A stretch of 64,000 nt of DNA from Halomicroarcula saliterrae. GTDB lineage: Archaea; Halobacteriota; Halobacteria; Halobacteriales; Haloarculaceae. Below are positions 1-64,000 of this stretch, piece by piece (the first letter of the stretch is position 1; the number at the start of each line of letters is the position of its first letter). The notes below the pieces were generated by a model. That model did not search any database. It had not been told where the DNA came from and saw only the letters and a program-made list of their open reading frames with translations. The stretch covers positions 1 to 64,000 of the forward strand of contig NZ_JAMQON010000004.1 of assembly GCF_031624395.1 (NCBI RefSeq), in the 5' to 3' direction. Made by a program: the position numbers and the translations under genes.

Positions 1-159
1 GAGCGGGACCGAAGGTCCCGCGAACCTTGCGAACGGCGACCGCGTCGCCGTGAGCAGAGATGGGTGCCCGCAGTGAGCGACGCGAACGAGGACACCCGAC
101 GACGAAAAAGATGGTTCGATGGCGTCGATGTCGCTGGTGGTCTGAGTGTCGTCGCTCAT
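1..159 (-). CDS. 5' end of a putative hydantoinase B subunit, partial and probably disrupted
   Basis: An ATG at 159 overlaps the TGA of the hydantoinase A gene (ATGA), the usual way hyuA and hyuB are coupled, and the frame stays open to the window edge (53 codons). The first 16 residues (MSDDTQTTSDIDAIEP) look like a normal HyuB leader. The rest does not resemble the conserved HyuB start. Instead it reads through a stretch with two perfect hairpins (3-21 and 34-50). I infer either an inserted short repeat that disrupts the gene or an unusual N-terminus. Hydantoinase B would pair with HyuA in ATP-dependent opening of hydantoin or oxoproline rings. The identification rests mainly on position. 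Confidence 0.35.
   Translation of the reverse strand, partial: MSDDTQTTSDIDAIEPSFSSSGVLVRVAHCGHPSLLTATRSPFARFAGPSVPL
3..50. repeat. Two adjacent perfect hairpins
   Basis: Positions 3-10 and 14-21 form an 8-bp perfect stem (gcgggacc/ggtcccgc) with a GAA loop. Positions 34-40 and 44-50 form a 7-bp stem (cggcgac/gtcgccg) with a CGC loop. They lie inside the putative hyuB frame and may be part of a short dispersed repeat. Confidence 0.5.
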
Positions 160-2138
160 TGCTGGGCCTCCAGTCGAAGCGTCCCCCGTTCGTCCACCGC
201 CAGCGACCACTCCGGCGGCACGACGACAGTGCTCTCCCCGCCGGCGACGATAGCCGGGCCGTCTCTGGTCGCACCCGATGCCAGCGAACCCCAGGACAGC
301 ACCGGCGTCTCCCTGAACTCGCCGTCGAAGGAAACGTCACGGTGCTGTCGGTCGGTCTCGGCCCGTCTGTGGTGAGCTATCGGCGGCATCTCGTGGGCCA
401 CGGTCGCCGTCGCCCGGAGCGTGACGAGTTCGATCGCGGCGTCCAGCCGGTAGCCGTGGGCCCGCTCGTGTGCGGCGTGGAAGCGGGCCGCGAGGGCGTC
501 GCGGTCGAATCCCCCGACGGTGACGCCGAGTTCGTGACTCTGGCCGGCGTACCGGCAGTCCGCCTCGAAGGCGACGGTGGCCGCGTCCGGCCGGGCCGTT
601 TCGTCGAGCACTCTCGACTCCAGATCGTCGAGCACGCCCCGGACTGCCTCCGGGTCGGCCTCGTCGAGACGCGTCCGGTACGTGCGGACGGCGTCGTGGC
701 GCTCGTCCGCGGCCAGCAGCCCCAGGGCCGAGAGGACGCCGCTCGCTCGCGGGACGACGACGGTTTCGACCCCGAGCCGGTCGGCCAGCGCGGCGGCGTG
801 CATCGGTCCGGCGCCGCCGAAAGCACAGATGGCAAAGTCGCGGGGGTCGTGGCCTCGCTCGGCGGTGACCGAGCGGATGGTCCGCGTCATCGTCGCGTTG
901 GCGACCCGGTAGACGCCGCGGGCGGCCGCGAGCGGGCCGTCGAGGTCGGCCTCGACAGCGAGGGCGCCGAGGGCCTCACGGGCGGCGTCGGCGTCCAGTT
1001 CGACGGCGCCGCCGAGCGTCGTCTCGGGGCCGAGATACCCCAGCGCGAGCGCGGCGTCGGTCACCGTCGGCTCGCTCCCGCCGCGGCCGTAACAGGCCGG
1101 GCCCGGCTCCGCCCCGGCCGACTGCGGGCCGACTCTGAGCGCGCCGCCGGCGTCGACCCACGCGATAGAGCCCCCGCCCGCGCCGACCGTCTCCACGTCG
1201 ACCATCGGCACGCGGACCGGCCGATCGCCCACGTCGGCGTCGGTGGTCCGCTGGACGCCGCCCTCGCGGACGAGCGACACGTCGCTGGAGGTCCCGCCCA
1301 TGTCGAAGGTGACGAGCCCCGCGGCGTCGTCGGGCTGGAACGCGCTGGCGCCGACGACGCCCGCCGCGGGACCCGACAGCGCCGTCGTCACGGCGTTGTT
1401 CCGGACCGTGTCGATAGCGGCGATGCCGCCGTTGGACTGCATCACGCGCGGTTCGGGCAGCCCGAGTGCCCGCGCTTCGGTCGCTAGCTGTCCGAGATAG
1501 CGGTCGAGCACCGGCGTCACGAAGGCGTCGGCCACCGTCGTCGCGGTGCGCTCGTACTCGCGGAAGGCGCCCAGCACCTCGTGACTGGCCGACACCGGGG
1601 CGTCGAGTTCCTCGCGCAGAACCGCAGCGACGCGGCGCTCGTTCCCGGGGTGGGCGTAGGCGTGCAACAGCGACACCGCGACCGCCTCGGCGTCGATATC
1701 GGCGGCCAGCTCCCGGACCGCCTCGGGGTCGACGGGCCGTTCGACACCCTCGGGCGTGGCTCGCTCGTCGAGTTCGTAGCGCCGCTCGTCGGGCACCAGC
1801 GGGGCCGGTCGGGCGACCGACTGGTCGTACAGTTCGGGTCTGTCCTGCCGGCCGATAGCGAGCACGTCCCCGAAGCCGGCGGTCGTCACCAGCGCCGTCT
1901 GGGCCCCCTCGGTCTCCAGCAGCGCGTTCGTCGCGACGGTCATGGCGTGTCTGAACCGGGAAACTCCGGCCGGGTCGACGCCGGCAGTCTCACAGGCCAC
2001 CCGAACACCCTCGACGACGCCCTCGTGTTGTGGCGTCGTCGAGGGGACTTTCGCCGTCGTCAGGCCGTCGGGACCGACCAGCACGACGTCAGTGAAGGTG
2101 CCCCCGACGTCGACGCCCACGCGAACCGAATCGTCCAT
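156..2138 (-). CDS. hyuA: Hydantoinase/oxoprolinase family protein, subunit A
   Basis: This 660-aa protein matches the hydantoinase A/oxoprolinase family, which opens hydantoin or 5-oxoproline rings with ATP, normally as a complex with subunit B. The N-terminal phosphate-binding motif DVGGTFTD is at residues 9-16. A second actin-like lobe carries GPAAGVVGA and MGGTSSDV around residues 280-310, and GGAGPMHA is near residue 440. The length is normal for the single-subunit A form. Its TGA overlaps the ATG of the next minus-strand gene (putative hyuB). It lies 32 nt downstream of gtrA, so it could be co-transcribed with it, although the functions are unrelated. The exact substrate cannot be read from sequence. 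Confidence 0.9.
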   Translation of the reverse strand: MDDSVRVGVDVGGTFTDVVLVGPDGLTTAKVPSTTPQHEGVVEGVRVACETAGVDPAGVSRFRHAMTVATNALLETEGAQTALVTTAGFGDVLAIGRQDRPELYDQSVARPAPLVPDERRYELDERATPEGVERPVDPEAVRELAADIDAEAVAVSLLHAYAHPGNERRVAAVLREELDAPVSASHEVLGAFREYERTATTVADAFVTPVLDRYLGQLATEARALGLPEPRVMQSNGGIAAIDTVRNNAVTTALSGPAAGVVGASAFQPDDAAGLVTFDMGGTSSDVSLVREGGVQRTTDADVGDRPVRVPMVDVETVGAGGGSIAWVDAGGALRVGPQSAGAEPGPACYGRGGSEPTVTDAALALGYLGPETTLGGAVELDADAAREALGALAVEADLDGPLAAARGVYRVANATMTRTIRSVTAERGHDPRDFAICAFGGAGPMHAAALADRLGVETVVVPRASGVLSALGLLAADERHDAVRTYRTRLDEADPEAVRGVLDDLESRVLDETARPDAATVAFEADCRYAGQSHELGVTVGGFDRDALAARFHAAHERAHGYRLDAAIELVTLRATATVAHEMPPIAHHRRAETDRQHRDVSFDGEFRETPVLSWGSLASGATRDGPAIVAGGESTVVVPPEWSLAVDERGTLRLEAQQ

Positions 2139-2170
2139 GGCCCGTCTCCGACCGCCGGTGACAAAAACGC

Positions 2171-2623
2171 CTAGTTCCAGGTCCAGGCCGAGTCGAGCGC
2201 GTACCGGTACAGCCCCGTCACGCCGATAGCGACGGCGTTACCGACGAGAACCTCGGCGCTGCTGTCGATGACCGCGACGTTGTCGAGGAGCGACTCGGCG
2301 GTCCCGAGCGTCACGAGGACGTAGAGGATGCCCAGCTGCAGCGGGATAGCCGTCCCCCGGACGATGTTCGTCTTGCCCAGCCCGACCAGGTACCCGCGCA
2401 TCGAGGTGTGACGCGAGCGGTGGAACGTCCAGGCGTTGTTGAGCACGTACTGGAACAGTATCGTGATCTCGATGGCGACGAACGCGCCGACGAGATAGTT
2501 GACACCGCCGAGGTCGACGAACAGCCACAGCAGCGCCAGCTGGACGCTTGCCGCCGTCAACCCGACGAGGAAAAACCGAACGAGACGTTCTCGTCGCGGC
2601 GACGTGGCGACGGCGAACGACAT
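2171..2623 (-). CDS. GtrA family membrane protein
   Basis: This 150-aa protein has four hydrophobic segments and the GtrA signature: a basic N-terminus followed by RLVRFFLVGLTAASVQ, then NNAWTFHR at the end of TM3 and a C-terminal SAWTW. GtrA-like proteins are small membrane proteins thought to help move lipid-linked sugars across the membrane for cell-surface glycan assembly. The gene starts 6 nt after the stop of the sulfatase-like gene, so the two are probably one operon. This suggests a role in envelope glycan or lipid modification, which is inferred. Confidence 0.85.
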   Translation of the reverse strand: MSFAVATSPRRERLVRFFLVGLTAASVQLALLWLFVDLGGVNYLVGAFVAIEITILFQYVLNNAWTFHRSRHTSMRGYLVGLGKTNIVRGTAIPLQLGILYVLVTLGTAESLLDNVAVIDSSAEVLVGNAVAIGVTGLYRYALDSAWTWN

Positions 2624-2629
2624 GAGACG

Positions 2630-4045
2630 CTATTTGTAGCCGAGGGCTTTTAAACGTGCCGTTATCTCGTCAGATTCGCCGCCCGTCTGGCGCTCTTCGG
2701 CGCCCTCCGAGGCCGTATCGAGGCGCTCGACGTGGTCCGCGACGGCCGCCGACAGCCGGTCGAGGACGGGCGGTGGCGCCGCGTCGTCGGTGCCGTCCGC
2801 ACAGAGATCGCGCCGTTCCTCCGGGTCGGTCCGCCGGTCGTACAGTTCGCGGTGGCCGGTGTCGGTGTGTTCGATGTACGTCCAGCGGGCGTCGCGGGCG
2901 CTGACGAGCAACTCGCCGTCCTCGCGGTGGCGGGGAATCGGCTGGGTCGTCACGCTGTCGCCACGCACCGCGACGGAGACCACGGGCCCGCGGTCTTCGA
3001 TCGCCTCGCCGTCGAGGGCCGGAGCCACGCTCTGGCCCTCCCACGCGTCGGCGGGCTCGACCCCGAGCAGGTCACACACCGTCGGCGGGATTGTGTCGAG
3101 CCCGACGGGCTGGTGGACCGTCCCCGACTCGCCGTCGGGGTGGGTGAGAAAGAGGGGGACGTCGATGAGTTCGCGGTAGAGCTTGGGGTAGTGTGAGAGG
3201 TGGCCGTGGTCCAGAAACTCCTCGCCGTGGTCGCCGGCGACGACGATGGCCGTCTCGTCGGCGACGCCCTCGGAGTCGAGCGTGTCACACAGCCGGCCGA
3301 CGCTCTCGTCGACCTGTCTAACGGTGCCGTCGTACAGCGTCCGGAGCGTCCCCAGCGTGCGCTCGTCGACGTCCCACCCCATCCCCGTCCGGAAGTGCGA
3401 GCCCAGCATCCGGAACAGGCCGAAGTGGGTGTCCGAGACCTCACGGAGGTGCCGGGGCGCCGGAACGTAGGGGGTGTGGGTGTCCATGTAGTGGACCCAC
3501 AGGAAGAATCCGTCGTCGGCCGTCTCCAGGAACTCGGTCGCGTGGTCCTCCAGTTCGCCCATCCGCGAGACGTCGGCGAAGGGCCGTTCGTCGTCGCCCC
3601 CGCCCAGCACGCTGGCGGCCCGGCGGAACGGCGACGTGCCGAGCTGGACCCACGCCTGAATTGTCGGGTGGGCCGCGAGGAAGCCGCTGCCCTCGACGAA
3701 CGGGTCGAACTCGTCGAAGCCGCGGTCGTACCCCCAGTGGTCGGTCAGGAAGCCGTTGGCGGCGTTGAATCCACCCGTCCGCAGCCCCGCCTCGGAGAGC
3801 TGTTCGGCGAGCGTCGGCGTCGAGGCGACCCCGATGTCGGGGCCCTCGTCGAACACCGGGCGGGAACCGTGGACGCTCGGAAAGGAGAAGGGCGTCCAGT
3901 TGCCCTGGGCCATCGCCGACTCGAAGGTGACGCCCTCGGCGGCCAGCTCGTCGAGCACCGGCGAGACGCTGTCGTCGCCGCCCAGCGCGTCCCGTCGCAG
4001 CGAATCGATGGTGACGAGGACGACGTTTGTCACGTCGGCCGGCAT
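2630..4045 (-). CDS. Sulfatase / alkaline phosphatase superfamily hydrolase
   Basis: This 471-aa protein has the alkaline phosphatase-like sulfatase fold: VLVTIDSLRRDALGG near the N-terminus (metal Asp) and GDHGEEFLDHGHLSH around residue 270 (metal Asp/His). The nucleophile region reads WTPFSFPSVHGS, lacking the canonical C/S-x-P-x-R of formylglycine sulfatases. Arylsulfatase activity is therefore doubtful, and a phosphodiesterase or phosphotransferase is possible. No clear signal peptide is visible. It is followed by gtrA at 6 nt, consistent with an envelope-polymer role. A second protein of this fold lies at 19288-20157. Confidence 0.85.
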   Translation of the reverse strand: MPADVTNVVLVTIDSLRRDALGGDDSVSPVLDELAAEGVTFESAMAQGNWTPFSFPSVHGSRPVFDEGPDIGVASTPTLAEQLSEAGLRTGGFNAANGFLTDHWGYDRGFDEFDPFVEGSGFLAAHPTIQAWVQLGTSPFRRAASVLGGGDDERPFADVSRMGELEDHATEFLETADDGFFLWVHYMDTHTPYVPAPRHLREVSDTHFGLFRMLGSHFRTGMGWDVDERTLGTLRTLYDGTVRQVDESVGRLCDTLDSEGVADETAIVVAGDHGEEFLDHGHLSHYPKLYRELIDVPLFLTHPDGESGTVHQPVGLDTIPPTVCDLLGVEPADAWEGQSVAPALDGEAIEDRGPVVSVAVRGDSVTTQPIPRHREDGELLVSARDARWTYIEHTDTGHRELYDRRTDPEERRDLCADGTDDAAPPPVLDRLSAAVADHVERLDTASEGAEERQTGGESDEITARLKALGYK

Positions 4046-4257
4046 CTATCTCACCTCCGAGGTCGGACGCGACGGGCCGATGGCGCAGCGGAGTCCCGGC
4101 TGCCGCCACGCACCACGACAGGAATCGTTCATACGCCCCTACATTGGATACGCGATACTGAAGGTTCTGGTTGCGCCTGAACTGTCGGGCTGAAAGAAAG
4201 GGGCTCGGGGCGGATACCGGCTGATAGCGCGGTCGTAGCGATGCTCCCGTGACAGCG

Positions 4258-5163
4258 TCAGTACTCCGGGTCGGGTTCGTAGCTCGGCCCGACGCGGAGG
4301 TCGAGCGTCCGCTCCCTGACGGCGATGTCCAGCCGTTCGTGCTCGGCGAACTCCCCGTCGCGGCTGAACGTCACCGGCTCGCCGTGGCCGTCGACGGAGA
4401 GCTCCGTCGCGCGGACGTGCGTGACTCCGTCGGTGTCGGCCGCCAGTAGTCGGTGCCCGATGGCCTCGGCGACGAGGTTCCCGGTCGGCATCCGCTCGAC
4501 GATGGCGACGTCGAGCAACCCGTCTTCCATGTCCGCCTGGCCGCCCCGGTTGACGAACTTCCGAGCGTTACCGACCAGCAGACACGTGGCCGAGCCGGAC
4601 CAGGTGAACGGTCCGTCCTCGCCCATGGCCTCGACGGTGATGTCCAGCCCGTCGAACTCGATGGCCTCCTGTGCGCCGGTCAGGAGGAACGCGAGCGTCC
4701 CAAAACGGGCTTTCAGCTCGCCGGAGGCGGCGAGACTGGCGTCCGCGGGGAGGCCGGCGATACAGGAGACGAGGAACGGTTCGTCGCCGGCAAAGCCCAC
4801 GTCTATCGTCCGCACCGCACCGGTGTCTGCCACCTCGATACCCTGCCGTCGGTCGGTGACGCCGACGGTGCCCGCCAGCAGGTTCGCGGTCCCGACCGGC
4901 ACCACGGAGAGCGTCACCGCGTCGAGGTGGTCGGCGCCGGCCAGCCCCCGGAGGACCTCGTTTACCGTGCCGTCACCGCCCGCGACGGCGACCTCGGAGG
5001 CCCGCGCCTCGCCGGCCGCCCGGCCGAGTTCCCGCGCGTCGCCGGGCCCCTCGGTACGGGAGACGGCAAAGCCCCGAGCGGAGAGCAGTCGCTCGACGGA
5101 GTCGGCGTGGTCCCCGTCGCCGCTCGCGGGGTTGAGAATCGCCCGGCGCGAGCCCACTTGCAT
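4258..5163 (-). CDS. Diacylglycerol kinase catalytic-domain (YegS/DAGK-like) lipid kinase
   Basis: This 301-aa protein is the usual length for the family. It carries the nucleotide-binding signature GGDGTVNEVLRGL at about residues 62-75, preceded by NPASG at 12-16. Family members phosphorylate diacylglycerol or sphingoid-type lipids using ATP. In haloarchaea the substrate would be an archaeol-type or other isoprenoid lipid, which is inference. The C-terminal beta-sandwich half contains the expected D..M.DGLLDV motif (DMEDGLLDVAIV). It is the first gene of a short minus-strand stretch upstream of the sulfatase-like gene, with about 210 nt between. Confidence 0.88.
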   Translation of the reverse strand: MQVGSRRAILNPASGDGDHADSVERLLSARGFAVSRTEGPGDARELGRAAGEARASEVAVAGGDGTVNEVLRGLAGADHLDAVTLSVVPVGTANLLAGTVGVTDRRQGIEVADTGAVRTIDVGFAGDEPFLVSCIAGLPADASLAASGELKARFGTLAFLLTGAQEAIEFDGLDITVEAMGEDGPFTWSGSATCLLVGNARKFVNRGGQADMEDGLLDVAIVERMPTGNLVAEAIGHRLLAADTDGVTHVRATELSVDGHGEPVTFSRDGEFAEHERLDIAVRERTLDLRVGPSYEPDPEY

Positions 5164-5202
5164 ACCGATACCCAGCAGGCACCCGTACTTAGTGGGTGTG
5201 AC

Positions 5203-5679
5203 TCAGCGGTGGCCCGCACGCGCGAGGTCGTGGGCGCGCTCGTTCTCGCCCCGCCGGACCGCCCGGTAGGTGACGACCGGGATATCGGCCACGGCCGCAC
5301 GGATGGCGTCGACCCGGTCCCGGCAGATTCGGTCGCCCGGCTCCGCCGGGTGGTCGGGGTCGACCGCGCGAATCACCGCGTCGGCGTCCCCGTGGACGTG
5401 CAGCGAGGCGACCCGGTCGCCGGTGGCAGTCACCGCCCGCACCGCCTCCAGCAGCGCCCGGTACTCAAGGTGGGCCGTAGCGACGAAGGCGTCGACAGCC
5501 AGAGAGCGCTCGATATGCGTCGTCACACCGCTCTCGACGAGGAAGCCGACGGCCGCCGAGGTCGGCGTCGCGTTGTCGGCCCCGTAGTGGACGCTCGCGT
5601 CGAAGTACAGCAAGAGCGAGGGGGCGAAGTCGGTGTCCGACCGCCGCCGGTCGACCGGTGCGTCGTCGGGCGCCACCAT
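5203..5679 (-). CDS. RNase H-like nuclease (RNase HI family)
   Basis: This 158-aa protein has the RNase H fold acidic residues: Asp in LLLYFDASVHY, Glu in HLEYRALLEAV, Asp in HVHGDADAVI, and a final acidic residue near NERAHDLA. This matches the small haloarchaeal RNase HI-type proteins that cut the RNA strand of RNA-DNA hybrids. The order and spacing of the motifs are right, but the first motif lacks the usual DGS form (DAS here). It lies 39 nt upstream of the lipid kinase on the same strand, with no obvious functional link. Confidence 0.75.
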   Translation of the reverse strand: MVAPDDAPVDRRRSDTDFAPSLLLYFDASVHYGADNATPTSAAVGFLVESGVTTHIERSLAVDAFVATAHLEYRALLEAVRAVTATGDRVASLHVHGDADAVIRAVDPDHPAEPGDRICRDRVDAIRAAVADIPVVTYRAVRRGENERAHDLARAGHR

Positions 5680-5715
5680 ACCCGACGGTGGGCTCGGTGG
5701 GGCAAAATCCCGTCG

Positions 5716-6045
5716 CTACTCCTCGAGGCGCGGCCCCGGGCGCCACGTGTTACCGTCGAGGACGACGAGGTCGTACCGTTCGAGCACCTGCAAGGCGTCG
5801 ACGACCGCTTCCGGGTCGAAGTCGGCGGCCGTCTCGGCGGGCAGCTGTTCGGCGATGACGCTGCGGGTCCCCCCGTCGGTTCGGCGGACGGTGTCGAGCA
5901 GCGTCTCCAGGTCGGCGACCAGCGGTCGGAGCGACCCGGCGCCCGATTCGGCCGGCCGTAGCTTCCCGAGCACGTCGTCGTACGGCCCCGAGAGCTCCAT
6001 CGAAACTGTCACCTCGTCGCCACTGTCGTCGATTCCGTCCCTCAT
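5716..6045 (-). CDS. Small haloarchaeal protein of unknown function
   Basis: This 109-aa acidic protein starts at ATG 6045. A GTG six codons earlier is possible, but a TATA-like ACCATTATGG about 30 nt upstream fits the ATG better. The C-terminal half (FDPEAVVDALQVLERYDLVVLDG followed by NTWRPG) resembles the winged-helix endings of small haloarchaeal proteins, so it may bind DNA or another protein. It shares its strand with the RNase H gene 36 nt downstream and may be co-transcribed. I do not recognise a named family. Confidence 0.6.
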   Translation of the reverse strand: MRDGIDDSGDEVTVSMELSGPYDDVLGKLRPAESGAGSLRPLVADLETLLDTVRRTDGGTRSVIAEQLPAETAADFDPEAVVDALQVLERYDLVVLDGNTWRPGPRLEE

Positions 6046-6276
6046 TGCCACACAGCACCGCACACGAACCCATAATGGTTGTCTCTGCGTGACCGGTGTG
6101 GAAAGTCAGTGGCCGTCGGAAGCTCCCGAGCTGAGTCGGTGCCGCGACGGCCGTAGCCAGTGGTTTCCGCCCGATACGCTCGGCCAACGCCGAGCTAGCG
6201 GTCGATAACAAAACGTCTCCGGAGAGGGAGACAGGCAGATGGCCGACCGAGCACGCCGCCCGGGCGAGGGCCGCCG

Positions 6277-7299
6277 ATGACCGCCGCGGAGGGGGAGCGT
6301 TCGACCGCCTTCCTCCAGTTCCTCCTCCTCGTGGTCGGGGCGCTCTCGCTGCTCATCGTCGCTCCGTTTCTCCAGGCGCTTCTCTCGGCCGGGCTGGTGG
6401 CCTATCTCGTCGCACCGGTGAACGACCGGCTCGGTCGTCGGCTGGGGTCGACGTCCGGGACCGTCGTGACGATACTCCTCACGGTTGTCGTCGTGGTCGT
6501 CCCGCTGGTCGTCCTCGTCAGCCTGGCCGCGGAGCAGGCCCTCTCGGTCGCGCGGACGGCCCAGCTCCCCGACGCCGCGACCGTGGGCGCCCGACTCCAG
6601 CGATGGCTCGGCCCGGCGGTGGACCGGTCGATGCTCACCGGCCCGCTCTCCAGTGCGCTCCGGACGGGCCTGCGCGGGCTGTTCGGGAGTTTCGCCGGGG
6701 TGGTCGGCGGTATCTCGGCGGTCGCCGTCGGCGCCGTCGTCTTCGTGTTTACCCTGTTTTACCTCCTTCGGGACGGCGACCGGTTCGTGAACTGGCTCCG
6801 GCGGGCCGCACCGCTCGACGCGGCGACGGCGGACAGACTGGTCCGCCGGACCGACGAGCTCCTGTGGGCGGCCGTGGTCGGCAACGTCGCCGTCGCCGGG
6901 GTGCAGGCGGTGCTGACGGTGGCCGGCTTCGTCGCCGTCGGCTTCGACAACATCGCGTTCTGGGCCGTGGCCACGTTCGCCCTCTCCTTGCTCCCGATAA
7001 TCGGCGCCTCTATCGTCTGGCTTCCGGCCGTGGCGTATCTCCTCGTCGTGGGCGACCTGCCGGCGGCCGTCGGGCTCTTCGTGTACGGCACAGTCATCAT
7101 CAGCGGGTCGGACAACGTCGTCCGACCGCTCGCGATGCAGCGGGGAGCCGACCTCAACTCCGGCGTGCTCGTCGTGGGCATCTTCGGCGGCCTGGCCGTC
7201 TTCGGGTTCGTCGGGCTCTTCGTCGGGCCCGTGGTCCTGGGACTGGGAAAGGCGCTCGTGGCGGAACTGGTCACGCAGCGCGAGCGGCGGGGGCAGTAA
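6277..7299 (+). CDS. AI-2E family transporter (permease)
   Basis: This 340-aa polytopic protein has about seven or eight hydrophobic segments. It shows the AI-2E/PerM (PF01594) layout: an N-terminal hairpin, a long amphipathic loop (LPDAATVGARLQRW), and a C-terminal domain with LLPIIGASIVWLP and DNVVRPLAMQRGADLN. Family members export small molecules or ions; AI-2 itself is only one proposed substrate. A second family member lies nearby in the opposite orientation at 7910-9076. The gene converges with the PAS-domain gene. A 13-codon ORF at 6239 overlaps its ATG by ATGA, but it looks accidental. Confidence 0.88.
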   Translation: MTAAEGERSTAFLQFLLLVVGALSLLIVAPFLQALLSAGLVAYLVAPVNDRLGRRLGSTSGTVVTILLTVVVVVVPLVVLVSLAAEQALSVARTAQLPDAATVGARLQRWLGPAVDRSMLTGPLSSALRTGLRGLFGSFAGVVGGISAVAVGAVVFVFTLFYLLRDGDRFVNWLRRAAPLDAATADRLVRRTDELLWAAVVGNVAVAGVQAVLTVAGFVAVGFDNIAFWAVATFALSLLPIIGASIVWLPAVAYLLVVGDLPAAVGLFVYGTVIISGSDNVVRPLAMQRGADLNSGVLVVGIFGGLAVFGFVGLFVGPVVLGLGKALVAELVTQRERRGQ

Positions 7300-7302
7300 C
7301 CG

Positions 7303-7851
7303 TCAGCCGTCGACGCGTTCCTGCAGCCCCGCCCAGTTCGAGAGCATCCCGTCGTCGTCCCGGAGCGGCACGAGCGAGACGCGGTTCCGGAAGCGCCGGC
7401 CGTCGGCGCGGTAGTTCCACAGCTCGACGGTCACGGGCTCCCAGATTTCCAGCGCTTCCCGCAGGGCGTCGACGGGGCCGGGCTCGGTGTCGGGCCCCTG
7501 AAGCAGTCGGAGGTTCTCGCCGCGGACCGCCGACAGCGGGTAGCCCGACAGCTCGCGGAAGGTACGGTTCGCGTAGACGATGGGGTTGTCCTGATACACC
7601 GGGCCGGCGACAGTGATACCGAGGGGCGCCCTGTCGAGCACCCAGACCCGGCGACAGAGGTCGCGTTCGTGGGCCGACAGGGAAGCCGCGTCGGCCGCCG
7701 AGAACGCTTCGAGCAGTGCGTCGAGGTCGTCGTCGACCCGGTCGACCCGGTCGGGGGCCAGTTCGTGGGCCGCGAGAAACGACCGGGCGGCCGACGGGAA
7801 CGCCGACTCCGCGCACGTCAGCAGTTCCCGGAGCGTCTCTCTGGTGGACAT
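7303..7851 (-). CDS. PAS (LOV-like) sensory domain protein
   Basis: This 182-aa protein has an alpha-helical N-terminal half (residues 1-75) and a single PAS domain (about 80-180): VYANRTFRELSGYP, GENLRLLQGPDTEP, then the beta strands ending in SLVPLRDDDG. The domain follows the LOV layout, but the photoactive cysteine of G-x-N-C-R-F-L-Q is replaced by Leu (GENLRLLQ), so flavin adduct chemistry is not expected. No kinase or output domain is attached. It may sense a ligand or act through protein contacts. It sits between two divergent AI-2E permeases. Confidence 0.8.
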   Translation of the reverse strand: MSTRETLRELLTCAESAFPSAARSFLAAHELAPDRVDRVDDDLDALLEAFSAADAASLSAHERDLCRRVWVLDRAPLGITVAGPVYQDNPIVYANRTFRELSGYPLSAVRGENLRLLQGPDTEPGPVDALREALEIWEPVTVELWNYRADGRRFRNRVSLVPLRDDDGMLSNWAGLQERVDG

Positions 7852-7909
7852 CTACGGGGCGGTACGGAGCACCGGAAAAAACCGCTGTCGACTTCGCGAG
7901 ACGGCGGGG

Positions 7910-9076
7910 TCAGCCGGACGGGCTCTCGCCGCCGCGCTCGGGGCGTTCGGTGTCGTCGACCGATGGGTCGCTGTCGTCGTCCGGTGCTGTCTCACCCGGC
8001 GAGTCCGTACCGACCTGTGCCATCCGCGGGAGCACGTCGGTGATGAACTCGACGCTCACGACCATCACCAGCGGCCCCAGAAAGATGCCGTACCAGCCAA
8101 ACAGCGCGGGGCCGAGCAGATACGCGAACATCACGAGGCCCACGTGATAGGCCCGCCCGGAGAGGGACGGGCGGACGTAGGTCCGGATGACGTTGTCGAA
8201 AACGAGCACCATCAGCGCGAAGAAGGCCGCCGGGACCCACAGCAGCGTCGGGTCGACGGCCAGCGCCTGAACCGCCAGTAGCGCGACGATGAACGCGTAG
8301 ACGATGGAGCGCCCCAGCAGCGGGATAAGCGTGAAGATACCGGTGACGACGGCGAGCAACACCGCCTGTGGAATCGTGAGGTCCCCGGGTGCGACGAGGT
8401 TGAACACGGTGTAGATGACCGCCGCGAGGACGATGACGGCGAAGATGGTCAGCGTGTAGCCGAAGTAAACAGAGGTGAGGCCGCGGTCGACCCGACGGAG
8501 GTAGTCGGCGGCGAGCGAGTCGGCGCCGAAGACGTTCGTCCGGAACCAGCCCGCCAGCGCGTCGCCGCTGGTCAACAGGAAAAATGCGAAGATGAGCGCC
8601 AGGAAGGCGTTGAAAAGCGTCGCCCCGGCCGCGCCGACGACGACGCCGAACTCGGAAAGCGCCGTCGTGAACGTCGGGTCCTGCAAGACGACGACGATGA
8701 CCTCGGCCGGGTCCGACGGGAGAGTCTGTGTCGGGAGCGGGAGCCGAGCGAGAATCGCCCGGCCGCTGGTGCCGGAGAGCAGTTCGAGCGCCTGTCCGAC
8801 CGCAATGGAGAGGAACGCGGCCAGAAACAGGACGATAGGGACGATGATGAAGGCGAGCGTGAGGCCGGCGGCCAGCGACGCGGAGCCTGCGCGGGGTTCG
8901 AGCCGGCGGGCTATGGGGCGGGCGACATAATACGTAAAGAGGCCGAAGACGAGCCAGCCGAGGTAGCTGAGTCCGACCCACGCGAGCGTCACGAAGACGG
9001 CGAGGCCGACGAACCACCACGCGAGCCCCGGCTCGCCGAGTCGCACAGGCCCGGAGCCGCTGTCGCTGTCGTCCAT
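7910..9076 (-). CDS. AI-2E family transporter (permease)
   Basis: This 388-aa polytopic protein of the AI-2E/PerM family has an N-terminal hairpin (WWFVGLAVFVTLAWVGLSYL) and later segments including FTLIPLLGRSIVYAF and LVFDNVIRTYVRPSLSGRA, which match the conserved C-terminal signature. An acidic tail of about 40 residues follows, typical of haloarchaeal cytoplasmic tails. It is divergent from the first copy at 6277 and probably not a recent duplicate. Its start is preceded by an AT-rich stretch (9100-9113) that may act as the promoter, shared back-to-back with the lipoprotein gene at 9261. Confidence 0.87.
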   Translation of the reverse strand: MDDSDSGSGPVRLGEPGLAWWFVGLAVFVTLAWVGLSYLGWLVFGLFTYYVARPIARRLEPRAGSASLAAGLTLAFIIVPIVLFLAAFLSIAVGQALELLSGTSGRAILARLPLPTQTLPSDPAEVIVVVLQDPTFTTALSEFGVVVGAAGATLFNAFLALIFAFFLLTSGDALAGWFRTNVFGADSLAADYLRRVDRGLTSVYFGYTLTIFAVIVLAAVIYTVFNLVAPGDLTIPQAVLLAVVTGIFTLIPLLGRSIVYAFIVALLAVQALAVDPTLLWVPAAFFALMVLVFDNVIRTYVRPSLSGRAYHVGLVMFAYLLGPALFGWYGIFLGPLVMVVSVEFITDVLPRMAQVGTDSPGETAPDDDSDPSVDDTERPERGGESPSG

Positions 9077-9228
9077 GCGGGAGATAGGCGCCCATAGTAG
9101 TTAATATTGTGTCACTTCTTGCCGGCGGTGCGTCTCGGCTGCTTCCTGTCGGATTCTGCGGTGAGTCCAAGCGTGAGAGTGGTAGCACGGGCCTACCGCG
9201 GTGCCTGTCGGGTCGTGAACAGGACGAA

Positions 9229-9241
9229 GTTCTTTTATTTG
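9229..9241 (+). promoter_or_regulatory. TATA-like box of the 9261 gene
   Basis: A run reading TTCTTTTATTTGC lies about 20-32 nt before the ATG at 9261, the position expected for a haloarchaeal TATA box of a leaderless transcript. Confidence 0.5.
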
Positions 9242-9260
9242 CAGACGTAGCCTTCGGAAC

Positions 9261-10496
9261 ATGGACAGTCGCCGACGCTCGTTTCTCGCGGCCGCCGGTA
9301 GCGTCGTTACGGGGCTGTTCGCCGGCTGTCCGGGGTTTCTCGGATCCGGGGAGGGGGAGAACGGGCGGAACGTCACCGGACGAAGGGTGGTGGACGCCGG
9401 CGTCGAGGTCCCGACCGCGGTCGAGAGCTCGTATCCGCAGTACCAGTACGACGCCGCGAACACCGGGACCGTCCCCGACGTGGCCGGGCCGACAGGGGCC
9501 ATCACGTCGCTGTTCGAGTTCGGGCAGAACAGGTTCACGCCCGGCCACCGGATAGGGTCGCCGTCGCTGCACGACGGGCGGCTCTACCTGACCGAAGGGA
9601 GCCTCGACGCGAACGGCGACGCACGGACGTTCGTCTACGCGGTGGACCCCGTCGACGGGACCAGCCAGTGGACGACGATGTACGGCGGCACGAACGACGC
9701 CGGCCCGACCGCCGTGACCGATGAGGCGGTCCTCGCCACTGTCGGCAGTAGCGTCGTCGGACTCGACCCGACGACCGGCGTCGAGCAGTGGTCGTTCGAC
9801 CGCCTACTCGCCTCGGGAATCACCGTCGACGGCGACACCGTCTACCTCGTCGGCACCCGAGGCGAGACGGCCGGCCTGTACGCGCTGTCGGCGAGCGACG
9901 GCTCGGTGCGCTGGGCGACCGACGTCGACGCCGGGTCGGACCCGGTGACGCCGGCCGTCGGCGGCGACACCGTCTACACTGGCGGGAACACGGTCCAGGC
10001 GTTCGACGCGAACACCGGGGCAGAGCGCTGGAGTGCCGACTACAGCGCCACGGCACCGACGACAGTCGCCGGCGACCGGGTAATCGTGGGCTCCGGGACG
10101 GTCGTCCGCGTGTTCGACCCGGCGGACGGCACCGAACTGTGGAGCAACGACGTCGAGACGTACGGCAACCTCGCCTCGCCGGCCGTCACCGACCCGCCGG
10201 CAGTGACCGACGACACCGTCTACGCCGTCGCGGACAGGGGGCTGTCGGCGTTCAGCCTCACGGGGGGCCAGCACCGGTTCACGGTCGAGACCGGCATCAA
10301 CGGGACGCCCGTCGTCGCCGACGGGTTCCTCTACATGTTCGGCCGGGGCCAGCTCTCCTGTCGCTCGGCGGCGGACGGCGCCACCGAGTGGACCTACGGG
10401 ACCCAGCAACAGGTCAGTCCGAACGGCGCTGCGCCGGTCATCGCCGACAGCGTGGCGTACTTCCCCGCCGAGAAGCTGTACGCCATCGCCGGCTGA
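9261..10496 (+). CDS. PQQ-like beta-propeller lipoprotein
   Basis: This 411-aa secreted protein has a Tat-type N-terminus (SRRRSFL, residues 3-9) and a lipobox LFAGC with Cys23, so it is probably exported folded and lipid-anchored outside the cell. The body is a series of PQQ-type propeller blades, seen as repeated DTVY and ALSASDGSVRW-like strands (residues 90-410). Such propellers in haloarchaea mostly serve as interaction or assembly scaffolds; a PQQ cofactor is not implied. A related propeller without a lipobox lies at 11612-12721. It converges with the universal stress gene, 6 nt apart. Confidence 0.85.
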   Translation: MDSRRRSFLAAAGSVVTGLFAGCPGFLGSGEGENGRNVTGRRVVDAGVEVPTAVESSYPQYQYDAANTGTVPDVAGPTGAITSLFEFGQNRFTPGHRIGSPSLHDGRLYLTEGSLDANGDARTFVYAVDPVDGTSQWTTMYGGTNDAGPTAVTDEAVLATVGSSVVGLDPTTGVEQWSFDRLLASGITVDGDTVYLVGTRGETAGLYALSASDGSVRWATDVDAGSDPVTPAVGGDTVYTGGNTVQAFDANTGAERWSADYSATAPTTVAGDRVIVGSGTVVRVFDPADGTELWSNDVETYGNLASPAVTDPPAVTDDTVYAVADRGLSAFSLTGGQHRFTVETGINGTPVVADGFLYMFGRGQLSCRSAADGATEWTYGTQQQVSPNGAAPVIADSVAYFPAEKLYAIAG

Positions 10497-10502
10497 TCCG
10501 GG

Positions 10503-10925
10503 TCACACCGGAACGACGGGGACCGGCGCTCCCCGCAGCACCCGGTTGGTGACCGACCCGAAGTGTGGCGCTTCGACGCCCGCAGCCCCGCGTTTCCCCA
10601 TCACGATGACGTCGATGTCCGCCTCCTCGGCGTAGTCACAGATGGTGTCGTGGGGGACCCCTCGCAACACCGACATGGTGGCGTCGATGCCGCGTTCGGT
10701 GGCCTCCTCGACGACTGCCTCGGTCAGCTCTTCCGCTCGCTCCTCGATGTCTTCGAGGAAGGCCTCGTAGCTACTGAACGCCGGCGTCGTGCCGTAGACC
10801 GACTCGTCGACGACGAAGAGCACGTGGAGTCGGGCGTCGTGGGCCGCCGCGAGGTCGAGCCCGTGGTCGACGCCACGGGCCGCGTGGTCGCTCCCGTCCG
10901 TCGGCACGAGGATGTTGTCGTACAT
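10503..10925 (-). CDS. Universal stress protein (UspA family)
   Basis: This 140-aa protein starts at MYDNILVPTDGSDHA, the canonical UspA start, so the nine-residue upstream extension is rejected. The C-terminal ATP-binding motif G-x2-G-x9-GS is present as GKRGAAGVEAPHFGS, so this is likely an ATP-binding family member. The role is a general stress or energy-state response in the cytoplasm. The gene is alone on its strand and converges with the lipoprotein gene. Confidence 0.92.
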   Translation of the reverse strand: MYDNILVPTDGSDHAARGVDHGLDLAAAHDARLHVLFVVDESVYGTTPAFSSYEAFLEDIEERAEELTEAVVEEATERGIDATMSVLRGVPHDTICDYAEEADIDVIVMGKRGAAGVEAPHFGSVTNRVLRGAPVPVVPV

Positions 10926-11102
10926 GCGCCAGAGATGGTATCGGGCCGACAAAAGTACGCTCCCAGTTCACCGCTGTAGGCGCCCGTTACGGGTCCGTGT
11001 TGGCCGGTAGTCCGGGCCGAGAGTTCGCACCGACAGGCCGTACGCGGAGACACCGGCTGTGGGACCCAGTGGTTCCGCCCGACGGGCAGACGCTGACCGA
11101 AG

Positions 11103-11111
11103 CTATATAAC
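11103..11111 (+). promoter_or_regulatory. TATA box of the DUF2267 gene
   Basis: CTATATAAC lies about 22-30 nt before the ATG at 11133, the ideal distance for a leaderless archaeal promoter. Confidence 0.65.
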
Positions 11112-11132
11112 AATTCCCCAACCATTTCCGGT

Positions 11133-11540
11133 ATGGACTTCGACGAGTTCACCGGTGCGGTGCAACACCGACTGGAACTCCCGGGGACCGGGGAGACGCT
11201 CCGCGCCATCAGAGCGGCGCTGGTGCCGCTGGGCCAGCGACTCCGGGCGGGCCACGCCGAGGACCTGGCCGCCTCCTTGCCCATGGAGATAAAGTGGTAT
11301 CTGACGGGCGGCGTCCACGAGCACGGGCAGCGGTTCGACTGGCCGGAGTATCTCACGCGGGTCGCCGACATCGAGGGCGCCGACCGTGCCGACGCGGCCT
11401 ACCACGCTCGGGTCATCGTCGACCTCGTCTCCGAGGTGGTCCCCGACTCCGACTTCCAGCAGCTCCGGGACGAGCTCCCCGAGAGCTGGGAGAACCTCTT
11501 CGAGGTCGTCGACGCCGGCGGGTGGCACGAGCACGACTAG
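11133..11540 (+). CDS. DUF2267 domain protein
   Basis: This 135-aa protein matches DUF2267 (PF10025): MDFDEFTGAVQHRLEL at the start, then the ETLRAIRAALVPLGQRL helix pair, AEDLAASLPMEIKWYL, and a second repeat-like half ending LPESWENLFEVVDAGG. The family is small, helical and cytoplasmic; its biochemical role is unknown, and it is often found near stress genes. Here it lies just beyond a universal stress gene, in opposite orientation. A strong TATA box lies directly upstream. Confidence 0.9.
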   Translation: MDFDEFTGAVQHRLELPGTGETLRAIRAALVPLGQRLRAGHAEDLAASLPMEIKWYLTGGVHEHGQRFDWPEYLTRVADIEGADRADAAYHARVIVDLVSEVVPDSDFQQLRDELPESWENLFEVVDAGGWHEHD

Positions 11541-11611
11541 TCGAAAGCCCACCGACTCGGGTGCCGGACGAAACGCCGAGACGCGCTCCAGCCTCACAGA
11601 GCTGGGGCTGC

Positions 11612-12721
11612 TCAGTCCGCTTCGAGGGCGAAGAGCGCGGTCTTCGCGTTGACGTACACCGACCCGTCGGCGACGACGGGCGTGCCGACGGCCGGGAACG
11701 ACCACCGCTCAGTGCCGTCGGCTCCGTCGACTGCGTGGATGCGGCTCGTGTCGCCGGCCCCCGCGTAGACGGTCCCGTCGACGGCCACCGGCGGCGTCTG
11801 CATCGCCTCGGCGCCCTCGAACCGCCACGCGACGCGGCCGTCGGCGGCGTCCAGCGCGACCAGCGGGCCGGCGAGGGACGCGGCGTAGACGCGCCCGTCG
11901 CCCGCCGCCGGCCGATAGGTGGCGGCGACGTCCTCGGCGACCCAGCGCTCGCTCCCGTCGGCCGCCGACAGCGCGTGGACGCCGTCCCGCCGGCCGACGT
12001 AGACGGTCCCGTCGGCCACTGTCGGTCCCGAGGTGACGCCGTCGAACGTGGTCTGTGTCCAGCGCTCGGCCCCGTCGGCCGTCGACAGCGCGTACACCGT
12101 CTCGTCACTCCCGACGTAAACGGTCCCGTCGGCGACGGTCGGGGCGCCGTCGATATGGTGCCCCGTATCGAGACGCCAGCGCTCGGCCCCGTCGGAACGC
12201 TCGAAGGCGTGGACGGTCCGCCCGCTCGCGACGTAGACGGCGTCGTCGGTGACGACGGGCGCAGTCACGTTCTGGCCGGCAGTCGCGACGCGCCAGCGCT
12301 CGGTCCCGTCAGACGTGTCGACGGCGTACAGGGACCCGTTCAGCGCCGCGACGTAGACGGTGTCGCCGGCCGCGGTCGGCTGGGCGACGAAGTCCCCGTC
12401 GAGCCCGATGCCCGTGTCGAAGCTCCACTGCTCGCGCCCGCCGGCCGTGGAAAGCGCGCGGAGGACCCCCTCGCGGTCGCCGACGTAGAGCGCCCCGTCG
12501 CCCACGCCCGGCGACATCTCGTAGCGGTCCTCGGTGACCCACCTGACCCGCGGCGAAACAGCGTACTCCAGCCAGTTGGGGACCGCTTCGTCGTCGGCGC
12601 CACCGGCGACCCAGAGGAACCAGAGCGGCGCGGCGGCCACCGGGAGCGCCAGTAGCTTCAGCACGCCACGCCGGTCGACGGCACGCTCGCTGTCCTGTGC
12701 GGTTCCGTCGAACTCGGACAT
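11612..12721 (-). CDS. PQQ-like beta-propeller protein with N-terminal Tat-like signal
   Basis: The protein is 369 aa from ATG 12721. The open frame runs further upstream to 13777, but that extension lies antisense to the oxidoreductase gene and has no family match. The N-terminus carries RRGVLKLLALPVAAAPLWFL (residues 17-36), a twin-arginine signal or anchor without a clear lipobox cysteine. At least seven blades follow, each with VADGTVYVGS-like and ALSTADGAERW-like strands, giving a closed propeller on the outer face of the membrane. The ligand is unknown. It resembles the propeller lipoprotein at 9261. Confidence 0.85.
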   Translation of the reverse strand: MSEFDGTAQDSERAVDRRGVLKLLALPVAAAPLWFLWVAGGADDEAVPNWLEYAVSPRVRWVTEDRYEMSPGVGDGALYVGDREGVLRALSTAGGREQWSFDTGIGLDGDFVAQPTAAGDTVYVAALNGSLYAVDTSDGTERWRVATAGQNVTAPVVTDDAVYVASGRTVHAFERSDGAERWRLDTGHHIDGAPTVADGTVYVGSDETVYALSTADGAERWTQTTFDGVTSGPTVADGTVYVGRRDGVHALSAADGSERWVAEDVAATYRPAAGDGRVYAASLAGPLVALDAADGRVAWRFEGAEAMQTPPVAVDGTVYAGAGDTSRIHAVDGADGTERWSFPAVGTPVVADGSVYVNAKTALFALEAD

Positions 12722-12913
12722 CGGTTGTCGACCATCGAATCGACCAGCGGAGTAATAATCCTTATGTGTCAACTTATTAATTTGAACGTGGCGGGAACAG
12801 CGAACAATCGCTGTGCCGGTGTAGCGAAGGCAGAACAGTCCACAGCCGCCGACGCGGGCACGTGGTAGCCCGCGAGTCCCAACGTTGACCCCTCGCGAGC
12901 CCGACATCCAGAT

Positions 12914-13933
12914 GTGAGCGACAACGAGACCAGACAGTGGCGACTCGCGAGCCGACCGACCGGCGAACCGACCGACGAGAACTTCGAGCTGGCGACCGTT
13001 CCCCGCCCCGAGCCCGGTCCCGGCGAGGTGCTGGTCCGGACGCTGTATCTCTCGGTCGACCCCTACATGCGCGGACGGATGCGCGACGCCGAGTCCTACG
13101 CCGAACCGTGGGGCGTGGGCGAGCCGATGGAGGCCGGCGTCGTCGGCGAGGTCGTCGAATCGAACCACGACGGCTTCGAGCCCGGCGACGTGGCGACCGG
13201 GAACCTGCTGTGGGCCGACCACGCGGTCGCCGACGGGGACGAGCTCCGCCGCGTCGACCCCGACCTCGCGCCCGTCTCGACCGCGCTCGGCGTGCTGGGG
13301 ATGCCCGGCATCACCGGCTTCTTCGGGATGACCGACGTGGCCGACCCCGACCCCGGCGACACCGTCGTCGTCTCGGCGGCCGCCGGCGCCGTCGGCTCCG
13401 TCGCCGGGCAGGTCGCCGCCATAGCGGGCGCCCGCGTCGTCGGCGTCGCCGGCAGCGACGAGAAGTGCGACTGGCTCACCGACGACCTCGGCTTCGACGC
13501 CGCGGTGAACTACGACACGACCGACGACCTGCAAGCGGCCTTCGCGGAGACCTGTCCCGACGGCGTCGACGCCTACTTCGACAACGTCGGCGGCCCCATC
13601 ACCGACGCCGTCTGGGGCCAGTTGAACCGCAACGCCCGGGTCGCCGTCTGTGGCCAGATCTCCCTCTACAACGCGACCGAACAGCCGACCGGGCCGCGCA
13701 AACTCGGCCAGCTCATCCAGACCCGCGCCACCGTCGAGGGGTTCCTCGTCGGCGACTACCAGGACCGCTGGGGCCACGCGCTGGAGCGGCTCGCGGGGTT
13801 CATCCAGGCCGGCGACCTGCGCTACGAGGAGAGCGTCGTCGACGGACTTGAGAACGCCCCCGACGCCTTCCTCGGCCTGTTCGAGGGCGAGAACGTCGGC
13901 AAACAGCTCGTCCGAGTCGGCGAGCGCGAGTGA
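12914..13933 (+). CDS. NADP-dependent oxidoreductase, MDR family (PTGR/alkenal reductase-like)
   Basis: This 339-aa zinc-free medium-chain dehydrogenase has a GTG start at 12914. It shows the leukotriene-B4/alkenal reductase pattern: YLSVDPYMRGRM (residues 44-55), the Rossmann motif AAAGAVGSVAGQVA near 155-168, DNVGG at about 220, and RATVEGFLVGDY near 275. Family members reduce activated C=C double bonds of enones and alkenals with NADPH, a detoxifying role. It stands alone on the plus strand between two minus-strand genes. Confidence 0.9.
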   Translation: MSDNETRQWRLASRPTGEPTDENFELATVPRPEPGPGEVLVRTLYLSVDPYMRGRMRDAESYAEPWGVGEPMEAGVVGEVVESNHDGFEPGDVATGNLLWADHAVADGDELRRVDPDLAPVSTALGVLGMPGITGFFGMTDVADPDPGDTVVVSAAAGAVGSVAGQVAAIAGARVVGVAGSDEKCDWLTDDLGFDAAVNYDTTDDLQAAFAETCPDGVDAYFDNVGGPITDAVWGQLNRNARVAVCGQISLYNATEQPTGPRKLGQLIQTRATVEGFLVGDYQDRWGHALERLAGFIQAGDLRYEESVVDGLENAPDAFLGLFEGENVGKQLVRVGERE

Positions 13934-13957
13934 AGCGGTCTCGCCGGCAGTGACACC

Positions 13958-14836
13958 CTAGTCGCCCCCCACGAACCGCCGATACACAGTGGTCTGTGCG
14001 CCGTAGGTCAGATAGCCGGCCAACAGAAGCGAGGCGACCGTCGACAGGAGCAACAGCGTCCCCGACCAGCCGAATCCGACCGGCACGCCGACCGCAGCGA
14101 GAGCCGTTTGACCGAGCGAGAGCCCCAGACCGAGAACGAGCAGCGAGGGGACGAAGACGACGAGGAACTCGGGGGCTCGGTCGCCACTCCGCAGCCGGTG
14201 TGCCAGTGTGAAGCCCGCGAGACCGCCCAGAGCCGCCGTGACAGCGATGAGTAGCCCGCCGTTGACCGAGACGTTGTCGCGCGTCGCGAGGAGGTAGTTG
14301 GTGTACCCGATGAACCCGACCAGCCCCACCGCGAGGCCGACGAAGGCGCCCTGCACCGCACCCAGCAGCCGCGTTCGCCGCTGTCGGAGCACCGCCGGAT
14401 CGACGCGGTAGGCGAGGACGACCGCGCCGCTGCCGGCCAGCAGCGCGAACGCCGTCGGGAGGACGAAGTACGGGACGGTGAAGAACTGTTCGCCCAGCAG
14501 CGACTGGAACGCGAGCGTCGGGACGATCGCGAGTCCCCACCCGACGAGCAGTGCCCCGACGAAGACGACGCGGGTACGGTGGGCTGTTTCGGTGGTCGCG
14601 GCGCGCCCGCTCGTCACCCAGCGATAGCCGCCAATGCCGCCGACCAGCAGGCCCAGCGGCGCGGCGAACTGCAGTGAGGTCACCCAGCCCGGCGGCCAGA
14701 ACGCCGTCGTCGTCGCCCGGTAGTAGTTCCGGAGGAATCGACCGAGCGTGTCGAGGACGAACGTCTGGACCAGACCCCACTGCAGCGCTGCGACGAGCGC
14801 CTGCTTCGAGGTGTCGGGCGGCGTGGTGGCGGACAT
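13958..14836 (-). CDS. Haloarchaeal polytopic membrane protein of unknown function
   Basis: This 292-aa protein has about eight hydrophobic segments, including FAAPLGLLVGGIGGY, FVGALLVGWGLAIVP, LLAGSGAVVLAY, AFVGLAVGLVGFIGY and LLLLSTVASLLLAGYL. No catalytic motif or known transporter signature is recognised. The conserved-looking start (ALQWGLVQTFVLDTLGRFLRNYYRATTTAF) resembles uncharacterised haloarchaeal membrane proteins. It is last in a minus-strand run after GTP cyclohydrolase III (56 nt gap), so co-transcription is possible. Confidence 0.7.
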   Translation of the reverse strand: MSATTPPDTSKQALVAALQWGLVQTFVLDTLGRFLRNYYRATTTAFWPPGWVTSLQFAAPLGLLVGGIGGYRWVTSGRAATTETAHRTRVVFVGALLVGWGLAIVPTLAFQSLLGEQFFTVPYFVLPTAFALLAGSGAVVLAYRVDPAVLRQRRTRLLGAVQGAFVGLAVGLVGFIGYTNYLLATRDNVSVNGGLLIAVTAALGGLAGFTLAHRLRSGDRAPEFLVVFVPSLLVLGLGLSLGQTALAAVGVPVGFGWSGTLLLLSTVASLLLAGYLTYGAQTTVYRRFVGGD

Positions 14837-14892
14837 AGCGAGATATCCGCTGGCGGCTCAGTAAACCTGTCGCTGAGCTGTCGGTCGGAGCG

Positions 14893-15654
14893 TCACCAGC
14901 CGAGTTCGACGGCCGTCCCGTCCTCCCGACAGCGCTCCAGTTCGTGTTTTGCGGTCATCCCGGCCGACTGGGCCGTCCGCGCTCGCCCGACGCCGACTTT
15001 CAGCTCGACGCCGACGCGCTCGCGGACGTGGTCGATAGCGTCGCGGTAGGCCGCTTCGTCCATCGCCGAGCAGACGGCGATGACGTTGTCGCCGCCGACG
15101 AAAAAGGACAGCGAGTCGTGGGCCTCGCGCATGTGCTTCATCAGCGCCGCGTACCCCTGTTCTATCTGAATGAACGTGTCGAACTCGTTCAACTGGTCGG
15201 TGTACTTCCCGGTCGCGTCGTCGACGTCGAAGTGGGCTATCTGGACGTCGTCGGGCCCCCGGTCGGCGTCGGGGAGCGGGTCCCCGCTGAGTATCTCGCG
15301 CCGGCCGCTGTCCTGTGCGCTTCCGGCGTCCTGCAGTCGGCGCGAGGCGATGCCGAGCGCCCCAGCGGGCGTGTCCCCGCTCGCGATACTCACGCTCGCC
15401 GTGACCGGGTAGCGGTTCCCCAGCGACCCCTGGATGCGCTCGTGTTCCCCCCGGTCGAGCCCGTTGGTCACGGCCACGATGTTGTCGAACCGCCCGAAGA
15501 AGGCGTACCCGTCGCGGGCACCGACCAGCTGTGCGATATCGGCGAACAGCCGCGACTGGAGGGTCTGGAGGTCGACCTCGCGGCGGGGTTCGGGCGTCGT
15601 CGTCCACGGCCCGTAGTTGTCCAGCTGTATCAGAGAGACCTGCGTGTTCGTCAC
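14893..15654 (-). CDS. gch3: GTP cyclohydrolase III (2-amino-5-formylamino-6-ribosylamino-pyrimidinone phosphate-forming)
   Basis: This 253-aa protein (GTG start) matches the archaeal GTP cyclohydrolase III family. The family converts GTP to the formylamino-pyrimidine (FAPy) nucleotide, the first step of archaeal riboflavin/F420 chromophore synthesis. It has the tandem GGDEF-like halves of the family: YAFFGRFDNIVAVTNG (about 50-65) and LSFFVGGDNVIAVCSAMD (about 180-197), plus GVGRARTAQSAG near the C-terminus. Length and start (QVSLIQLDNYGPWT) fit well. It follows the methyltransferase gene by 64 nt and shares an orientation with a pterin synthase-like gene 2 kb upstream. Confidence 0.92.
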   Translation of the reverse strand: MTNTQVSLIQLDNYGPWTTTPEPRREVDLQTLQSRLFADIAQLVGARDGYAFFGRFDNIVAVTNGLDRGEHERIQGSLGNRYPVTASVSIASGDTPAGALGIASRRLQDAGSAQDSGRREILSGDPLPDADRGPDDVQIAHFDVDDATGKYTDQLNEFDTFIQIEQGYAALMKHMREAHDSLSFFVGGDNVIAVCSAMDEAAYRDAIDHVRERVGVELKVGVGRARTAQSAGMTAKHELERCREDGTAVELGW

Positions 15655-15718
15655 GTAGTCTGCTCAGGAGTCGGCTCCTATCGGTGTTTGGGAAACGGCC
15701 AGCGCCACCGCTTGCGTC

Positions 15719-16618
15719 TCACCCCTCGACCCGCCCCAGGAAGTCGAGCTGGTGGGTCAGGTAGAGCAGTTCGCCGGCCGCGACCTGCTCGCGGCGCCGG
15801 GCCAGCCAGTCGTCGAGCCACTCGGCGTCGCCGTCGGCCACCTCGCCGACGGCCCCCTCGACGGTGTCGAGGATGTGCCGGAGGAAGTACGCCTCGTCGC
15901 CGGGATAGGCGCCGTCGACCGGTCTGACGACCCAGTCCGAGCCGGCGACGTCGAGCAGCGTCGTCCCGTCGAGCCGGTGGAGCCGGTCGAGCACGTCCCC
16001 GCCCGCGCGGCTGTCCCCGCCCGGCTTGGCGTCCATGTGCTCGTGGTAGCGCCGTTCCACGTCCCGGTCGGCCGGGTGGCCCGGTCGGAACCGCGTCGCC
16101 CCGTCGAAGGTGATGGGGAAGTAGTACAGCCCGCCGGGGGCCACCGCCCCCAAGAGCGTCCCCAGCGCGTCCCGGTCGACGACGTCGAGCAGGGCCGCCC
16201 CGACGAGGAGGTCGTACTCGGGGGCGGCCGCGTCGGCGTAGTCGATAGCTTCGGCGACGACCGGTTCGACCGTGACCCGCCGAGTCCCGTCGTCCAGCGT
16301 GAGCCGCTCCTCGCCGGCTATCGACACGTCGTGGTCGGCGGCCCACGCGGACAGGTACTCGCGCAGCGCGCTCACGTTGTCGGCCTGTACGTCCAGTGCG
16401 ACGTACCGGGTATCGCCCGCCGGGAGCACGTCCCACGCGAGAAAGCGGGTCAGCATCGTCCCGATGCCGGCCCCGATTTCGAGGACACGCAGCGCCCCGT
16501 CGCGCTCGGCGGCGCGGGCCGCCAGCGCCTCGCGGAGCGCCCCGACGAGCCGGCGGTCGAGCGCGCGGTCGTCGACCGTCCGTTTCGCGCGCAGATACCG
16601 CTGGAACGAGCCCGTCAC
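15719..16618 (-). CDS. Class I SAM-dependent methyltransferase
   Basis: This 299-aa protein (GTG start) overlaps the TGA of the glycosyltransferase by 4 nt, so it is translationally coupled. Motif I is VLEIGAGIGTMLTRFL (residues about 44-59), and YVALDVQADNVSALREYL follows as the acidic-loop motif. LLVGAALLDVVDRDALG is the motif IV region. A long C-terminal part (HEHMDAKPGGDSR to HQLDFLGRVEG) probably determines the substrate. The substrate is unknown; coupling to a GT4 glycosyltransferase suggests methylation of a glycoside or glycolipid intermediate (inference). Confidence 0.85.
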   Translation of the reverse strand: MTGSFQRYLRAKRTVDDRALDRRLVGALREALAARAAERDGALRVLEIGAGIGTMLTRFLAWDVLPAGDTRYVALDVQADNVSALREYLSAWAADHDVSIAGEERLTLDDGTRRVTVEPVVAEAIDYADAAAPEYDLLVGAALLDVVDRDALGTLLGAVAPGGLYYFPITFDGATRFRPGHPADRDVERRYHEHMDAKPGGDSRAGGDVLDRLHRLDGTTLLDVAGSDWVVRPVDGAYPGDEAYFLRHILDTVEGAVGEVADGDAEWLDDWLARRREQVAAGELLYLTHQLDFLGRVEG

Positions 16619-17679
16619 GCGACCACCGCCTCCGGGGCGACGTCGGCGAGCAAGCCGCGAACGCGGTCGGTCGTCTCCGCCCAGTCGGGGTGGCGTTCGT
16701 AGCGCGCTCTGGCCGCCCGCCCCATCGCGGCCAGCCGGTCGCGGTCGCGGGCCAGCGCCCCCACCGCCTCGGCGACGGCGACGGGGTCGTCGGGGTCGAC
16801 GAGCACGCCCGTCTCGCCGTCGGTGACGACGTCGTTCGCGCCGCCGGCTCGCGAGGCGATCGCGGGCAGGCCGAAGCTCATCCCCTCCAGGTAAACGATG
16901 CCAAAGCCCTCGTAGCGCGAGGGGACCGCGAGAACGTGACTCGTTGCGAGCGTCGCGGCCAGGTCGTCGTCGGCCAGCCGGCCGGCGAACCGGACGCGGT
17001 CGCCGAGGCCGTGCTCACAGACGCGCTCGCGGACGGAGTCGACGTAGCCGTCGTCGACAGCCCGGCCGACGACAGTCAGTTCGGCGGCCGCGTCGGCGGC
17101 CGCGAGCCCGTCGACGAGCGTGTCCAGCCCCTTCCGGCGCTCGATGTTGCCGACGAAGACGAGCCGGAGCGGCCCCTCGTGGGCCCGGGACTCGATGCGG
17201 TCGGGGTCGACCTCGGGGTCGAACCGGTCGCCGGCCGGCGGCGCGAGGACGGTCGAGTCGCGCTCGACGCCGAGGTCGGTGACGACGCGTCGGGTCGCCG
17301 TGCTGTTGCAGACGACGGCGTCGACGGTGGCCAGATAGCGCCGCTCGACGGCGCGGTACACCGGGCGCAGCCGCCGCGGTTCGCTCGCCCGCAGGTGGTG
17401 GACGACGCTGACGACGGGGTAGGGGAGGTGGCGGTTCGTCCGGACGAGCGACGGGTGGGCCAGCTCGTCCTGAAGCATCACGTCCACGTCGACGTCGAGG
17501 CGCCGCCGGAGCCGGCGGGAGCCGTTGTCGAGCAGCCCGCGGGCGTAGTCGCGCCAGGGGAGCTCGACGACCTCGACCGTCTCGCCGGCCCGGCGCAGCT
17601 CCTCGACGAGGCGCCGGTCGTAGCGAAAGCCCCCGGAGCGCTCGTCGAGGCTTCCGTACAGCGTCAGCCCGACCGTCAT
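16615..17679 (-). CDS. Glycosyltransferase family 4 protein
   Basis: This 354-aa GT-B enzyme has RLVFVGNIERRKGLDTLVDG (about 177-196) and the E-x7-E nucleotide-sugar motif as PSRYEGFGIVYLEGMSFGLP (about 255-274), followed by GGANDVVTDGETGVLVDP. It would transfer a sugar from a nucleotide donor at the cytoplasmic face. The ATG overlaps the stop of the pterin synthase-like gene (ATGA) and its own stop overlaps the methyltransferase start. Three genes are therefore tightly coupled, which implies a joint pathway. The acceptor is unknown. Confidence 0.9.
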   Translation of the reverse strand: MTVGLTLYGSLDERSGGFRYDRRLVEELRRAGETVEVVELPWRDYARGLLDNGSRRLRRRLDVDVDVMLQDELAHPSLVRTNRHLPYPVVSVVHHLRASEPRRLRPVYRAVERRYLATVDAVVCNSTATRRVVTDLGVERDSTVLAPPAGDRFDPEVDPDRIESRAHEGPLRLVFVGNIERRKGLDTLVDGLAAADAAAELTVVGRAVDDGYVDSVRERVCEHGLGDRVRFAGRLADDDLAATLATSHVLAVPSRYEGFGIVYLEGMSFGLPAIASRAGGANDVVTDGETGVLVDPDDPVAVAEAVGALARDRDRLAAMGRAARARYERHPDWAETTDRVRGLLADVAPEAVVA

Positions 17680-18053
17680 ACAGCTGCGTCGTAGCTCGCT
17701 GCGGCCTCGTCGTCCTCCCAGACGGTCACGGCGAGCTCTGTGACGGTGTCGTCGGTGACGGCCTCGGTCACGCGCTCGAAGATGACGCGGGCGAACCGCT
17801 CGACGCTGGGGTTGTACGTCTCGAACTCCGGGAGGTCGTTGAGCAGGGAATCCCGGTAGCGCGACGACAGCGAGGACAGCGCCGCCTCGGCGTCGTCGAT
17901 GTCGACCAGATAGTCGTACTCGTTTAGCTCCGGCCCGCGAAAGCGCAGTTCTACCTCGTAGTGATGGGAGTGGGGCTCACCCTCGGGACCCGGGTCCGGG
18001 ACGGTGAGGTAGTGCTGTGCCACGAAGTCGGTCAGCACTGTCGTCGAATACAC
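17676..18053 (-). CDS. 6-pyruvoyl-tetrahydropterin synthase / QueD family protein
   Basis: This 125-aa protein (GTG start) has the family zinc histidines: H14 in VAQHYL and the pair in GEPHSHHYEVELRF. It also has the NPSVERFARVIFERV motif (usual NPTxE). The catalytic Cys of QueD/PTPS is not evident, so the reaction may differ from classic pyruvoyl-tetrahydropterin formation. It begins 45 nt after the dehydrogenase stop and overlaps the glycosyltransferase start by 4 nt. Co-occurrence with GTP cyclohydrolase III in the same run suggests a pterin-related or flavin-related small molecule. Confidence 0.85.
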   Translation of the reverse strand: MYSTTVLTDFVAQHYLTVPDPGPEGEPHSHHYEVELRFRGPELNEYDYLVDIDDAEAALSSLSSRYRDSLLNDLPEFETYNPSVERFARVIFERVTEAVTDDTVTELAVTVWEDDEAAASYDAAV

Positions 18054-18098
18054 GGCCGAAACCAGGGCCGGGCGCTACCTAAATCCGAAGGGTCCCCG

Positions 18099-19085
18099 CT
18101 ACTCGTAGGTGAGCGCGACCTGGACGGCGTCGTCCGGCCGTTCGTCGAGCAGGCGGTACGCCTCCGGAGCGCGCTCGATGCCGAACTCGTGGGTGCAAAG
18201 CGCCGAGAGGTCGGTGTCGGACAGCCAGGACCGGACCACGTCGAGGCGCCGGTCCTTGTCCCAGCGGTCGGCGTGGTCCGGGTCGATGCGGCTGACCTGA
18301 CTGCTCCGGACGCGGATGTGGCTCCGGTGGTAGGCGGCCCCGAGGTCGAGCTGGACGTCCTTGGTGCCGTACCACGAGCCGACGATGACCCGGCCCGCGT
18401 AGCCGGTAGCGTCGATAGCGTCGTCGAGGGCGGTCGGGTTCCCCGAGAGCTCGAACGCGATGTCGGGGTCCTCGATAGCCGCGTCGAGCCCGTCGGGCGC
18501 GACGGAGCGGTCCGCACCGAGTGCCTCCGAGAGTTCGCGTCGGGCGCCACAGGGGTCTACCGTGACGAGTGTCGCGAGGGGGAACTCCGACAGCAGCGCG
18601 GTCGTCAACAGGCCGACCGGCCCCTGGCCGAACACCGCCACTCGCGCGCCGATTCGCGGACGGGCGTCCATGACGAAGTTGACCGCCGCCTCGACGTTCG
18701 GGATGAACAGCGCCCGTTCGGGGGCGAGGGTCGTCGGGACGAGCGTCTCGGGGTCGGCGAGGAAGTGGCTCTCGTGTGGGTTGAACGCGAACACGCGGCG
18801 GTCGAGCCAGTCGTCGTCGACGTCGCTGCCGACGGCGGTGACGCGGCCGACGGCCGCGTAGCCGTATTTGAGTGGGTAGGAGAAGGTGCCATCGAGCGCC
18901 TCGATGGTCTCGTCGGTGGGTAGCTCCCCGGGGACCTCCTCGCGGTACACCAGCAGTTCGGTCCCGGGACTGATACCGGACCGCTCGGTCCGGACGCGGA
19001 CCTGCGCCGGACCGGGGTCGCCTATCGGTTCCTCGCGGACCGCCACCGACTTCCCACCGGTGAAGTACAGCGCCCGGCCGGTCAT
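18099..19085 (-). CDS. Zinc-type medium-chain dehydrogenase (threonine/BchC-like)
   Basis: This 328-aa MDR protein opens with RALYFTGGKSVAVREEPIGD and ERSGISPGTELLVYR, a pattern shared with zinc-binding dehydrogenases annotated as BchC-like. A Rossmann motif AVFGQGPVGLLTTALL lies near 175-190. The catalytic zinc Cys of alcohol dehydrogenases is replaced by SGISPGTE, so metal use is uncertain. It is first in the coupled run dehydrogenase, pterin synthase, glycosyltransferase, methyltransferase, GTP cyclohydrolase III. I recall similar gene neighbourhoods in other haloarchaea, but no pathway is known to me. Confidence 0.87.
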   Translation of the reverse strand: MTGRALYFTGGKSVAVREEPIGDPGPAQVRVRTERSGISPGTELLVYREEVPGELPTDETIEALDGTFSYPLKYGYAAVGRVTAVGSDVDDDWLDRRVFAFNPHESHFLADPETLVPTTLAPERALFIPNVEAAVNFVMDARPRIGARVAVFGQGPVGLLTTALLSEFPLATLVTVDPCGARRELSEALGADRSVAPDGLDAAIEDPDIAFELSGNPTALDDAIDATGYAGRVIVGSWYGTKDVQLDLGAAYHRSHIRVRSSQVSRIDPDHADRWDKDRRLDVVRSWLSDTDLSALCTHEFGIERAPEAYRLLDERPDDAVQVALTYE

Positions 19086-19287
19086 CGGTCAGTGTGCGGT
19101 CGTACCGCTGTCGCCGTAGCGCCCGCCACTCTACACCCGGCGCGATCGCCGTTTCGTCCTCGCTGGGAATGCACGTCCGAGATGGAGGGCTTGTTCGGTA
19201 AAAAGGTACGCTCCGTCCGCCCGGCCGCCGGTCGGTTCGACCGTCGGCGCTCCGGAACGCCGCTCCGCCGGCCACACCGAGCGGGGC

Positions 19288-20157
19288 TCACAGATACCCC
19301 AGCGCGTCGAGGCGGTCGCGGTCGGAGTCGGCGCCGTACACCCGCGAAATCGGCAGTGGCTCCGGGGGGTCGAGCGACGGCGTCCGGCCGGCGCGGTCGA
19401 CGCCCGTCGCCTCCGCCCACGGGACCGTAAGCAGCGCCGGGACGGGCGTGTACATCGGGTGGCCGTAGAGCCCCCACTCCCCGAAGAGGTTGCCGTGGTC
19501 GGCCGTGACCACGGCGCGGCCGTCGACGTTGTCGAGCAGGGCCGCCACCTCGTCGAGGACGTACCGGAGATTCGCCTCGTAGGCGGCCCACACCCGCTCT
19601 GTCCGCACCTCGCCCCGGCGAAGCAAGACCCATGGGTTCGCGGTGTTGCTGTGGCTGCCGGTGCGGGCGATGCCGTCGTCTCCCGCTATCGGGTCGGGGA
19701 CGAAGGGGTGGTGGGGTTGCATGTAGTGGACGACCAGCCGGTCGGGGTCGCGCTCGCGCGCCGCGGCGATAGCGCGGTCCGTGACCGCCGCCGCCGGCAC
19801 CGTCCCGCGGTCGTCGTCCCAGGCGTACTTCCAGACCTCGTCGAGCGCGGCGAAGGCGTCGGCGTCGAGATACCGGTCGGTCCACGTGTTCCCGGTGACC
19901 ATCACCGTCCGACCGGTTTCGGGGTGGTCCAGAAACGTGTTTTCGAGCCACTCGGAGGACGAACTGCCGACCGAGCGGACCGCCTCGACGCCGTCGAGGA
20001 ACGCCACGTCGGGAGCGACCGCCCGCAGGACGTCGGCCCGACAGGCGTCCAGCACCACGAGCACGTCCCACTCGCGCTCGAAGACGCTGGTGCCGTAGTC
20101 GAGCCGGCGGCCGACGGCCTGCAGGGCGCGCAGATAGGCCGTTCCGAGCCGGCTCAT
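19288..20157 (-). CDS. Alkaline phosphatase/sulfatase superfamily protein
   Basis: The protein is 289 aa from ATG 20157; a GTG five codons earlier is less likely. The metal-binding start motif is DVLVVLDACRADVLRAV (about 30-46) and the second is VVTADHGNLFGEWGLYGHP (about 230-248), both typical of the alkaline phosphatase/sulfatase fold. The nucleophile region GSSSSEWLENTF lacks C/S-x-P-x-R. At 289 aa it is shorter than full sulfatases. It may act as a phosphodiesterase/phosphatase or in surface-polymer modification. It is divergent from the fusion gene at 20246. Confidence 0.8.
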   Translation of the reverse strand: MSRLGTAYLRALQAVGRRLDYGTSVFEREWDVLVVLDACRADVLRAVAPDVAFLDGVEAVRSVGSSSSEWLENTFLDHPETGRTVMVTGNTWTDRYLDADAFAALDEVWKYAWDDDRGTVPAAAVTDRAIAAARERDPDRLVVHYMQPHHPFVPDPIAGDDGIARTGSHSNTANPWVLLRRGEVRTERVWAAYEANLRYVLDEVAALLDNVDGRAVVTADHGNLFGEWGLYGHPMYTPVPALLTVPWAEATGVDRAGRTPSLDPPEPLPISRVYGADSDRDRLDALGYL

Positions 20158-20245
20158 TCCCGGTTCCGTCACGGCCCGAGTTGGGTTCGGACCGACAAAA
20201 CGCCTCCGGCGGGGAAGCTATGTAGCTCGCGCCCCCCGTCTCGGT

Positions 20246-22216
20246 GTGCACTGTCTGTTCGTCGGAGCCGGCGCGATAGCGGACGAGTACGCGGCCGGCC
20301 TCGCGGGGAGTCCGCTCTCGCTTGCCGGCGTCTGTGACCTCGACGGCGACCGGGCGGCCCGGCTCGCCCGGCGCCACGGCTGTCCGGCCTTTACCGACCT
20401 CGACGCCGCGCTCGACGCCGTCGACGCGCCCCTCGTCGTGAACCTGACGAGCCACGCCGCCCACGCACCGGTGACCCGGACCGCGCTCGAAGCGGGCCGT
20501 CACGTCTACTCCCAGAAGCCGCTGGCGCTCGACGCCGGGACTGCCGGGGACCTGCTGGCGCTCGCCCGTGAGCGGAGTCTCGCGCTCGGCTGTGCGCCCG
20601 GCACGCCGCGGGCCCCCGCCCAGCGACGAGCGGGGCGGCTGCTCGCCGACGGTCGACTCGGCCCGGTTCGGCTCGGCTACGCCCACGCCCACGTCGGCCG
20701 CGTCACCGACTGGCACGACCGGCCCGACTCGTTCCTCTCTATCGGGCCGCTGTACGACGGCGGCGTCTACCCGCTCGCCCTGCTGGTCGCGTGGTTCGGC
20801 CCGGTCGACCGGGTCCGCGTCGCCGACGCGCTCGACCCCTGGCCCGACCGGGAGACGCGACGGCCGTCGGTACCGAGCCACGTCGAGGCGACGCTCGAAT
20901 TCGCCTCGGGGCCGGTCGTCCGGCTGACCGCGAGCTTCTACGCTCCCCACCGCAGCCGGGAGTTCTACGGGCTGGAACTGCACGGCGACGACGGTTCGCT
21001 GTATCTGTCCGGCACCGGCGCGATGGACGACAGTCCCGACGCGCTCCGCTTCGGTCGGGTCGGCCGGGAGTACACCGACGTGCCCGCCCAGACGCCGACG
21101 CGGCCCTACGCCTACGTCGACGCCGTCTCCCGCCTCGCCGCGAGCGTCGACGACGGGCGCCCCTCGCGGGCGACCGGGAAGCGCGGCGCCCACGTCGTCG
21201 CGGTCTGTAACGCCGTCGAGACAGCCGCCGACTCCGGCGGTCCGGTCGCCGTCGCTGACTTCGGGGCGCAGGCCGACCCGGTTCCCGCCCCTGCCGCGAC
21301 GCCGCCGTCGCGGGTGCCGACGCCGGCGGCGAACTCGCTGCGCCTGCCGCCCGTCGGCTTCGGCTGCTCGCGCTACCGCGACGGGGAGTACGTCGACCGG
21401 GTCGACTCCGTCGCGACGGCGCTCGATGCGGGCTACCGCCTGCTCGACAGCGCCGAGCTGTACGGCAACGAACACCGCATCGGGGAGCTGCTTTCCGCCC
21501 CGGGGACCGCCGACCGCGACCACCTGTTCGTCCTCGGGAAACCCTGGCGCACGAACCACCGCCGCGACCGGATGCTACGGGCGTGTCGGGGGAGCCTCGC
21601 CGAGCTCGGTATCGAGGCCTTCGACTGCTACGCGCTCCACTGGCCGGAGGCGTGGGCACACCGGGGCCCGCTGGACCGGCTGTCGGAGAAGCCCGTCGAG
21701 CGACAGGAGGCGCTGACGTTCCCCGAGGGCGAGGACGGCGACATCGAGACGGCCGAGATACCACTGGCGCGAGCGTGGGCGAACCTGGAGGCGGTCCGCG
21801 AGCGCGGGCTGGCGCGCACGCTCGGCGTCTGTAACGTCTCGCTGGCGCAACTGGAGACGGTTCTGGAAACGGGAACCGTCCGGCCGGCGCTCGTCCAGAT
21901 AGAGCGCCACCCGTACCAGCCACGGCGCGACCTCGTGGCGTTCTGTCACGAGCGGGGCATCCGCGTCGTCGCCCACTCTCCCCTGTCGGCCCCGGGACTG
22001 CTCGACGAGCCCGTGCTTGCCGATATCGCCGACACGCTCGGGCTCTCGCCGGCCGGAGTCGTCCTCGCGTGGAACGCGACCCGTGGCGTGGTCCCCATCC
22101 CGTCGAGCACGACGCCCGGACACGTCGTCGCGAACCTGGCGGCGGTCGGCGAGCGACTGTCCGAGGCGGCCTGTGCCCGCATCGACGCGCTCCGGGACCC
22201 GAGCTTCGAGCGGTGA
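20246..22216 (+). CDS. Gfo/Idh/MocA oxidoreductase fused to an aldo/keto reductase
   Basis: This is a 656-aa two-enzyme fusion. Residues 1 to about 345 form a Gfo/Idh/MocA-type NAD(P) oxidoreductase: LFVGAGAIADEYAAGL at 4-19, HVYSQKPLALDA near 90 (QKP for the usual EKP), and a C-terminal sandwich. After a Pro/Ala linker (about 346-362) comes a full aldo/keto reductase: LPPVGFGCSRYRDG, then DAGYRLLDSAELYGNEHRIG with Asp and Tyr, VLGKPWR with Lys and YALHWPE with His. The catalytic tetrad is complete. Both halves appear intact, so the protein may carry out two coupled redox steps on one sugar-like substrate. The start is GTG. Confidence 0.88.
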   Translation: MHCLFVGAGAIADEYAAGLAGSPLSLAGVCDLDGDRAARLARRHGCPAFTDLDAALDAVDAPLVVNLTSHAAHAPVTRTALEAGRHVYSQKPLALDAGTAGDLLALARERSLALGCAPGTPRAPAQRRAGRLLADGRLGPVRLGYAHAHVGRVTDWHDRPDSFLSIGPLYDGGVYPLALLVAWFGPVDRVRVADALDPWPDRETRRPSVPSHVEATLEFASGPVVRLTASFYAPHRSREFYGLELHGDDGSLYLSGTGAMDDSPDALRFGRVGREYTDVPAQTPTRPYAYVDAVSRLAASVDDGRPSRATGKRGAHVVAVCNAVETAADSGGPVAVADFGAQADPVPAPAATPPSRVPTPAANSLRLPPVGFGCSRYRDGEYVDRVDSVATALDAGYRLLDSAELYGNEHRIGELLSAPGTADRDHLFVLGKPWRTNHRRDRMLRACRGSLAELGIEAFDCYALHWPEAWAHRGPLDRLSEKPVERQEALTFPEGEDGDIETAEIPLARAWANLEAVRERGLARTLGVCNVSLAQLETVLETGTVRPALVQIERHPYQPRRDLVAFCHERGIRVVAHSPLSAPGLLDEPVLADIADTLGLSPAGVVLAWNATRGVVPIPSSTTPGHVVANLAAVGERLSEAACARIDALRDPSFER

Positions 22217-22261
22217 GGCGAGCGACCGCACCATTATAATCGAGAGCAACGATTGTGGGGT

Positions 22262-22648
22262 ATGGAAACGGCCGAAACGCGGGACCTGTCGCTCGACGTA
22301 ACGTCTCTGACCGGAGTCCACTGGCTCGGCGTGGTCGCCGCGCTCGTGACGGCTGCCGTCCATCTCCTGCTCGGCATCAGGATGTTGCCGTCGGGCATCG
22401 GCATCAGCTTCGTCCTCGCTGGGCTGGGCTTTCTCGGCGGTATCGCCCTCGTTCTGGTCGACTACCGCCGGCGGGCAGTCTACGCCGTCGGCATCCCCTT
22501 TACCTTCGTCCAGATACCGCTGTGGTACTACGCCAACTTCGTCGCCCTCGGGAAGTCGTTCCCGGCCGAAGTCGGCACGCTCGGGGCCGTCGACAAGGTC
22601 GCACAGGTCGTCTTGCTCGCCGTCCTCGTCGCGCTGTTGCGCAACTGA
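22262..22648 (+). CDS. Small four-TM membrane protein
   Basis: This 128-aa protein starts at ATG 22262; an in-frame upstream ATG at 22253 gives two extra residues of little meaning. It has four hydrophobic segments: WLGVVAALVTAAVHLLLG, GIGISFVLAGLGFLGGIAL, RAVYAVGIPFTFVQIPLWYY and VAQVVLLAVLVALL. His in the first segment and RMLPSGIG in the loop recall uncharacterised haloarchaeal DUF membrane proteins. An AT-rich stretch (ATTATAATCG, 22232-22241) about 25 nt upstream is a plausible TATA box. The function is unknown. Confidence 0.72.
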   Translation: METAETRDLSLDVTSLTGVHWLGVVAALVTAAVHLLLGIRMLPSGIGISFVLAGLGFLGGIALVLVDYRRRAVYAVGIPFTFVQIPLWYYANFVALGKSFPAEVGTLGAVDKVAQVVLLAVLVALLRN

Positions 22649-22791
22649 CCCGACTGATTTGGGTGTGCCCTTAAGCGTTCTCGGCCGCAACGTCGGCCAG
22701 AACGCCTGCATGAGCGCGACGAGCACTACGACCGAACGGCGGGGGACACCGGTGGCTGGGGGACGCCAACGGAGGCAACGCGATTCGGGGG

Positions 22792-23568
22792 GTGTGGATG
22801 GCTGGCCGACAGGGTGACCGGTCCGCCCTCCTGGGGCTCCGGGTCGGCCTCCCGGTCGTGGGCGCGCTCTGTCTGACCGCGGCGGTCGGCGCCGTCTTCC
22901 CCGCCGAAGCGATGACCCGCTGGGCGCTGCACCCGGCGGCCGTCGCCGGCGTCTGCTGGGCGGGACAGCTCTGGTTCGCCGGTCGAACCCTGGACGTGAG
23001 CCGAATAGCCGGCTCACCGTACCGGCACGTGTTCGGCCTCGCGAACGCCCTCACGCTGTTCCGGGGGGGCCTCTACGCCGTCGTCGCCGGCTTCGTCGTC
23101 GTCCCGGCGACGACCACGCTGGCGTGGGTCCCGGCGCTGTGTTACGGCGCGGGCGTCGTGCTCGACAGGCTCGACGGCGTCGTCGCCCGGAGCGTCGGGG
23201 AGGAGACAGCGCTGGGCACGCGCCTGGACATGGCCGCCGACACCTTCGGCTTCGTCGTCGCCCCGCTGGTCGCGGTGCTGTGGGGCCGACTGCCCGTCTG
23301 GTATCTCGCCATCTCGGCCGCCCGATACGTCTATCTCGCCGGCGTCCACTGGCGCCGCCTCCGTGGCCGCCGGGTCCACGAGCGACCCGACAGCGACCTC
23401 GGGAAGTACCTCGCTGGCGTCCAGATGGTGTTTATCACCGTCGCGCTCGTCCCGAGCGTGCCGACCGGGGTCGTCTTCGCCGTCGCGCCCGCCGTCCTCG
23501 CGCCGTCGCTCGCCGTGTTCGTCCGGGACTTCCTCTACGTCAGCGGCCGGCTGTCACGCGAGCGCTAG
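22792..23568 (+). CDS. CDP-alcohol phosphatidyltransferase family protein
   Basis: This 258-aa protein starts at GTG 22792, or ATG 22798 (256 aa). The family motif D-x2-DG-x2-AR-x8-G-x3-D-x3-D is complete: DRLDGVVAR at about 123-131, then GTRLDMAAD. It is an integral membrane enzyme with about six hydrophobic segments that would move a phospho-alcohol from a CDP-lipid to an alcohol acceptor, as in archaeal phospholipid headgroup synthesis. The acceptor is not predictable. It lies near other lipid genes (a PAP2 phosphatase at 25281 and, further away, a DAGK-like kinase). Confidence 0.92.
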   Translation: MWMAGRQGDRSALLGLRVGLPVVGALCLTAAVGAVFPAEAMTRWALHPAAVAGVCWAGQLWFAGRTLDVSRIAGSPYRHVFGLANALTLFRGGLYAVVAGFVVVPATTTLAWVPALCYGAGVVLDRLDGVVARSVGEETALGTRLDMAADTFGFVVAPLVAVLWGRLPVWYLAISAARYVYLAGVHWRRLRGRRVHERPDSDLGKYLAGVQMVFITVALVPSVPTGVVFAVAPAVLAPSLAVFVRDFLYVSGRLSRER

Positions 23569-23828
23569 CACTCGTCCCGACAGGCCTGCTGTCGAGAGCC
23601 GACTGCTCTCCGTCCCGCTATCACCGCGAGAAACGCGGACACGACGGGACGTGGCGTGCGAGACTTTATTCCGGAGAACGGTCAATGCAGCCCCAGAGAC
23701 ATGGCCCTCCATAGCTCCGCAGTTCGGACCGGAAGCCACGAACGAAGCCGGTCGAATCCGACAGCGTGTCTAGTTCAGGGACCCTCCTCCCGGGCCACGA
23801 GTTACCAGCGGACCGCCCGAGGGCGTTG

Positions 23829-24674
23829 ATGCCCGATTTCCGCCATCGAATAGCCGACGGGATGGCCCGGACCGGCGACCGGCTGAGGCTCGCGCTCGTT
23901 CCGATGCTGTTTGCACTCCTGGACGTGAGCAAGATACAGTCGACTCTCGCCTTCGAGGGCACCCACTTCGGTCTCCGGTTGGGATTGCCGCTGTCGGTCG
24001 TCACCGTCTGGCAGTTCGTGAGCGTCCCCAGCACCGGCGTCTCGGTGAACACGGGGGTTCCGATCCGGTTTCTCCCGTTCGCTCTCGTGACAGTCCCGGC
24101 CTTGCTGGCGGTGCAGACCGCGCTCACTGCCGGCTACTTCGGGAGCGTCCGGAACGTCCTCAACGGCGACCCGTCGCAGTTCGTCGAGAACAGCCGCCGC
24201 TACTTCCTGCCGTTTCTCGCCCTGACAGCCCTTCCGTATCTCGCGGCGGTCCCCGCCGTCCTCGGAACGGCGAGCGCGACCGGAACCCTCGGTGGTACGG
24301 CCGTGCTGTTCGTCCTGCCGGCGCTCCTCGTTTTCCTCGTCGCGGGATACCTGTTCTACGCGACACCGTATCTGGTCGTGCTCCGAGACACCGGGCTGGT
24401 CGCCGCGGCCCGACAGTCCTACGCGCTCGCAGTGCAGGGCGGCCCGTACGCCTCCTACGCCATCGGCTTTGCCCTGTTCGTCTTCGCCGTCTCGCCGTTT
24501 GCGACGCTGGTCGTGGTCAACGTCCCGTTCGTCGGCGTTCTCGTCGGCGTCCTCGCCGGCGGCTATCTCGGCCTCGGGGCGAACATCGCGACGATGCGGT
24601 TCGTCGCCGACCTCGACCCGGGTTCGTCGGTCGAGGCGTCGTGGCCCTCGGACGCTCCCGAGCGGGCCGACTGA
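23829..24674 (+). CDS. Haloarchaeal multi-TM membrane protein of unknown function
   Basis: The protein is 281 aa from ATG 23829; a GTG at 23766 would add 21 residues without hydrophobic character. It has about six hydrophobic segments, including FLPFALVTVPALLAVQTAL, FLPFLALTALPYLAAVPAVL, AVLFVLPALLVFLVAGYLFY and VGVLVGVLAGGYLGLG. The pattern (residue YFGSVRNVL, then YATPYLVVLRDTGLVAAARQSYAL) resembles integral membrane proteins of the haloarchaeal DUF7847/glycerophosphodiester-like membrane group. I could not confirm a family. Confidence 0.65.
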   Translation: MPDFRHRIADGMARTGDRLRLALVPMLFALLDVSKIQSTLAFEGTHFGLRLGLPLSVVTVWQFVSVPSTGVSVNTGVPIRFLPFALVTVPALLAVQTALTAGYFGSVRNVLNGDPSQFVENSRRYFLPFLALTALPYLAAVPAVLGTASATGTLGGTAVLFVLPALLVFLVAGYLFYATPYLVVLRDTGLVAAARQSYALAVQGGPYASYAIGFALFVFAVSPFATLVVVNVPFVGVLVGVLAGGYLGLGANIATMRFVADLDPGSSVEASWPSDAPERAD

Positions 24675-24747
24675 CCGCCGGCGGGACAGCGCACAAACGA
24701 CTCCCGCCGCGGCCAGCGCTGATGTAGCTCGCCCTCCTACGGACCCC

Positions 24748-25224
24748 ATGCTCTTCCCGACGCACCTGCTCGCGGCCGCAGTGCTGGGCCGCGTCTCGCG
24801 GCTGTCGCCGCTGTGGCTCGTCGTCGGGACGGCGCTGCCCGACGCGGTCGACAAGCCGCTGGCGACGGTGGGCGTCGTCGACCTGTACCACTCCGTCGGC
24901 CACTCGGCGCTCCTGCTCGCGGTGGCCGTCCCGGTCGCGCTGACCGGGCGGACCGGGCTCGCGCTGGCGGTCGGCTGGGGACTGCACCTCCTGCTCGACG
25001 CGGTGCACGTCGTCGTGAACGGCCGACCCGGGGACGCCGTCTTTCTGCTCTGGCCGGTCGCCGTGCCGGCCGACCCGCTCGCGCTCCCGCCGGGGTCGTT
25101 CTTCCTGTACTACCTCGGTTCGCCGTCGTTCTACCTCGAAGCCGTGTTCTGGCTCGTGGTGGTCGGCGCCGCCCTCGTCGAGTGGTACAGCGGGGGGACA
25201 CCGCTCGGCGAACGGTCCGGCTAG
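24748..25224 (+). CDS. Membrane-bound metal-dependent hydrolase-like protein (DUF457-like)
   Basis: The protein is 158 aa from ATG 24748; the longer frame running from 24292 is a shadow of the upstream gene. It has four hydrophobic segments with conserved metal-type residues placed as in the YdjM/DUF457 family: FPTHLLAAAVLG (His6), GTALPDAVDKP (Asp pair), LYHSVGHSALLL and WGLHLLLDAVHVV. A membrane hydrolase is possible, but no substrate is known. It lies upstream of the PAP2 phosphatase gene by 56 nt, so they may be co-transcribed. Confidence 0.72.
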   Translation: MLFPTHLLAAAVLGRVSRLSPLWLVVGTALPDAVDKPLATVGVVDLYHSVGHSALLLAVAVPVALTGRTGLALAVGWGLHLLLDAVHVVVNGRPGDAVFLLWPVAVPADPLALPPGSFFLYYLGSPSFYLEAVFWLVVVGAALVEWYSGGTPLGERSG

Positions 25225-25280
25225 GCCAGTCGGCCCGCGAAAGCTATGCGGCCACGGCGGTTACGAGGGGATATCCCTCG

Positions 25281-25856
25281 ATGGACCACTTCCTCGCCGA
25301 CCTGCTCGACGCCCTGGTACGGCTCGACGCGGTCACCATGGAACGCATCGTCGCGTGGCGGAGCCCGCTCGCGACCAAACTGCTGACCTCGGCGACAGGG
25401 CTCGGCTCCGCGACGGCGGCGCTCGTCTTCGTCGGGGTCTGCTATCTCGCCGGCTGGGACGAGGAGTACCGCCACGCGCTGGTCGGGCTGGCGCTCTCGG
25501 GCGTCGTCGTCGGCACGCTCATGCTGACAATCGCGCGCCCGTTTCCCCCGCAGCCGGTCTGTCTGACCGGTGGGAGCGAGACAGTTGCCACGTCGTTCCC
25601 CTCGGGCCACGCCGCCGCCGTCACGGTGTACGCCATGACCGCCCGGCGCTCGGAGACGCTGCCAGCCGGCGTCGTCACGGCACTTGCGGGCGCCGTCGCG
25701 TTCTCCCGAATCTATCTCGGCACCCACTACCTGACCGACACCGTCGTCGGCGTCGCCATCGGTATCGCGGCGTTCCTGCTGGCCGAGCAGCTGCTGGCGC
25801 GAGTCGACGTGACGGCACTGGAGCGGCGTGCCAGCGAGGCCGTCGGGCGGGAGTGA
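25281..25856 (+). CDS. PAP2 superfamily phosphatase
   Basis: This 191-aa membrane protein starts at ATG 25281. Two of the three PAP2 acid phosphatase motifs are intact: FPSGHAAA (about 112-119) and SRIYLGTHYLTD (about 145-156) with the catalytic histidines. The first motif (K-x6-RP) appears as LTIARPF with the RP but no Lys in register, a small departure from the consensus. It would dephosphorylate isoprenoid pyrophosphates or phosphatidic-acid-like lipids at the membrane. It follows the DUF457-like gene. Confidence 0.87.
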   Translation: MDHFLADLLDALVRLDAVTMERIVAWRSPLATKLLTSATGLGSATAALVFVGVCYLAGWDEEYRHALVGLALSGVVVGTLMLTIARPFPPQPVCLTGGSETVATSFPSGHAAAVTVYAMTARRSETLPAGVVTALAGAVAFSRIYLGTHYLTDTVVGVAIGIAAFLLAEQLLARVDVTALERRASEAVGRE

Positions 25857-25948
25857 CCACCCGTGGGGCACCGAGCCGGCGCTGGGCGTATTCGCCGCCG
25901 CGGCGTCTGGGAAAGGGAACCACAAAAGAGCGCAGTTCTGTGCGCCGT

Positions 25949-27118
25949 CTACGGCGCGAGGTCGAATTTCTCTGCGGCGGTCTCCATGTCCTTATCGCCC
26001 CGGCCACAGAGGTTCACCAGAAGGGTGTCGTGACGGTCTTCCTCGGCGAGTTTGATGGCGAGCGCGATGGCGTGGCTCGGTTCGAGCGCCGGGATGATAC
26101 CCTCCGTCTCGCTCAGTTCGCGGAACGCGGCGAGCGCCTCCTCGTCGGTGACGCCGTGGTACTCGGCGCGGCCAAGCGACTGGAGCGCGGCGTGTTCCGG
26201 ACCGACCGCCGGGTAGTCGAGCCCGGCGCTGACGGAGTGGTTCTCCGTCTCCTCGTCTATCATCTTCGTCTTCATCCCCTGGAAGACCTGCGGGTCGTCC
26301 TGTTCCGTCGCTGTGAGCGCCGCCGAGTGCTGGCCCGAATCGAGCCCCTTCCCGGCCGGTTCGGCTCCATAAAACGCCACATCGTCCTCTTTGAACGCGT
26401 GGAACAGCCCGATGGAGTTCGACCCGCCACCCACGGCGGCGACACACGCGTCCGGCAGGTCACCGTGCATGTCCTGTATCTGCTCGCGGGCCTCACGGCC
26501 GATGACCGACTGGAACTCACGGACCATCCGCGGGAACGGGTCCGGGCCGACGGCGCTCCCGACCAGGTAGTGGGTCTCCTCGGTGTTCTCGACGAGGTCC
26601 TCCATCGCGGCGTCGACGGCCTCGGCCAGCCCCTCGTTGCCCCGCGCGACCGGCTCGACGTCCGCGCCCATCAGTCGCATCCTGAAGACGTTCATCCGCT
26701 GTCGACCGATGTCCTTCCGGCCCATGTACACCGTCGTGTCCATGTCCAGCAGCGCGCCGACCATCGCCGTCGCCGTGCCGTGCTGGCCGGCCCCCGTCTC
26801 CGCGATGAGGCGCTCCTTGCCGGCCCGTTTCGCCAGCAACGCCTGCCCGAGCGTGTTGTTGAGCTTGTGCGCGCCGCCGTGGAGCAGGTCCTCGTGCTTG
26901 AAGTAGATGTCCGCACCGTAGCGTTCGCTGAGCGTCTCGGCGTAAAACACCGGTGTCGGCCGGCCGGCAAAGTGTTCCAGCAAGTACTCGAACTCCTCGC
27001 GGAACTCCGGGTCGTCTTTGAGGTCGTCGAACGCCTCGGCCAACTGAGCGAGCGGTTCTTCGAGCGGTTCCGGGACGTGTCGGCCACCGAACTCTTCGAA
27101 TTCGCCGGGTGAAGGCAT
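25949..27118 (-). CDS. trpB: Tryptophan synthase beta chain
   Basis: This 389-aa PLP enzyme condenses indole and serine to tryptophan. The PLP lysine lies in [17 protein letters not shown] (about 85), the catalytic Glu in [16 protein letters not shown], the phosphate-binding loop in GGGSNSIG, and [10 protein letters not shown] is at the C-terminus. These follow the TrpB1 type (the partner of TrpA) rather than TrpB2. No trpA or other trp gene is in the window, so it is either a second copy or working away from its operon. It directly flanks the injection-system region. Confidence 0.9.
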
Positions 27119-27140
27119 GTCAGCTACTGATTGGGCTGTG

Positions 27141-27150
27141 GGCTAAAAGC
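27141..27150 (-). promoter_or_regulatory. TATA-like box of trpB
   Basis: On the minus strand GCTTTTAGCC lies 23-32 nt before the trpB ATG at 27118, the spacing expected of a leaderless archaeal promoter. Confidence 0.5.
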
Positions 27151-27171
27151 TACTGCCGAGTGAGTCCGGTA

Positions 27172-27261
27172 TTACACGCTCCGCCTGCCGTTCTAACCGC
27201 TCGCCGGGGTCGAGTTCCAGTATACCTGTTCGGGGAAACCCCGAAGCGGCGCCGCCGAACG
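27172..27261 (-). pseudogene. Decayed DUF4157 fragment behind the first partner gene
   Basis: Immediately after the stop of the partner gene at 27262, the minus strand reads GGAASGFPRTGILELDPGERLERQAERVI. This aligns with the piece of intact DUF4157 proteins right after their HELAH motif (GGAVSMLPQ..LEIDPDERLERQAEQTAERVM). The frame is open but has no start, no HELAH and no tail. I read it as the remains of an older cassette. The same arrangement is seen at 46835 and 58549. Confidence 0.75.
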
Positions 27262-28161
27262 TTACTCCGGTTGCCACGAGGTGATAGTGGCTTCCGACGA
27301 CCAGTAGTTCTGGTACTGCGGACAGAACTTCTGGTTGGTGAACCCGTCGTATTTGCCCCACCCCTGCGCGCGGAAGCCGACCGGTGGCTTGAGACCCATC
27401 AGCAGGAAGCAGTCCCGAATCTGGTAGGCAAGATGCGAGACCACGTAGTGATGGAACGACTCGATTTCCGCCGGGTCGAACGCCATCAGTTCAATCGTGG
27501 CATCGGGGTCGCGTTCCAGTGGGTCCTCACCGCGCACCGTCCGGTCGCTTCCTAACCCGTCGTTGTGGATGTAGTGTAGCCCAGAGACGGCTTCGATATC
27601 AAAGTCGAGCGCGTCGAACGTGTCGGTGGCGAGTGTCTCCTTGTCCGGAATCGCCGGCGAATCCGAGTCCCCCTCGAACCGACCGAGGAACTGGTCCAGC
27701 ACCGGCGGGTCGAATTCGGTCGGGTCTTGACGGAGATAGATATCCTTGGAGTAGACCAGCGGGTCATCAGGATCGACATCGTCGAACGGTAGCTCGACTG
27801 TCTGTCCGTCGCCGTGACTCTCGATTTGAGCCTGTAGGTCCCCGAACAACTCGGTGAACTCTGATTCGGACAAGGAGACGACGGCCGCGAGGGTCGCTGC
27901 AATTCGGTCCGGGTTGCTCGTCGGCGGCACTGTATCATGCCCCCGCTCGCGATAGGCGTACCACTTCGCGTAACGGCGAGCCTGACTTCCGTATTCGGTT
28001 TCCTCTATGGTACGACCTTCCGGCTTGTCAGCGTATCCGTCCTGATCGTGGTACTTGATTTCGCCGTCGAACTCTATCTCAAAGACGTGTTCAATATCGT
28101 TATTGTCGATTACACTCAAACCGACACGCTCGTCATTCTCGCCTGTAATGTGTCCATCCAT
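27262..28161 (-). CDS. Cassette partner protein A (unrecognised family, paralog 1)
   Basis: This 299-aa acidic protein belongs to no family I recognise. It shares its architecture with four paralogs in this window (47102, 57455, 58619, 60301): an N-terminal block ITGENDERVGLSVIDNND, a central QARRYAKWYAYRERGHDT followed by NPDR, a variable middle, and a C-terminal block HLAYQIRDCFLLMGLKPPVGF. No signal peptide or TM segment is seen, so it is probably cytoplasmic. It starts 2 nt after the DUF4157 gene, with a Shine-Dalgarno sequence inside that gene's end. It could be a dedicated chaperone, adaptor or immunity protein for the effector-like DUF4157 protein. Confidence 0.8.
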   Translation of the reverse strand: MDGHITGENDERVGLSVIDNNDIEHVFEIEFDGEIKYHDQDGYADKPEGRTIEETEYGSQARRYAKWYAYRERGHDTVPPTSNPDRIAATLAAVVSLSESEFTELFGDLQAQIESHGDGQTVELPFDDVDPDDPLVYSKDIYLRQDPTEFDPPVLDQFLGRFEGDSDSPAIPDKETLATDTFDALDFDIEAVSGLHYIHNDGLGSDRTVRGEDPLERDPDATIELMAFDPAEIESFHHYVVSHLAYQIRDCFLLMGLKPPVGFRAQGWGKYDGFTNQKFCPQYQNYWSSEATITSWQPE

Positions 28162-28163
28162 TT

Positions 28164-29666
28164 TCAGTCTCTCCTGCTTTTACCGACACCCTGCGAGTCA
28201 GAGGTTTCAGTCTGCCATTCGCCTTGTTCAACCTGCCGTCGAATCTGCTCGGCACGGTCATCGAGCGAGCCACTGGTCCGGTCCCACAGCTCGCGGAGCG
28301 TGACTTCGGCAACTTCGACGCCGATAATCGCTGGTCCGAGTTTGAGGCCCAAGATACCCTTGATGACGTTCCAAGAGAGTTCTTCCCAGTAGCTCGGGTC
28401 GATATTCCCTTTTAAGGCTTCCCGCTGGTCATCTGTCAGCGCGATTTGGTCGAGGTCTTCGCTGATTGCCGAGGAAAGCGAACGAATCTCTGCTCCGAGG
28501 TCCTTCGGTTTGTCTGCCAGCGTTCCGAGCGATGTCTCGGTCTCCATTCCCGGATGCGAATCAGTGTCGGTAGACCGAGATTGATCCATCTCGCCACGGG
28601 CGATGGCCGCGTCGACTTCTGCCTCAGTGAGTTCGCTTTCTTTGTTACCTCTCTCGATGATGTCCTGCGCGACATTGTGGAGGAAACTGATTCGGTTGGC
28701 GTTCTGTGACTCCCGGAATTCGCCCACCTCGCCGGATTCGTTCTCGGCCTCGAACAGCGCAAGCGCATGGAACACCTTGTCTTCTGCCAACCGCTGCACG
28801 TGCACGTCCGAACCGCGCATCCCCGGCACACCGATTACACCACCCCGCATCACCCGCTCGGCCGTTTGTTCGGCCTGCCGTTCTAACCGCTCGTCGGGGT
28901 CGATTTCCAGTGTCCCGGATTGGGGTAGCATCGAGACGGCACCCCCCGTTTGCTGTCTCACGTGCGCTAACTCGTGGGCCAGCACGTGCTGTCCCTCCGG
29001 AGTTTCGGGGTCGTACTCACCGGTGTTGAACGCGACGTGATTCCCGACGGTAAAGGCCCGTGCGTTGATATCATTGCACGCTTTGGCCGCTTGCGGTCCG
29101 GTGTGGATGCGCACGTCGCCCAGACTGTCGCCCATTCGCTCCTCGATGGCCTCCTGAATCGAATCGTCCAGCTGCCGGCCCGGTGACCCGATTACGTCCC
29201 GAACGCTGTCGGGCACACCGGCGTCGCCGGCTTTCGGCGAGTCCAGATGGGCGTCCCGCGAGCGCTGGACAGAGCGGGCGTTCTGCCGCTCGACGTTCCA
29301 TGGCACTTGGGGCGGGCGCTCGCGCTGGCGCTCGCGGAACTGCTCCATGTCCCGGGGTTTGCCCATCGTCTCGACGGTCATCCCCTCGTCGGCCCAGCGG
29401 CGGACCTTCCCGGCGCCGTGGCTGTCGACCAGCCGCTGGACCTGGACTTCCTGACCGTCCCGGTACGGCTCGAACCCACAGAGGTCCGCCGCCTCTTGGC
29501 GGGAGAGCGTCGGCCCCCGGCGCGTCGACGACCCGCCGTCGTCGTCCCGCCAGTCCGGATACCTGTCGTAGTCGAACGAGGACGCCGCCTCGTAGCGGGT
29601 GTCACCGCGCGAGGACGCCGACTGGTCGCTTCGGGACGCACTCTCCCGCTCGGTCCGGAATCCCAT
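28164..29666 (-). CDS. DUF4157 (eCIS-core) protein A, candidate effector
   Basis: This 500-aa protein has a long N-terminal region (1-150, with GFEPYRDGQEVQVQRLVD and RQNARSVQRS also found in the other copies). The DUF4157 core follows (about 155-290, with HVLAHELAHVRQQTGG, a zincin-like HExxH motif, and DPDERLERQAEQTAERVM). The C-terminal tail (about 300-500) is unique in the window and has a hydrophobic helix near 430-453 (IKGILGLKLGPAIIGVEVA). DUF4157 proteins are strongly associated with contractile injection systems and are thought to be or carry effectors. Its last residues (SQGVGKSRRD) recur in copy C, and the same region carries the RBS of the partner gene. Confidence 0.85.
   Translation of the reverse strand: MGFRTERESASRSDQSASSRGDTRYEAASSFDYDRYPDWRDDDGGSSTRRGPTLSRQEAADLCGFEPYRDGQEVQVQRLVDSHGAGKVRRWADEGMTVETMGKPRDMEQFRERQRERPPQVPWNVERQNARSVQRSRDAHLDSPKAGDAGVPDSVRDVIGSPGRQLDDSIQEAIEERMGDSLGDVRIHTGPQAAKACNDINARAFTVGNHVAFNTGEYDPETPEGQHVLAHELAHVRQQTGGAVSMLPQSGTLEIDPDERLERQAEQTAERVMRGGVIGVPGMRGSDVHVQRLAEDKVFHALALFEAENESGEVGEFRESQNANRISFLHNVAQDIIERGNKESELTEAEVDAAIARGEMDQSRSTDTDSHPGMETETSLGTLADKPKDLGAEIRSLSSAISEDLDQIALTDDQREALKGNIDPSYWEELSWNVIKGILGLKLGPAIIGVEVAEVTLRELWDRTSGSLDDRAEQIRRQVEQGEWQTETSDSQGVGKSRRD
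28169..28175 (-). promoter_or_regulatory. Ribosome binding site of partner A
   Basis: AGGAGAG on the minus strand, inside the last codons of the DUF4157 gene, lies 7 nt before the partner ATG at 28161. An equivalent AGGAGGG precedes partner C. Such strong sites are uncommon in haloarchaea and imply coupled translation. Confidence 0.6.
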
Positions 29667-29687
29667 CGTTGGCCGTTTTTCACACCG

Positions 29688-29700
29688 GCCGCATATAATT
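29688..29700 (-). promoter_or_regulatory. TATA-like box of DUF4157 gene A
   Basis: AATTATATGCGG on the minus strand lies about 22-34 nt before the ATG at 29666. Its form and spacing match the sequences upstream of the other full-length DUF4157 genes (49357, 62503). Confidence 0.55.
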
Positions 29701-29737
29701 ATTATTCAATCTCCAGTCGTAGAAAGAGCAGTGGTGG

Positions 29738-31864
29738 TCAGGAGTCCGAGGCCTGCTCTCCGGGCCGGGGCGTGAGGACGGTGTCCTCGCCCAGCGACGC
29801 CTCGCCCATGGCGAAGGTCCGGGAGGTGAGGCCGGTGTTGATACCGAGAAAGGAGTTCTCTCCGAGCGCGAACTCCCCCTCGATAGAGACGACGGTGCCC
29901 TCGACGTGGGCCGGCCGCTCGGTATCGACGATATCCTGAACCATCCGGGTCTGTTCGTCGGTTTCGAGCGCGTCACAGAAGACGGCAAAGGAGCGGCCAG
30001 CCGAGAGGAAGTCGCCGTACTGGCGGTCCACGACGGCGTCGTCGATACTGTCGAGGTCGGTCCGCTCGATGAAAAAGAGGCGATAGTCGGAGCCATCGTC
30101 GGCCGCGACGGGGCCGGTCTCGCCGGTGCCGTCGGTCGCCGACGGGTTCGCGTGGCGGAGGTAGAGGCGAATCAGTTCGAGCAGGCCCGCTCTCGTCCCG
30201 CGCTTGCGGTACAGTTCCGGCGCGCGGGCCAGCAGCTCCCGCCGGGCGCTCTCGGGCCACTCGCGGCCGATGTCCGCGGCCAGCCACCCCTCCAGCCACG
30301 ACAGCGACTCGCTTGGAGCGCCGTGGGGGTCGAAGTACTCGCCGACGGACTCGATGGTCCGCTCGACGTCGACGAAGGAGGTCTCCATCACGGAGAGGAA
30401 CTGTTCGAGGAAGGCCGCCGACTGCTGGTCCTCCTGATACAGCTCCGGCATGTGCCGGAGGTAGGAGGTCCGCGGACAGTACGCCCGGACGGCGTCGACC
30501 AGCGGCGAGGCGTCGGGCGTGCCGAGCAACTCGACGGCGACGTAGAGGTACCGACCGCTGGCGTCGTCGAGGAGGACGTCCTGTGGGTCTATCACCTCGC
30601 TGGTGGTCCACTCGTCGGCCGCCTGCGTCGCCAGTTCCGTCGTGGCCCGGTCCTGAAGTGACGCGACACTCGCCGGCGTCCACCCCGGAGCCATGAACGT
30701 CAGCGACTCCGGGTCGGCCGAGGCCAGCTCCCACACCGTTTCGACGCCGGCGTTGCGCAGCATCGCCGCGTTCCGGTCGGTCATCCCGTCGAAGCTGTCG
30801 GCGTCGAGCGACGACAACACCGGTTCGTCGGTCGCCAGATACCGGAGTCGGACCTGCGTGCTGGCCGACGAGCGGACGATGTCGAGGGTGACGCGGTGCC
30901 AGTCGATAGCCGTCGTCCCCGAATCGTACCGGAGGAAAGCGGTGCCGACGTGGCGGTCGTCCTCCGGGTGGGCCGCGTACTCGTGGACCTCCTCGAACCC
31001 GCGGCAGTGGCGTGACTCGCCGGCGACGACGTAGAGCGTCTGTGCGTCGGGGTCGCCGGCCTTGGCGACCATCTCCGTGGCCGCCCCCTCCAGAGCCACT
31101 CGTCTGTCGAACGCGCCGGTCGCAGCGTCGTAGACGAAGATGCCGTGGCCCGACCCGTCGTCGTACCGGCCGGAGACCACGGGCTGGTCGCCCAGGATGG
31201 TCAGACACGACGGGGTGAACGCCTCACCGTCGGCCTCGAACCCGGTGGCCCGCGTGGGGCCGTCTGCGTCCGGGCCTGCCTCGGGACGCCGAATCGAAGG
31301 GCCACCCTCGTCGTCGTCCAGCACGTAGGGCTCGCCGTCACGGACCGCGATGTCGAGCGGCGCGACGAGGTCGTCGGTCGCCACCGGCGAGGCGGTGCCG
31401 GCCCGGTCGACGGCGACGAGGTCGCCGTCGTCGAGGACGTAGATCGTCCCGTCGGCGTACGCCATCGCCGTCGGGTCCGTGAGGTCGGGTCCGAGCGTGC
31501 CGACGACGCGGTGGAGGTCCGTCGAGAGCGCCGTGATACTCCCGTCGGCGGCGTCACAGACGAACACGCGGTTGCCGCTGGCACAGATAGCGGTCGGCTC
31601 CGCGAGCGTCCGATCGGTGCGCTTGAGCAGGCGCTCGCGAGTCTCCGTCGTCGGGTCGTACTGGTAGACGCCGCCCTCGGTGCTGACGGTGTAGAGCGTG
31701 TCGTCCGGTGCGACGACCAGGTCGTGGACGCCGTCTCTGACGTCGAACCGGCGGGTCGTCGTCTGCGTCCTGAGAACGACTCCGCCGCCGGCCACCTCGA
31801 CGTTGTCCATCACGCCGTCCGCCCAGTCCGTCTCACTCGTGGTCGTCGCGTACGAGAACTCCAT
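29738..31864 (-). CDS. Baseplate/tail protein I-like protein with N-terminal beta-propeller
   Basis: This 708-aa protein combines three parts. Residues about 20-300 form an NHL-type propeller (blades such as HDLVVAPDDTLYTVST and GNRVFVCDAADGSITAL). Residues about 370-425 look like a helix-hairpin-helix segment (NAAMLRNAGVETVWELASAD). Residues about 470-610 match phage tail protein I (LPELYQED-type start RHMPELYQEDQQSAAFLEQF, then WLEGWLAADI and ELYRKRGTRAGLLELIRLYL). Tail protein I homologs join the baseplate to the fibre network. It is the last gene of the spike-baseplate operon, 2 nt after the baseplate J-like gene. The propeller may be a surface-binding module (inference). Confidence 0.85.
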   Translation of the reverse strand: MEFSYATTTSETDWADGVMDNVEVAGGGVVLRTQTTTRRFDVRDGVHDLVVAPDDTLYTVSTEGGVYQYDPTTETRERLLKRTDRTLAEPTAICASGNRVFVCDAADGSITALSTDLHRVVGTLGPDLTDPTAMAYADGTIYVLDDGDLVAVDRAGTASPVATDDLVAPLDIAVRDGEPYVLDDDEGGPSIRRPEAGPDADGPTRATGFEADGEAFTPSCLTILGDQPVVSGRYDDGSGHGIFVYDAATGAFDRRVALEGAATEMVAKAGDPDAQTLYVVAGESRHCRGFEEVHEYAAHPEDDRHVGTAFLRYDSGTTAIDWHRVTLDIVRSSASTQVRLRYLATDEPVLSSLDADSFDGMTDRNAAMLRNAGVETVWELASADPESLTFMAPGWTPASVASLQDRATTELATQAADEWTTSEVIDPQDVLLDDASGRYLYVAVELLGTPDASPLVDAVRAYCPRTSYLRHMPELYQEDQQSAAFLEQFLSVMETSFVDVERTIESVGEYFDPHGAPSESLSWLEGWLAADIGREWPESARRELLARAPELYRKRGTRAGLLELIRLYLRHANPSATDGTGETGPVAADDGSDYRLFFIERTDLDSIDDAVVDRQYGDFLSAGRSFAVFCDALETDEQTRMVQDIVDTERPAHVEGTVVSIEGEFALGENSFLGINTGLTSRTFAMGEASLGEDTVLTPRPGEQASDS

Positions 31865-31866
31865 CG

Positions 31867-33792
31867 CTACCGCCCCCCGTCGCCGGCCGCCATCGACAGC
31901 TCCGTCGTCACGTCGACGACGGCGAACAGCTCCCGCGGTCCGATGGCGATTGTGTCGTCTCTCGTCGTCCCGCCGTGGGCCGTGATATCCACGTCGGAGA
32001 CGTAGTCGATACCGTCGAGGTCGGCCACTCGCTCCGCGATGTCGGCGGTCGACAGCGAGCGACCGAACGGCCAGCCCCCGGCTACGAGCGGGTGGACCAG
32101 CGAGTCGAGGGTCGCCCGCACGTCGGCCTCGTAACCGTCGTCGGTGTACCGAGGGTGGGCCTGCCCGGAGACGGTCACGTCCAGCCCGACGTAGGTCGGC
32201 CCCGTCACCGTCACGCGGTCCCCCAGCGTGGCGCGCTCGGTGACGTACTGCTCGACCGTGCCGAGAAAGCCCTCGCTGGGGGTCGGTCGGGGAACGTCCG
32301 GTGGTGCGTACGGGACCACGACGACAGTGACGGTCTCGCCGTCGACGACGACGTTGGTCTGGCCGACGCGGACCCCCGGCGTTCGGGCGGCCAGCGTCTC
32401 GTAGTCCGTTATCGTCACGCCTCGGTCGGGGGACCGGAGATCGCGTCGGAGACGCTCTACCGCCCCCGTGATCGTCTCCCGGTCGCGGCCGCCCGTCGCA
32501 GCACCGGCGGCCGCCACATCGAGGTCACCGAGCAGCGTCCCCCCATCGAGCGTCGTTCCGGGCGACTCGAACTGCCAGACGGCGTCGGGCGAGACACAGC
32601 CGTCCTCGCCGCCGCCGTAGACGTAGTCGGCGGTGACCGTCGCGTCGGCCGGCGGCACCCGCCCCTGTTCGCCGTCGCCGAAGGTGACCCGACCGGTCTC
32701 GCGGTCCAGCCGGTAGTGGGGGTCTGTCGGGCCGGACGCGTCGAAGTCGGCCACTTCGACGAAGGGCGCACCGTCGACCCGTATCTCAGCCGAGAACACC
32801 GGCGTGTGTTCCAGTTCGTAGGTCTGGCCGTTCAGCGCGGTCGGCTCGCCCAGTCCCGACACTTGCGAGAGCGTCTCGTCGCCGACGTGCACGCGGTGGC
32901 TCGCAGCGACCGTGTTCGGTTCGATGGCGTCCAGCTGGGGGGGTATCTCGTAGCCGGCCCGCTCGACGCGACAGCGAATCCAGACGTGCGCCGAGTCGGT
33001 CACGTCGAACGGAGCCCCGTCGTCCATCCGGGGCGCGTCGTCGGGCGCGAACAGTTCGATAGCGCCCCCCTCGTAGAGCGTCGTAGTTCGGTCCTCGGCG
33101 ACAGTCAGGGGCCGCCATCCGTCGGCCCCGGGCGGCCGGTACGCCCACTGGAGGGAGACGGTCGGCTCGAAGTCGGGATCGCCCGGGTCGGCTGGCGTCG
33201 GCGCCGGGAGGTTCTCGTCGTGGTAGTTCGCGACCAGCGTGAGCGAGCGGCCCGCGGCGAACGGGTCCCCGTCGAAGCCGAGATACAGCTCGTCACCGCG
33301 TTCGACGGGGTTGCCGAAGGGGCGGTAGAACATGCCGTCGGTGTTGTTCTCCTGACTGTTGTCCGTCACGCCGTTCCGGTCGGCGGTGACGAGCCTCGCC
33401 AGCGAGGCGTCTGTCAACACCAGGTCGTGGTCCGTCTCGAAGCGGTAGCGTTCGTCGGTGCCGTCGGTGACCAGCAGGCGGCTCCCGGCCGGGAGCCGTT
33501 CGCCGGCGGCAGACGACGGCGGCGAGAGCACGACGGGGGCCGTCGCTGGCTCCTGTAACCGCCGGTGGTACCCCATCAACTGGAGGTACTTCTCGCGGTG
33601 GGCGTCGGTTATCTGGTCGAGCTGGTAGGTGTGTGTCTCGGTCACCCACGCGAGGACTTCGAGAATCGTGATACCCGGGTCGTGTGGATTGAAGTCCGTC
33701 CACTCCTCGGAGTAGGCCGGAATCAGCTTCTTGGCCTGTTCGAGATACGCCTCGTAATCCCTGTCGTCGAGGTTCGGTACGTCGATACCCAT
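31867..33792 (-). CDS. Baseplate J-like wedge protein 1 (gp6/Afp11-like)
   Basis: This 641-aa protein matches the putative baseplate assembly family of contractile systems, related to phage baseplate J and T4 gp6. The N-terminal ILEVLAWVTETHTYQLDQITDAH near residue 45 and the C-terminal GAVERLRRDLRSPDRGVTITDYETLA (about 435-460) followed by TNVVVDGETVTVVVVP are family hallmarks. It would form part of the baseplate wedge around the spike. It is separated by 3 nt from the 1056-aa wedge gene upstream. Confidence 0.88.
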   Translation of the reverse strand: MGIDVPNLDDRDYEAYLEQAKKLIPAYSEEWTDFNPHDPGITILEVLAWVTETHTYQLDQITDAHREKYLQLMGYHRRLQEPATAPVVLSPPSSAAGERLPAGSRLLVTDGTDERYRFETDHDLVLTDASLARLVTADRNGVTDNSQENNTDGMFYRPFGNPVERGDELYLGFDGDPFAAGRSLTLVANYHDENLPAPTPADPGDPDFEPTVSLQWAYRPPGADGWRPLTVAEDRTTTLYEGGAIELFAPDDAPRMDDGAPFDVTDSAHVWIRCRVERAGYEIPPQLDAIEPNTVAASHRVHVGDETLSQVSGLGEPTALNGQTYELEHTPVFSAEIRVDGAPFVEVADFDASGPTDPHYRLDRETGRVTFGDGEQGRVPPADATVTADYVYGGGEDGCVSPDAVWQFESPGTTLDGGTLLGDLDVAAAGAATGGRDRETITGAVERLRRDLRSPDRGVTITDYETLAARTPGVRVGQTNVVVDGETVTVVVVPYAPPDVPRPTPSEGFLGTVEQYVTERATLGDRVTVTGPTYVGLDVTVSGQAHPRYTDDGYEADVRATLDSLVHPLVAGGWPFGRSLSTADIAERVADLDGIDYVSDVDITAHGGTTRDDTIAIGPRELFAVVDVTTELSMAAGDGGR

Positions 33793-33795
33793 CCG

Positions 33796-36700
33796 TCAGT
33801 CCCCCATGGTCACTCGCAGGCGATGTGTACCGCTACAGACCAGCGTGTTCTGGGGGAGCGCCTCCTCGGCCTGCCGGCCTGTCAACGCCCGGCGTTCCCC
33901 GCTGGTTTCGACGTACGTAGTCACGTCGAGCGAAGCCGCGACTTCGGCGATACCGTCGATTCTCTCGACCAGCGTCTCGGGGTCGGGGAGCGTCCCGAAC
34001 TCCCAGCCACCGCCGTCGCGCCCCGTCAGCGGGTGCAGATAGTCGTCGAGTTCCCGGCGGATACGCTGTTTCAGCAGCGAGACGCTCTTTACCGTCGGTG
34101 CGCGGACGGTCGCCTCGACCGATATCTCCGCGTATCCCGGCCCTCGGACGACGATATCCATCTCGTCGGACTCGACGACCGTCGCCGGCGCGTGGTCGGT
34201 GAGGGTGTCCCGGACCTGGTGTTTCAGCGCCATCGACGGGACGGGTTTATCCCGTTCGGTCTCCGGGACGATGATGACGGTCACCCTCGTCTCCCCGCCC
34301 GCCGCTGTCGTCTCGCACTTCACGGTCGAGAGCTCGCGGAACTCGGAGAGGGCGACCTGCTCGTAGTCGGCGGGCGTCACCGCTCGGCGGCGGTGTTTCA
34401 GCCGGTTAGCGGACCGCGAGACCAGTGCCTCGATAGACTCCGTGTCGGCGCCGCCGTCGGCCGACTCCGGGTTCGAGACGTCGTCGACGAGCGAGATGGG
34501 GCTTTTCAGGTCGGTAATCGTCCGGGCGTCGACGTTGCCGTCGCTGCCGCCCCCCGTGGTGTACGTCGCACGCACGTTGTCCTGTCCGCTGGGGGGTATC
34601 GCCCCGGCGTCACCGTCACCGAAGTCGACGGTGCCGAGCGTCTTGTTGACGACGTAGTGTCGGTCCGTCGGCCCCGAATCGAGGAAGTCGTCGACGCGCT
34701 GCCAGCGCACCCAGAACGCCGCGAGGTCGCCGCGTTCGTCGGACACCCGGTCGACCGCGTCGGGCCGGTCCGCCAGCAGGTCGCGTCGCTCGCCGGCCGA
34801 CAGCGTCTCGGACTCGTCGACCCAGACGTCGATGCTCATCATGGGAGCGTGGGCACATCGAAACGACTGGTCGTGCGAGCCGTCCGAGGAGCCGAGCACC
34901 TCGTCCTCGACGGTCCGCTTGTTGTAGGCCCAGCGCGTGTTGAGATGGAGCCCTTCGAGCACCGGCGGGGCCGTGGTTCGGCTCGTTCGGTCGGCGGCGG
35001 TCTCGGCCGTCGCCGAGTCACGCGAGCCCTCGGCATCGTCCGGACGGTCGAACTCGTCCTGTGTCGTCCGCACCCGGATCCAGTGACGGCGCCGCCCGAA
35101 CAGCTCGAACGCCGTCGTCTCCGACGGGACGGTCAGCGAGACGATGCCGCGCTCCGTGAACCCCCCGGTTCGGTCGCGGACGTCCAGTTCCGACCACGAG
35201 AACTCCGAGGGTGCCGTACAGTACTCCCACTCCATCCCCGGGTCGAACGACTGGGGGTAGGTCGTGTCCTCGACGGGAGCGAACAGGGTCAACGGACCGT
35301 CGCGGAGCGCGTCGTCGAACCCGAGATACAGTGTCTGGCTCGTGTCGGGGAGGTCACGGAACGGGACGTACGCCTCGGCGTGGTCGGTGAGGTCCTCGCT
35401 GTACGCGGCGTTGTTGTGCCGGAAGACGGCGTCGAACGGCTGGCCGCTGTGTTCGTAGTGGACCGTCACGTCGCCAAAGACCGGCGGGTCGAGGTCACCG
35501 TCGGTGCCGTCGAACCCCTCGACCTCCGGGACGTTCAGTCCCGGCTGACCGTAGTTGCCACTGACCAGCCGTGCCCGAACCCAGACGTTCTCGTGACCCG
35601 AGACGGTCGTCGCCTCGATGTCGTCGGGGACACTGAACGTGACGGTGCCGGCCTCGTGGAACGTGTCCGTGCCGTCCTCGATGTCGCCCAGTTGCACCCA
35701 CCCCTCGCCGTTCCAGTACTCCCAGGAGAGCCGCGGCGCGCCGCCGAGGACGCCGACGTCCGTCCCCCGTCGTCCGGACGCCTCACCGTCGGTTGTCGTA
35801 CCCCCCTCGCCGTCCGCGACGGTAACCGGACCGCCCGGCGGGGCGAACTCCAGCGTGGCGGTGCCGCCGGGTTTGGTGAACGCTTCCTCGCAGGCCACGT
35901 AGAACGCGGTCGGCGGCTGGGGCAGCTCGCCAAGCGGCTTGAGCGGCCCCTTCTCGGCCGACAGCGGCACGTCGTTCGACAGCATGAAGTCGGGATCGAG
36001 CCCCGAGGCGTCGTCCGTCTGGCCCGCGTGCAGCGACAGGTCACGCATCGACACCGAGAGGAGGTCCGCGTCGTCGTCGACGAGCCGACAGCGAAGCCAG
36101 CGGCTCTCGACGCCGTTTATCGTGTGTTCGACGACCTCGCCGGGGAGCTCGAAGGTGGCCTCGTAGGCCGACCCGTCGCTCGCCGTGTGCGCGCTCGCCG
36201 CCTGCGACCCCGCCCCGTCGTCACCGGCCTCGACCCGGTCTCGGAGTCGCTGTTTGTACGCTTCGATGCTGCTCTCGGCGGCGCGGTCCCGACCGGGCCG
36301 GGGCGGGCGGAGCCGGTGCCACCCCTCCTCGCCGGTGGCGTCCTCCCCGTAGTACTCCCAGACGACGGCCTCGGCGAAGGCGTCGTTGTCCACGTCGAGT
36401 TCGGCGGTGACGGCGAACGACGAGCCGGGGTTGAGAGTCAGCGTCTGCCCGCTGGCGACGTAGAGGTGGTGTTGCTGGTCGTCCGTCCCCTCGAACAGTT
36501 CGACTGCGTCGCCGTCGACGACCGCCGAGTGGTCGACGATACTGTCGGCCGCCGGGTCGACGGCGACGGCGTCGGTCAGCGTCGCCCCGGTCGCCTCGAA
36601 CCCGCGGTCGCGCGGGAGCTCGAACAGCTGTGTGTCGTCACCCGACTCCGAGACGGCCTGTGTCCCGCCGGGGATGACCACGTTCCGGTCGAGGTCGTCG

Positions 36701-36966
36701 GGCACGTGGACGGTCAGCGGGACCCGAGCGGCCTTCGGCGGCCGTCGCTCGAAGCCCAGCACGTCCAGAAACGCGATCCGGTGTTTCTCCGGGACGCTGT
36801 TGAGCCGGTTGCGAACGTCGGCCTCGAACGTCGAGAAGATTCGGAGGAGCGTCCGGCCGGTGTCGGCCGTGGTCGGGTCCCACTCGTCCGTGTAGACGTC
36901 GGCCCGCTCCAGGAGAGCCTCGAACAGCGCCTCCTGGTCGCTGTCGTCGACGGTCGGGGGCGTCAC
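33796..36966 (-). CDS. Baseplate J-like wedge protein 2 (large, Afp12-like)
   Basis: This 1056-aa protein belongs to the same broad family as its downstream neighbour. It has the N-terminal DTGRTLLRIFSTFEADVRNRLN motif (about 26-47), several inserted beta domains bearing LSWEYWNGEGWVQL-like strands (four or five copies of an EWEYxxx block), and the C-terminal RSANRLKHRRRAVTPADYEQVA (about 850) that marks baseplate J proteins. It would be the second wedge component of the baseplate. The start overlaps the gp25-like stop by 4 nt (GTGA type). The repeated domains make it longer than most homologs. Confidence 0.87.
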   Translation of the reverse strand: MTPPTVDDSDQEALFEALLERADVYTDEWDPTTADTGRTLLRIFSTFEADVRNRLNSVPEKHRIAFLDVLGFERRPPKAARVPLTVHVPDDLDRNVVIPGGTQAVSESGDDTQLFELPRDRGFEATGATLTDAVAVDPAADSIVDHSAVVDGDAVELFEGTDDQQHHLYVASGQTLTLNPGSSFAVTAELDVDNDAFAEAVVWEYYGEDATGEEGWHRLRPPRPGRDRAAESSIEAYKQRLRDRVEAGDDGAGSQAASAHTASDGSAYEATFELPGEVVEHTINGVESRWLRCRLVDDDADLLSVSMRDLSLHAGQTDDASGLDPDFMLSNDVPLSAEKGPLKPLGELPQPPTAFYVACEEAFTKPGGTATLEFAPPGGPVTVADGEGGTTTDGEASGRRGTDVGVLGGAPRLSWEYWNGEGWVQLGDIEDGTDTFHEAGTVTFSVPDDIEATTVSGHENVWVRARLVSGNYGQPGLNVPEVEGFDGTDGDLDPPVFGDVTVHYEHSGQPFDAVFRHNNAAYSEDLTDHAEAYVPFRDLPDTSQTLYLGFDDALRDGPLTLFAPVEDTTYPQSFDPGMEWEYCTAPSEFSWSELDVRDRTGGFTERGIVSLTVPSETTAFELFGRRRHWIRVRTTQDEFDRPDDAEGSRDSATAETAADRTSRTTAPPVLEGLHLNTRWAYNKRTVEDEVLGSSDGSHDQSFRCAHAPMMSIDVWVDESETLSAGERRDLLADRPDAVDRVSDERGDLAAFWVRWQRVDDFLDSGPTDRHYVVNKTLGTVDFGDGDAGAIPPSGQDNVRATYTTGGGSDGNVDARTITDLKSPISLVDDVSNPESADGGADTESIEALVSRSANRLKHRRRAVTPADYEQVALSEFRELSTVKCETTAAGGETRVTVIIVPETERDKPVPSMALKHQVRDTLTDHAPATVVESDEMDIVVRGPGYAEISVEATVRAPTVKSVSLLKQRIRRELDDYLHPLTGRDGGGWEFGTLPDPETLVERIDGIAEVAASLDVTTYVETSGERRALTGRQAEEALPQNTLVCSGTHRLRVTMGD

Positions 36967-37361
36967 CCATCACCCTCCGTTATGTAGAACGGGTACACCA
37001 TATTCGCCAGGGCGTTCGTCGAGCGGACCCGGTAGTCGATATCGATGAGTATCTTGTTCGGCTCGTCCTCGTCGGTGTAGGCGTCGACGCCCTCGATATC
37101 GATACGGGGCTCCCAGCGGACCAGTGCTTCGCGAACCGAGGTCTCGATGACGTTCAGCGTCGCCGGCGTCGCCGCGGAGTAGACGTGGTCGTGGATATCA
37201 CAGCCAAAGTCCGGGCGCATCACCCGCTCGCCTTTCGCCGTCCCGAGGATGATGCGGATGGATTCGGTGATGTCGTCGTCGGCCGCCGAGAGCTGGATGT
37301 CCCCTCGATGGTCGGGCTTGACGGGGTATGACCACCCCTTTCCCAGAAAGTCCTCCGACAT
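36963..37361 (-). CDS. gp25/GPW-like baseplate protein
   Basis: This 132-aa protein has the gp25 fold: the acidic start SADDDITESIRIILGTAKGERVM, then RPDFGCDIHDHVYS, and VREALVRWEPRIDIEGV. T4 gp25 homologs nucleate sheath polymerisation at the baseplate, and the EPR motif (here WEPRI) is the family signature. It follows the PAAR gene by 3 nt and overlaps the large wedge gene, in normal contractile-system order. Confidence 0.95.
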   Translation of the reverse strand: MSEDFLGKGWSYPVKPDHRGDIQLSAADDDITESIRIILGTAKGERVMRPDFGCDIHDHVYSAATPATLNVIETSVREALVRWEPRIDIEGVDAYTDEDEPNKILIDIDYRVRSTNALANMVYPFYITEGDG

Positions 37362-37364
37362 GGC

Positions 37365-37658
37365 TCAGCCGATGAGGACGGTGGTGTCACCGCTGAGGAT
37401 GGTGTTCGGTGGTCCACTCTCGATTATCTTATCGCCCATCCGTGCGGCGGGCATCCCGTTTATCAGCACGCTGGTCGACCCCTTGCCGACCACGCCGCCG
37501 ACGTGGGGGGCCAGCCCGGAGGTGAGCGGACAGACGTGCATGTCCATCCCGGCACGCCAGGCGGGCTTGCCGCCGATGAGGACGTTCGGGCTGCCTGTGC
37601 CGCCGCTCAACGGCTTCCCGTGAGCGGTCGAGTCGCCGAGTCTGGCTGCTGGTTTCAT
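37365..37658 (-). CDS. PAAR spike-tip protein
   Basis: This 97-aa protein begins KPAARLGDSTAHG, with repeats of the PAAR motif at GGKPAWRAG and NGMPAARMGD and metal-type residues His/Cys in MDMHVCP and APHVGG. PAAR proteins form a zinc-capped cone at the tip of the central spike and can carry effectors. No effector extension is fused here, so cargo would have to travel in the tube lumen or attach separately. It lies between spike and gp25 genes, 3 nt from each. Confidence 0.95.
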   Translation of the reverse strand: MKPAARLGDSTAHGKPLSGGTGSPNVLIGGKPAWRAGMDMHVCPLTSGLAPHVGGVVGKGSTSVLINGMPAARMGDKIIESGPPNTILSGDTTVLIG

Positions 37659-37661
37659 GGG

Positions 37662-38405
37662 TCAGTTGAGCTGGATTATCGCGCCCTTGATCTGGAGCGG
37701 GCCGGTCGCGTTCACGTTCATGAGGCCGCTGCTGTTGAGGTCGAACTTCCCGCTGCTCGAGAAGGTCATCTGCCCGTTACTGTTCAGGTAGATTCCGCCG
37801 TTACTGTTTATTTCGACGGAATTCGACCCGTCGATGGCGATATCGTCGGCGGAGAGAGCGATTTCGCTGTTGGCGTCGACCTCCACGGAGCCGCTCCCGG
37901 AGTCGAGCGTGATGCTGTTGTCGTTGTTCTCGTCGCGGATGCGGATCGTCTCCGATCCGCCCGAATCGTCGATTACGATCTCGTTGCCCGCGCTGGTCTG
38001 GACGGTGATGCTCCCCTCGTCGGCGTCGTCGAAGGCGATCTTGTGGTCGCTACGGGACCGCACCTCTCGGATGTCGTTGTTCCCGTCGCTGTTCTTCTGT
38101 GGCGGTTTCTGCTTCCCGTTCCACAGCGACCCGATGACGAACGGTCTGTGGATGTCACCGTTCTCGAAGGCCACGAGCACCTCGTCCTCGACTTCGGGGA
38201 GGAAGTAGGTCCCGTACTGCTTGCCCGCCATCTCCGTCGCGATTCGGGCCCAGTAGCTCTCGTCGTCGGCGTCACGCCACGGGAAACTGAGCTTCACCCG
38301 TCCGAGGTCCTGTGGGTCCTCGTTGTCGGTGACGATGCCGACCGCGACGCCGTTGATACCGCCCTCGGAGGCCTGTTCACCGCCAAAGAAGTCGCGGTGG
38401 TTCAT
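37662..38405 (-). CDS. Central spike protein, gp5/baseplate V-like
   Basis: This 247-aa protein has an N-terminal OB-fold (GRVKLSFPWRDADDESYWAR, then YFLPEVEDEVLVAFENGD and RPFVIGSLW). A repetitive beta-helix follows (about 140-247) in which short strands alternate with Ser/Asn turns (SVEVDANSEIALSADDIAID). This is the trimeric needle of the tail, the gp5 half of a VgrG. The gp27 half is a separate gene upstream, overlapping by 4 nt. No lysozyme domain is present, as expected for systems with no peptidoglycan target. Confidence 0.93.
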   Translation of the reverse strand: MNHRDFFGGEQASEGGINGVAVGIVTDNEDPQDLGRVKLSFPWRDADDESYWARIATEMAGKQYGTYFLPEVEDEVLVAFENGDIHRPFVIGSLWNGKQKPPQKNSDGNNDIREVRSRSDHKIAFDDADEGSITVQTSAGNEIVIDDSGGSETIRIRDENNDNSITLDSGSGSVEVDANSEIALSADDIAIDGSNSVEINSNGGIYLNSNGQMTFSSSGKFDLNSSGLMNVNATGPLQIKGAIIQLN

Positions 38406-39430
38406 CCGGACACCTCGGTTGCCTCGAAGGTCGTTCGGTAGCCGCTGGCACCCATCCGGTGGGTCGCGTTGGTGACGTGGTAGGTCCCGGAGAACCGCGA
38501 CCCGAGCTCCGCCAGGTCGACCGTTACCCCCGCCCGGAGCTCGGGAATCCCGTCGGTCTCACCGTGTGCCTGTACGGTTCCGCCGGACAGCTGATTCAGC
38601 TTCGTTTCGGCTATCTGTTCCGCTTCGTCGCGTGACATGGCTGGTATTCTGAAAACCTCCTTGTGTGTCGCAGTGCTGCTGCCCGCGGTCACCGTCAGCT
38701 CCTCTTTCTTTTTGACGTCCCACGACCGGACCTCGACCTGGTAATTCTGTCGTCGGTCCGTTATCTCGCCGAAGAAGTCGTGGAGGTCCTCCCCGTACCA
38801 CAGCTCCGCGATCGGGTCCGAGTCGTTAGCCCGTGAGGAGCGCGGAACCACCTTCGCAGAGTCCCGCTCGGCGTAAAACTCGAACCCGTAGGCAGTGGCA
38901 AGCTGGTCGACGAACTGGTAGTCGCTGCGGTCGTCCTGGATGAGCTTCTCCCGCTTGATGTCGGCGCTCTCGACGGTCACCGACGAGAAAGAGTACGACG
39001 ACAGCACGTCGTCGATGGCATCGCCGATGGTCGTGTCCGTCCAGGACGTGGAGTTCGACCCCTGCATCATCTCCCACAACAGGCCGTACCCCGACACCTG
39101 CACCGACGGGCCGCGGTCGGTGGTGAACTCGGTGTTGATAGACTGTATCTTCCCGGTCAACAGGTCGGTCAACTGTCCGTCGTCGCCGTACCCCATCGCT
39201 ATCTCGACGTCCGTCCCGATGCTGAAGCGGTCCCAGTCCAGCCCGGCGAACTGGTCGCGCTCCTCGTCGAACGGGTAGTTCAGGGTGAAGGAGAACCGGT
39301 CGGCGCCGTCGAAAGTCGTCTCGACGACCAGGTCGGCGATTCGGCCGCCGGGCTCCTGAAACTTCTCGCTGCCGACGGTAACGTTGAACCGCGGCGAGTA
39401 CGCCGGATGGTTGTTGATGCTCGAAGACAT
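38402..39430 (-). CDS. gp27-like hub protein (late control D family)
   Basis: This 342-aa protein is the hub half of a split VgrG: an N-terminal domain with FNVTVGSEKFQ and VVETTFDGADRFSFTLNYPF, then DVEIAMGYGDDGQLTDLLTG (about 75-95), and a later LIQDDRSDYQFVDQLATAYG (about 165). It forms the trimeric adaptor between the tube and spike. It is 2 nt after the LysM gene and overlaps the spike gene, so the three are translated together. Confidence 0.92.
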   Translation of the reverse strand: MSSSINNHPAYSPRFNVTVGSEKFQEPGGRIADLVVETTFDGADRFSFTLNYPFDEERDQFAGLDWDRFSIGTDVEIAMGYGDDGQLTDLLTGKIQSINTEFTTDRGPSVQVSGYGLLWEMMQGSNSTSWTDTTIGDAIDDVLSSYSFSSVTVESADIKREKLIQDDRSDYQFVDQLATAYGFEFYAERDSAKVVPRSSRANDSDPIAELWYGEDLHDFFGEITDRRQNYQVEVRSWDVKKKEELTVTAGSSTATHKEVFRIPAMSRDEAEQIAETKLNQLSGGTVQAHGETDGIPELRAGVTVDLAELGSRFSGTYHVTNATHRMGASGYRTTFEATEVSG

Positions 39431-39432
39431 GG

Positions 39433-40101
39433 CTACAGCGGCGGCAGTTCCAGTTTCTGACCGGCCTCGATGTCACGGGGATTGGCCAGCCCGTTGTGCT
39501 CCGCGATGGTGCGCCAGTGGGCCGGGTCGCTGTACTCCTCGGACGCGATGAGCCATAGCGTGTCGCCCTCGCTGACAGTCCAGACTTTGGTCTTGTCCGT
39601 CGACTCTGGGGAGACCTCGGACTTGTGATAGTCCGCCGTTTTGAACTCCTGAAAGACGATGGACACCCGGGCGCGAACCGGGACACCGCTCGGCAGAAAC
39701 TTGGTGAACTGCTTGTTCGCGCTGTGGACCAGTGCCGTGAAGTCGATGCCTTTCCCCCAGACGAACCGGCAGACCGGCGGGGCGTGCAACTCCCCGTCGA
39801 CGGACAGCAAAAGGTCGATGTACTTCGTGTACTGCTCGCGTACGTCGACCGCCTCGACCGACTGCGAGTCGCCGACCTTGTCAGTGGTGTCGAAAAACAG
39901 CTCCATCGACAGCCGCTCGGCGTTGCCGTCGACGAACTGCTGGACTGACGCCCCCGACCCGGTCGCCTTCAACTCGCCGTAGTTGACGCTCTTTTCCAGC
40001 GTGTAGGAGTTGGGGTTGAACTTACAGTCTATCGTCGTGTTCTCGTGGTTTCCGTTCAGGATGATGATCTGCGCTTTCTCGAGTTGACCTGAGCTACCCA
40101 T
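39433..40101 (-). CDS. LysM tail-tube initiator protein (Afp7-like)
   Basis: This 222-aa protein starts with ILNGNHENTTIDCKFNPNSYTLEKS, the tube-initiator (T4 gp53/Afp7-type) domain. It ends with a LysM motif (about 172-220: WTVSEGDTLWLIASEEYSDPAH, then LANPRDIEAGQKLELP). In contractile systems this protein links the hub to the first tube ring and baseplate. It abuts the stop of the 1779-aa gene. The match in position and architecture to bacterial homologs is good. Confidence 0.92.
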   Translation of the reverse strand: MGSSGQLEKAQIIILNGNHENTTIDCKFNPNSYTLEKSVNYGELKATGSGASVQQFVDGNAERLSMELFFDTTDKVGDSQSVEAVDVREQYTKYIDLLLSVDGELHAPPVCRFVWGKGIDFTALVHSANKQFTKFLPSGVPVRARVSIVFQEFKTADYHKSEVSPESTDKTKVWTVSEGDTLWLIASEEYSDPAHWRTIAEHNGLANPRDIEAGQKLELPPL

Positions 40102-43100
40102 CTAAAATCCCCTCCGTTGGCGTTCGATCCGCCGTTTCCGTTCGAGCTTCCGATACAGGATATCCACCAGCCGGTCGACGTCGGCGTTGAGCTGCATCGA
40201 CTGCTCGCTCAACTGGACGTCGATGCCGCGGAGCCGGCTGTCGGCCCGTTCAGTGGTGTCGGCCGACCGGTCGGCCGGCCGGTCCGACAGCGCGGACCCG
40301 ACGTCACCGTCCGGTCGCCCGCGGCTGTCGAACGACGACTCGCCGAAGACGTCATCCGAGGGCCCGTTTCTCCCGGTACCGGGGTCCGTCGGGGAGGCCG
40401 GGCCGCGTCTGTCGGATCCCCCGGCAACCGCCCCGCCGGCGGCGCCAGCCCGCTCGCTGGGGAACTCCGCCGTGTACGACTGCGATTTCTCGCTGTCCTC
40501 CAGCGTCTCGGCGGTGCTACCGCTCCGGGCGGACGCTTCGGCCGTATCGGTGGACTGTCCCTGTTGGTACACGAGAGAGGTGTCGGTCTGTGGCTCCGGT
40601 GTGGTCGTCCGCTCGGTACTACTCGCGTGCGCTCCGTCGTCCGATACGTTGTATTCAGACACTTCTCTATTATATTTAATAGTTTCGGCAAATGACTTTT
40701 CGCCGGTCGACAGCACGCCGACCTCCGTCGACGGGCGACGCCGTGACACGGTAGCGGTCGCGTCCGCTGTCGCCGAGCGGTCCCGAGCAGTCGTCAGTGT
40801 CCCGACAGACGCTCGGTCGCCGACCGGCGTCTGACGGTCCGGTTCCGAACCTGCCACGGGCTCGCGGCGGCCGGGTTGTGAAGGAGTACCGGCAACGGCA
40901 TTCCCGTCGACCGTTCCGTCGGTCGCTGCCGACTCGCCGGGCGGCGTCCGGCGCACGTCAGTTCGGGCACTGCCACCGGTCTCGGTGCCAGCGTCGTCCG
41001 ACCCTTCGACGCCGTTTCGGCCGGTGGCCCCATCCACGCGTGGCCCGCCAGCAGTGGGGTCGGGAGTCGTCTTCGCGGAGCGCTGTCGGTCGACAGTGTC
41101 GACGCTCGTCGGAGAAAGTTGTCGGGTAACGGTGTCGATGCTCGTCGCGGCGAGCCGGTCGGCACCGTCGACGGTCGTCACAGAGCGCTGTTGGTTGTCG
41201 GTGTCGACGCTCGGCGCGGAACGCTGGTCGGCAGCGTTGACGGTTGGCGCGGAACGCTCTCGGGTGGCGGTGTCGACGCTCGGAGCGGAACGCTGGTCGG
41301 CAGCGTTGGCGGTTGGCGCGGAACGCTGGTCGGCAGCGTTGGCGGTTGGCGCGGAACGCTGGTCGGCAGCGTTGGCGGTTGGCGCGGAACGCTGTCGGGT
41401 GACGGTGTCGACGCTCGTCGCGGAACGCTGGTCGGGAGCGTTGACGGTTGGCGCGAAACGCTCTCGGGTGACGGTGTCGACGCCCGGCGCGAAACGCTCC
41501 CGGTTGGCGGTGTCGGCGGTCGGCGCGGAACGTTGGTCGGCAGCGTTGACGGTTGGTGCGGAACGCTCCCGGTTGGCGGTGTCGGCGGTCGTCGCGGAAC
41601 GCTGTGGGTCGACAGCGTCGACGCCCGTCATCGCGGGTTGCCGTCGGTTGGCGGTGTCGACCCCAATCGTCGCAGACCGGTGGCCGTTCGACGCATCCGG
41701 CGGCAGCGAACCCAGCCGCCATCGCCGGGCCGGCGTCTCGTCCGCGGACTGTCCAGACTCGACAGCGGTGGCCAGCGGACTGGCAGAGGACCGACTGCCG
41801 GCCTCGGCCCGCTGGACGGCGTTGGTAGACCGTGGGTCCCCGACCGGCGACTCGGCGACGGTCCCCGCCAATGGGTCTGACTCGGATGGTGGGCTGGACT
41901 GCTCGACGCTAGTCGGGACACCCTCTCGGCGGTTGGACCGGTCCTCGGCGTCGACCGGAGACGGGTCGGTGCGGCCGGTGTCTGGAGTGGTCGACCGGCC
42001 GGCCGGCGTCCCCGTCGCCGGGTCGTGAGTCGTCGGACGCTCGGTAGCTTCGGAAGCGGCCTGTGACCTCGCCGGGCCACCGACGGACGTCCGCGGCGCC
42101 TGCAACCGGGAGATGTGGCCGTTCCCTCTGGGCGTATCGACTGCCCCCCCTAGTGAGGTGGCCGGCGTCTCACTGCTGGACTGGGGCAGGGTCGATACCC
42201 TCGCCGGTGAGGGAGCGGACCCGTCGGCGTCGCCGCTGACGGGCGCGTACTCGCGTCGGTGTGGCGTCCCGAGCATCGACTGGGCCCGGCTCGTCCGCTC
42301 GACGACACCGGGACTGACGCCGGAGACCGCAGCGTCGGTGCGAGTCAGGCCGGTCGCACCATCCAGCGGGGACCCCGCCCAGCCCGCCGACGGGTCCCCA
42401 GCGGGAGACCGCCCGTTGGTGTCGGATACGCCGAAGTGGGCAGCGGCCGAGGACCGTCGAAGCGGCGCCGTATCGGGGCGGTTCCGGCTGTCAGCGTCGG
42501 CACCCGACATCGCATCGACTTTCGACCCGTCACGTCCCGCCGCCCCCGACACCGGGTCGACGTCTCCGGGTTCAGCTACCGCCACTTCCGACACCGGGTC
42601 GTCGACATCGTGCCCCGACGACGCGACTCGGGAGCCAGCGGTGGAGACGCCGGTCTCCTGCCGTGCCACCGAGGAATCGCCCCCAACAGTGTTGCCCGGC
42701 GTCGTCGCGCGGGACGCAGCAACTCGGCGCGGAGCCGACGGCCGCTGTGTATCCCCGGCGTCCGACGAGGGCTGCTGGCGGGTCACGCGACGACGCGTCG
42801 AATCCGGCAGTCGCTGCACCGCTGTGGCCCGCGAGTGGGACCCGACAGCGCGTCGGCCCGGCGCCGCAGTCGTGACGTCGTGGACCGACCGCGTTCGGTG
42901 TTCCAGATCGGGCGTGGCGAACTCGCCGCCGGTGTGTGGCCGGGTGGTCGCGCGGGTTGACGACTGGCCGGTTCCACCGGTGTCGACGCTCGCCGACGAC
43001 CACTCGTCGTCGGCAGTGACGGGGCGCTCGCGGTACTGGTCGGTCGTCGACAGCGGGCGGCCAGCTGACGGGGGCGACTGCGCAGGCGTCTCCGATTTTT

Positions 43101-45441
43101 CCCCCGAGCGCTCGGAAGGAGTCGGCTGGACACCCGACACGACGGCGGTCCGCGCGACCGCCTCGCTGACAGACTGGTCGACCTCACCGACTGCACCCTC
43201 GGCTGTGTCGCCCTCGCTCGATGGCCGTCCACGGGAGTGTGCATCGGGGGAACGGCCAGGCGACGCCGTCGCCGGTCCGACAGCGAGTGTCGCGTCCGGG
43301 TCAGTGACGACCCGACCGTGCGAGTGGAGCGGCGTACTCCCGCGGCGCCGGGGTTCGGTCGGAGTTCGCGGGCGCTCCCCCGAGACTGCCTCGGGTGAGG
43401 AACGGGACTGGGGTGGGGAGGGCGTCACGAGCGTCGTCGGCGGGACGTGGACGCCGGCCGGCCGGGACCGCGCGGTCGATTCAGGCTCGGCCGTCTCCGA
43501 CCCCGAGTGAACGGTCGGCCGCCGACGCATGCCAGCATCACTGCTCGCCGGTTCCGGAATCGCCGCGTCAGAGTCGGTCGTTTTCGCGGTACGTATCGCG
43601 CCCGACTCCGCCGTCCCGTCGGTGTCGATACTGGGCGAGCGAGACGCCGGAGCCAACTGTTGCGGTGTCGAAACGTCCGACGCGCTGGGCGTCGATACCG
43701 GTGACACGTCCCCTTCGGACGCGCGCGAGCGCGTCATGGTCGACGACGGTCCGGTCGCCGTCGCGCTTCGCGATCGGTCGAGCCGTGCCGTGGCATCGGC
43801 CGTGAGCCTACTCACAGCGGTCACCGTCGCCACGGGCGTCCCCTCGGGGTCGCTGTCTGTCCGCTGTCCGGCACCGGTGTCGAGTACGGCCGCGCTCGTC
43901 GCCAGTGACCGGTGGAGCGGTGACGACTCGACCCCGTCAGTGGCTGACTGCCGCGTGTCGTCCCCGGTTCGGACCAGTGTCCGAGTGCCAGCGGGTGTCC
44001 TATCCTCGCGAGACCTCGACCGGGGAGCAGCCACACCGCGGGACTGCGTCTCGCCCGCGGCGGGCGACACAGTCGTCTCGGGTCGCGCCGTGGTGGCGGC
44101 CACTCCGGGGACGTCGGCGTGTCCGGCTTCCCGGTCAGTGACCGAGCGGGTCGGGCTGTCGGCCTCCGGATACGTGCGGTCGAATCGCGTGTGTGCGTGG
44201 ACCGCCGAGGAACGGGCAGCCAGGGAGGCCACCCGTGTGGCGTGGTCGGACGCGACTGTCGTCTGGCTATCAGCGGCGGGCGGTGCTCGTGTTTCTACTG
44301 GTGCAGTGGCCGTCGGTACCGGCGCATCGACGCGGGTCGTTGCAACGTCGACGGCCCTGTCAGCGGCCGCCGAGGCCGTTTCCGGCGGTGAAGCCGCCGA
44401 GTCGGTGGCCGACGTGGCAGCCGTCCGAGCAGAGGTCGACTCGTGACGAGGCAGGGACTGCGAGGGACCGACCCTCGACGGGGGGGTGTCGGCCGGTGGC
44501 GACGAAGCGCCACTGACTGCCGACGAGGGAGTCTCGACCGTCGGGAGCCGGCCGCGTCGGGTGTCCCCTGTCGCCGGAGCGGGACGGGCATCGGTACCAT
44601 CGGATCGGGTACCGGAATCGCCGCTACGGGCCGGTGACTGGTCGGCCTCGGGACGTCCGGATATCGGCTGTGTCGCCGCGGGAGACCGGTCTGTGGAGCG
44701 GGACTCGTCGACCAGCACCGTCCGGGTCGCGCTCGCTCGCCGGGTGAGTCGGTCGAACTGCCGACGCGAGATGTGCCCGCTTGGAGACTGGCGAGCCGCG
44801 TTGCCCGGTCTTTCGGCGGCCCCTGTTACACCCGTCTCCGACCGAGGCTGGCTGGTGGCGTCGACTCCGGTAGCTGGCGACACCTCCTCGGTGGCTGGAG
44901 ACGCGCGATGGCCGGCGAAGGAGTCGGGATATGCGTCCTGACGGTGGGACGCCGTAGCGTCGGCGCGCGTCGTTTCCCCCGACGGCTCGGAGCCCGGTGT
45001 GCCGGCCCGTGTCGGCGTCAGTCGCCGGTCGGTGGGCCCAGAACCGCTCGGCGCCGGCCGGTGGGCGATTGGCGACGGTGTCGTCCCCGCGAGCGGGGAG
45101 TCCGGAACCGAGACGCCGTCGAGTGGCGCCGACGTCGGGTCCGAACGCGTCTCATCCAGCGGCGGGTAGGTGAGTTCGTAGGACTCCGCCTCGTCATCGT
45201 CCCCGCCGGCCGCAGGTTCGGCGCCACGCCGCCCCAGCAACCGGACGACGAGGTCGCTCAGGCCGTGTTTGTGCACGACACGCCGGCCGAGACGGCCGCC
45301 CAGTCGGTCTGTGTCGAGGGTCGCGATTGATTCGAGACGGCTCCCGAGCCCGCTGATGCCGGGACCGTCACCCAGACGCCGGTCAGTAAGCTGTCCGATG
45401 TTCCGACAGGTGGGTTCGAGAGTCAGATTGTCTCCGGTCAT
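40102..45441 (-). CDS. Giant disordered Ser/Thr-rich protein with internal repeats (candidate tape-measure or scaffold)
   Basis: This 1779-aa protein has a short ordered N-terminus (LTDRRLGDGPGISGLGSRLESI, then GRRVVHKHGLSDLVVRLLGRR, residues 15-75) and a short C-terminal basic helix (NADVDRLVDILYRKLERKRRIE). In contrast, residues 80-1740 are rich in Ser, Thr, Pro, Asp, Arg and Gly and look disordered. About 17 tandem 11-12 residue units (such as PTANAADQRSA and TSVDTVTRQRSA) lie at about 1256-1455. It sits where other contractile loci have the long protein before LysM. Its coding is supported by operon position and by the adjoining gene pair, although the opposite strand also has long GC-rich open frames. 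The role is unknown. Confidence 0.75.
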   Translation of the reverse strand: MTGDNLTLEPTCRNIGQLTDRRLGDGPGISGLGSRLESIATLDTDRLGGRLGRRVVHKHGLSDLVVRLLGRRGAEPAAGGDDDEAESYELTYPPLDETRSDPTSAPLDGVSVPDSPLAGTTPSPIAHRPAPSGSGPTDRRLTPTRAGTPGSEPSGETTRADATASHRQDAYPDSFAGHRASPATEEVSPATGVDATSQPRSETGVTGAAERPGNAARQSPSGHISRRQFDRLTRRASATRTVLVDESRSTDRSPAATQPISGRPEADQSPARSGDSGTRSDGTDARPAPATGDTRRGRLPTVETPSSAVSGASSPPADTPPSRVGPSQSLPRHESTSARTAATSATDSAASPPETASAAADRAVDVATTRVDAPVPTATAPVETRAPPAADSQTTVASDHATRVASLAARSSAVHAHTRFDRTYPEADSPTRSVTDREAGHADVPGVAATTARPETTVSPAAGETQSRGVAAPRSRSREDRTPAGTRTLVRTGDDTRQSATDGVESSPLHRSLATSAAVLDTGAGQRTDSDPEGTPVATVTAVSRLTADATARLDRSRSATATGPSSTMTRSRASEGDVSPVSTPSASDVSTPQQLAPASRSPSIDTDGTAESGAIRTAKTTDSDAAIPEPASSDAGMRRRPTVHSGSETAEPESTARSRPAGVHVPPTTLVTPSPPQSRSSPEAVSGERPRTPTEPRRRGSTPLHSHGRVVTDPDATLAVGPATASPGRSPDAHSRGRPSSEGDTAEGAVGEVDQSVSEAVARTAVVSGVQPTPSERSGEKSETPAQSPPSAGRPLSTTDQYRERPVTADDEWSSASVDTGGTGQSSTRATTRPHTGGEFATPDLEHRTRSVHDVTTAAPGRRAVGSHSRATAVQRLPDSTRRRVTRQQPSSDAGDTQRPSAPRRVAASRATTPGNTVGGDSSVARQETGVSTAGSRVASSGHDVDDPVSEVAVAEPGDVDPVSGAAGRDGSKVDAMSGADADSRNRPDTAPLRRSSAAAHFGVSDTNGRSPAGDPSAGWAGSPLDGATGLTRTDAAVSGVSPGVVERTSRAQSMLGTPHRREYAPVSGDADGSAPSPARVSTLPQSSSETPATSLGGAVDTPRGNGHISRLQAPRTSVGGPARSQAASEATERPTTHDPATGTPAGRSTTPDTGRTDPSPVDAEDRSNRREGVPTSVEQSSPPSESDPLAGTVAESPVGDPRSTNAVQRAEAGSRSSASPLATAVESGQSADETPARRWRLGSLPPDASNGHRSATIGVDTANRRQPAMTGVDAVDPQRSATTADTANRERSAPTVNAADQRSAPTADTANRERFAPGVDTVTRERFAPTVNAPDQRSATSVDTVTRQRSAPTANAADQRSAPTANAADQRSAPTANAADQRSAPSVDTATRERSAPTVNAADQRSAPSVDTDNQQRSVTTVDGADRLAATSIDTVTRQLSPTSVDTVDRQRSAKTTPDPTAGGPRVDGATGRNGVEGSDDAGTETGGSARTDVRRTPPGESAATDGTVDGNAVAGTPSQPGRREPVAGSEPDRQTPVGDRASVGTLTTARDRSATADATATVSRRRPSTEVGVLSTGEKSFAETIKYNREVSEYNVSDDGAHASSTERTTTPEPQTDTSLVYQQGQSTDTAEASARSGSTAETLEDSEKSQSYTAEFPSERAGAAGGAVAGGSDRRGPASPTDPGTGRNGPSDDVFGESSFDSRGRPDGDVGSALSDRPADRSADTTERADSRLRGIDVQLSEQSMQLNADVDRLVDILYRKLERKRRIERQRRGF
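41075..41675. repeat. Tandem coding repeats inside the 1779-aa gene
   Basis: About 17 units of 33 or 36 bp encode alternating 11-aa and 12-aa blocks. Three consecutive 33-bp copies (41285-41317, 41318-41350, 41351-41383) are identical at the DNA level. The exact copies suggest recent expansion, so unit number may vary between strains. Confidence 0.85.
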
Positions 45442-45501
45442 AGGTCGGGGCCTTCGCTCACACCGCCGGCCAGCCCGGTTGTTAGTCCGAACATCGACCC
45501 G

Positions 45502-46662
45502 TCAGTCCTGTGTCGAGGCCGGCGTCTCGGGGGCCTCACCCGAAGGGTTGCTCTGGCCGGTAGCGGTGACATCCGCCCGGGCACCCGTCGGTCCGCCGTC
45601 GGGACCGTCCAGCTGGTCCCGTTGCAGGCCATACATCTCACCCGTCCGCGTGAGAATCGCTGGTGTCTCCGACCCCTGCTTCAGCGTGTACCCCAGCGGG
45701 AGCTCCCAGGAGTCGTCGTTGGGCGCGAGCCTGAACCCCTCCGGCGCGTTGAACGTGCAGGTCTCGCCGGGACCGAGAGTGGTGTCGACGCCGAACTTGT
45801 AGAGGTCGAACTCCGTGTCGCGAATCTTCGCCAGCGACAGGTCGATGGAGTCGCTGGACTCGTTTTTGATGTGAAGCTCCCACGTGTCCCGCGTCTTCGG
45901 GCGGTTGACGCCGGCTATCGCCAGATTAGTCCGCTCGGCCGTCTGCTCGTCGTATCGGTTGTATATGACGAGGGTAACGCCGGCCCAGAGCAGCACGGCG
46001 ACGACGACTGCAGGCAGAGCCGTCCCCCAGTTGCCGATGCGAATCGAGAGATACCACGTCAGGAGGCCGCCGAAGACGCCGACGAGTGAGCCGAGAATTA
46101 TCGCCATCGTCCGGCTCTCAAGCCCCTTCGCGTGGGTGTAGCCGATGCGCATCGACGTCTTTGGGGGACAGTCGTCGCCGATGCACCGCCGGCGGAGAAT
46201 CACCATCCCGGTCGAGGCCGGCCACACGAGCAGGAAGCCCGAGACGACGGTCAGGTCAGAGAGCCCCCAGTAGACCTGTACCGCGAACAGCCCAGCTGTC
46301 ACTGCCAGTGCGCCCGCCAGCCCGATGAGAGTAGCCTGTGTCCACGTCGGGACCTGCGCCCAGTACTCCATGACCGTCTCCCGGTTGGGCCGATACGCGA
46401 AGTACCACGTCCCGGCCAGCGCACCCAGCAGAAAGCCGACGAGAGCTGTAACCCCGGACGGCGAGATAGTCAGATACGTCGTCCCCGAGAACACGCCGTT
46501 GATATCGGCTGCGGGCGCGAGCCAGAACAGATCGAACAGGTAGCCGGTCCCCCACAGGAGAAGGGCGCCAAGTAGCGCTGTCAGGATGACCGGCAGGACC
46601 GGCCCGAGTTTCTTGCGAACGCCCTTGATTTTGCTCCGGAGTTTTGGGAATAGATTGAGCAT
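45502..46662 (-). CDS. Six-TM membrane protein opening the baseplate operon
   Basis: This 386-aa protein has six hydrophobic segments between residues 20 and 235 (VLPVILTALLGALLLWGTGYL, ALVGFLLGALAGTWYFAY, ATLIGLAGALAVTAGLFAV, VVSGFLLVWPASTG, AIILGSLVGVFGGLLTWYL, VVVAVLLWAGVTLVIY). A soluble C-terminal domain (about 245-386) looks like a beta-sandwich (DTWELHIKNESSDSIDL). Between TM4 and TM5 there is an RRRCIGDDC motif. It precedes the 1779-aa gene by 60 nt. Its place suggests a membrane anchor for the contractile machine, which would make this a cell-anchored (T6SS-like) system; I recognise no family, so this is inference. Confidence 0.75.
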   Translation of the reverse strand: MLNLFPKLRSKIKGVRKKLGPVLPVILTALLGALLLWGTGYLFDLFWLAPAADINGVFSGTTYLTISPSGVTALVGFLLGALAGTWYFAYRPNRETVMEYWAQVPTWTQATLIGLAGALAVTAGLFAVQVYWGLSDLTVVSGFLLVWPASTGMVILRRRCIGDDCPPKTSMRIGYTHAKGLESRTMAIILGSLVGVFGGLLTWYLSIRIGNWGTALPAVVVAVLLWAGVTLVIYNRYDEQTAERTNLAIAGVNRPKTRDTWELHIKNESSDSIDLSLAKIRDTEFDLYKFGVDTTLGPGETCTFNAPEGFRLAPNDDSWELPLGYTLKQGSETPAILTRTGEMYGLQRDQLDGPDGGPTGARADVTATGQSNPSGEAPETPASTQD

Positions 46663-46834
46663 TGTGGGATGTGGAGATCCGAGCGACCGGAGACACCGAG
46701 GGACCCGTTCGTCGGTGGTTCGCCTGACTCCGACCGCGAGAGACAGTGCTGTTTTTTCCAGCCACTCTGCGTTTGTTAGATTAGGTGCTCGATAAAATAT
46801 AAAGATGGTGGTGTTGGCTACATAACTAGTCCAG
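46663..46834. other. Promoter-containing intergenic region
   Basis: This stretch upstream of the membrane protein gene has no ORF. Its right half is AT-rich (46750-46815, including TTTTTTCCAG and ATAAAATATAAAG), which may hold the operon promoter, but no single box at the usual distance from 46662 stands out. Confidence 0.4.
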
Positions 46835-47020
46835 CGTGACCGGGTCGATAGCTAGTCGCTCTCCGGAGGGAGTATCGATACGGCCCCGTCCGGTTGCTGA
46901 CGGACGTACGCGAGTTCGTGTTAGAGCTGCTGGCCCTCAGCAGATTCGGGGCCGTATTCGCCCCGGTTGAACGCGATGTGGTTCCCGACAGTAAGTATTC
47001 TTGCGCCGAGATTTCTGCGG
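46835..47020 (-). pseudogene. Decayed DUF4157 fragment behind partner B
   Basis: The minus strand reads LTVGNHIAFNRGEYGPESAEGQ, then a stop codon one codon short of HELAYVRQQPDGAVSILP, then another stop. This aligns with the DUF4157 core of the full copies, including the HExxH region (HELAY here, so the second His is lost), with one codon deleted. It has at least two stop codons and no C-terminal tail. It lies 80 nt after the partner B stop, the same place relative to the partner as the other two fragments. Confidence 0.85.
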
Positions 47021-47101
47021 GCGCTGACTACTCTCCCGCACATGTCTTCTTGCAGACCATTTGAGCTTAGAGCGCGTCTGTACGTCGTTCAACCACTCTC
47101 G

Positions 47102-48052
47102 TTAGACGCTCTCCCAGTCGATGGTAGCCTCTAGTTGGTAGTACGGCTGCCACGCGTCCTCGTAGCGCTGGTACCAGTCAGTCAGACGGTTCAGGCCCGG
47201 CCCGGTCACCTGGAACGGTTCCGGTGGCGTGACACCCATCTGGACGTGGATATCGCGGACCTGGCATCGGAGGTGACGAACGAGATATTGTTGGAGGTCG
47301 GTGAGCGAGTCGGGGTCGTGTGGAATCACTTCCAGCTGCACGTCTGGACCGCGGTCGATGTCCGGCTCGTCGTTGTGTTCGCCGTAGAGGTCGTCGCCGA
47401 TTTGCCATTGAACGTGCAGCCCAGACGTGGCCACAATCCACTGACTCGGCGCGACAGTCTGAATCTGTCCACTGGTGATCCCGTGCTCGCTTGCCAGCTC
47501 GGTCAACTCACGGGTGATATCAGCCGTGTCCCCGTCGCTGATACGCTGTTCGGCCTCTGTGAGATACGCCTCCATGGATTCGTCAGGGAGTTCCCCGACT
47601 TCGGCATTACCGAGACCGAGATAGAGGTCCTTCGCATACTGGTAGAACACGTCCTCCGTGTAGAGTTTATCGGGAATCTCTATAACAGGGTCTCGGTCGT
47701 CGTAATGATGTTTAAGTTGCTGGTAAATGTCGCCGAACTGCCGCTCGAAGCTCTCGGTATCCAGCGCGGCGATTACCAGCGTTGCCAAGGCGACCCTGTG
47801 GGGATATTCGCTCTCGCGAATCGTCGGATACCCGCGTTCCTTTGCGACGTAATACTTGGCGAAATGGCGGGCCTGGGTGACATTGCGGACCCCTGCTGGC
47901 GACCGTTCGCTCGGGTTGTCCGAGTATCTTTCCTGCAGATGACCATTTATTTCCCCATTGTAGAGCACACCAATCTTATGTTTGGCATCGTTGTTATCGT
48001 ATATTGTGACGCCATATCCTTTGTCCGTCTCTTTCTCGATTTCACCCTCCAT
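47102..48052 (-). CDS. Cassette partner protein B (unrecognised family, paralog 2)
   Basis: This 316-aa protein has the same architecture as partner A but is well diverged: GYGVTIYDNNDAKHKIGV near the start, QARHFAKYYVAKERGYPT centrally, and HLRCQVRDIHVQMGVTPPEPF near the end. The middle third is variable between paralogs. Its ATG overlaps the TGA of DUF4157 gene B by one base (TGATG), and an AGAGGT lies 10 nt before. It is soluble and acidic, with no signal peptide. It may bind the DUF4157 protein as chaperone/adaptor, or act as its immunity protein; the sequence does not decide. Confidence 0.8.
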   Translation of the reverse strand: MEGEIEKETDKGYGVTIYDNNDAKHKIGVLYNGEINGHLQERYSDNPSERSPAGVRNVTQARHFAKYYVAKERGYPTIRESEYPHRVALATLVIAALDTESFERQFGDIYQQLKHHYDDRDPVIEIPDKLYTEDVFYQYAKDLYLGLGNAEVGELPDESMEAYLTEAEQRISDGDTADITRELTELASEHGITSGQIQTVAPSQWIVATSGLHVQWQIGDDLYGEHNDEPDIDRGPDVQLEVIPHDPDSLTDLQQYLVRHLRCQVRDIHVQMGVTPPEPFQVTGPGLNRLTDWYQRYEDAWQPYYQLEATIDWESV

Positions 48053-49332
48053 CAGTAATCGACCTCTTGGCTCTGGTCCCCAGTCATCTCGTTGACCTGT
48101 GCGGAGATGTTCTCGATGAACTGGTCGTCGCTCGCGAGCTGGTCGGCGAGAGTGGAGTCCGCTGCGACTCGCTCCGCGAATTCCTCGCTCTGGGTAACGC
48201 GAGCTTCGAGTTTGTCGACGACTTCGGCGGGCACGCTCTGGTCGCTCTTGAACGTTTCAGCGATGCTCTGATACTCTTCGGTGGCGGCCCCGATTCCGAA
48301 CATGAGTCCCAGTGAAAGCAGATTCACGCCCGGAACCATCTGCGAGGCGGCGAACGTGCTGGCGGTACCGACGCCACCGATCAGCCATTTCGCCATCTCG
48401 GGCATCGTCCCGTCGCTGCCCTCGAAGTCGATATCCTCTGTCTCCGATCCGTTCAGCGCCTCCTCGTTGACGTTCTCGACGGCAACAGTTCCGTCTTCTC
48501 CGAAACCGGTCTGTTTTGCTGCTCGCTGAATATGAACGCCAGACCGCCGCATCCGCTGGATACCCAGCGTTCCCCCGCGCATCACCCGCTCGGCGGTCTC
48601 CTCGGCTTCGCGCTCCAACCGTTCATCTGGGTCGATAGCTAACTCGCCCTCTTGGGGCAGCATCGACACGGCTCCACCGGTCTGTTGTCGCACGTGCGCT
48701 AACTCGTGGGCCAGGACGTGCTGGCCCTCAGCAGATTCGGGGTCGTATTCGCCCCGGTTGAACGCGATGTGATTACCCACAGTAAAGGCGCGGGCGTTGA
48801 TGTCGTCACAGGCTTGCGCTGCGGAGGGCCCGGTATGGATGCGAACGTCGCCGAGGCTGTCGCCCATCCGGTCTTCCATCGCGCGCTGGACGCTCGCGTC
48901 CAACTGCTGGCCGGACGACGAAATCACGCTTCGGACCGACTCAGGTACCTCTGTGTCACCGGCACGGCTGGACTCGTGATGTGCGCCCCGGCTCCGCTGG
49001 ACGGACCTGGCGTTCTGCCGTTCGATCTCTCTTGGCACCTCCGGCGGCCGCTCGGCCTGCCGTTCGCGGAACTGCTCCATGTCCCGCGTCTTGCCCATCG
49101 TCTCGACGGCCATCCCCTCGGCGGCCCACTGGCGGACCTGGTCGGCGCCGTGTTGCTGGGCGAGCCGCTGCAGTTTCGTCGCCTGTCCGTCCCGATACGT
49201 CTCGACCCCGAACTGGTGACCCTCGCCCGGGTCTCGGCCAGCCGACCGGCGCTGGTCCCCGTCGTCCTCGCGGGGGTCCATCGCCGCCGACCCGGCCTTC
49301 TCTCGGGCCTCGCTCACTGACCGGAAGCTCAT
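48052..49332 (-). CDS. DUF4157 (eCIS-core) protein B, candidate effector
   Basis: The protein is 426 aa from ATG 49332 (MSFRSVSEAREKAGS); the upstream extension to 49821 overlaps the ATPase gene antisense and is rejected. The N-terminal region (1-140) is nearly identical to copy D. The core (about 150-270) has HVLAHELAHVRQQTGG at about 202-217. The unique tail (about 285-426) contains a long hydrophobic run (KWLIGGVGTASTFAASQMVP, then GVNLLSLGLMFGIGAA; about 312-348) and an acidic coiled region after it. The tail could insert in membranes (inference). It is divergent from the ATPase gene and so next to the motor of the machine. Confidence 0.87.
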   Translation of the reverse strand: MSFRSVSEAREKAGSAAMDPREDDGDQRRSAGRDPGEGHQFGVETYRDGQATKLQRLAQQHGADQVRQWAAEGMAVETMGKTRDMEQFRERQAERPPEVPREIERQNARSVQRSRGAHHESSRAGDTEVPESVRSVISSSGQQLDASVQRAMEDRMGDSLGDVRIHTGPSAAQACDDINARAFTVGNHIAFNRGEYDPESAEGQHVLAHELAHVRQQTGGAVSMLPQEGELAIDPDERLEREAEETAERVMRGGTLGIQRMRRSGVHIQRAAKQTGFGEDGTVAVENVNEEALNGSETEDIDFEGSDGTMPEMAKWLIGGVGTASTFAASQMVPGVNLLSLGLMFGIGAATEEYQSIAETFKSDQSVPAEVVDKLEARVTQSEEFAERVAADSTLADQLASDDQFIENISAQVNEMTGDQSQEVDY

Positions 49333-49356
49333 CGTTGAGTTAATTTCATATCCTTC

Positions 49357-49367
49357 GCACATAATTG
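49357..49367 (-). promoter_or_regulatory. TATA-like box of DUF4157 gene B
   Basis: The minus-strand element CAATTATGTGC lies 25-35 nt before the ATG at 49332 and matches the elements at 29688 and 62503. It lies in the 100-nt divergent region shared with the ATPase gene. Confidence 0.55.
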
Positions 49368-49432
49368 TTCGTTGTATTGCAGAACACGCAATCGAGGGGC
49401 GGCCGGGAGCGCCCGATTGGGGACCGACCACC

Positions 49433-51598
49433 ATGGCATACGAGAACACGATAGACCATCTACTGGACGAACTGGGCTGTCTCGACTTGCTGGTGCGCGA
49501 GCTCCACGACGGGCGCCAGGGGGTGCTCTCCGGGGAGTTCGACCTCGCCGGGCGCCTCGACGAGCCGGCGTCGGCGACTGCGTCGGAGAGAGGACTGGTC
49601 GTCCCTGACGGGATAGCCGAGGAACTCCGGCGCCATCGCGAGCGCATCGACGACGAACGAGCGGCGGCTATCGAGGCCGGCGTGACCCTCCGGCTCGACA
49701 CGCTCGCCGAGGCGTTCGGTCTCGACAGACAGCATCTGGATATCCTGCTCCTGGCCCTGCTCCCGGACGTGGACCCTTCGGCCGCCGCGGTGTTCGACGC
49801 GCTCCACAACGACGCGAGCAAGCAGCGCCCGACCGTCGGATTGGTCGCGGACCTCTGTTCGACGACGCCCGAGCAGTTCCTGACCGCGACGGCGCTGTTC
49901 GGCCAGGGCTCGCCGCTGCGGGAGTACGGACTGCTCGTGCTGGACCCGCCCGAGAGCGACGGTCGGGCGGGGTCGAATCTCGACTACGCCCTGCGCGTGG
50001 ATGACCGCATCGTCACCTACCTGCTGAATCAGGGCGGCGTCGACCCGGCGCTTCGGCCGCCCCCCGGCGCCGAAACCACCGACGCCGTCGACGGATACCT
50101 CGCCGAGGTGCGGGCCGAGGCCACGCTGGACGGACTGCTCGTGCCCGACCGACGGTGCGAACGGCTGGCGAGCCTGCGCGAGGTGAGCACTGCCGGCCGC
50201 CGTCTGTACTTCCACGGACCCCGGGGCAGCGGTCCGCGACGGGCCGCCGAGGCTCTCTGTGGGACCGACCGCTACGTCCGGGTCGACCTCCCGAGAGTGC
50301 TGGCCGCCGACGCCCTCGACGCCGTCGTCCGCGAGGCCGCGCTGCAGGCCTGCCCGGTGGTCGTCACCGGCGCGGACGCGGTAACGGGCCCCGACAGCGA
50401 CCGCTCACTGTCGGCCGTTATCGACCGCTTTTCGCCCGTGATCGCGGACCTCTTTTTCGTCGGCGAGTCCGCGTGGACCCCCGCGGGAACGAGCCGCCAG
50501 CCCGTCGACGCCATCGTCGGCTTCGAGCGCCCGACCATCCCGCTCCGGCGGACGTTCTGGCGGGACCATGCCGACGAACTGCCCGACGACCTCGACCCCG
50601 AGCGCATGGCGAGCACCTTCGACCTCACGCTCGGACAGATGGAGAGCGCGCTGGCGGCCGCCCGCACGCTGGCTGGTGAGGACGACCTGACCGTCGAACA
50701 CGTGCGGGAGGCCTGTCGGGCCCAGTCGTCTAGCGATCTGGCGGACCTCGCCCAGCAGATTACGCCCTCGGTCGAACGCGGGGACGTCATCCTCCGGGAC
50801 GGGACCGACCGGAAACTCGACCAGCTACAGGCCCACATCGCCAACCGCGGGCGCATCTACGACGACTGGGGGTTCCGAGCGAAGGAGGACAACGCGGGCG
50901 TGGTGGCGCTGTTCAAGGGCAAGCCCGGCACCGGGAAGACGATGGCCGCCGAGGCGCTGGCCAACGCCGTCGGGATGCACATCTACAAGATCGACCTCTC
51001 CAGTGTGGTGAGCAAGTACATCGGCGAGACCGAGGAGAACTTAGAACAGATCTTCCAGGCCGCCGAGCAGGCAAACGCCATCCTGCTGTTCGACGAGGCC
51101 GACTCCGTGTTCGGCGACCGCGCGGAAGTGTCGGACGCGACGGACCGCTACGCCAACGCCGAGGTGAACTACCTCCTGCAGCGTATCGAGACCTACGACG
51201 GAGTCATCCTCCTGACGACCAACTTCGCCTCCAACATCGACGACGCGTTCACCCGCCGCATCAACCACACCATCCGCTTCGAGCGCCCACAGGAGGCGAC
51301 CCGTGAGGCCATCTGGGCGGGGGCGTTCCCCGGGGAGACCCCGACCGAGGGAATCGACGCGGAGTGGCTCTCGCAGTTCGAGTTCAGCGGCGGCGAAATC
51401 GCCTCGTTGGCCAAGCGCGTCGCGGTCGAGGCCGCCAGTTGCGACGCCGACGCCATCCGGATGAGCCACGTCGTCCGCGTGCTCGAACGGAACTACCGGG
51501 AGGCCGGCCGCGTCGTCCGCCGCTCGGAGTTCGAGCCCTACTGTGACGCGCTCGCCGAACCACCACAGGAGTCGGGCGACCGGCGAGCCCGACGCTGA
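49433..51598 (+). CDS. AAA ATPase of the contractile injection system (Afp15-like)
   Basis: This 721-aa ATPase has a complete C-terminal AAA module: Walker A GKPGTGKTMAAE (about 496-507), Walker B ILLFDEADSVFGDR (about 550), sensor VILLTTNFASNIDDAFTRRI (about 590) and arginine-finger residues. An upstream P-loop-like region at about 258-275 (FHGPRGSGPRRAAEAL) lacks the Lys-Thr of Walker A and a proper Walker B (VVVTGADAVTGPDSD), so it is a degenerate first domain. Such ATPases are needed for assembly or remodelling of eCIS particles. The first 27 codons are duplicated in decayed form at 62580. Confidence 0.93.
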   Translation: MAYENTIDHLLDELGCLDLLVRELHDGRQGVLSGEFDLAGRLDEPASATASERGLVVPDGIAEELRRHRERIDDERAAAIEAGVTLRLDTLAEAFGLDRQHLDILLLALLPDVDPSAAAVFDALHNDASKQRPTVGLVADLCSTTPEQFLTATALFGQGSPLREYGLLVLDPPESDGRAGSNLDYALRVDDRIVTYLLNQGGVDPALRPPPGAETTDAVDGYLAEVRAEATLDGLLVPDRRCERLASLREVSTAGRRLYFHGPRGSGPRRAAEALCGTDRYVRVDLPRVLAADALDAVVREAALQACPVVVTGADAVTGPDSDRSLSAVIDRFSPVIADLFFVGESAWTPAGTSRQPVDAIVGFERPTIPLRRTFWRDHADELPDDLDPERMASTFDLTLGQMESALAAARTLAGEDDLTVEHVREACRAQSSSDLADLAQQITPSVERGDVILRDGTDRKLDQLQAHIANRGRIYDDWGFRAKEDNAGVVALFKGKPGTGKTMAAEALANAVGMHIYKIDLSSVVSKYIGETEENLEQIFQAAEQANAILLFDEADSVFGDRAEVSDATDRYANAEVNYLLQRIETYDGVILLTTNFASNIDDAFTRRINHTIRFERPQEATREAIWAGAFPGETPTEGIDAEWLSQFEFSGGEIASLAKRVAVEAASCDADAIRMSHVVRVLERNYREAGRVVRRSEFEPYCDALAEPPQESGDRRARR

Positions 51599-51673
51599 CC
51601 TCGGAACGCTTTTGCATCAGTCACAGGACAGGACTCGTATGCCAGCGACTGCTCCGTCCCGGGTGAGACCGCG

Positions 51674-52261
51674 ATGACGTACGAGGCGATTCGGCACGTG
51701 ACAGAGACGTTCCGCGACCTGCTCTCGGAGACGGCCGACCACCCGGAACTGCCCGTCGCGCCCGACGAGGTCCAGCTGGCGTCGCCGGGCGACGTCGGCC
51801 CGAACGACATCACGCGTATCGGTATCTACCCCTACCGCGTGCGCAAGGACGGCTCCGTCGGGTCGATGAACACCACACAGGTCGGTGACTCCACCCGCCG
51901 TGACCCGCCCCTGAGCGTCGCCATCGACTACCTCGTGACGGCCTACCCCAGAGAGGACGAGGACAACGACAGCGGGACCATCGGCCAGCAACAGGCGCTC
52001 GGCCTCGCCCTGCAGACCGTCAGCGACAGAGGCGTCATCGAACCCGAGGAGATGGACCGACTTGACCAGGGGACGCGACTGACCCTCTCGCTTTCGGAGA
52101 CGCCACACGAGGAACTGATGTCGCTGTGGGCCCGTTTCGACGCCACGTTCCAGCCGTCTGTCGTCGTCGAGGCAGCGCCGGTGATGATCGCGTCGCTCAA
52201 CGAGACGGAGTTTACCCGCATCGCCGAGCGGGACGTGGACGTCGAGCAGGACCCCGAGTGA
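51674..52261 (+). CDS. DUF4255 tail terminator (Afp16/Pvc16-like)
   Basis: This 195-aa protein matches DUF4255 (PF14065): ITRIGIYPYRVRKDGSVGSMN, then PPLSVAIDYLVTAYPREDE, GQQQALGLALQTVSDRGVI and LMSLWARFDATFQPSVVVEAAPVMI. In Photorhabdus and Serratia systems this protein caps the end of the sheath and tube and sets termination. It follows the ATPase by 75 nt and is probably co-transcribed. The gene ends directly against the minus-strand tube gene; the two stop codons are adjacent. Confidence 0.92.
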   Translation: MTYEAIRHVTETFRDLLSETADHPELPVAPDEVQLASPGDVGPNDITRIGIYPYRVRKDGSVGSMNTTQVGDSTRRDPPLSVAIDYLVTAYPREDEDNDSGTIGQQQALGLALQTVSDRGVIEPEEMDRLDQGTRLTLSLSETPHEELMSLWARFDATFQPSVVVEAAPVMIASLNETEFTRIAERDVDVEQDPE

Positions 52262-52726
52262 CTACCCGGGGGCTCCCGAGAGCTTGTTGAACTGCTTGTA
52301 GGCGAGTTCGATAGTCTCGATGGCGACGCCGCCCTGTCGGCCGCCGACGAGGTCCGGGCCGCGCCACGTCGTGGGGTAGGCCCCGAGGAACTGCCAGCCC
52401 CACGTGTTGGGCCCCATGTAGTTCTCCTGTACTTTCACCGTGACGTTCTTCCGCGTCACGTTCCCGCTCATGACGTCCTGAATCCACTCCCAGAAGGTGA
52501 CGTCGTCGGTCAACCCCCGCTGGAGTACCAGATTCGCGTGGGCGAACTGGTCGGGGAGCTGGTGGACGTACTCGTCGACGCCGCCCTCCTGATAGGAGAC
52601 GGTCTCCAGTTGCATCGCGATGCCGGAGACTTCCGAGAAGCCGGCGACGGATTCACCGTCGATGACGACCTCGAAGTTGTACTGGCCGTACGGGCTGGCG
52701 TCGGATGAGTTTGAACTGTTTGACAT
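52262..52726 (-). CDS. Tail tube protein 2 (gp19-like)
   Basis: This 154-aa protein has the T4 gp19/TIGR02241-type tube signature: YNFEVVIDGESVAGFSEVSG at the N-terminus, then TFWEWIQDVMSGNVTRKNVTV and LVGGRQGGVAIETIELAY. It is the second tube paralog of the operon, as in Afp5. Two tube genes are normal in eCIS loci and would build the inner tube, with one probably forming the first rings above the hub. It is 23 nt after the DUF6760-like gene and is the last gene of the sheath operon. Confidence 0.95.
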   Translation of the reverse strand: MSNSSNSSDASPYGQYNFEVVIDGESVAGFSEVSGIAMQLETVSYQEGGVDEYVHQLPDQFAHANLVLQRGLTDDVTFWEWIQDVMSGNVTRKNVTVKVQENYMGPNTWGWQFLGAYPTTWRGPDLVGGRQGGVAIETIELAYKQFNKLSGAPG

Positions 52727-52749
52727 TATCGGATGCGTCTATCGGGCGG

Positions 52750-53010
52750 TCACTCCCCGAGGTCGTCGATCGACTTCGAGAGGACCTTGCCGCCGTCATC
52801 GGCGTCGAGGAACGTCCCGCCCTGCTGGTCCTGTTGTCGCGTCGGGGTGGTTCCCTCGTTCATCTGCTCGTTGATGTCGCTGATCTCCTCGCACCACCGC
52901 TGGCGCTCCCAGTGGGCCATCTCCAGGACCTCCTGCCGTGACCACCCGAAGTGATACGCGACGAAGGCGACCTCCTCGAACAGCGTGTCGGGGTCCTGAA
53001 GTGGAATCAT
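52750..53010 (-). CDS. Small DUF6760-like tail assembly protein
   Basis: This 86-aa protein reads DTLFEEVAFVAYHFGWSRQE, then LEMAHWERQRWCEEISDIN, matching the small helical family (DUF6760) found in contractile loci next to the tube genes. These are probably assembly or tube-length chaperones, by analogy with phage tail assembly proteins. It overlaps the end of the 176-aa gene by 4 nt and precedes tube 2. Confidence 0.8.
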   Translation of the reverse strand: MIPLQDPDTLFEEVAFVAYHFGWSRQEVLEMAHWERQRWCEEISDINEQMNEGTTPTRQQDQQGGTFLDADDGGKVLSKSIDDLGE

Positions 53011-53537
53011 TCCGCCGGATTTCCCGCGTCGGCGTGCTCCGTTTCGCCGTCGGAGACCTGCGAGATGTCGCGGAACTGCGTGTCCGCGTCAGTCGCGCCG
53101 GCGTCGTCTATCGGGAGCACCTGCTCGCTCTCGCCCGACTGACCGGGTCCGGCGGACTCGTCGATGTGGGCGCCCGTTTCGACCTCGACGGTGAACGGCT
53201 CACCACAGTCGGGACAGGCGGTATCGACGGCGTTGAGACCACCGTTGTTGACGCGTTCGTACATCGCTTGCAGGTACTCGAGGTCCGAGACGAAGAGGTT
53301 CTGGATGACCGCCTCGTCGACGGTGTCGAGCGAACCCAGTTCGGTGACCGTCCGTGCGAGCAACACGATAGTCAGATACGACGAGTTCGACTGAACCCGC
53401 GGCTCTTTCAGAGGTGTAATCTCGTCCGCGGCCGTCGCGAGCCGCATTCGGCCCTCTTTGTGGAGGGTCCCCTCGTCGTCGACGTACCCCTGCGGGAGGC
53501 TGAACTCGAACTCTGTCTGGAGCGTCTGGTCAGTCAT
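53007..53537 (-). CDS. Tail assembly protein (Afp6/T4-type, CPxC-containing)
   Basis: This 176-aa protein has a start (FEFSLPQGYVDDEGTLHKEGRMRLATAADE) that resembles the tail-assembly proteins encoded between tube genes in eCIS loci. A single C-P-D-C pair at about 115-118 may bind metal if it dimerises. The last third is acidic and low in complexity. Operon order (after the 51-aa ORF, before DUF6760-like and tube 2) matches bacterial loci. The exact role is unknown. Confidence 0.78.
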   Translation of the reverse strand: MTDQTLQTEFEFSLPQGYVDDEGTLHKEGRMRLATAADEITPLKEPRVQSNSSYLTIVLLARTVTELGSLDTVDEAVIQNLFVSDLEYLQAMYERVNNGGLNAVDTACPDCGEPFTVEVETGAHIDESAGPGQSGESEQVLPIDDAGATDADTQFRDISQVSDGETEHADAGNPAE

Positions 53538-53689
53538 CGGTTAGCGGCGCTGTCGGCGGTCCGGATTATTACTCTGTCGACATTCGCCGGGGTCGACCCC
53601 GTGTGGAGATACCCCTCGCTGTCGAGATGGCACTCCTCACGGAGCCGGTCGACGGCGAACGCGTCCGTCGGGTCGGTGGGCGTGCTCAT
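53534..53689 (-). CDS. 51-aa small ORF between tube 1 and the assembly protein
   Basis: This complete small ORF runs MSTPTDPTDAFAVDRLREECH, then LDSEGYLHTGSTPANVDRVII, to a TGA. Its ATG overlaps the stop of the tube 1 gene by one base (TGATG) and its stop overlaps the start of the 176-aa gene (ATGA). This tight coupling on both sides supports a real gene despite its size. I recognise no family. It may be a small tail-assembly factor. Confidence 0.7.
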   Translation of the reverse strand: MSTPTDPTDAFAVDRLREECHLDSEGYLHTGSTPANVDRVIIRTADSAANR

Positions 53690-54141
53690 CACGAACGGTC
53701 GATCTTCATCGTGTCGAAGTCGACGACGAACGTCTCGACGGCGATCTGGTCACCGCCGGGCGTCGCGTTGAGCTCGGGCGGGCTGTACTGGATGACCATC
53801 GCGCCCTCCATGTTGTATCGGGCGACGGTCTTGCCCGTCCGGTCTTTCAGCATGACCGCGATCTGCTTTTTCGCGTCGGATTCACGGCCCTCTTCGGCAG
53901 CGGTGAGCCAGTCGTCCAGCGACGAGTTCTGGGAGTCGGCCGCGCGTGCGAACTGGAGGTTCGTGTAAGTGACCTCACCGAGGTGTTTGCTCCCCGAGGC
54001 CATGTCGGTCCCCTCGCGGTAGTTGTGGGTCTCGACGTTCTTCTCGGGCAGTTTGACTTCGATGACACCGGGGATGTTGGTCCCGTCGAGTTCGACGTCG
54101 AATTCGGTGTTGGCGATCGGCTTGGATTGTGATGATGACAT
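53689..54141 (-). CDS. Tail tube protein 1 (gp19-like)
   Basis: This 150-aa protein has the gp19 tube fold: NTEFDVELDGTNIPGVIEVK, then ETHNYREGTDMASGSKHLGEVTY, SLDDWLTAAEE and KKQIAVMLKDRTGKTVARYN. It would be the main inner tube protein, since it directly follows the sheath gene (31 nt). The sequence differs clearly from tube 2 (52262), as in other eCIS with two tube types. No fused cargo domain is present. Confidence 0.95.
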   Translation of the reverse strand: MSSSQSKPIANTEFDVELDGTNIPGVIEVKLPEKNVETHNYREGTDMASGSKHLGEVTYTNLQFARAADSQNSSLDDWLTAAEEGRESDAKKQIAVMLKDRTGKTVARYNMEGAMVIQYSPPELNATPGGDQIAVETFVVDFDTMKIDRS

Positions 54142-54172
54142 TTGTCTGTATGGTTATTGCGGTCGTCTGCGG

Positions 54173-55888
54173 TTACGCTTCCTCGGTGTCCTGACTGATA
54201 CGGAAGATGACGAACTCGGCGGGCTTGACGGGTGCGACACCGATTTCGACGATGAGACGACCGTTGTCGATGTCGTCTTCGCTCATCGTCTCCTCGCCAC
54301 ATTTCACGTAGAAGGCCTCGTCTTCGCTCTGGCCCTGGAGACCGCCGTTACGCCAGACGGTCCGGAGGAAGTTGTTCACCGACTGACGGATGCGGCCCCA
54401 CGTGTCCTGCTCGTTGGGCTCGAAGACGGCCCACTGGGTGCCCTCCTGGATGGACTGCTCGATGAACAGGAAGAGGCGTCGGACGTTGAGGTACTTCCAC
54501 TCGGGGTCCGAGGAGGTGGTTCGAGCGCCCCACAGTCGGATGCCCCGACCCTGGAAGCTCCGGATGCAGTTGACACCCTTCGGGTTGAGGACGTCCTGTT
54601 CGCCTTTGGTGATGTTGTGCTGCAGGCCGACGATACCGCGGATGGTCTCGTTGGCCGGAGCCTTGTGGACGCCGTGTTCCTGGTCGGTCCGAGAGTAGAT
54701 GCCGGCGATGTGTCCGCCCGGCGGAACGAGCTTCTCGCGGTTGGTCACCGGGTCGAGCACTTCGATCCACGGGTAGTAGTACGCCGCGTACGAGGAGTCG
54801 ACGGGCGTCTCCATCTCGGAGACCGGGCCCGGGGTCTGGGGAGACTGGAGGATGGCGAACCGGTCACCCATGTTCTCACAGTGAGCGACCAGCGAGTCCG
54901 TCAGCCCCTGGACGTCGTTCTCGTCGGGGGCGACGACGAGGGATATCTCGTCGATGGCCTTGAACCCGGCCAGCCCGGTGCGGAAGCCGGGCTTGTCGAC
55001 GCCCTCGTAGTCGCTCAGCGAGACCTCGCCGTCGGCCTCTGGCTTCTCGGGGACGACTTCGACGTCGACCTCCGTCTCGCCCTCGCGGATATCGCCGAGT
55101 TCGACGACGAGTTCCTCCTTGTCGTCGGTATCGAGTTCGAGGGGGTCCGCGATACCCTCGAGGCTCTGTTCGTCCATCGATTCGAGGTCCTCCGGGATGT
55201 GGACGACCGTCTCGTCGCCGTCCTCCTGAACGAGCCCCCCGTCGGAGTACGCCGTCGGGAGGCTGTCGCGGTGGAGCCACGTTAGCCCCGTGGCAGGGGT
55301 GCCGTCGGCCTCGTATTCGATGTCGATCAGCACGGAGCTCTCGACGCGCTTCTCGTAGAAGTTGCTGGCCTCCGGGTCGGCCGACAGACCGTCGTAGACT
55401 TCTTCCACGTCCGGTGCCGGATCGGGACGGTCGCTGCGGGGCTTGTTGACCGACTCAAGATCGCCGGACCAGTATCGGACGGTGATGTCGAACTGGTCGG
55501 GATACTGGCTCTCTTCGACGATGACGGCGACGGACTCACCCCACTGACCGGGACCGGTGGCCTCGACCTCGGCGACTTCGGTGCTCTCGCCGTCGGTCAG
55601 CGTCGCCGTTGCGACGTCCTCGACGTCGGCACCGGTGACCCGACCGACGAAACAGCGGCTCCCGCCGTTCTTGAAGAAGCCGTCGACGGCCGCATCGAGG
55701 TTCGACGACTTCGGACTCGCGCCGTACAGCCGCTCGAAGTCGGCGTAGTTCGTGACGAGACGTGGCTCGACGGGACCGCGTTCTGTCTGACCGAGAAAGC
55801 CAGCAGTGCTCGTACTGACTCCCTCGACAGCTTTGCTTCCGCTCTGCACCTCTTCGACGTAGACGCCTGGAGACTGGTATTCGCTCAT
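54173..55888 (-). CDS. Contractile tail sheath protein
   Basis: This 571-aa sheath protein has a SPGVYVEEVQSGSKAVEGVS start (5-24) and GFLGQTERGPV. Its family C-terminus (about 430-571) includes KGVNCIRSFQGRGIRLWGARTT, NVRRLFLFIEQSIQEGTQWAVFEPN and a final PVKPAEFVIFRIS. A very acidic insert lies at about 215-305 (ELDTDDKEELVVELGDIRE and similar), probably a surface domain. Only one sheath gene is present, unlike the three of Photorhabdus PVC. It heads the operon sheath, tube 1, 51-aa ORF, assembly protein, DUF6760-like, tube 2. Confidence 0.95.
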   Translation of the reverse strand: MSEYQSPGVYVEEVQSGSKAVEGVSTSTAGFLGQTERGPVEPRLVTNYADFERLYGASPKSSNLDAAVDGFFKNGGSRCFVGRVTGADVEDVATATLTDGESTEVAEVEATGPGQWGESVAVIVEESQYPDQFDITVRYWSGDLESVNKPRSDRPDPAPDVEEVYDGLSADPEASNFYEKRVESSVLIDIEYEADGTPATGLTWLHRDSLPTAYSDGGLVQEDGDETVVHIPEDLESMDEQSLEGIADPLELDTDDKEELVVELGDIREGETEVDVEVVPEKPEADGEVSLSDYEGVDKPGFRTGLAGFKAIDEISLVVAPDENDVQGLTDSLVAHCENMGDRFAILQSPQTPGPVSEMETPVDSSYAAYYYPWIEVLDPVTNREKLVPPGGHIAGIYSRTDQEHGVHKAPANETIRGIVGLQHNITKGEQDVLNPKGVNCIRSFQGRGIRLWGARTTSSDPEWKYLNVRRLFLFIEQSIQEGTQWAVFEPNEQDTWGRIRQSVNNFLRTVWRNGGLQGQSEDEAFYVKCGEETMSEDDIDNGRLIVEIGVAPVKPAEFVIFRISQDTEEA

Positions 55889-55910
55889 TTTTATCGGGAC
55901 TACAACGGTG

Positions 55911-55922
55911 TCAATTTATTTT
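55911..55922 (-). promoter_or_regulatory. TATA-like box of the sheath operon
   Basis: AATAAATTGA on the minus strand lies 24-33 nt before the sheath ATG at 55888; a second AT box (GATTTATATC, about 55929-55940) lies further upstream. The whole 55889-56016 gap is AT-rich. Confidence 0.5.
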
Positions 55923-56016
55923 TGTGAACGATATAAATCTTGCTCTCTATTCTATTGATTTAACTCCCTATACTCAGGATAGCATTAAATATCAACCCGT
56001 CGAGACCGCCGGCTGT

Positions 56017-57258
56017 TCACTCGTCGGGGACGACCTCGAGGAGGAAGTCGAGGGAGTCCGCGGCCTCACACACCTCGTCGTGCGCGTCGACCTGGTCGAG
56101 CAGTGATCGGTCCTCCTCGACGGCCGCCTGCAGGTTCGAGACGGACCGCAGGTAGTTCTCCAGACTCTCCTCGGTGGTTATCGGTTCGAGGTGGTCGCCC
56201 AGTTCGACGAGCTGGTCGAGGAGGCCGTCCAGTTCCGGCTCGTAGACCGCCCGTTCGGTTCGGATGCCGTCGAGTTCTCCCTCCGACTTCTCGACGATTT
56301 CGCGCGCGAGACGGCTCGCCTCGCCGCTCCGGGCCTCCAGCTCGTCAGCCAGACCGTCGAAGAATCTGATTCGGTCCTTGACCGTCTTGCGCATGACGTA
56401 CCGCGAGAGCGACTGGCGGTCCGCCTGGAGCGTCTCCACCTTCGCTTCGAGCCCCTCGATGGCGTTCAGAATCTCGTCGACGTCCTCGGGGACGTCCATC
56501 GGCTCTTTGGTCACCGGCGTCTGATGTGGGTTGTCCGCGTCGGCGAGGTGCTCGACCAGCACGTCGAACAGGAACTCGCTGTCGAAGACGACGGGCCGCG
56601 GCGGGGCCCCCTCCATGGGAACCCAGCTCCCGTCGGGTGTGCTCTCGAACGCGCCGATATAGACCGCGCCACCGGTGTCCGCACGGGCTGGCCGGTACTG
56701 ACGATATCGCTCCAAAAGTCGTTCGCGGAGCGCCTGCGGGTCGAGACTGTCGGACTGGAGCCCCGATATCTCGATATCCCCGTCGGTCCGTTCCGGGTCC
56801 GGCGGCGTCTCCCTGTAGGTCAGCGCGAACGACTCTACGGCGCGGTTCGGAGCGGTGTCGTCGTCGACGGCACCCTCGGTGTCGGGGACCGGAATCGTCT
56901 CCATCGCCGCCTCGGTGAACTCGATGTACAGGTATATCTCGTCTTCGGCGGGTATAGGGACAGATTTCGTCGTCACCTGTTCGACGACCACCGGTCGCCC
57001 GTGCCCGTCCAGTGCCAGCCCCGGCGTGAGGGTGACATCGAGCCCGTCCCCGCTCTCGGTGACCGACTGGACGTCGATACCCCGAACGACGCCTTTCCCG
57101 TTCAATAGTCGGTTGAGCGTGTGTAAGCGCTCGGCGTGGTACGTCTGTTCGGCCTCCATGTCGCGGGGCGTCATCAGCTTCCCCTTGAAATATCGGTTCT
57201 TCTGGAACTGCGAGAGCTCCGGTGTGTCCGAGTCCGAGTAGTTATCGTCGCGAGGCAT
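56017..57258 (-). CDS. Conserved contractile-system accessory protein with coiled-coil C-terminus
   Basis: This 413-aa protein begins SQFQKNRYFKGKLMTPRDME and EAEQTYHAERLHTLNRLLNG, then KGVVRGIDVQSV (about 15-65). Similar openings occur in accessory proteins of bacterial contractile loci, to my recollection. A beta-rich middle (LDVTLTPGLALDGHGRPVVVE) follows, and the last 150 residues are helical with heptad-like repeats (VDEILNAIEGLEAKVETLQADR). It may be a fibre or baseplate attachment protein (inference). The gene is alone between the sheath operon and the orphan partner, on the same strand as the sheath. Confidence 0.7.
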   Translation of the reverse strand: MPRDDNYSDSDTPELSQFQKNRYFKGKLMTPRDMEAEQTYHAERLHTLNRLLNGKGVVRGIDVQSVTESGDGLDVTLTPGLALDGHGRPVVVEQVTTKSVPIPAEDEIYLYIEFTEAAMETIPVPDTEGAVDDDTAPNRAVESFALTYRETPPDPERTDGDIEISGLQSDSLDPQALRERLLERYRQYRPARADTGGAVYIGAFESTPDGSWVPMEGAPPRPVVFDSEFLFDVLVEHLADADNPHQTPVTKEPMDVPEDVDEILNAIEGLEAKVETLQADRQSLSRYVMRKTVKDRIRFFDGLADELEARSGEASRLAREIVEKSEGELDGIRTERAVYEPELDGLLDQLVELGDHLEPITTEESLENYLRSVSNLQAAVEEDRSLLDQVDAHDEVCEAADSLDFLLEVVPDE

Positions 57259-57454
57259 ACGAATGTAAGTATATTGATTGTAAGGTCGTTTACTGATAAA
57301 ATATTCGGTCAGTCGTCGGATGAAAGCCGTTCCGGCCCGTCGTCGCGAACTGGACTGTGTAGCGGCGAGACCGCACAGTATTTATTTCGCCGGTAGCCTT
57401 GTGATAGCAACCGACCTGCACGGGACACCGGACAACCACACGCTATTCAGCATC

Positions 57455-58444
57455 ATGAACGTCACCGACCACACCGAACACGGCCGGGAAATTACGCTGC
57501 GTATCACCGACCACACCGACGCCGACCACCGTCTGACACTCACGCGGACGGGGACAGTAACCGACCACTGGTGCGATCAGTACCCCAGCGACGACGACCC
57601 GACGCCGCTCGAACGCGAACGGCTTGCCCGGGCTGAGCGGTTCGCCAGGTACTACCTCAAACGGCGGTCCGACGTCGAGGCCGTGGAGCCGTACACCGAC
57701 GGCATCACCGACCCTGACCCGCTGGTCGTCACTGCACTCGTGCTGGCCGCGATGTCACAGGAGACGCTCACAGAGCGCCTCGGAACCTACTACGAGCAAC
57801 TCACCGCGTCGCAGGCCGACGACAGCCCGCCGGTGTCGCCGCCCCAGACCACAGCGGCCGCGGAGTGCCAGTCCGTCGAACAGGACATCTGCCTCACCGC
57901 CCCCGCCGAGGCGGTGGCCCAGTTGAGCGACGTCCTACACGAGATAGACGGACTGGCGACTGTCCGCCACGTGCTCGACGTCTGTCCGGACCGCGGGGAT
58001 TCGGACCTGCTCGAGCGACTCGGTCGACTCCTTCCGACCACGGCGACCGACGGCGATGGGGCCGGGCGCGGCGAGCGGTTCCTGCGGCTCGCCTCGCCGC
58101 TACGGGTCCACTGGGAGACGGACGGCCCGACCCGTGTCGAATACGGTGACGACATCGGTTCCGACGCGGACACCCCCATCAGCGCGCGCCTCCAGCTGAC
58201 GGCCGCCCATCGACCGGTCATCTCCGTGGCCGCCTTTCAGCGGACGCTCGTCGACCACCTGCGATGTCAGGCCCGTGACTGTTACGTGGGAATGGGCCTG
58301 CGGCCACCGAGCCACCTCCGGGTCACCGGTCGGGGCATCAGCGCCTGCACCGACCGATACGAGCATCTCGACACACTCCAGAACTACCACGACGACCACG
58401 CCATCGTCGACTGGACGCAACTGGGCGCACGCCCGGACCGATAG
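57455..58444 (+). CDS. Orphan cassette partner protein (unrecognised family, paralog 3)
   Basis: The protein is 329 aa from ATG 57455. This start aligns its beginning (VTDHTEHGREITLRITDHTD) with the ITGENDERVGL block of the paralogs; the frame is open to 57320, with a TATA-like AGTATTTATT near 57378. It has AERFARYYLKRRSD for the central block and HLRCQARDCYVGMGLRPPSHL for the C-terminal block. It is the only family member on the plus strand and has no DUF4157 gene beside it. It is more divergent in the N-terminal half. It could be a partner that lost its effector, or a constitutively made adaptor or protective copy. Confidence 0.75.
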   Translation: MNVTDHTEHGREITLRITDHTDADHRLTLTRTGTVTDHWCDQYPSDDDPTPLERERLARAERFARYYLKRRSDVEAVEPYTDGITDPDPLVVTALVLAAMSQETLTERLGTYYEQLTASQADDSPPVSPPQTTAAAECQSVEQDICLTAPAEAVAQLSDVLHEIDGLATVRHVLDVCPDRGDSDLLERLGRLLPTTATDGDGAGRGERFLRLASPLRVHWETDGPTRVEYGDDIGSDADTPISARLQLTAAHRPVISVAAFQRTLVDHLRCQARDCYVGMGLRPPSHLRVTGRGISACTDRYEHLDTLQNYHDDHAIVDWTQLGARPDR

Positions 58445-58548
58445 AAGGGTTCACTCTGCCGTGCTGACGGGCGGCGACTATCTCCAGCACGCCCGGTCTC
58501 GTCACGCACTCGTGGCCACCACCGGTTGCACCGCTGAACATCGATATC

Positions 58549-58614
58549 TCAGGGCAGCATCGACACCGCGCCGCCGGCTTGTTGACGGACGTGCGCTAAC
58601 TCGTGTGCGAGGAC
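58549..58614 (-). pseudogene. Decayed DUF4157 fragment behind partner C
   Basis: The minus strand reads VLAHELAHVRQQAGGAVSMLP and then a stop, an almost perfect copy of the DUF4157 core around HELAH, beginning 4 nt after the stop of partner C. Only 21 codons remain and no tail follows. Position and content match the fragments at 27172 and 46835. Confidence 0.85.
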
Positions 58615-58618
58615 CCCA

Positions 58619-59587
58619 TTACGCCTCTGCCCTGACAGTGTCACGGTCCCAGTCGATGTCCGCGTCCGGATCGTGGTAGGGCTGATAGAGGTCGTAGTAG
58701 TCGTACCACGTCGCGTGGTCGTAGCTGCCCATGCCCTGAATTCGGAACTCCGACGGCGGTGTCACACCCATACCGAGGTAACAGTCCCGAACCTGACAGA
58801 ACAGCCCGCGAACGAGCGACTGCTGGAACGCGTCGATGTTCTCGGGCTCGAACGGGAGCATCTCGATTCGGGCGTCGGGTTCGCGGTCGATGCCCGGTCG
58901 GTCGGTCCACGCCGTGTGGTACTGGCCCGCCGCGTCGTCCCAGTGGACGTGGACGCCCGAAACCGCCTCGATCCAGAAGTCCTCAGCAGTCGCCGGGAGG
59001 TCGCTCCCGGATTTCCCGGCGATGTCGTGAGCGTCCGCGAGTAGACCCAGCAGCGACCGGTCGTTCACACCGCCTCTCGCTAGATCACCCAGATACTCCC
59101 GCACCTCGGCAACGTCGAGCAATTCTTCCAGCATCTCGACCTGTCTGTCGTCCAGCCCGAGGTAGACATCCTGCTGGTAGGTGACGTTTGCCTGGGAGAC
59201 GCCGTCCGGGAGCGTGACGGGACGGGGCGAGTCCGTCGAGTGACTTCGAACCTGTCTGTAGAGGTCGCCGAAATACGACTCTACGCTGTCGGTACTGAGG
59301 CCGGCGGCCACGAGAGCCACCCCAAGGATTCGGTCGGGGTTGCGGTGCGGGTCGAGCGTTTCGTAGCCTTTCTCCCGGTAGACGTAGTACTTCGCGTATC
59401 GCCGGGCCTGGTTGACGTGTTCGTTCTCTGCGTTGGTACGTTCGGCCGGGTCGTCCGGGTAGCCGTCCTGCTCGTGGTAGTTGATTTTACCGTCGAACTC
59501 CATCTCGATGACGTGCTCAGCGTCGTTGTTATCGATGACACTTAAACCAACGCGCTCGTCGTTTTCGCCCGTGATGATCCCATCCAT
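58619..59587 (-). CDS. Cassette partner protein C (unrecognised family, paralog 4)
   Basis: The protein is 322 aa from ATG 59587; a TTG two codons earlier is less likely, because an AGGAGGG lies 7 nt before this ATG. It is the closest relative of partner A at the N-terminus (ITGENDERVGLSVIDNNDAE, then QARRYAKYYVYREKGYET). The C-terminal block is GLFCQVRDCYLGMGVTPPSEF, followed by YYDLYQPYHDPDADIDWDR. The middle differs strongly from the other copies. It starts 2 nt after the truncated DUF4157 gene C. Confidence 0.8.
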   Translation of the reverse strand: MDGIITGENDERVGLSVIDNNDAEHVIEMEFDGKINYHEQDGYPDDPAERTNAENEHVNQARRYAKYYVYREKGYETLDPHRNPDRILGVALVAAGLSTDSVESYFGDLYRQVRSHSTDSPRPVTLPDGVSQANVTYQQDVYLGLDDRQVEMLEELLDVAEVREYLGDLARGGVNDRSLLGLLADAHDIAGKSGSDLPATAEDFWIEAVSGVHVHWDDAAGQYHTAWTDRPGIDREPDARIEMLPFEPENIDAFQQSLVRGLFCQVRDCYLGMGVTPPSEFRIQGMGSYDHATWYDYYDLYQPYHDPDADIDWDRDTVRAEA

Positions 59588-59589
59588 CT

Positions 59590-60288
59590 TCAATCCCTCC
59601 TGCTTGCACCGACACCCTGAGACTCGCCCACACCAGTCTGAGCCTCGACTTTCTTGACCGCACGGTCGGAGATATGACTCACCCAGTCGGTTGGTAGTTC
59701 TGCAGGTCCGATATCGTGGAGCGCGGAGCGGACCTGAGTGACCTGCCGTTGCTGGTCGTACGCTTCGTCGGTGACGTTCTGGATGAACGGACCCGCGATC
59801 GGTATAGCACCCACGGCGCCAGTCGTCGCCTTGGCCGCCATGTCCTGCTTGCTGAACGCTCCGCCGTGGAACCCGAGATACTCGGCGACTCGCTTCGCTA
59901 TCGACGAGATTTGCCCGTCGCTGCCCTGCAGGTCCATCTGGTCGAACTCTTCGCGGGCCTGTTCCAGTTGCTCCGCCTCCGGCATCCGCTGGACGTGCAC
60001 CTCACCCCGCCGCATCCGCTGGATACCCAGCGTTCCCCCGCGCATCACCCGCTCAGCCGTTTGCTCGGCTTCCCGTTCGAGGCGTTCGTCCGGGTCGATA
60101 GCCAGTTCGCCATCCTGTGGCAGCATCGACACCGCACCGCCGGTCTGCTGGCGCACGTGCGCGAGTTCGTGGGCCAACACGTGCTGTCCTTCCGCAGATT
60201 CTGGGTCGTACTCGCCCCGGTTGAACGCGATCTGATTACCCACGGTGAACGCACGGGCGTTGATGTCGTCGCAGGCCGTGGTAACCAT
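59590..60288 (-). CDS. Truncated DUF4157 protein C (core plus tail, no N-terminal region)
   Basis: This 232-aa protein begins MVTTACDDINARAFTVGN, so the first 170-180 residues of other copies are absent. HELAH is at residues 40-44 with HVRQQTGG after it. The unique tail (about 115-232) has a glycine-rich hydrophobic stretch ATTGAVGAIPIAGPFI near 150-170 and ends SQGVGASRRD as copy A does. The ATG lies 12 nt after the partner D stop, so it may be translated. It may be an orphan tip module kept for recombination, or a dead fragment. Confidence 0.75.
   Translation of the reverse strand: MVTTACDDINARAFTVGNQIAFNRGEYDPESAEGQHVLAHELAHVRQQTGGAVSMLPQDGELAIDPDERLEREAEQTAERVMRGGTLGIQRMRRGEVHVQRMPEAEQLEQAREEFDQMDLQGSDGQISSIAKRVAEYLGFHGGAFSKQDMAAKATTGAVGAIPIAGPFIQNVTDEAYDQQRQVTQVRSALHDIGPAELPTDWVSHISDRAVKKVEAQTGVGESQGVGASRRD
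59595..59601 (-). promoter_or_regulatory. Ribosome binding site of partner C
   Basis: AGGAGGG on the minus strand lies 7 nt before ATG 59587, inside the end of the truncated DUF4157 gene. It decides the start of partner C over a TTG at 59593. Confidence 0.65.
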
Positions 60289-60300
60289 GGTGCCTTCAGC

Positions 60301-61245
60301 TTACACCGGGGAAACGTAGCCGGAGATACGGGCTTCGTGGTCGAAGTACGGTTCGTAGAAGTCGAAGTGACGGTATTTGCCGGTGTACTTGTACCGGCCG
60401 TGGCCCAGCACTTTGTACGGTTCGGGTGGCTCAAGCCCCATACCAATGTAGCAATCCCGAATCTGACAGACGAGGTTGTGACCGACGACGTAGCGGAAAT
60501 CGTCGCACTCGTACGTCGACGGGAGGATCTCGATTCGGGCATCGGGCTTGCGGTCGAACTGGTCCTGACTTTCGATTGTCCGTTCTTCGTTCGTGTCTTC
60601 GTAGTACATCGTATCGATTCCCGATACGCCTTCGATAGTGAGTTCTGTCCACGTTACGTCAGACGTCTCACTGGTTCCGCCGACGAGTGACGTAGCTTTC
60701 GAGAGCATCCCCTGGCCGGTCGCCGTTGCAAGCTCTTCCCGTTCAATCTCGCCAATAACTTCCGTCGCCGGTCGGTCAAGTTGTGACTGAATCGTGTCGA
60801 GGTCGTCCTCGAGATAGACGTTTTGCTTGTAGATCAGGAACTCCTCCTCGTAGACCTCGTCCGGGAGATCTAACGGCGGCAATGCGTCGGTCCGGTCGTG
60901 ACTCACCGATTGTTCGTGCAGCGTCTGGAAGTACTCCCAGAACTGCTTGTCCGTGAGATCCAGTAGTGCGATCAGTACCGCCGCAAGTCTGTCTGGATTC
61001 TCCGATGGTGGGACCGTGTCATACCCTTTCTCGCGGTAGACGTGATACCGGGCGTATCGACGGGCTTGCGAGAATGTTTCATCTTCAATATTGCTTCTGT
61101 CTGATGGGGTATCGGGGATAACGTCCTCCTTGTGATGGAAGATATTTCCCTCTGAGTCCAAACCAATCTCATGCTCATCTCCACGATTGTCTTCGACAAG
61201 GAGCCCGACTCCTTTTTCATCTTCACCAACGATTTGTGCGTTCAT
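60301..61245 (-). CDS. Cassette partner protein D (unrecognised family, paralog 5)
   Basis: This 314-aa protein shares the family architecture: a diverged N-terminal block (VGEDEKGVGLLVEDNRGDEH), QARRYARYHVYREKGYDTVP centrally, and NLVCQIRDCYIGMGLEPPEPY near the end, then a YRHFDFYEPYFDHEA tail. It is acidic and soluble. It begins 2 nt after DUF4157 gene D, with a GAGGT 8 nt before the ATG. The truncated copy C starts 12 nt after its stop. A role as chaperone, adaptor or immunity factor is possible. Confidence 0.8.
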   Translation of the reverse strand: MNAQIVGEDEKGVGLLVEDNRGDEHEIGLDSEGNIFHHKEDVIPDTPSDRSNIEDETFSQARRYARYHVYREKGYDTVPPSENPDRLAAVLIALLDLTDKQFWEYFQTLHEQSVSHDRTDALPPLDLPDEVYEEEFLIYKQNVYLEDDLDTIQSQLDRPATEVIGEIEREELATATGQGMLSKATSLVGGTSETSDVTWTELTIEGVSGIDTMYYEDTNEERTIESQDQFDRKPDARIEILPSTYECDDFRYVVGHNLVCQIRDCYIGMGLEPPEPYKVLGHGRYKYTGKYRHFDFYEPYFDHEARISGYVSPV

Positions 61246-61247
61246 AA

Positions 61248-62480
61248 TTAGGACCTCAATCCAGAGAACCAGTCACTTTCTTCTACTCCTTTGTCTCCCT
61301 CACGTTGCCCCTGCTCGTCATCATCAGCACCAAGCAGTCGGTCTTTCACTCGGGAGTAGGCATCATTAATCGTTTCTTTCCCAGCAGCGACACCAAAGCT
61401 AACTGTGCCGGCAGCGATAGCAGGTACTGCGACCTCGGGATTGGTAGCCGTGTTTGCGAGCTGGTCTTGCAAGGCGGGTTGGGCCATCGCACGACCGGCA
61501 GCAATTGTTGCCGCAGTTACGCCCGTGCCCATCATAGCAGTCGCCTTCTCCGACCAACCCGAGTGGACCTCATCCTTGAGTGAACTGAGTTCCTGTCGAA
61601 GGTTGTCGACTTCTTCTTTGAGTTGTCGGACCCCCGAATAGTTGTTCTCGACGCTGACCTCCGCTGGTGTCCGCTGAATGTGGATATCCGATTTCCGCAT
61701 CCGCTGGATACCCAACATCCCCCCGCGCATCACCCGCTCAGCCGTTTGCTCGGCTTCCCGTTCGAGGCGTTCGTCCGGGTCGATAGCCAGTTCGCCCTCT
61801 TGGGGCAGCATCGACACGGCTCCACCGGTCTGTTGTCGCACGTGCGCTAACTCGTGGGCCAGGACGTGCTGGCCCTCTTTTGAGGAGGGGTCGTACTCGC
61901 CGCGGTTGAACGCGATGTGGTTGCCGACGGTGAAGGCGCGGGCGTTGATGTCGTCACAGGCTTTCGCTGCGGACGGCCCGGTGTGGACGCGCACGTCGCC
62001 GAGGCTGTCGCCCATCCGGTCTTCCATCGCGCGCTGGATGCTCGCGTCCAACTGCTGGCCCGAGGAGGAAATCACGCTTCGGACCGACTCAGGCACTTGC
62101 GTATCGCCTGCCTTCGAGTCGTTCCGGTAGGCATTGTGACTGCGCTGGACGGACTTGGCGTTCTGCCGTTCGATATCTTTTGGCACTTCGGGCGGCCGCT
62201 CGGCCTGCCGTTCGCGAAAGTCCGCCATGTCCCTCGTCTTGCCCATCGTCTCGATTGGCATGCCTTCGGCAGCCCACTGGCGCACCTGGTCGGTACCGTG
62301 CTGTTGTGCTAACCGTTGCAACACCGTCTCGTGTCCGTCTCGGTACGGTTCGACCCCGAACTGCTGACCCTCGCCGGAATCTCGGCCGGCCGACCGGCGC
62401 TGGTCCCCGTCGTCTTCGAGGGGGTCCATCGCCGCCGACCCGGCCTTCTCTCGGGCCTCGCTCACTGACCGGAAACTCAT
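61248..62480 (-). CDS. DUF4157 (eCIS-core) protein D, candidate effector
   Basis: The protein is 410 aa from ATG 62480 (MSFRSVSEAREKAGSAAMDP). The N-terminal 200 residues are almost the same as copy B, which implies a recent duplication or gene conversion. The core has HVLAHELAHVRQQTGG at about 203-218. The unique tail (about 280-410) starts with a coiled coil (VRQLKEEVDNLRQELSSLKD) and then hydrophobic glycine/alanine-rich helices (MMGTGVTAATIAAGRAMA, AVPAIAAGTVSFGVAAG). The frame runs upstream to 62618, but the B homology fixes this start. The tail may act on membranes (inference). Confidence 0.87.
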   Translation of the reverse strand: MSFRSVSEAREKAGSAAMDPLEDDGDQRRSAGRDSGEGQQFGVEPYRDGHETVLQRLAQQHGTDQVRQWAAEGMPIETMGKTRDMADFRERQAERPPEVPKDIERQNAKSVQRSHNAYRNDSKAGDTQVPESVRSVISSSGQQLDASIQRAMEDRMGDSLGDVRVHTGPSAAKACDDINARAFTVGNHIAFNRGEYDPSSKEGQHVLAHELAHVRQQTGGAVSMLPQEGELAIDPDERLEREAEQTAERVMRGGMLGIQRMRKSDIHIQRTPAEVSVENNYSGVRQLKEEVDNLRQELSSLKDEVHSGWSEKATAMMGTGVTAATIAAGRAMAQPALQDQLANTATNPEVAVPAIAAGTVSFGVAAGKETINDAYSRVKDRLLGADDDEQGQREGDKGVEESDWFSGLRS

Positions 62481-62502
62481 TGTTGGTTTAATTTTATACT
62501 CT

Positions 62503-62515
62503 GCGTATTTAATTG
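62503..62515 (-). promoter_or_regulatory. TATA-like box of DUF4157 gene D
   Basis: CAATTAAATACGC on the minus strand lies 23-35 nt before ATG 62480, equivalent to the elements before copies A and B. Confidence 0.55.
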
Positions 62516-62579
62516 TTTGTTGTATGGCAGAACACGCAACTGAGGGGCGGCCGGGGGAGCCCGACCGAAGACTGAGAAA

Positions 62580-62660
62580 ATAGCATATGGGAACACCGTC
62601 GGTCATCTGCTGGATCAAGTTGATATTCTTAACACCTTAGTGAGCGAACGCCGCAATGGA
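62580..62660 (+). pseudogene. Decayed copy of the first 27 codons of the injection-system ATPase
   Basis: From 62580 the plus strand reads ATA (for the ATPase's ATG) then AYGNTVGHLLDQVDILNTLV, which lines up codon for codon with AYENTIDHLLDELGCLDLLV of the ATPase at 49433. The upstream segment 62521-62579 also resembles 49373-49432 (shared gcagaacacgcaa and aggggcggccggg). The start codon is lost and homology ends near 62660. It marks the end of the duplicated block. Confidence 0.85.
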
Positions 62661-62798
62661 TACCGCCGAAGGACTGAAACGGCGTTCCAAGCTAAAATAA
62701 CGGTAGGCTATCAACCAGCTAATCAAGTACTTACCCGTTGTCGCCGTTGCGTTGCCTAACGCGCTGTCATCACTCGTGTGCCTGCCCGAATTAGCTCC
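62661..62798. other. Intergenic region with no recognised feature
   Basis: About 140 bases of lower-GC sequence between the end of the ATPase remnant and the VirB4-like gene. I see no ORF, RNA or clear repeat. It probably contains the junction between the injection-system region and the next element. Confidence 0.4.
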
Positions 62799-64000
62799 CT
62801 ACATGCTATCTGATAATCCACTATCGGCTATCCCGATAGAGGATGGCATGTGTGTGCTATCGCCACTTAGGTGATCTGGGACCTCTGTATAGGTTGCTTG
62901 GCTAAGAGTGCCATCAAGGACACCTACCTCGTATTCACTCGCCCGAACCCGAAGTGGGAACCATCCCTCCTCGTCAACACCCAACAGCGCTTCTGAGTAG
63001 CCATCGTCGTCGTTCCCAGCCTTCGCCGAACGAACCCAATTCACTTCTCGCTCACTAAGTCCAAACCACTCGGCCAGCTGCTCTGCTGCCTCGTCCACAC
63101 GATGAATTAGCTTCATCGAACAGAGGTTCGCAATCGTCCGGGCTTCAGGAGTGAGTGCAAACTCGCCACCAGTCTGGGTAATGAACTGCAACGAGAGGTC
63201 GTAGTGTCGGCTGTGTCGAACTGCCGTCTCCAGAAAGCCAAGCGAGGTCGAATCGCCCATGAGATAGTGCGCTTCATCAATGACGAACACGACGCGTTTC
63301 TTGGTCTGTTTCGCACGCTCATAGACTGCGTTGAATAACACCTGCATCATGAGACTCGTCTCTGTCTGACCGCGGGTTCCCTCCTCTTGGTGTAAATCGA
63401 GGTAGATTACATCGTTCGTGAAATCGAACTGCGTGGGTTCGGCGAGGTTCGCTAAGTCACCGCCCTCACGGAACGAAGGGCGCAGGTCAATGAGCAAGGA
63501 CTGGACGTCATTCTTCACACGGTCTTGCTCGCCACTGGTGACATAACCAAATTCACCCGGGTCATCAAGGATGTCTTCGAGGACCGCGATAACATCGCGA
63601 ATCGTCGGCGAGGGGTTTGCGTGGGTCGCCGGATCTTTCGTGATGCCCTGGCGCTCGTATGCCTCCTGAACAGCACGTCGAAGCGTCTGTTTGCGGTCTT
63701 TGAGTGGACTGCTCGCAACGTTCTCGAAGAACGTCTCAAAGAACGTGAGCACCCACGAGATTTGCTCGGACCACGGATCGATATCCGGAACGGATTCCAA
63801 GATATCTGTCGGCGTTGGCTGCAATTCCAGTGGGTTAAACCCACGTGAGCCACCGACAGTCACACGTTCGCCACCGAGGGCTTCGTTCACACCGTCAAAG
63901 CCCTCCAGTGGATCAAGCATCACTATCATCGAATCCTCGTCGTACATCGCCCGACGGACGAGTTGGAGTTTCGTCGAGAAGGATTTCCCCGCACCGAGTT
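62799..64000 (-). CDS. VirB4/TraC-like conjugation ATPase, C-terminal part (runs off the window)
   Basis: At least 400 aa of a P-loop ATPase are present. The Walker A motif LGAGKSFSTKLQLVRRAM lies at the right edge (63948-64000), Walker B is RVVFVIDEAHYLM, and the later SLQFITQTGGEFALTPEART is typical of VirB4/TraC/HerA-type T4SS ATPases. The likely role is to energise DNA or protein transfer in a conjugative element. The sequence is clearly lower in GC than the rest, with more A/T-ending codons, suggesting foreign origin. The 5' end is outside the window. No further conjugation gene is visible. Confidence 0.85.
   Translation of the reverse strand, partial: LGAGKSFSTKLQLVRRAMYDEDSMIVMLDPLEGFDGVNEALGGERVTVGGSRGFNPLELQPTPTDILESVPDIDPWSEQISWVLTFFETFFENVASSPLKDRKQTLRRAVQEAYERQGITKDPATHANPSPTIRDVIAVLEDILDDPGEFGYVTSGEQDRVKNDVQSLLIDLRPSFREGGDLANLAEPTQFDFTNDVIYLDLHQEEGTRGQTETSLMMQVLFNAVYERAKQTKKRVVFVIDEAHYLMGDSTSLGFLETAVRHSRHYDLSLQFITQTGGEFALTPEARTIANLCSMKLIHRVDEAAEQLAEWFGLSEREVNWVRSAKAGNDDDGYSEALLGVDEEGWFPLRVRASEYEVGVLDGTLSQATYTEVPDHLSGDSTHMPSSIGIADSGLSDSM

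What the first reader, a model, noticed from the sequence alone, without database searches (positions are those of the whole stretch)
27172..62660. Archaeal contractile injection system surrounded by modular DUF4157/partner cassettes
A complete machine (sheath, two tubes, LysM, hub, spike, PAAR, gp25, two wedges, tail I, ATPase, terminator) sits among four DUF4157 genes with unrelated C-terminal tails. Each is followed within 2 nt, or a one-base overlap, by a member of one unrecognised partner family. Shared core, variable tail and linked small partner is the hallmark of polymorphic toxin loci, here tied to a contractile apparatus in a haloarchaeon.
Basis: partly seen in the sequence, partly recalled or inferred. 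Interest (0 to 1): 0.92.

Follow-up and report, generated by a model that had tools for sequence, protein, structure and literature searches.

The report
Archaeal injection machine with toxin cassettes
A salt-loving archaeon carries a contractile injection machine surrounded by swappable toxin-like genes, each paired with a likely antidote gene; the general idea is already published, but the antidotes form one unnamed family that changes in step with the toxin ends, and new pairs push old ones downstream.

Summary
27262-62480 encodes a near-complete contractile injection system (CIS) with a six-helix membrane protein matching the published description of the archaeal T6SS anchor. Around it lie three full DUF4157 (eCIS_core) genes, one 5'-truncated copy and two remnants; the four genes are each followed, at +2 nt or a 1-nt overlap, by one unnamed partner family. 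A fifth partner stands alone. Not found in print by my searches: (1) over 100 cassettes the partner tracks the variable tail (Mantel r 0.70), not the core (0.06), as cognate immunity should; (2) two Haloferax larsenii strains share 97-98% identical cores but 21-26% identical tails, and one strain's pair lies displaced downstream in the other; (3) the partner occurs in 33 of 33 anchor-bearing but 1 of 14 anchorless CIS genomes; (4) divergent homologues follow membrane-protein carriers in CIS-lacking genomes. In the same genome another DUF4157 core carries a deaminase tail followed by SUKH immunity. How the window's own tails act is unproven; some look membrane-active.

The parts
27262..28161 (-). 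partner A (putative immunity), 299 aa
   Evidence: no Pfam/NCBIfam/PADLOC family
28164..29666 (-). DUF4157/eCIS_core effector A, tail about 28167-28790
   Evidence: PF13699 1.6e-30; tail bounds
29738..31864 (-). tail protein I (Tail_P2_I)
31867..33792 (-). baseplate wedge (Baseplate_J)
33796..36966 (-). baseplate wedge (Baseplate_J), larger
36963..37361 (-). gp25-like baseplate protein
37365..37658 (-). PAAR spike tip
37662..38405 (-). spike (Phage_base_V)
38402..39430 (-). hub (Phage_GPD)
39433..40101 (-). CIS_tube + LysM protein
40102..45441 (-). 1779-aa low-complexity protein of unknown role
   Evidence: no family
45502..46662 (-). six TM-like segments plus about 150-aa C-terminal part: putative membrane anchor
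   Evidence: matches the description of Hbor_38620 in PMC11566945 section 12; homologues in 34 of 391 genomes
46885..47028 (-). DUF4157 core remnant with an in-frame stop
47102..48052 (-). partner B, 316 aa
48052..49332 (-). DUF4157 effector B (start by similarity to the other copies), tail about 48055-48522
   Evidence: PF13699 8.2e-32; start
49433..51598 (+). CIS AAA ATPase
51674..52261 (+). Pvc16_N protein (tube terminator/cap)
52262..52726 (-). inner tube (gp19)
53007..53537 (-). 176-aa CIS-cluster protein, no family
53689..54141 (-). inner tube (gp19)
54173..55888 (-). contractile sheath
   Evidence: 82.7% to Haloferax larsenii
56017..57258 (-). CIS13 family protein
   Evidence: NF053767 1.2e-169
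57320..58444 (+). orphan partner without a tail gene (homology from 57455)
58552..58659 (-). short core-like remnant
58619..59587 (-). partner C
   Evidence: fold
59590..60288 (-). 5'-truncated DUF4157 effector C (displaced cassette), tail about 59593-59985
60301..61245 (-). partner D
61248..62480 (-). DUF4157 effector D (start by similarity), tail about 61251-61670
   Evidence: PF13699 2e-31; start

Best explanation
This is a haloarchaeal T6SS-mode contractile injection system with a polymorphic effector repertoire. Each DUF4157 protein is a carrier: its constant core is the part recognised by the machine (inferred from the published CIS-dependent secretion of DUF4157 proteins) and its variable tail is the toxin (inferred for the four window copies). 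The gene placed directly after it encodes a soluble immunity protein that recognises that tail (supported by tail-partner covariation; binding itself not shown). The machine probably fires from the membrane at touching cells, so siblings are hit and need immunity. New tail+partner pairs arrive by recombination whose break lies at the end of the core; the older pair is pushed downstream behind a core fragment, where its partner can go on protecting (displacement shown between two H. larsenii strains; the protection is inferred). In the window, cassette C (59590-60288, truncated core) behind cassette D is such a displaced pair, and the remnants at 46885-47028 and 58552-58659 would be older scars.
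For: Full machine and anchor. Tail-partner Mantel r 0.70 (0 of 2000 permutations) against core-partner r 0.057 (122 of 2000) over 100 cassettes from 60 loci; partial Mantel given core 0.70 (0 of 1000), core-partner given tail 0.02 (286 of 1000); after thinning to 57 cassettes r 0.47 (0 of 2000) against 0.022 (754 of 2000). With only tail matches at E<=1e-6 counted (279 forward pairs, 0 with reversed tails) r 0.68, and the nearest partner carries a similar tail in 82 of 90 cassettes, the nearest core in 13 of 90. Strain comparison: new pair inserted after an almost unchanged core, old pair displaced (tail 99%, partner 97%). 26 of 100 cassettes have 5'-truncated cores. Same genome: core + Toxin-deaminase 6.4e-13 + SUKH-1 1.2e-15 + Colicin_immun 3.4e-12 + core remnant. 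Partner in 33 of 33 anchor-bearing and 1 of 14 anchorless CIS genomes. Published: DUF4157 proteins secreted CIS-dependently, some toxic, rescued by the downstream gene (PMC11566945 section 10).
Against: No toxin domain is recognised in any of the four window tails. I could not obtain the H. borinquense partners, so whether the experimentally rescued pairs belong to this family is unknown. Tail-tracking also fits a tail-binding chaperone. Partner residues 1-30 do not track the tail (r 0.03). The orphan partner 57320-58444 has no tail and is conserved, which simple immunity does not explain. The core-tail correlation, though tiny (r 0.061), was not reached in 2000 permutations. Seven genomes with the partner gave no CIS_tube hit. 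The anchor-partner association may reflect only two CIS clades, so the Fisher value overstates it. The cassette loci were collected with a partner search, so their core-partner linkage is not an unbiased rate.
Confidence: 0.75

Rival explanations
1. The partner is an effector-specific chaperone/adaptor that binds the tail (for example shielding its hydrophobic segment) and loads it on the spike; any rescue of toxicity is a by-product of masking the tail.
For: One soluble family serves many tails, some with long uncharged segments; tight translational spacing; tail-tracking is what a tail-binding chaperone would also show.
Against: Partners are kept behind displaced, truncated carriers, where a loading factor would be of little use. 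Of 164 partner ORFs 57 had no core ORF directly upstream (some of these only because the locus ends there). Homologues follow carriers that are not DUF4157 in genomes without CIS. Anchorless CISs have DUF4157 genes without it. The same core with a deaminase tail has SUKH, a known immunity fold, in the partner's place.
Confidence: 0.15
2. The partner binds the common DUF4157 core and is a general CIS loading factor, which is why one family follows unrelated tails.
For: The partner is one family throughout, and the 41 sampled genomes with strong partner hits all have a core.
Against: Partner similarity is not correlated with core similarity (r 0.057, 122 of 2000; thinned r 0.022, 754 of 2000), strongly with tail similarity. 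The full-core copy with a deaminase tail has no such partner next to it. The conserved orphan partner 57320-58444 alone could still play such a part.
Confidence: 0.05
3. The arrays are decaying toxin-antitoxin or selfish modules that only happen to sit beside the CIS and are not its cargo.
For: Remnants and truncated copies are frequent; divergent relatives live in genomes without CIS.
Against: 34 of 41 genomes with strong partner hits have CIS_tube, against 13 of the other 350; DUF4157 proteins are lost from the secretome of a sheath mutant in H. borinquense.
Confidence: 0.05

Closest known systems
Archaeal T6SS of Halogeometricum borinquense and Haloferax elongans (Zachs et al. 2024, PMC11566945; sections 6, 10, 11, 12 read in full, other passages by search)
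   Same: Haloarchaeal CIS with structural genes in two blocks, six-TM anchor protein, DUF4157 proteins in and around the cluster, downstream partner genes, some shown to prevent toxicity. The H. elongans strain fetched here (ATCC BAA-1513) carries the partner family (L013, L016, L062).
   Different: The sections that I read do not say that the partners form one family, that they track the tails, or that cassettes are displaced. In the window, cassettes lie at three places around the blocks rather than in one interspacing region plus one upstream gene.
PVC-SS polymorphic toxins with PVC-metallopeptidase (Zhang et al. 2012, PMC3482391; passages only)
   Same: Constant DUF4157 domain with HExxH, variable C-terminal tails; H. 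borinquense named as an archaeal example.
   Different: That paper says many PVC toxins lack adjacent immunity genes and that most immunity superfamilies are absent from archaea; here an archaeal immunity-like family follows each tail.
Sequential displacement of T6SS effectors and immunity arrays in Vibrio cholerae (Kirchberger et al. 2017, PMC5361080; abstract and section 13 read)
   Same: A new effector-immunity pair is inserted and the old immunity gene moves downstream.
   Different: Here the displaced unit keeps tail, partner and a piece of the carrier core, and the carrier is DUF4157 in an archaeon. The paper proposes illegitimate recombination with one homologous anchor; here core fragments lie on both sides.
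eCIS-associated toxins with DUF4157 (Geller et al. 2021, PMC8213781; PMC11297309; passages only)
   Same: DUF4157 as marker of CIS cargo, toxin at the C-terminus or next door.
   Different: There immunity genes are mostly missing and DUF4157 is itself proposed as chaperone; here a partner is present and follows the tail.

Membership tests
Archaeal T6SS (anchored haloarchaeal CIS) | CIS structural genes in one cluster | tested here: met
   no tape-measure family recognised, as also stated for H. borinquense
Archaeal T6SS (anchored haloarchaeal CIS) | conserved anchor with six TM helices and about 150-residue soluble part | tested here: met
   45502-46662: six TM-like segments, last ends at residue 233 of 386.
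Archaeal T6SS (anchored haloarchaeal CIS) | membrane-bound particles and contact-dependent killing | not testable with these tools
   needs cryo-ET and co-culture
Polymorphic toxin system | constant N-terminal carrier, variable C-terminal tail | tested here: met
   99.7% of core pairs but 387 of 4950 tail pairs similar at E 1e-3
Polymorphic toxin system | adjacent immunity gene specific to the tail | tested here: met
   by covariation only; binding and protection not testable here
Polymorphic toxin system | tails exchanged between close strains, displaced or orphan cassettes | tested here: met
   26 of 100 truncated carriers
Polymorphic toxin system | recognisable toxin domain in the tail | tested here: inconclusive
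   none in the four window tails; PF14424 deaminase in the copy at G000:C4 about 362-364 kb
Known immunity families (SUKH, Colicin_immun and others in Pfam) | Pfam or NCBIfam match of the partner | tested here: not met
   no family for the four cassette partners at E<=1 in Pfam (the orphan gave only DUF2868 at 0.088, below its cut-off) and none for the five at 0.01 in NCBIfam; a relation by fold is left open
T6SS adaptor/chaperone families (DUF4123, DUF2169, Eag; names recalled) | Pfam match of the partner | tested here: inconclusive
   no hit, but a distant relative could be missed

The most novel reading that the evidence does not exclude
A dedicated haloarchaeal immunity superfamily with no recognised relative diversifies in lockstep with a large class of helical, often membrane-active toxin tails. 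It is shared by two delivery machines: DUF4157 carriers of anchored (T6SS-mode) injectors and multi-membrane-helix carriers in genomes without injectors. It is kept only where the weapon fires from a living cell; anchorless, presumably released, injectors use DUF4157 effectors without antidotes.
Probability: 0.35. Interest if true: 0.75.

Novelty: new member of a known kind. Interest (0 to 1): 0.55.

Why it matters
Archaeal cell-to-cell antagonism has been shown in only a few cases. If the partner family is a tail-specific immunity family, it is a sequence marker for toxins that no domain library recognises: each partner points to the unknown toxin gene in front of it, and the 69 loci found here already list about 100. 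The strain pair with a displaced cassette gives a one-sided killing prediction that can be tested at once. The match between membrane anchor and immunity would explain why some DUF4157 systems carry antidotes and others do not.

Tried and rejected
Core-binding chaperone: rejected as main reading because partners do not track cores.

'Tails are simply unrelated': refined. Single linkage at E 1e-3 gives 14 groups, the largest 61 of 100; a stricter cut gives 26 groups. Profile comparison joined 8 of 325 group pairs at probability 50 or more, 0 with reversed profiles, so common descent of all tails is not shown.

Pore-forming tails: kept only as a lean. The longest uncharged run is 20 or more in 58% of the 100 tails, 2% of partners, 6.5% of shuffled tails and 11.5% of CIS protein segments; 15 of 26 groups have a median of 20 or more. 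But the four window tails give 36, 20, 18 and 8, and 11 of 26 groups fall below. The tail model (17 sequences) is poor: mean pLDDT 61.2, all helical, so I ran no fold search with it.

Homology of tails in the DUF4157 and membrane-carrier systems: inconclusive. Matches were about as frequent with reversed sequences (hhalign 11 against 6 of 168 at probability 50 or more; BLAST also hits reversed tails).

Naming the membrane carriers VirB6/TrbL-like comes from memory; Pfam gave no such hit. A coupling-type ATPase (PF10412, 1.1e-29) lies in the one locus L116.

Fold of the partner: confident model (pLDDT 91.3, pTM 0.90), no Foldseek match at E<=1e-3 in the PDB; second look best Z 6.7 over residues 1-76 only. 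The rest is barely tested, so I do not call the fold new.

PADLOC gave nothing for six proteins. Makarova et al. 2019 on archaeal toxins is not held and was not read. Paper searches for the partner arrays.

First impression corrected: I took both G174 and G388 (partner, no CIS_tube hit) to have the CIS ATPase beside the array; tblastn confirms it for G388 (L155), not for G174 (L154).
Full report
What is there. The window stretch 27262-62480 holds a haloarchaeal contractile injection system in two blocks: 29738-46662 (baseplate, spike, hub, tube/LysM, a 1779-aa low-complexity protein, a membrane protein) and 49433-57258 (ATPase and Pvc16-type protein on the + strand; tubes, sheath and CIS13 on the - strand). 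The membrane protein 45502-46662 has six TM-like segments followed by about 150 residues, as described for the putative anchor Hbor_38620 of the archaeal T6SS (PMC11566945 section 12). DUF4157 (Pfam eCIS_core) genes lie at three places around these blocks: A 28164-29666, B 48052-49332, and D 61248-62480 followed by the 5'-truncated C 59590-60288. Core remnants lie at 46885-47028 and about 58552-58659. Each of the four genes is followed by a partner of one family without Pfam or NCBIfam name. A fifth partner, 57320-58444, stands alone on the other strand.

What is already known. Zhang et al. 2012 (PMC3482391, passages seen) predicted PVC toxins with variable C-termini in haloarchaea. Zachs et al. 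2024 (PMC11566945, sections 6, 10, 11, 12 read) showed in H. borinquense that DUF4157 proteins are secreted CIS-dependently, that two of the five secreted ones are toxic in H. volcanii (together with two further genes of the cluster's interspacing region), and that the downstream gene prevents toxicity in the four cases tested. I therefore asked what one partner family behind unrelated tails means.

Collecting cassettes. A scan of genome contigs with the partner alignment gave 69 loci, all with haloarchaeal record titles. In these plus the window and two own-genome loci, 107 of 147 core ORFs have a partner starting -30 to 400 nt after the stop (overlapping loci not merged). Of the 40 others only 5 carry the whole core profile, one of them the deaminase copy described below. 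After requiring the core end and a spacing of -10 to 20 nt, and dropping exact duplicates, 100 cassettes from 60 loci remain. The commonest spacings are 2 nt (31), -1 (15), 5 (13), 3 (11), -4 (10) and 1 (8). 26 of 100 have a 5'-truncated core.

The partner follows the tail. Over the 4950 cassette pairs, 99.7% of cores and all partners are similar at E 1e-3 but only 387 tail pairs. Tail and partner similarity correlate with r 0.70 (0 of 2000 permutations), core and partner with 0.057 (122 of 2000), core and tail with 0.061 (0 of 2000; tiny). The result survives controlling for the core, thinning to 57 cassettes without close tails (0.47 against 0.022), and counting only tail matches at E<=1e-6, a level at which reversed tails give 0 of 279 (0.68). 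The nearest partner carries a similar tail in 82 of 90 cassettes, the nearest core in 13 of 90; leaving out the same locus, 82 and 14. In the thinned set the figures are weaker, 29 and 4 of 48. Along the partner, residues 1-30 do not track the tail (r 0.03), while 121-180 do best (0.57, 0.56) and include the most variable segment (mean identity 0.09 at 151-180). This is what a conserved scaffold with a tail-specific face would show.

Displacement between strains. Haloferax larsenii JCM 13917 (L015, L022) and NCIM 5678 (plasmid record, L082) share syntenic CIS DNA. At the ATPase-side site, 96.8% identity runs through the core and stops about 100 nt after it. JCM 13917 then has another tail and partner, and behind these a core fragment with the very tail and partner of NCIM 5678 (95.9% over 1948 nt; tail 99%, partner 97%). 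At the other site the core is 98% identical, tail 21%, partner 35%, and identity of 98.9% resumes afterwards. H. elongans carries, behind its first core (the one continuous with the CIS side), a tail and partner 94% and 90% identical to a pair that NCIM 5678 holds behind a truncated core. So cassettes move between the first and the displaced position, as proposed for Vibrio T6SS immunity arrays (PMC5361080, abstract and section 13).

An internal control. About 300 kb away in the same genome (L119) a DUF4157 gene with the same core carries a Toxin-deaminase tail (PF14424, 6.4e-13, over its cut-off). It is followed by SUKH-1 (PF09346, 1.2e-15), then a Colicin_immun gene (PF09204, 3.4e-12), then a core remnant. 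With a known toxin class the partner is a known immunity class; this argues that the unnamed partner is the immunity class of the unnamed tails.

Distribution. In 391 genomes of the class (an even sample): CIS_tube in 47, eCIS_core in 52, partner at E<=1e-5 in 54 (41 with best E<1e-30, 13 between 1e-13 and 1e-20; I set this cut after seeing the gap), anchor in 34. The 41 strong-partner genomes all have a core; 34 have CIS_tube. Of 47 CIS genomes, 33 have the anchor and all 33 the partner; 14 lack the anchor and 1 (G346, a fragmented assembly) has the partner. The class-wide calls scored only some first-look candidates per genome, so I searched these 14 again with all candidates scored: partner 1 of 14, anchor 0 of 14. 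12 of these 14 still have DUF4157. In 5 of these 12 I looked at one DUF4157 gene each and saw no partner-family gene after it. The published tree has two CIS clades that differ by the anchor (PMC11566945), so this may be one evolutionary difference, and the Fisher value should not be read as independent evidence.

A second carrier. The 13 genomes with weak partner homologues have neither CIS_tube nor eCIS_core hits. In five of them I read one locus each (L113-L117). Tandem partners alternate with variable genes, and in two loci a full-length carrier with five to seven TM-like segments precedes them (L113, L117; 55% identical over 277 residues). Later copies keep only a piece of the carrier (L113: 63.7% over 248 residues; L116 against L117: 67.5% over 123), the same truncated-carrier logic. 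Homology of these tails to the DUF4157 tails is not shown.

Mechanism. Shown here: constant carrier, variable tail, tail-tracking partner, displacement between strains. Shown by others in a relative: CIS-dependent secretion, toxicity, rescue. Inferred: the core docks on the machine; the tail is the toxin; the partner binds and neutralises it in producer and siblings; displaced partners guard against neighbours that still use the older tail. The target of the tails is open. The uncharged, Ala/Gly-rich segments in many tails point to membranes, but one window tail lacks such a segment.

Unexplained. The last 12 or so residues of some unrelated tails and the first 20 or so of their partners are alike (window A and C: about 80% nucleotide identity across the junction). 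This may be a second recombination handle or a translation signal. The orphan partner has counterparts at the same place in Haloferax (58-59% identity, against a median of 29% to the 100 cassette partners) and relatives in 14 of 391 genomes, all 14 within the anchor-bearing set. It could be a domesticated member with a general task.

Verdict. Real, correctly read, and a new member of a published kind; the added value is the tail-tracking immunity family, the displacement evidence and the link to the anchor.

Noticed in passing
window 57320-58444 (+): Orphan partner without tail, divergent orientation next to CIS13; counterparts at 58-59% identity in H. larsenii and H. elongans, relatives in 14 of 391 genomes, all anchor-bearing.
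   Followed up: partly
window 28130-28220 and 59560-59650: Tail C-terminus/partner N-terminus junction shared (about 80% nt identity) between two unrelated tails.
   Followed up: partly
window 40102-45441: 1779-aa Ser/Thr/Pro-rich protein of unknown family between the LysM protein and the anchor; a candidate for the tape measure that was not found in H. borinquense.
   Followed up: no
window 62799-63947 and on (L118:2802-4895): 698-aa TraG/VirB4-like ATPase (AAA_10 3.2e-7) directly beyond the last cassette; further on, proteins that look membrane-bound or secreted by eye: a conjugation-like module may lie beside the island.
   Followed up: partly
G000:C4 about 361-363 kb (L119): DUF4157 core with deaminase tail, SUKH-1 and Colicin_immun genes and a truncated core remnant.
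   Followed up: yes
   Followed up: partly
L154 (G174): Array of at least three cassettes in which later copies keep only about 26-29 core residues before each tail.
   Followed up: no

What the first reader, a model, noticed from the sequence alone, without database searches (positions are those of the whole stretch)
62481..62660. Cassette D is a duplicate that carried part of the ATPase gene with it
The upstream region of D copies the divergent region between B and the ATPase and continues into 27 decayed ATPase codons. The N-terminal 200 residues of B and D are almost the same. The D/C array therefore arose by duplication from the B locus, then tail exchange.
Basis: seen in the sequence. 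Interest (0 to 1): 0.72.

Follow-up and report, generated by a model that had tools for sequence, protein, structure and literature searches.

The report
Copied archaeal toxin gene, swapped tail
A salt-loving archaeon copied the front half of one of its injected-toxin genes, together with the first 27 codons of the neighbouring ATPase gene, and later gave the copy a different toxin tail with its probable antidote gene, showing that archaeal injection systems renew their weapons in much the same way as bacterial polymorphic toxins.

Summary
62481-62660 aligns base by base with 49333-49513: the whole B/ATPase divergent region (74% identical) plus ATPase codons 1-27 (62%), with the start ATG changed to ATA. 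The ATPase part alone beats 2000 of 2000 shuffles, and there is no other such place in the genome. Every other ATPase start found in related haloarchaeal loci is intact and head-to-head with an effector, so D is the derived copy.

D is a DUF4157/eCIS-core effector of a haloarchaeal contractile injection system. Its front is sister to B's front, but its tail and 315-aa partner gene are closest to Natrinema modules (partner 69% identical; a pB+pD clade is rejected, AU p 2e-50). Identity falls to background right after the IHIQR box, 57 residues past HELAH.

Corrections: the B/D similarity is patchy, an old duplication overlaid by gene conversion (identical tracts B=D, C=D, B=C in the core); C is a 5'-truncated displaced module, not shown to come from B; all four effector partner genes in the window are followed by core remnants (30 of 60 across haloarchaea, 9 of 1623 control ORFs), the signature of C-terminal displacement. 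A known kind of evolution, here mapped in an archaeal system.

The parts
61248..62480 (-). Effector gene D (410 aa, start ATG at 62480): N-terminal region, eCIS_core/DUF4157 with HELAH, variable tail
   Evidence: PF13699 E 1.7e-31; ungapped with B over codons 1-270, 84.9% nt and 87.8% aa
62481..62583 (-). Promoter region of D, copy of the B/ATPase divergent intergenic region 49333-49432, including the box CAACAAACAATTAAATACG (62504-62522)
   Evidence: 74% identity to B upstream; the box occurs only upstream of B and D in the window, 0 expected; a similar box lies upstream of Haloferax effectors
62580..62660 (+). Relic of the first 27 codons of the CIS AAA ATPase gene (start ATG to ATA, no stop); homology ends here
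   Evidence: no other such relic in fetched loci; second-best place in the genome is B upstream only
61671..61715 (-). Junction box of D (LGIQRMRKSDIHIQR): end of the conserved front; tail begins below 61671
   Evidence: within-genome pairs 76% identical over 180 nt before it, baseline after it
61792..61875 (-). Gene-conversion tract identical to B (contains HELAH)
   Evidence: 28 consecutive matching polymorphic sites, 0 of 20000 permutations
61722..61794 (-). Gene-conversion tract identical to C (60037-60109)
   Evidence: 26 consecutive matching polymorphic sites, 0 of 20000 permutations
60301..61245 (-). Partner gene pD (314 aa), probable immunity protein to the D tail
   Evidence: 69%/68% to Natrinema gari/altunense partners next to D-type tails; 53 of 62 effectors with room have such a gene directly downstream; AF2 pLDDT 87, no fold match
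59590..60294 (-). Module C: 5'-truncated core (from residue equivalent about 168) plus a different tail, directly behind pD
   Evidence: PF13699 matched only from position 31; 87% nt to D over 267 nt
58619..59593 (-). Partner gene pC (324 aa)
   Evidence: same family as pA, pB, pD
58552..58614 (-). Core remnant (HELAHVRQQAGGAVSMLP) just behind pC
   Evidence: 95% over 21 aa, E 5.5e-7
48052..49332 (-). Effector gene B (426 aa), head-to-head with the ATPase; source-type of D
   Evidence: PF13699 E 4.6e-32; head-to-head layout conserved in other haloarchaea
49433..51598 (+). Intact CIS AAA ATPase gene (721 aa), the only one of its kind in the genome
   Evidence: PF22977 E 3.8e-33, PF00004 E 1.5e-28; single full match in own genome
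47102..48052 (-). Partner gene pB (316 aa)
46842..47013 (-). Frameshifted core remnant behind pB
28164..29666 (-). Effector gene A (500 aa) with partner pA (27262-28161) and core remnant (27176-27256)
57320..58444 (+). pF, stand-alone diverged partner homologue at the border of the sheath operon
   Evidence: 57% orthologue at the same position in Haloferax

Best explanation
D is a full-length effector gene of a haloarchaeal contractile injection system (DUF4157/eCIS-core type). Its front (promoter, N-terminal region, core) descends from a duplicate of the ATPase-linked effector B; the copied segment ended 27 codons inside the divergent ATPase gene, which has since decayed without a start codon. 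Afterwards the core took part in homologous exchange: gene conversion among B, C and D, and replacement of everything 3' of the LGIQRMRxxxVHVQR box by a foreign tail plus its partner gene. The displaced older module (C-pC, then a core scrap) was pushed downstream. In the likely working model, the front delivers the protein through the injection system, the hydrophobic helical tail is the toxic part, and pD protects the producer. Shown by sequence: duplication, relic, chimerism, conversion tracts, displaced modules. Inferred: secretion, toxicity, immunity.
For: Base-by-base homology through promoter and ATPase start. Other ATPase starts found in related loci are intact and head-to-head with an effector, so the truncated one is derived. 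B and D fronts are sisters (95/83), with E of the same genome next (100/100). pD and the D tail are closest to Natrinema modules; pB+pD clade rejected, AU p 1.9e-50. Core mosaic tracts with permutation p < 5e-5, < 5e-5 and 0.0009. Sharp junction in 87 within-genome pairs. 30 of 60 partner genes are followed by a core fragment against 9 of 1623 control ORFs; 4 of 4 effector partners in the window. A second locus of the same genome has the same anatomy with recognisable toxins: deaminase tail + SUKH immunity, then a displaced colicin-D tail starting at the same junction box + colicin immunity. Haloarchaeal DUF4157 proteins are secreted CIS-dependently and four toxin/downstream-gene pairs protect in Haloferax volcanii (PMC11566945).
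Against: The relic (62%) is more diverged from the own ATPase than the same codons of the Haloferax ATPase are (72%); neutral decay explains this, since fourfold sites in unconverted parts of B/D differ by about 40%, but a foreign source is not excluded. Substitutions lean slightly to third codon positions (9:7:14, chi-square p 0.27). The D tail has no recognised toxin domain and its AF2 model is poor (pLDDT 45). Immunity function of pD is positional inference only.
Confidence: 0.75

Rival explanations
1. D is the surviving edge of a second, once complete ATPase|effector unit (segmental duplication or acquisition of a second CIS locus) that was deleted down to 27 codons of its ATPase, rather than a cassette copied alone.
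For: D lies at the outer edge of the CIS locus, directly against conjugation-type genes. Gene-block order differs between relatives: Y-B-X in the window and Natrinema L038/L048, X-A-Y-B in Haloferax, so large rearrangements do happen. The relic ends bluntly at 62660.
Against: No other CIS gene fragment is found beyond the relic, and no second CIS ATPase exists in the genome. The sequence cannot separate this from a single-cassette copy.
Confidence: 0.3
2. The D front was acquired horizontally from another haloarchaeon's ATPase-linked effector and only later homogenised with B by gene conversion.
For: Patchy B/D identity with high divergence between converted tracts. Isolated effector-partner cassettes travel on plasmids, e.g. 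Halobacterium sp. BOL4-2 beside a transposase.
Against: B, D and E form one clade excluding all other genomes (100/100). The promoter is alignable base by base only with B; Haloferax shares only the core box.
Confidence: 0.2
3. The upstream similarity is functional convergence or constraint (a shared divergent promoter and regulator site), not a duplication relic.
For: The middle 40 nt are the best conserved (about 88%), and a promoter box is conserved across genera.
Against: Identity continues in frame through 27 ATPase codons in a place with no ATPase gene and no start codon, far above shuffles; a promoter needs none of this.
Confidence: 0.02
4. The partner genes are not immunity proteins but adaptors, chaperones or second toxin components needed by the hydrophobic tails.
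For: One conserved family (25-42% identity in the window) serves very different tails; pF is kept alone, next to the sheath operon, in this genome and Haloferax.
Against: Enzymatic tails have classical immunity genes in exactly the same slot; partners co-vary with tails; protection by downstream genes was shown for haloarchaeal DUF4157 toxins (PMC11566945).
Confidence: 0.3

Closest known systems
Haloarchaeal T6SS-like contractile injection system of Halogeometricum borinquense with DUF4157 toxin-immunity pairs (Zachs et al. 2024, PMC11566945)
   Same: CIS gene cluster in a haloarchaeon with several DUF4157 effector genes, each followed by a partner gene, some in the middle and some at the edge of the cluster; others elsewhere in the genome
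   Different: The passages read there describe toxicity and secretion; duplication relics, core gene conversion and displaced modules were not among them. Homology of their immunity genes to pD could not be tested here
Rhs and CDI polymorphic toxins with C-terminal displacement and orphan modules (Jackson 2009, cited in PMC5361080; Zhang 2012, PMC3482391; Poole 2011, PMC3150448)
   Same: Constant front, sharp junction, variable toxin tail, immunity gene directly behind, displaced older modules downstream preceded by front remnants
   Different: Front is an eCIS core (DUF4157) of an archaeal injection system, not Rhs repeats or CdiA; most tails pair with one new partner family
Sequential displacement of T6SS effector-immunity modules in Vibrio (Kirchberger 2017, PMC5361080)
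   Same: Successive module insertion leaving arrays of older genes 3' of the current effector, together with homologous recombination
   Different: There the old effector is lost and immunity genes are kept; here core remnants, tails and partners are kept
PVC-metallopeptidase toxins of haloarchaea noted by Zhang et al. 2012 (PMC3482391)
   Same: Variable C-terminal modules on PVC-type delivery fronts in Halogeometricum
   Different: The passages found were a general remark without breakpoints, tracts or duplication history

Membership tests
eCIS/archaeal T6SS DUF4157 effectors | eCIS_core (PF13699) domain with HExxH | tested here: met
   D residues 143-220, E 1.7e-31, HELAH present
eCIS/archaeal T6SS DUF4157 effectors | Encoded next to contractile injection genes (sheath, baseplate, VgrG/LysM, AAA ATPase) | tested here: met
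   Window proteins match the annotated sheath, baseplate, VgrG/Pvc8 and LysM genes and the AAA ATPase of the Haloferax CIS plasmid; AAA and WHD domains
eCIS/archaeal T6SS DUF4157 effectors | Secreted or injected by the system | not testable with these tools
   Shown for other haloarchaeal DUF4157 proteins only (PMC11566945)
Polymorphic toxins with C-terminal displacement | Conserved front and unrelated tails separated by a sharp junction | tested here: met
Polymorphic toxins with C-terminal displacement | Tail exchange: front and tail with different phylogenies | tested here: met
   Front B+D 95/83; pD with Natrinema, pB+pD rejected
Polymorphic toxins with C-terminal displacement | Displaced older modules with front remnants downstream | tested here: met
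Polymorphic toxins with C-terminal displacement | Recognisable toxin domain in the tail | tested here: not met
   D tail: no Pfam or NCBIfam toxin domain; met for E of the same genome (Toxin-deaminase, and a displaced Colicin_D)
Polymorphic toxins with C-terminal displacement | Cognate immunity protein encoded directly downstream | tested here: inconclusive
   pD sits in the slot and co-varies with the tail, but it matches no known immunity family
Membrane-acting (pore-forming) toxins | Membrane-spanning toxic segment | tested here: inconclusive
   Tail of D helical with moderate hydropathy maximum 1.43; partner-linked tails average 1.32 against 0.89 for others; AF2 pLDDT 45

The most novel reading that the evidence does not exclude
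The ~315-aa partner family is a previously undescribed immunity superfamily for a new class of membrane-acting archaeal toxins. Its tail-partner modules circulate among haloarchaeal families by recombination in the eCIS core, which gene conversion keeps uniform within each genome as a landing site, and copies of the ATPase-linked front seed new expression sites.
Probability: 0.45. Interest if true: 0.65.

Novelty: new member of a known kind. Interest (0 to 1): 0.42.

Why it matters
It gives base-level evidence that archaeal injection-system effectors evolve by the front-constant, tail-exchanged and displaced-module route known from Rhs, CDI and Vibrio T6SS. It also offers a marker, the ATPase relic, of how a new effector site is born. 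It points to the exact exchange box (LGIQRMRxxxVHVQR) and to an undescribed partner family that can be tested as immunity proteins in Haloferax volcanii.

Tried and rejected
Looked for ATPase relics upstream of other effectors in the fetched haloarchaeal loci: none; every other hit is an intact head-to-head ATPase or a weak scattered match. Haloferax dispersed cassettes share about 66 nt of promoter with their ATPase-linked copies but no ATPase codons. Inverted or direct repeats and tRNA genes at the 62660 break, as signs of a transposon or integrase: only one 12-nt hairpin at 62816-62844, no tRNA. D structure: low confidence, not used for fold search. Partner: no Pfam, NCBIfam or PDB sequence match worth naming; confident model but no Foldseek match with E under 0.3, and best VIA Z 5.8 over 76 residues, within the range of chance arrangements. 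pHBOR03 of H. borinquense did not appear among the plasmid matches, so homology of pD to the tested immunity genes was not checked. The 2019 archaeal polymorphic-toxin paper was not held.

Full report
WHAT THE WINDOW IS. The window is the start of a 450-kb contig of a haloarchaeon (G000:C4). It carries a contractile injection system locus, about 27-62.7 kb, whose proteins match the annotated sheath, baseplate, VgrG/LysM and ATPase genes of the Haloferax larsenii CIS plasmid. Cassettes A, B, C and D are effector genes with the eCIS core domain PF13699 (DUF4157, HELAH motif), each followed by a roughly 315-residue partner gene of one family (pA-pD, 30-42% identical). To the right of D lie conjugation-type genes.

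OBSERVATION. B and D align without a gap from the start codon to residue 270 (84.9% nt, 87.8% aa; 173 of 200 N-terminal residues). Upstream, homology runs on through the whole divergent intergenic region and 27 codons of the ATPase, 62481-62660 against 49333-49513, at 74% and 62% identity. The ATPase start is ATA and the reading frame is otherwise open. The ATPase part alone exceeds all of 2000 dinucleotide shuffles. In the whole genome only B's own upstream region matches this segment.

WHICH COPY IS THE COPY. Head-to-head effector|ATPase layout is found in many other haloarchaeal loci, and this genome has one CIS ATPase. The truncated, start-less ATPase piece next to D is therefore the derived state. 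No other relic of this kind was seen in the loci examined. In Haloferax, effector genes scattered over the genome share about 66 nt of promoter with their ATPase-linked copies and then diverge, so promoter-plus-front copying may be general; the long D copy is the clearest case.

AGE AND GENE CONVERSION. The B/D similarity is uneven. Differences at fourfold-degenerate sites are 1/20 (codons 1-40), 7/24, 9/18, 7/28, 1/18 (codons 201-236) and 7/15. The relic's 38% difference equals the roughly 40% fourfold divergence of the unconverted parts, as expected for neutral decay since one old duplication. In the core three copies form a mosaic: D equals B over 61792-61875, D equals C over 61722-61794, and B equals C over the next 34 nt. 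Permutation tests give no exceedance in 20000, none in 20000, and p = 0.0009. Recent homologous exchange between cores of the same genome is thus shown; its direction is not.

TAIL EXCHANGE. The fronts of B and D are sisters (95/83) and, with the second-locus effector E, exclude all other genomes (100/100). The tails are unrelated: D's tail resembles tails in Natrinema altunense, N. gari and Haloferax, and its partner pD is 69% and 68% identical to the partners next to the Natrinema tails. A tree holding pB and pD together is rejected (AU p 1.9e-50). The identity drop sits at the LGIQRMRxxxVHVQR box, residue 270, 57 residues beyond HELAH. The same drop is seen in 87 within-genome pairs from haloarchaea: 76% mean identity in the 180 nt before the box, baseline after it.

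DISPLACED MODULES. C begins directly behind pD with a core lacking its first half. Core scraps also lie directly behind pA, pB and pC. Across haloarchaea 30 of 60 partner genes are followed within 250 nt, on the same strand, by a core fragment, against 9 of 1623 other ORFs. The second locus of this genome shows the same order with named toxins: E with a Toxin-deaminase tail, a SUKH immunity gene, a displaced Colicin_D tail beginning with the same junction box, a colicin immunity gene, and a core scrap. This is C-terminal displacement as described for rhs and used to explain Vibrio T6SS arrays (PMC5361080; PMC3482391).

HOW IT LIKELY WORKS. Established knowledge: in Halogeometricum borinquense DUF4157 proteins are released in a CIS-dependent way and several are toxic unless expressed with the gene behind them (PMC11566945). 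Inference for D: promoter and front give expression and delivery; the helical, moderately hydrophobic tail is the active part; pD protects the producer. Partner genes stand behind 53 of 62 effectors with room, while the deaminase and colicin-D tails have classical immunity genes in the same slot, which favours immunity. pD has a confident predicted structure without a known match. Function was not testable here.

WHAT STAYS OPEN. It is undecided whether D was copied as a cassette or is the stump of a second ATPase|effector unit, and a foreign source later homogenised with B is not excluded. Gene-block order differs between Haloferax and this genome plus Natrinema, so large rearrangements occurred. 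The origin of C's core is mixed and not specifically from B.

VERDICT.

Noticed in passing
L009:8826-11827 (own contig 360.8-363.8 kb): Second effector locus: eCIS core with deaminase tail + SUKH immunity, then a displaced colicin-D tail + colicin immunity, then a core scrap.
   Followed up: yes
27262-28161, 47102-48052, 58619-59593, 60301-61245, 57320-58444: A ~315-aa protein family without Pfam, NCBIfam or PDB fold match, predicted with high confidence (pLDDT 87), next to most haloarchaeal CIS effectors.
   Followed up: partly
62504-62522 and 49356-49374: A promoter-like box, CAACAAACAATTA or CAACAAACAATATATA, recurs upstream of CIS effectors in Haloferax and this genome.
   Followed up: partly
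L125:9844-14075 (Halobacterium sp. BOL4-2 49.8-kb plasmid): A lone effector-partner cassette beside a transposase on a small plasmid; no other CIS gene was annotated in the ~25 kb viewed, suggesting cassettes travel alone.
   Followed up: no
G058:C2:173865-205366: A same-family genome with 13 eCIS-core matches in about 32 kb, a very large effector array.
   Followed up: no
40102-45441: 1779-aa Ser/Thr/Asp-rich protein with imperfect tandem repeats (41070-41690) inside the CIS locus, between LysM and the LTD membrane protein genes.
   Followed up: no
57320-58444: pF: a stand-alone diverged partner homologue kept at the border of the sheath operon in this genome and Haloferax, on the opposite strand.
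   Followed up: partly
62799-63998: VirB4/TraG/HerA-like ATPase and further conjugation-type genes start right beside D; the CIS locus borders a conjugative-type element.
   Followed up: no
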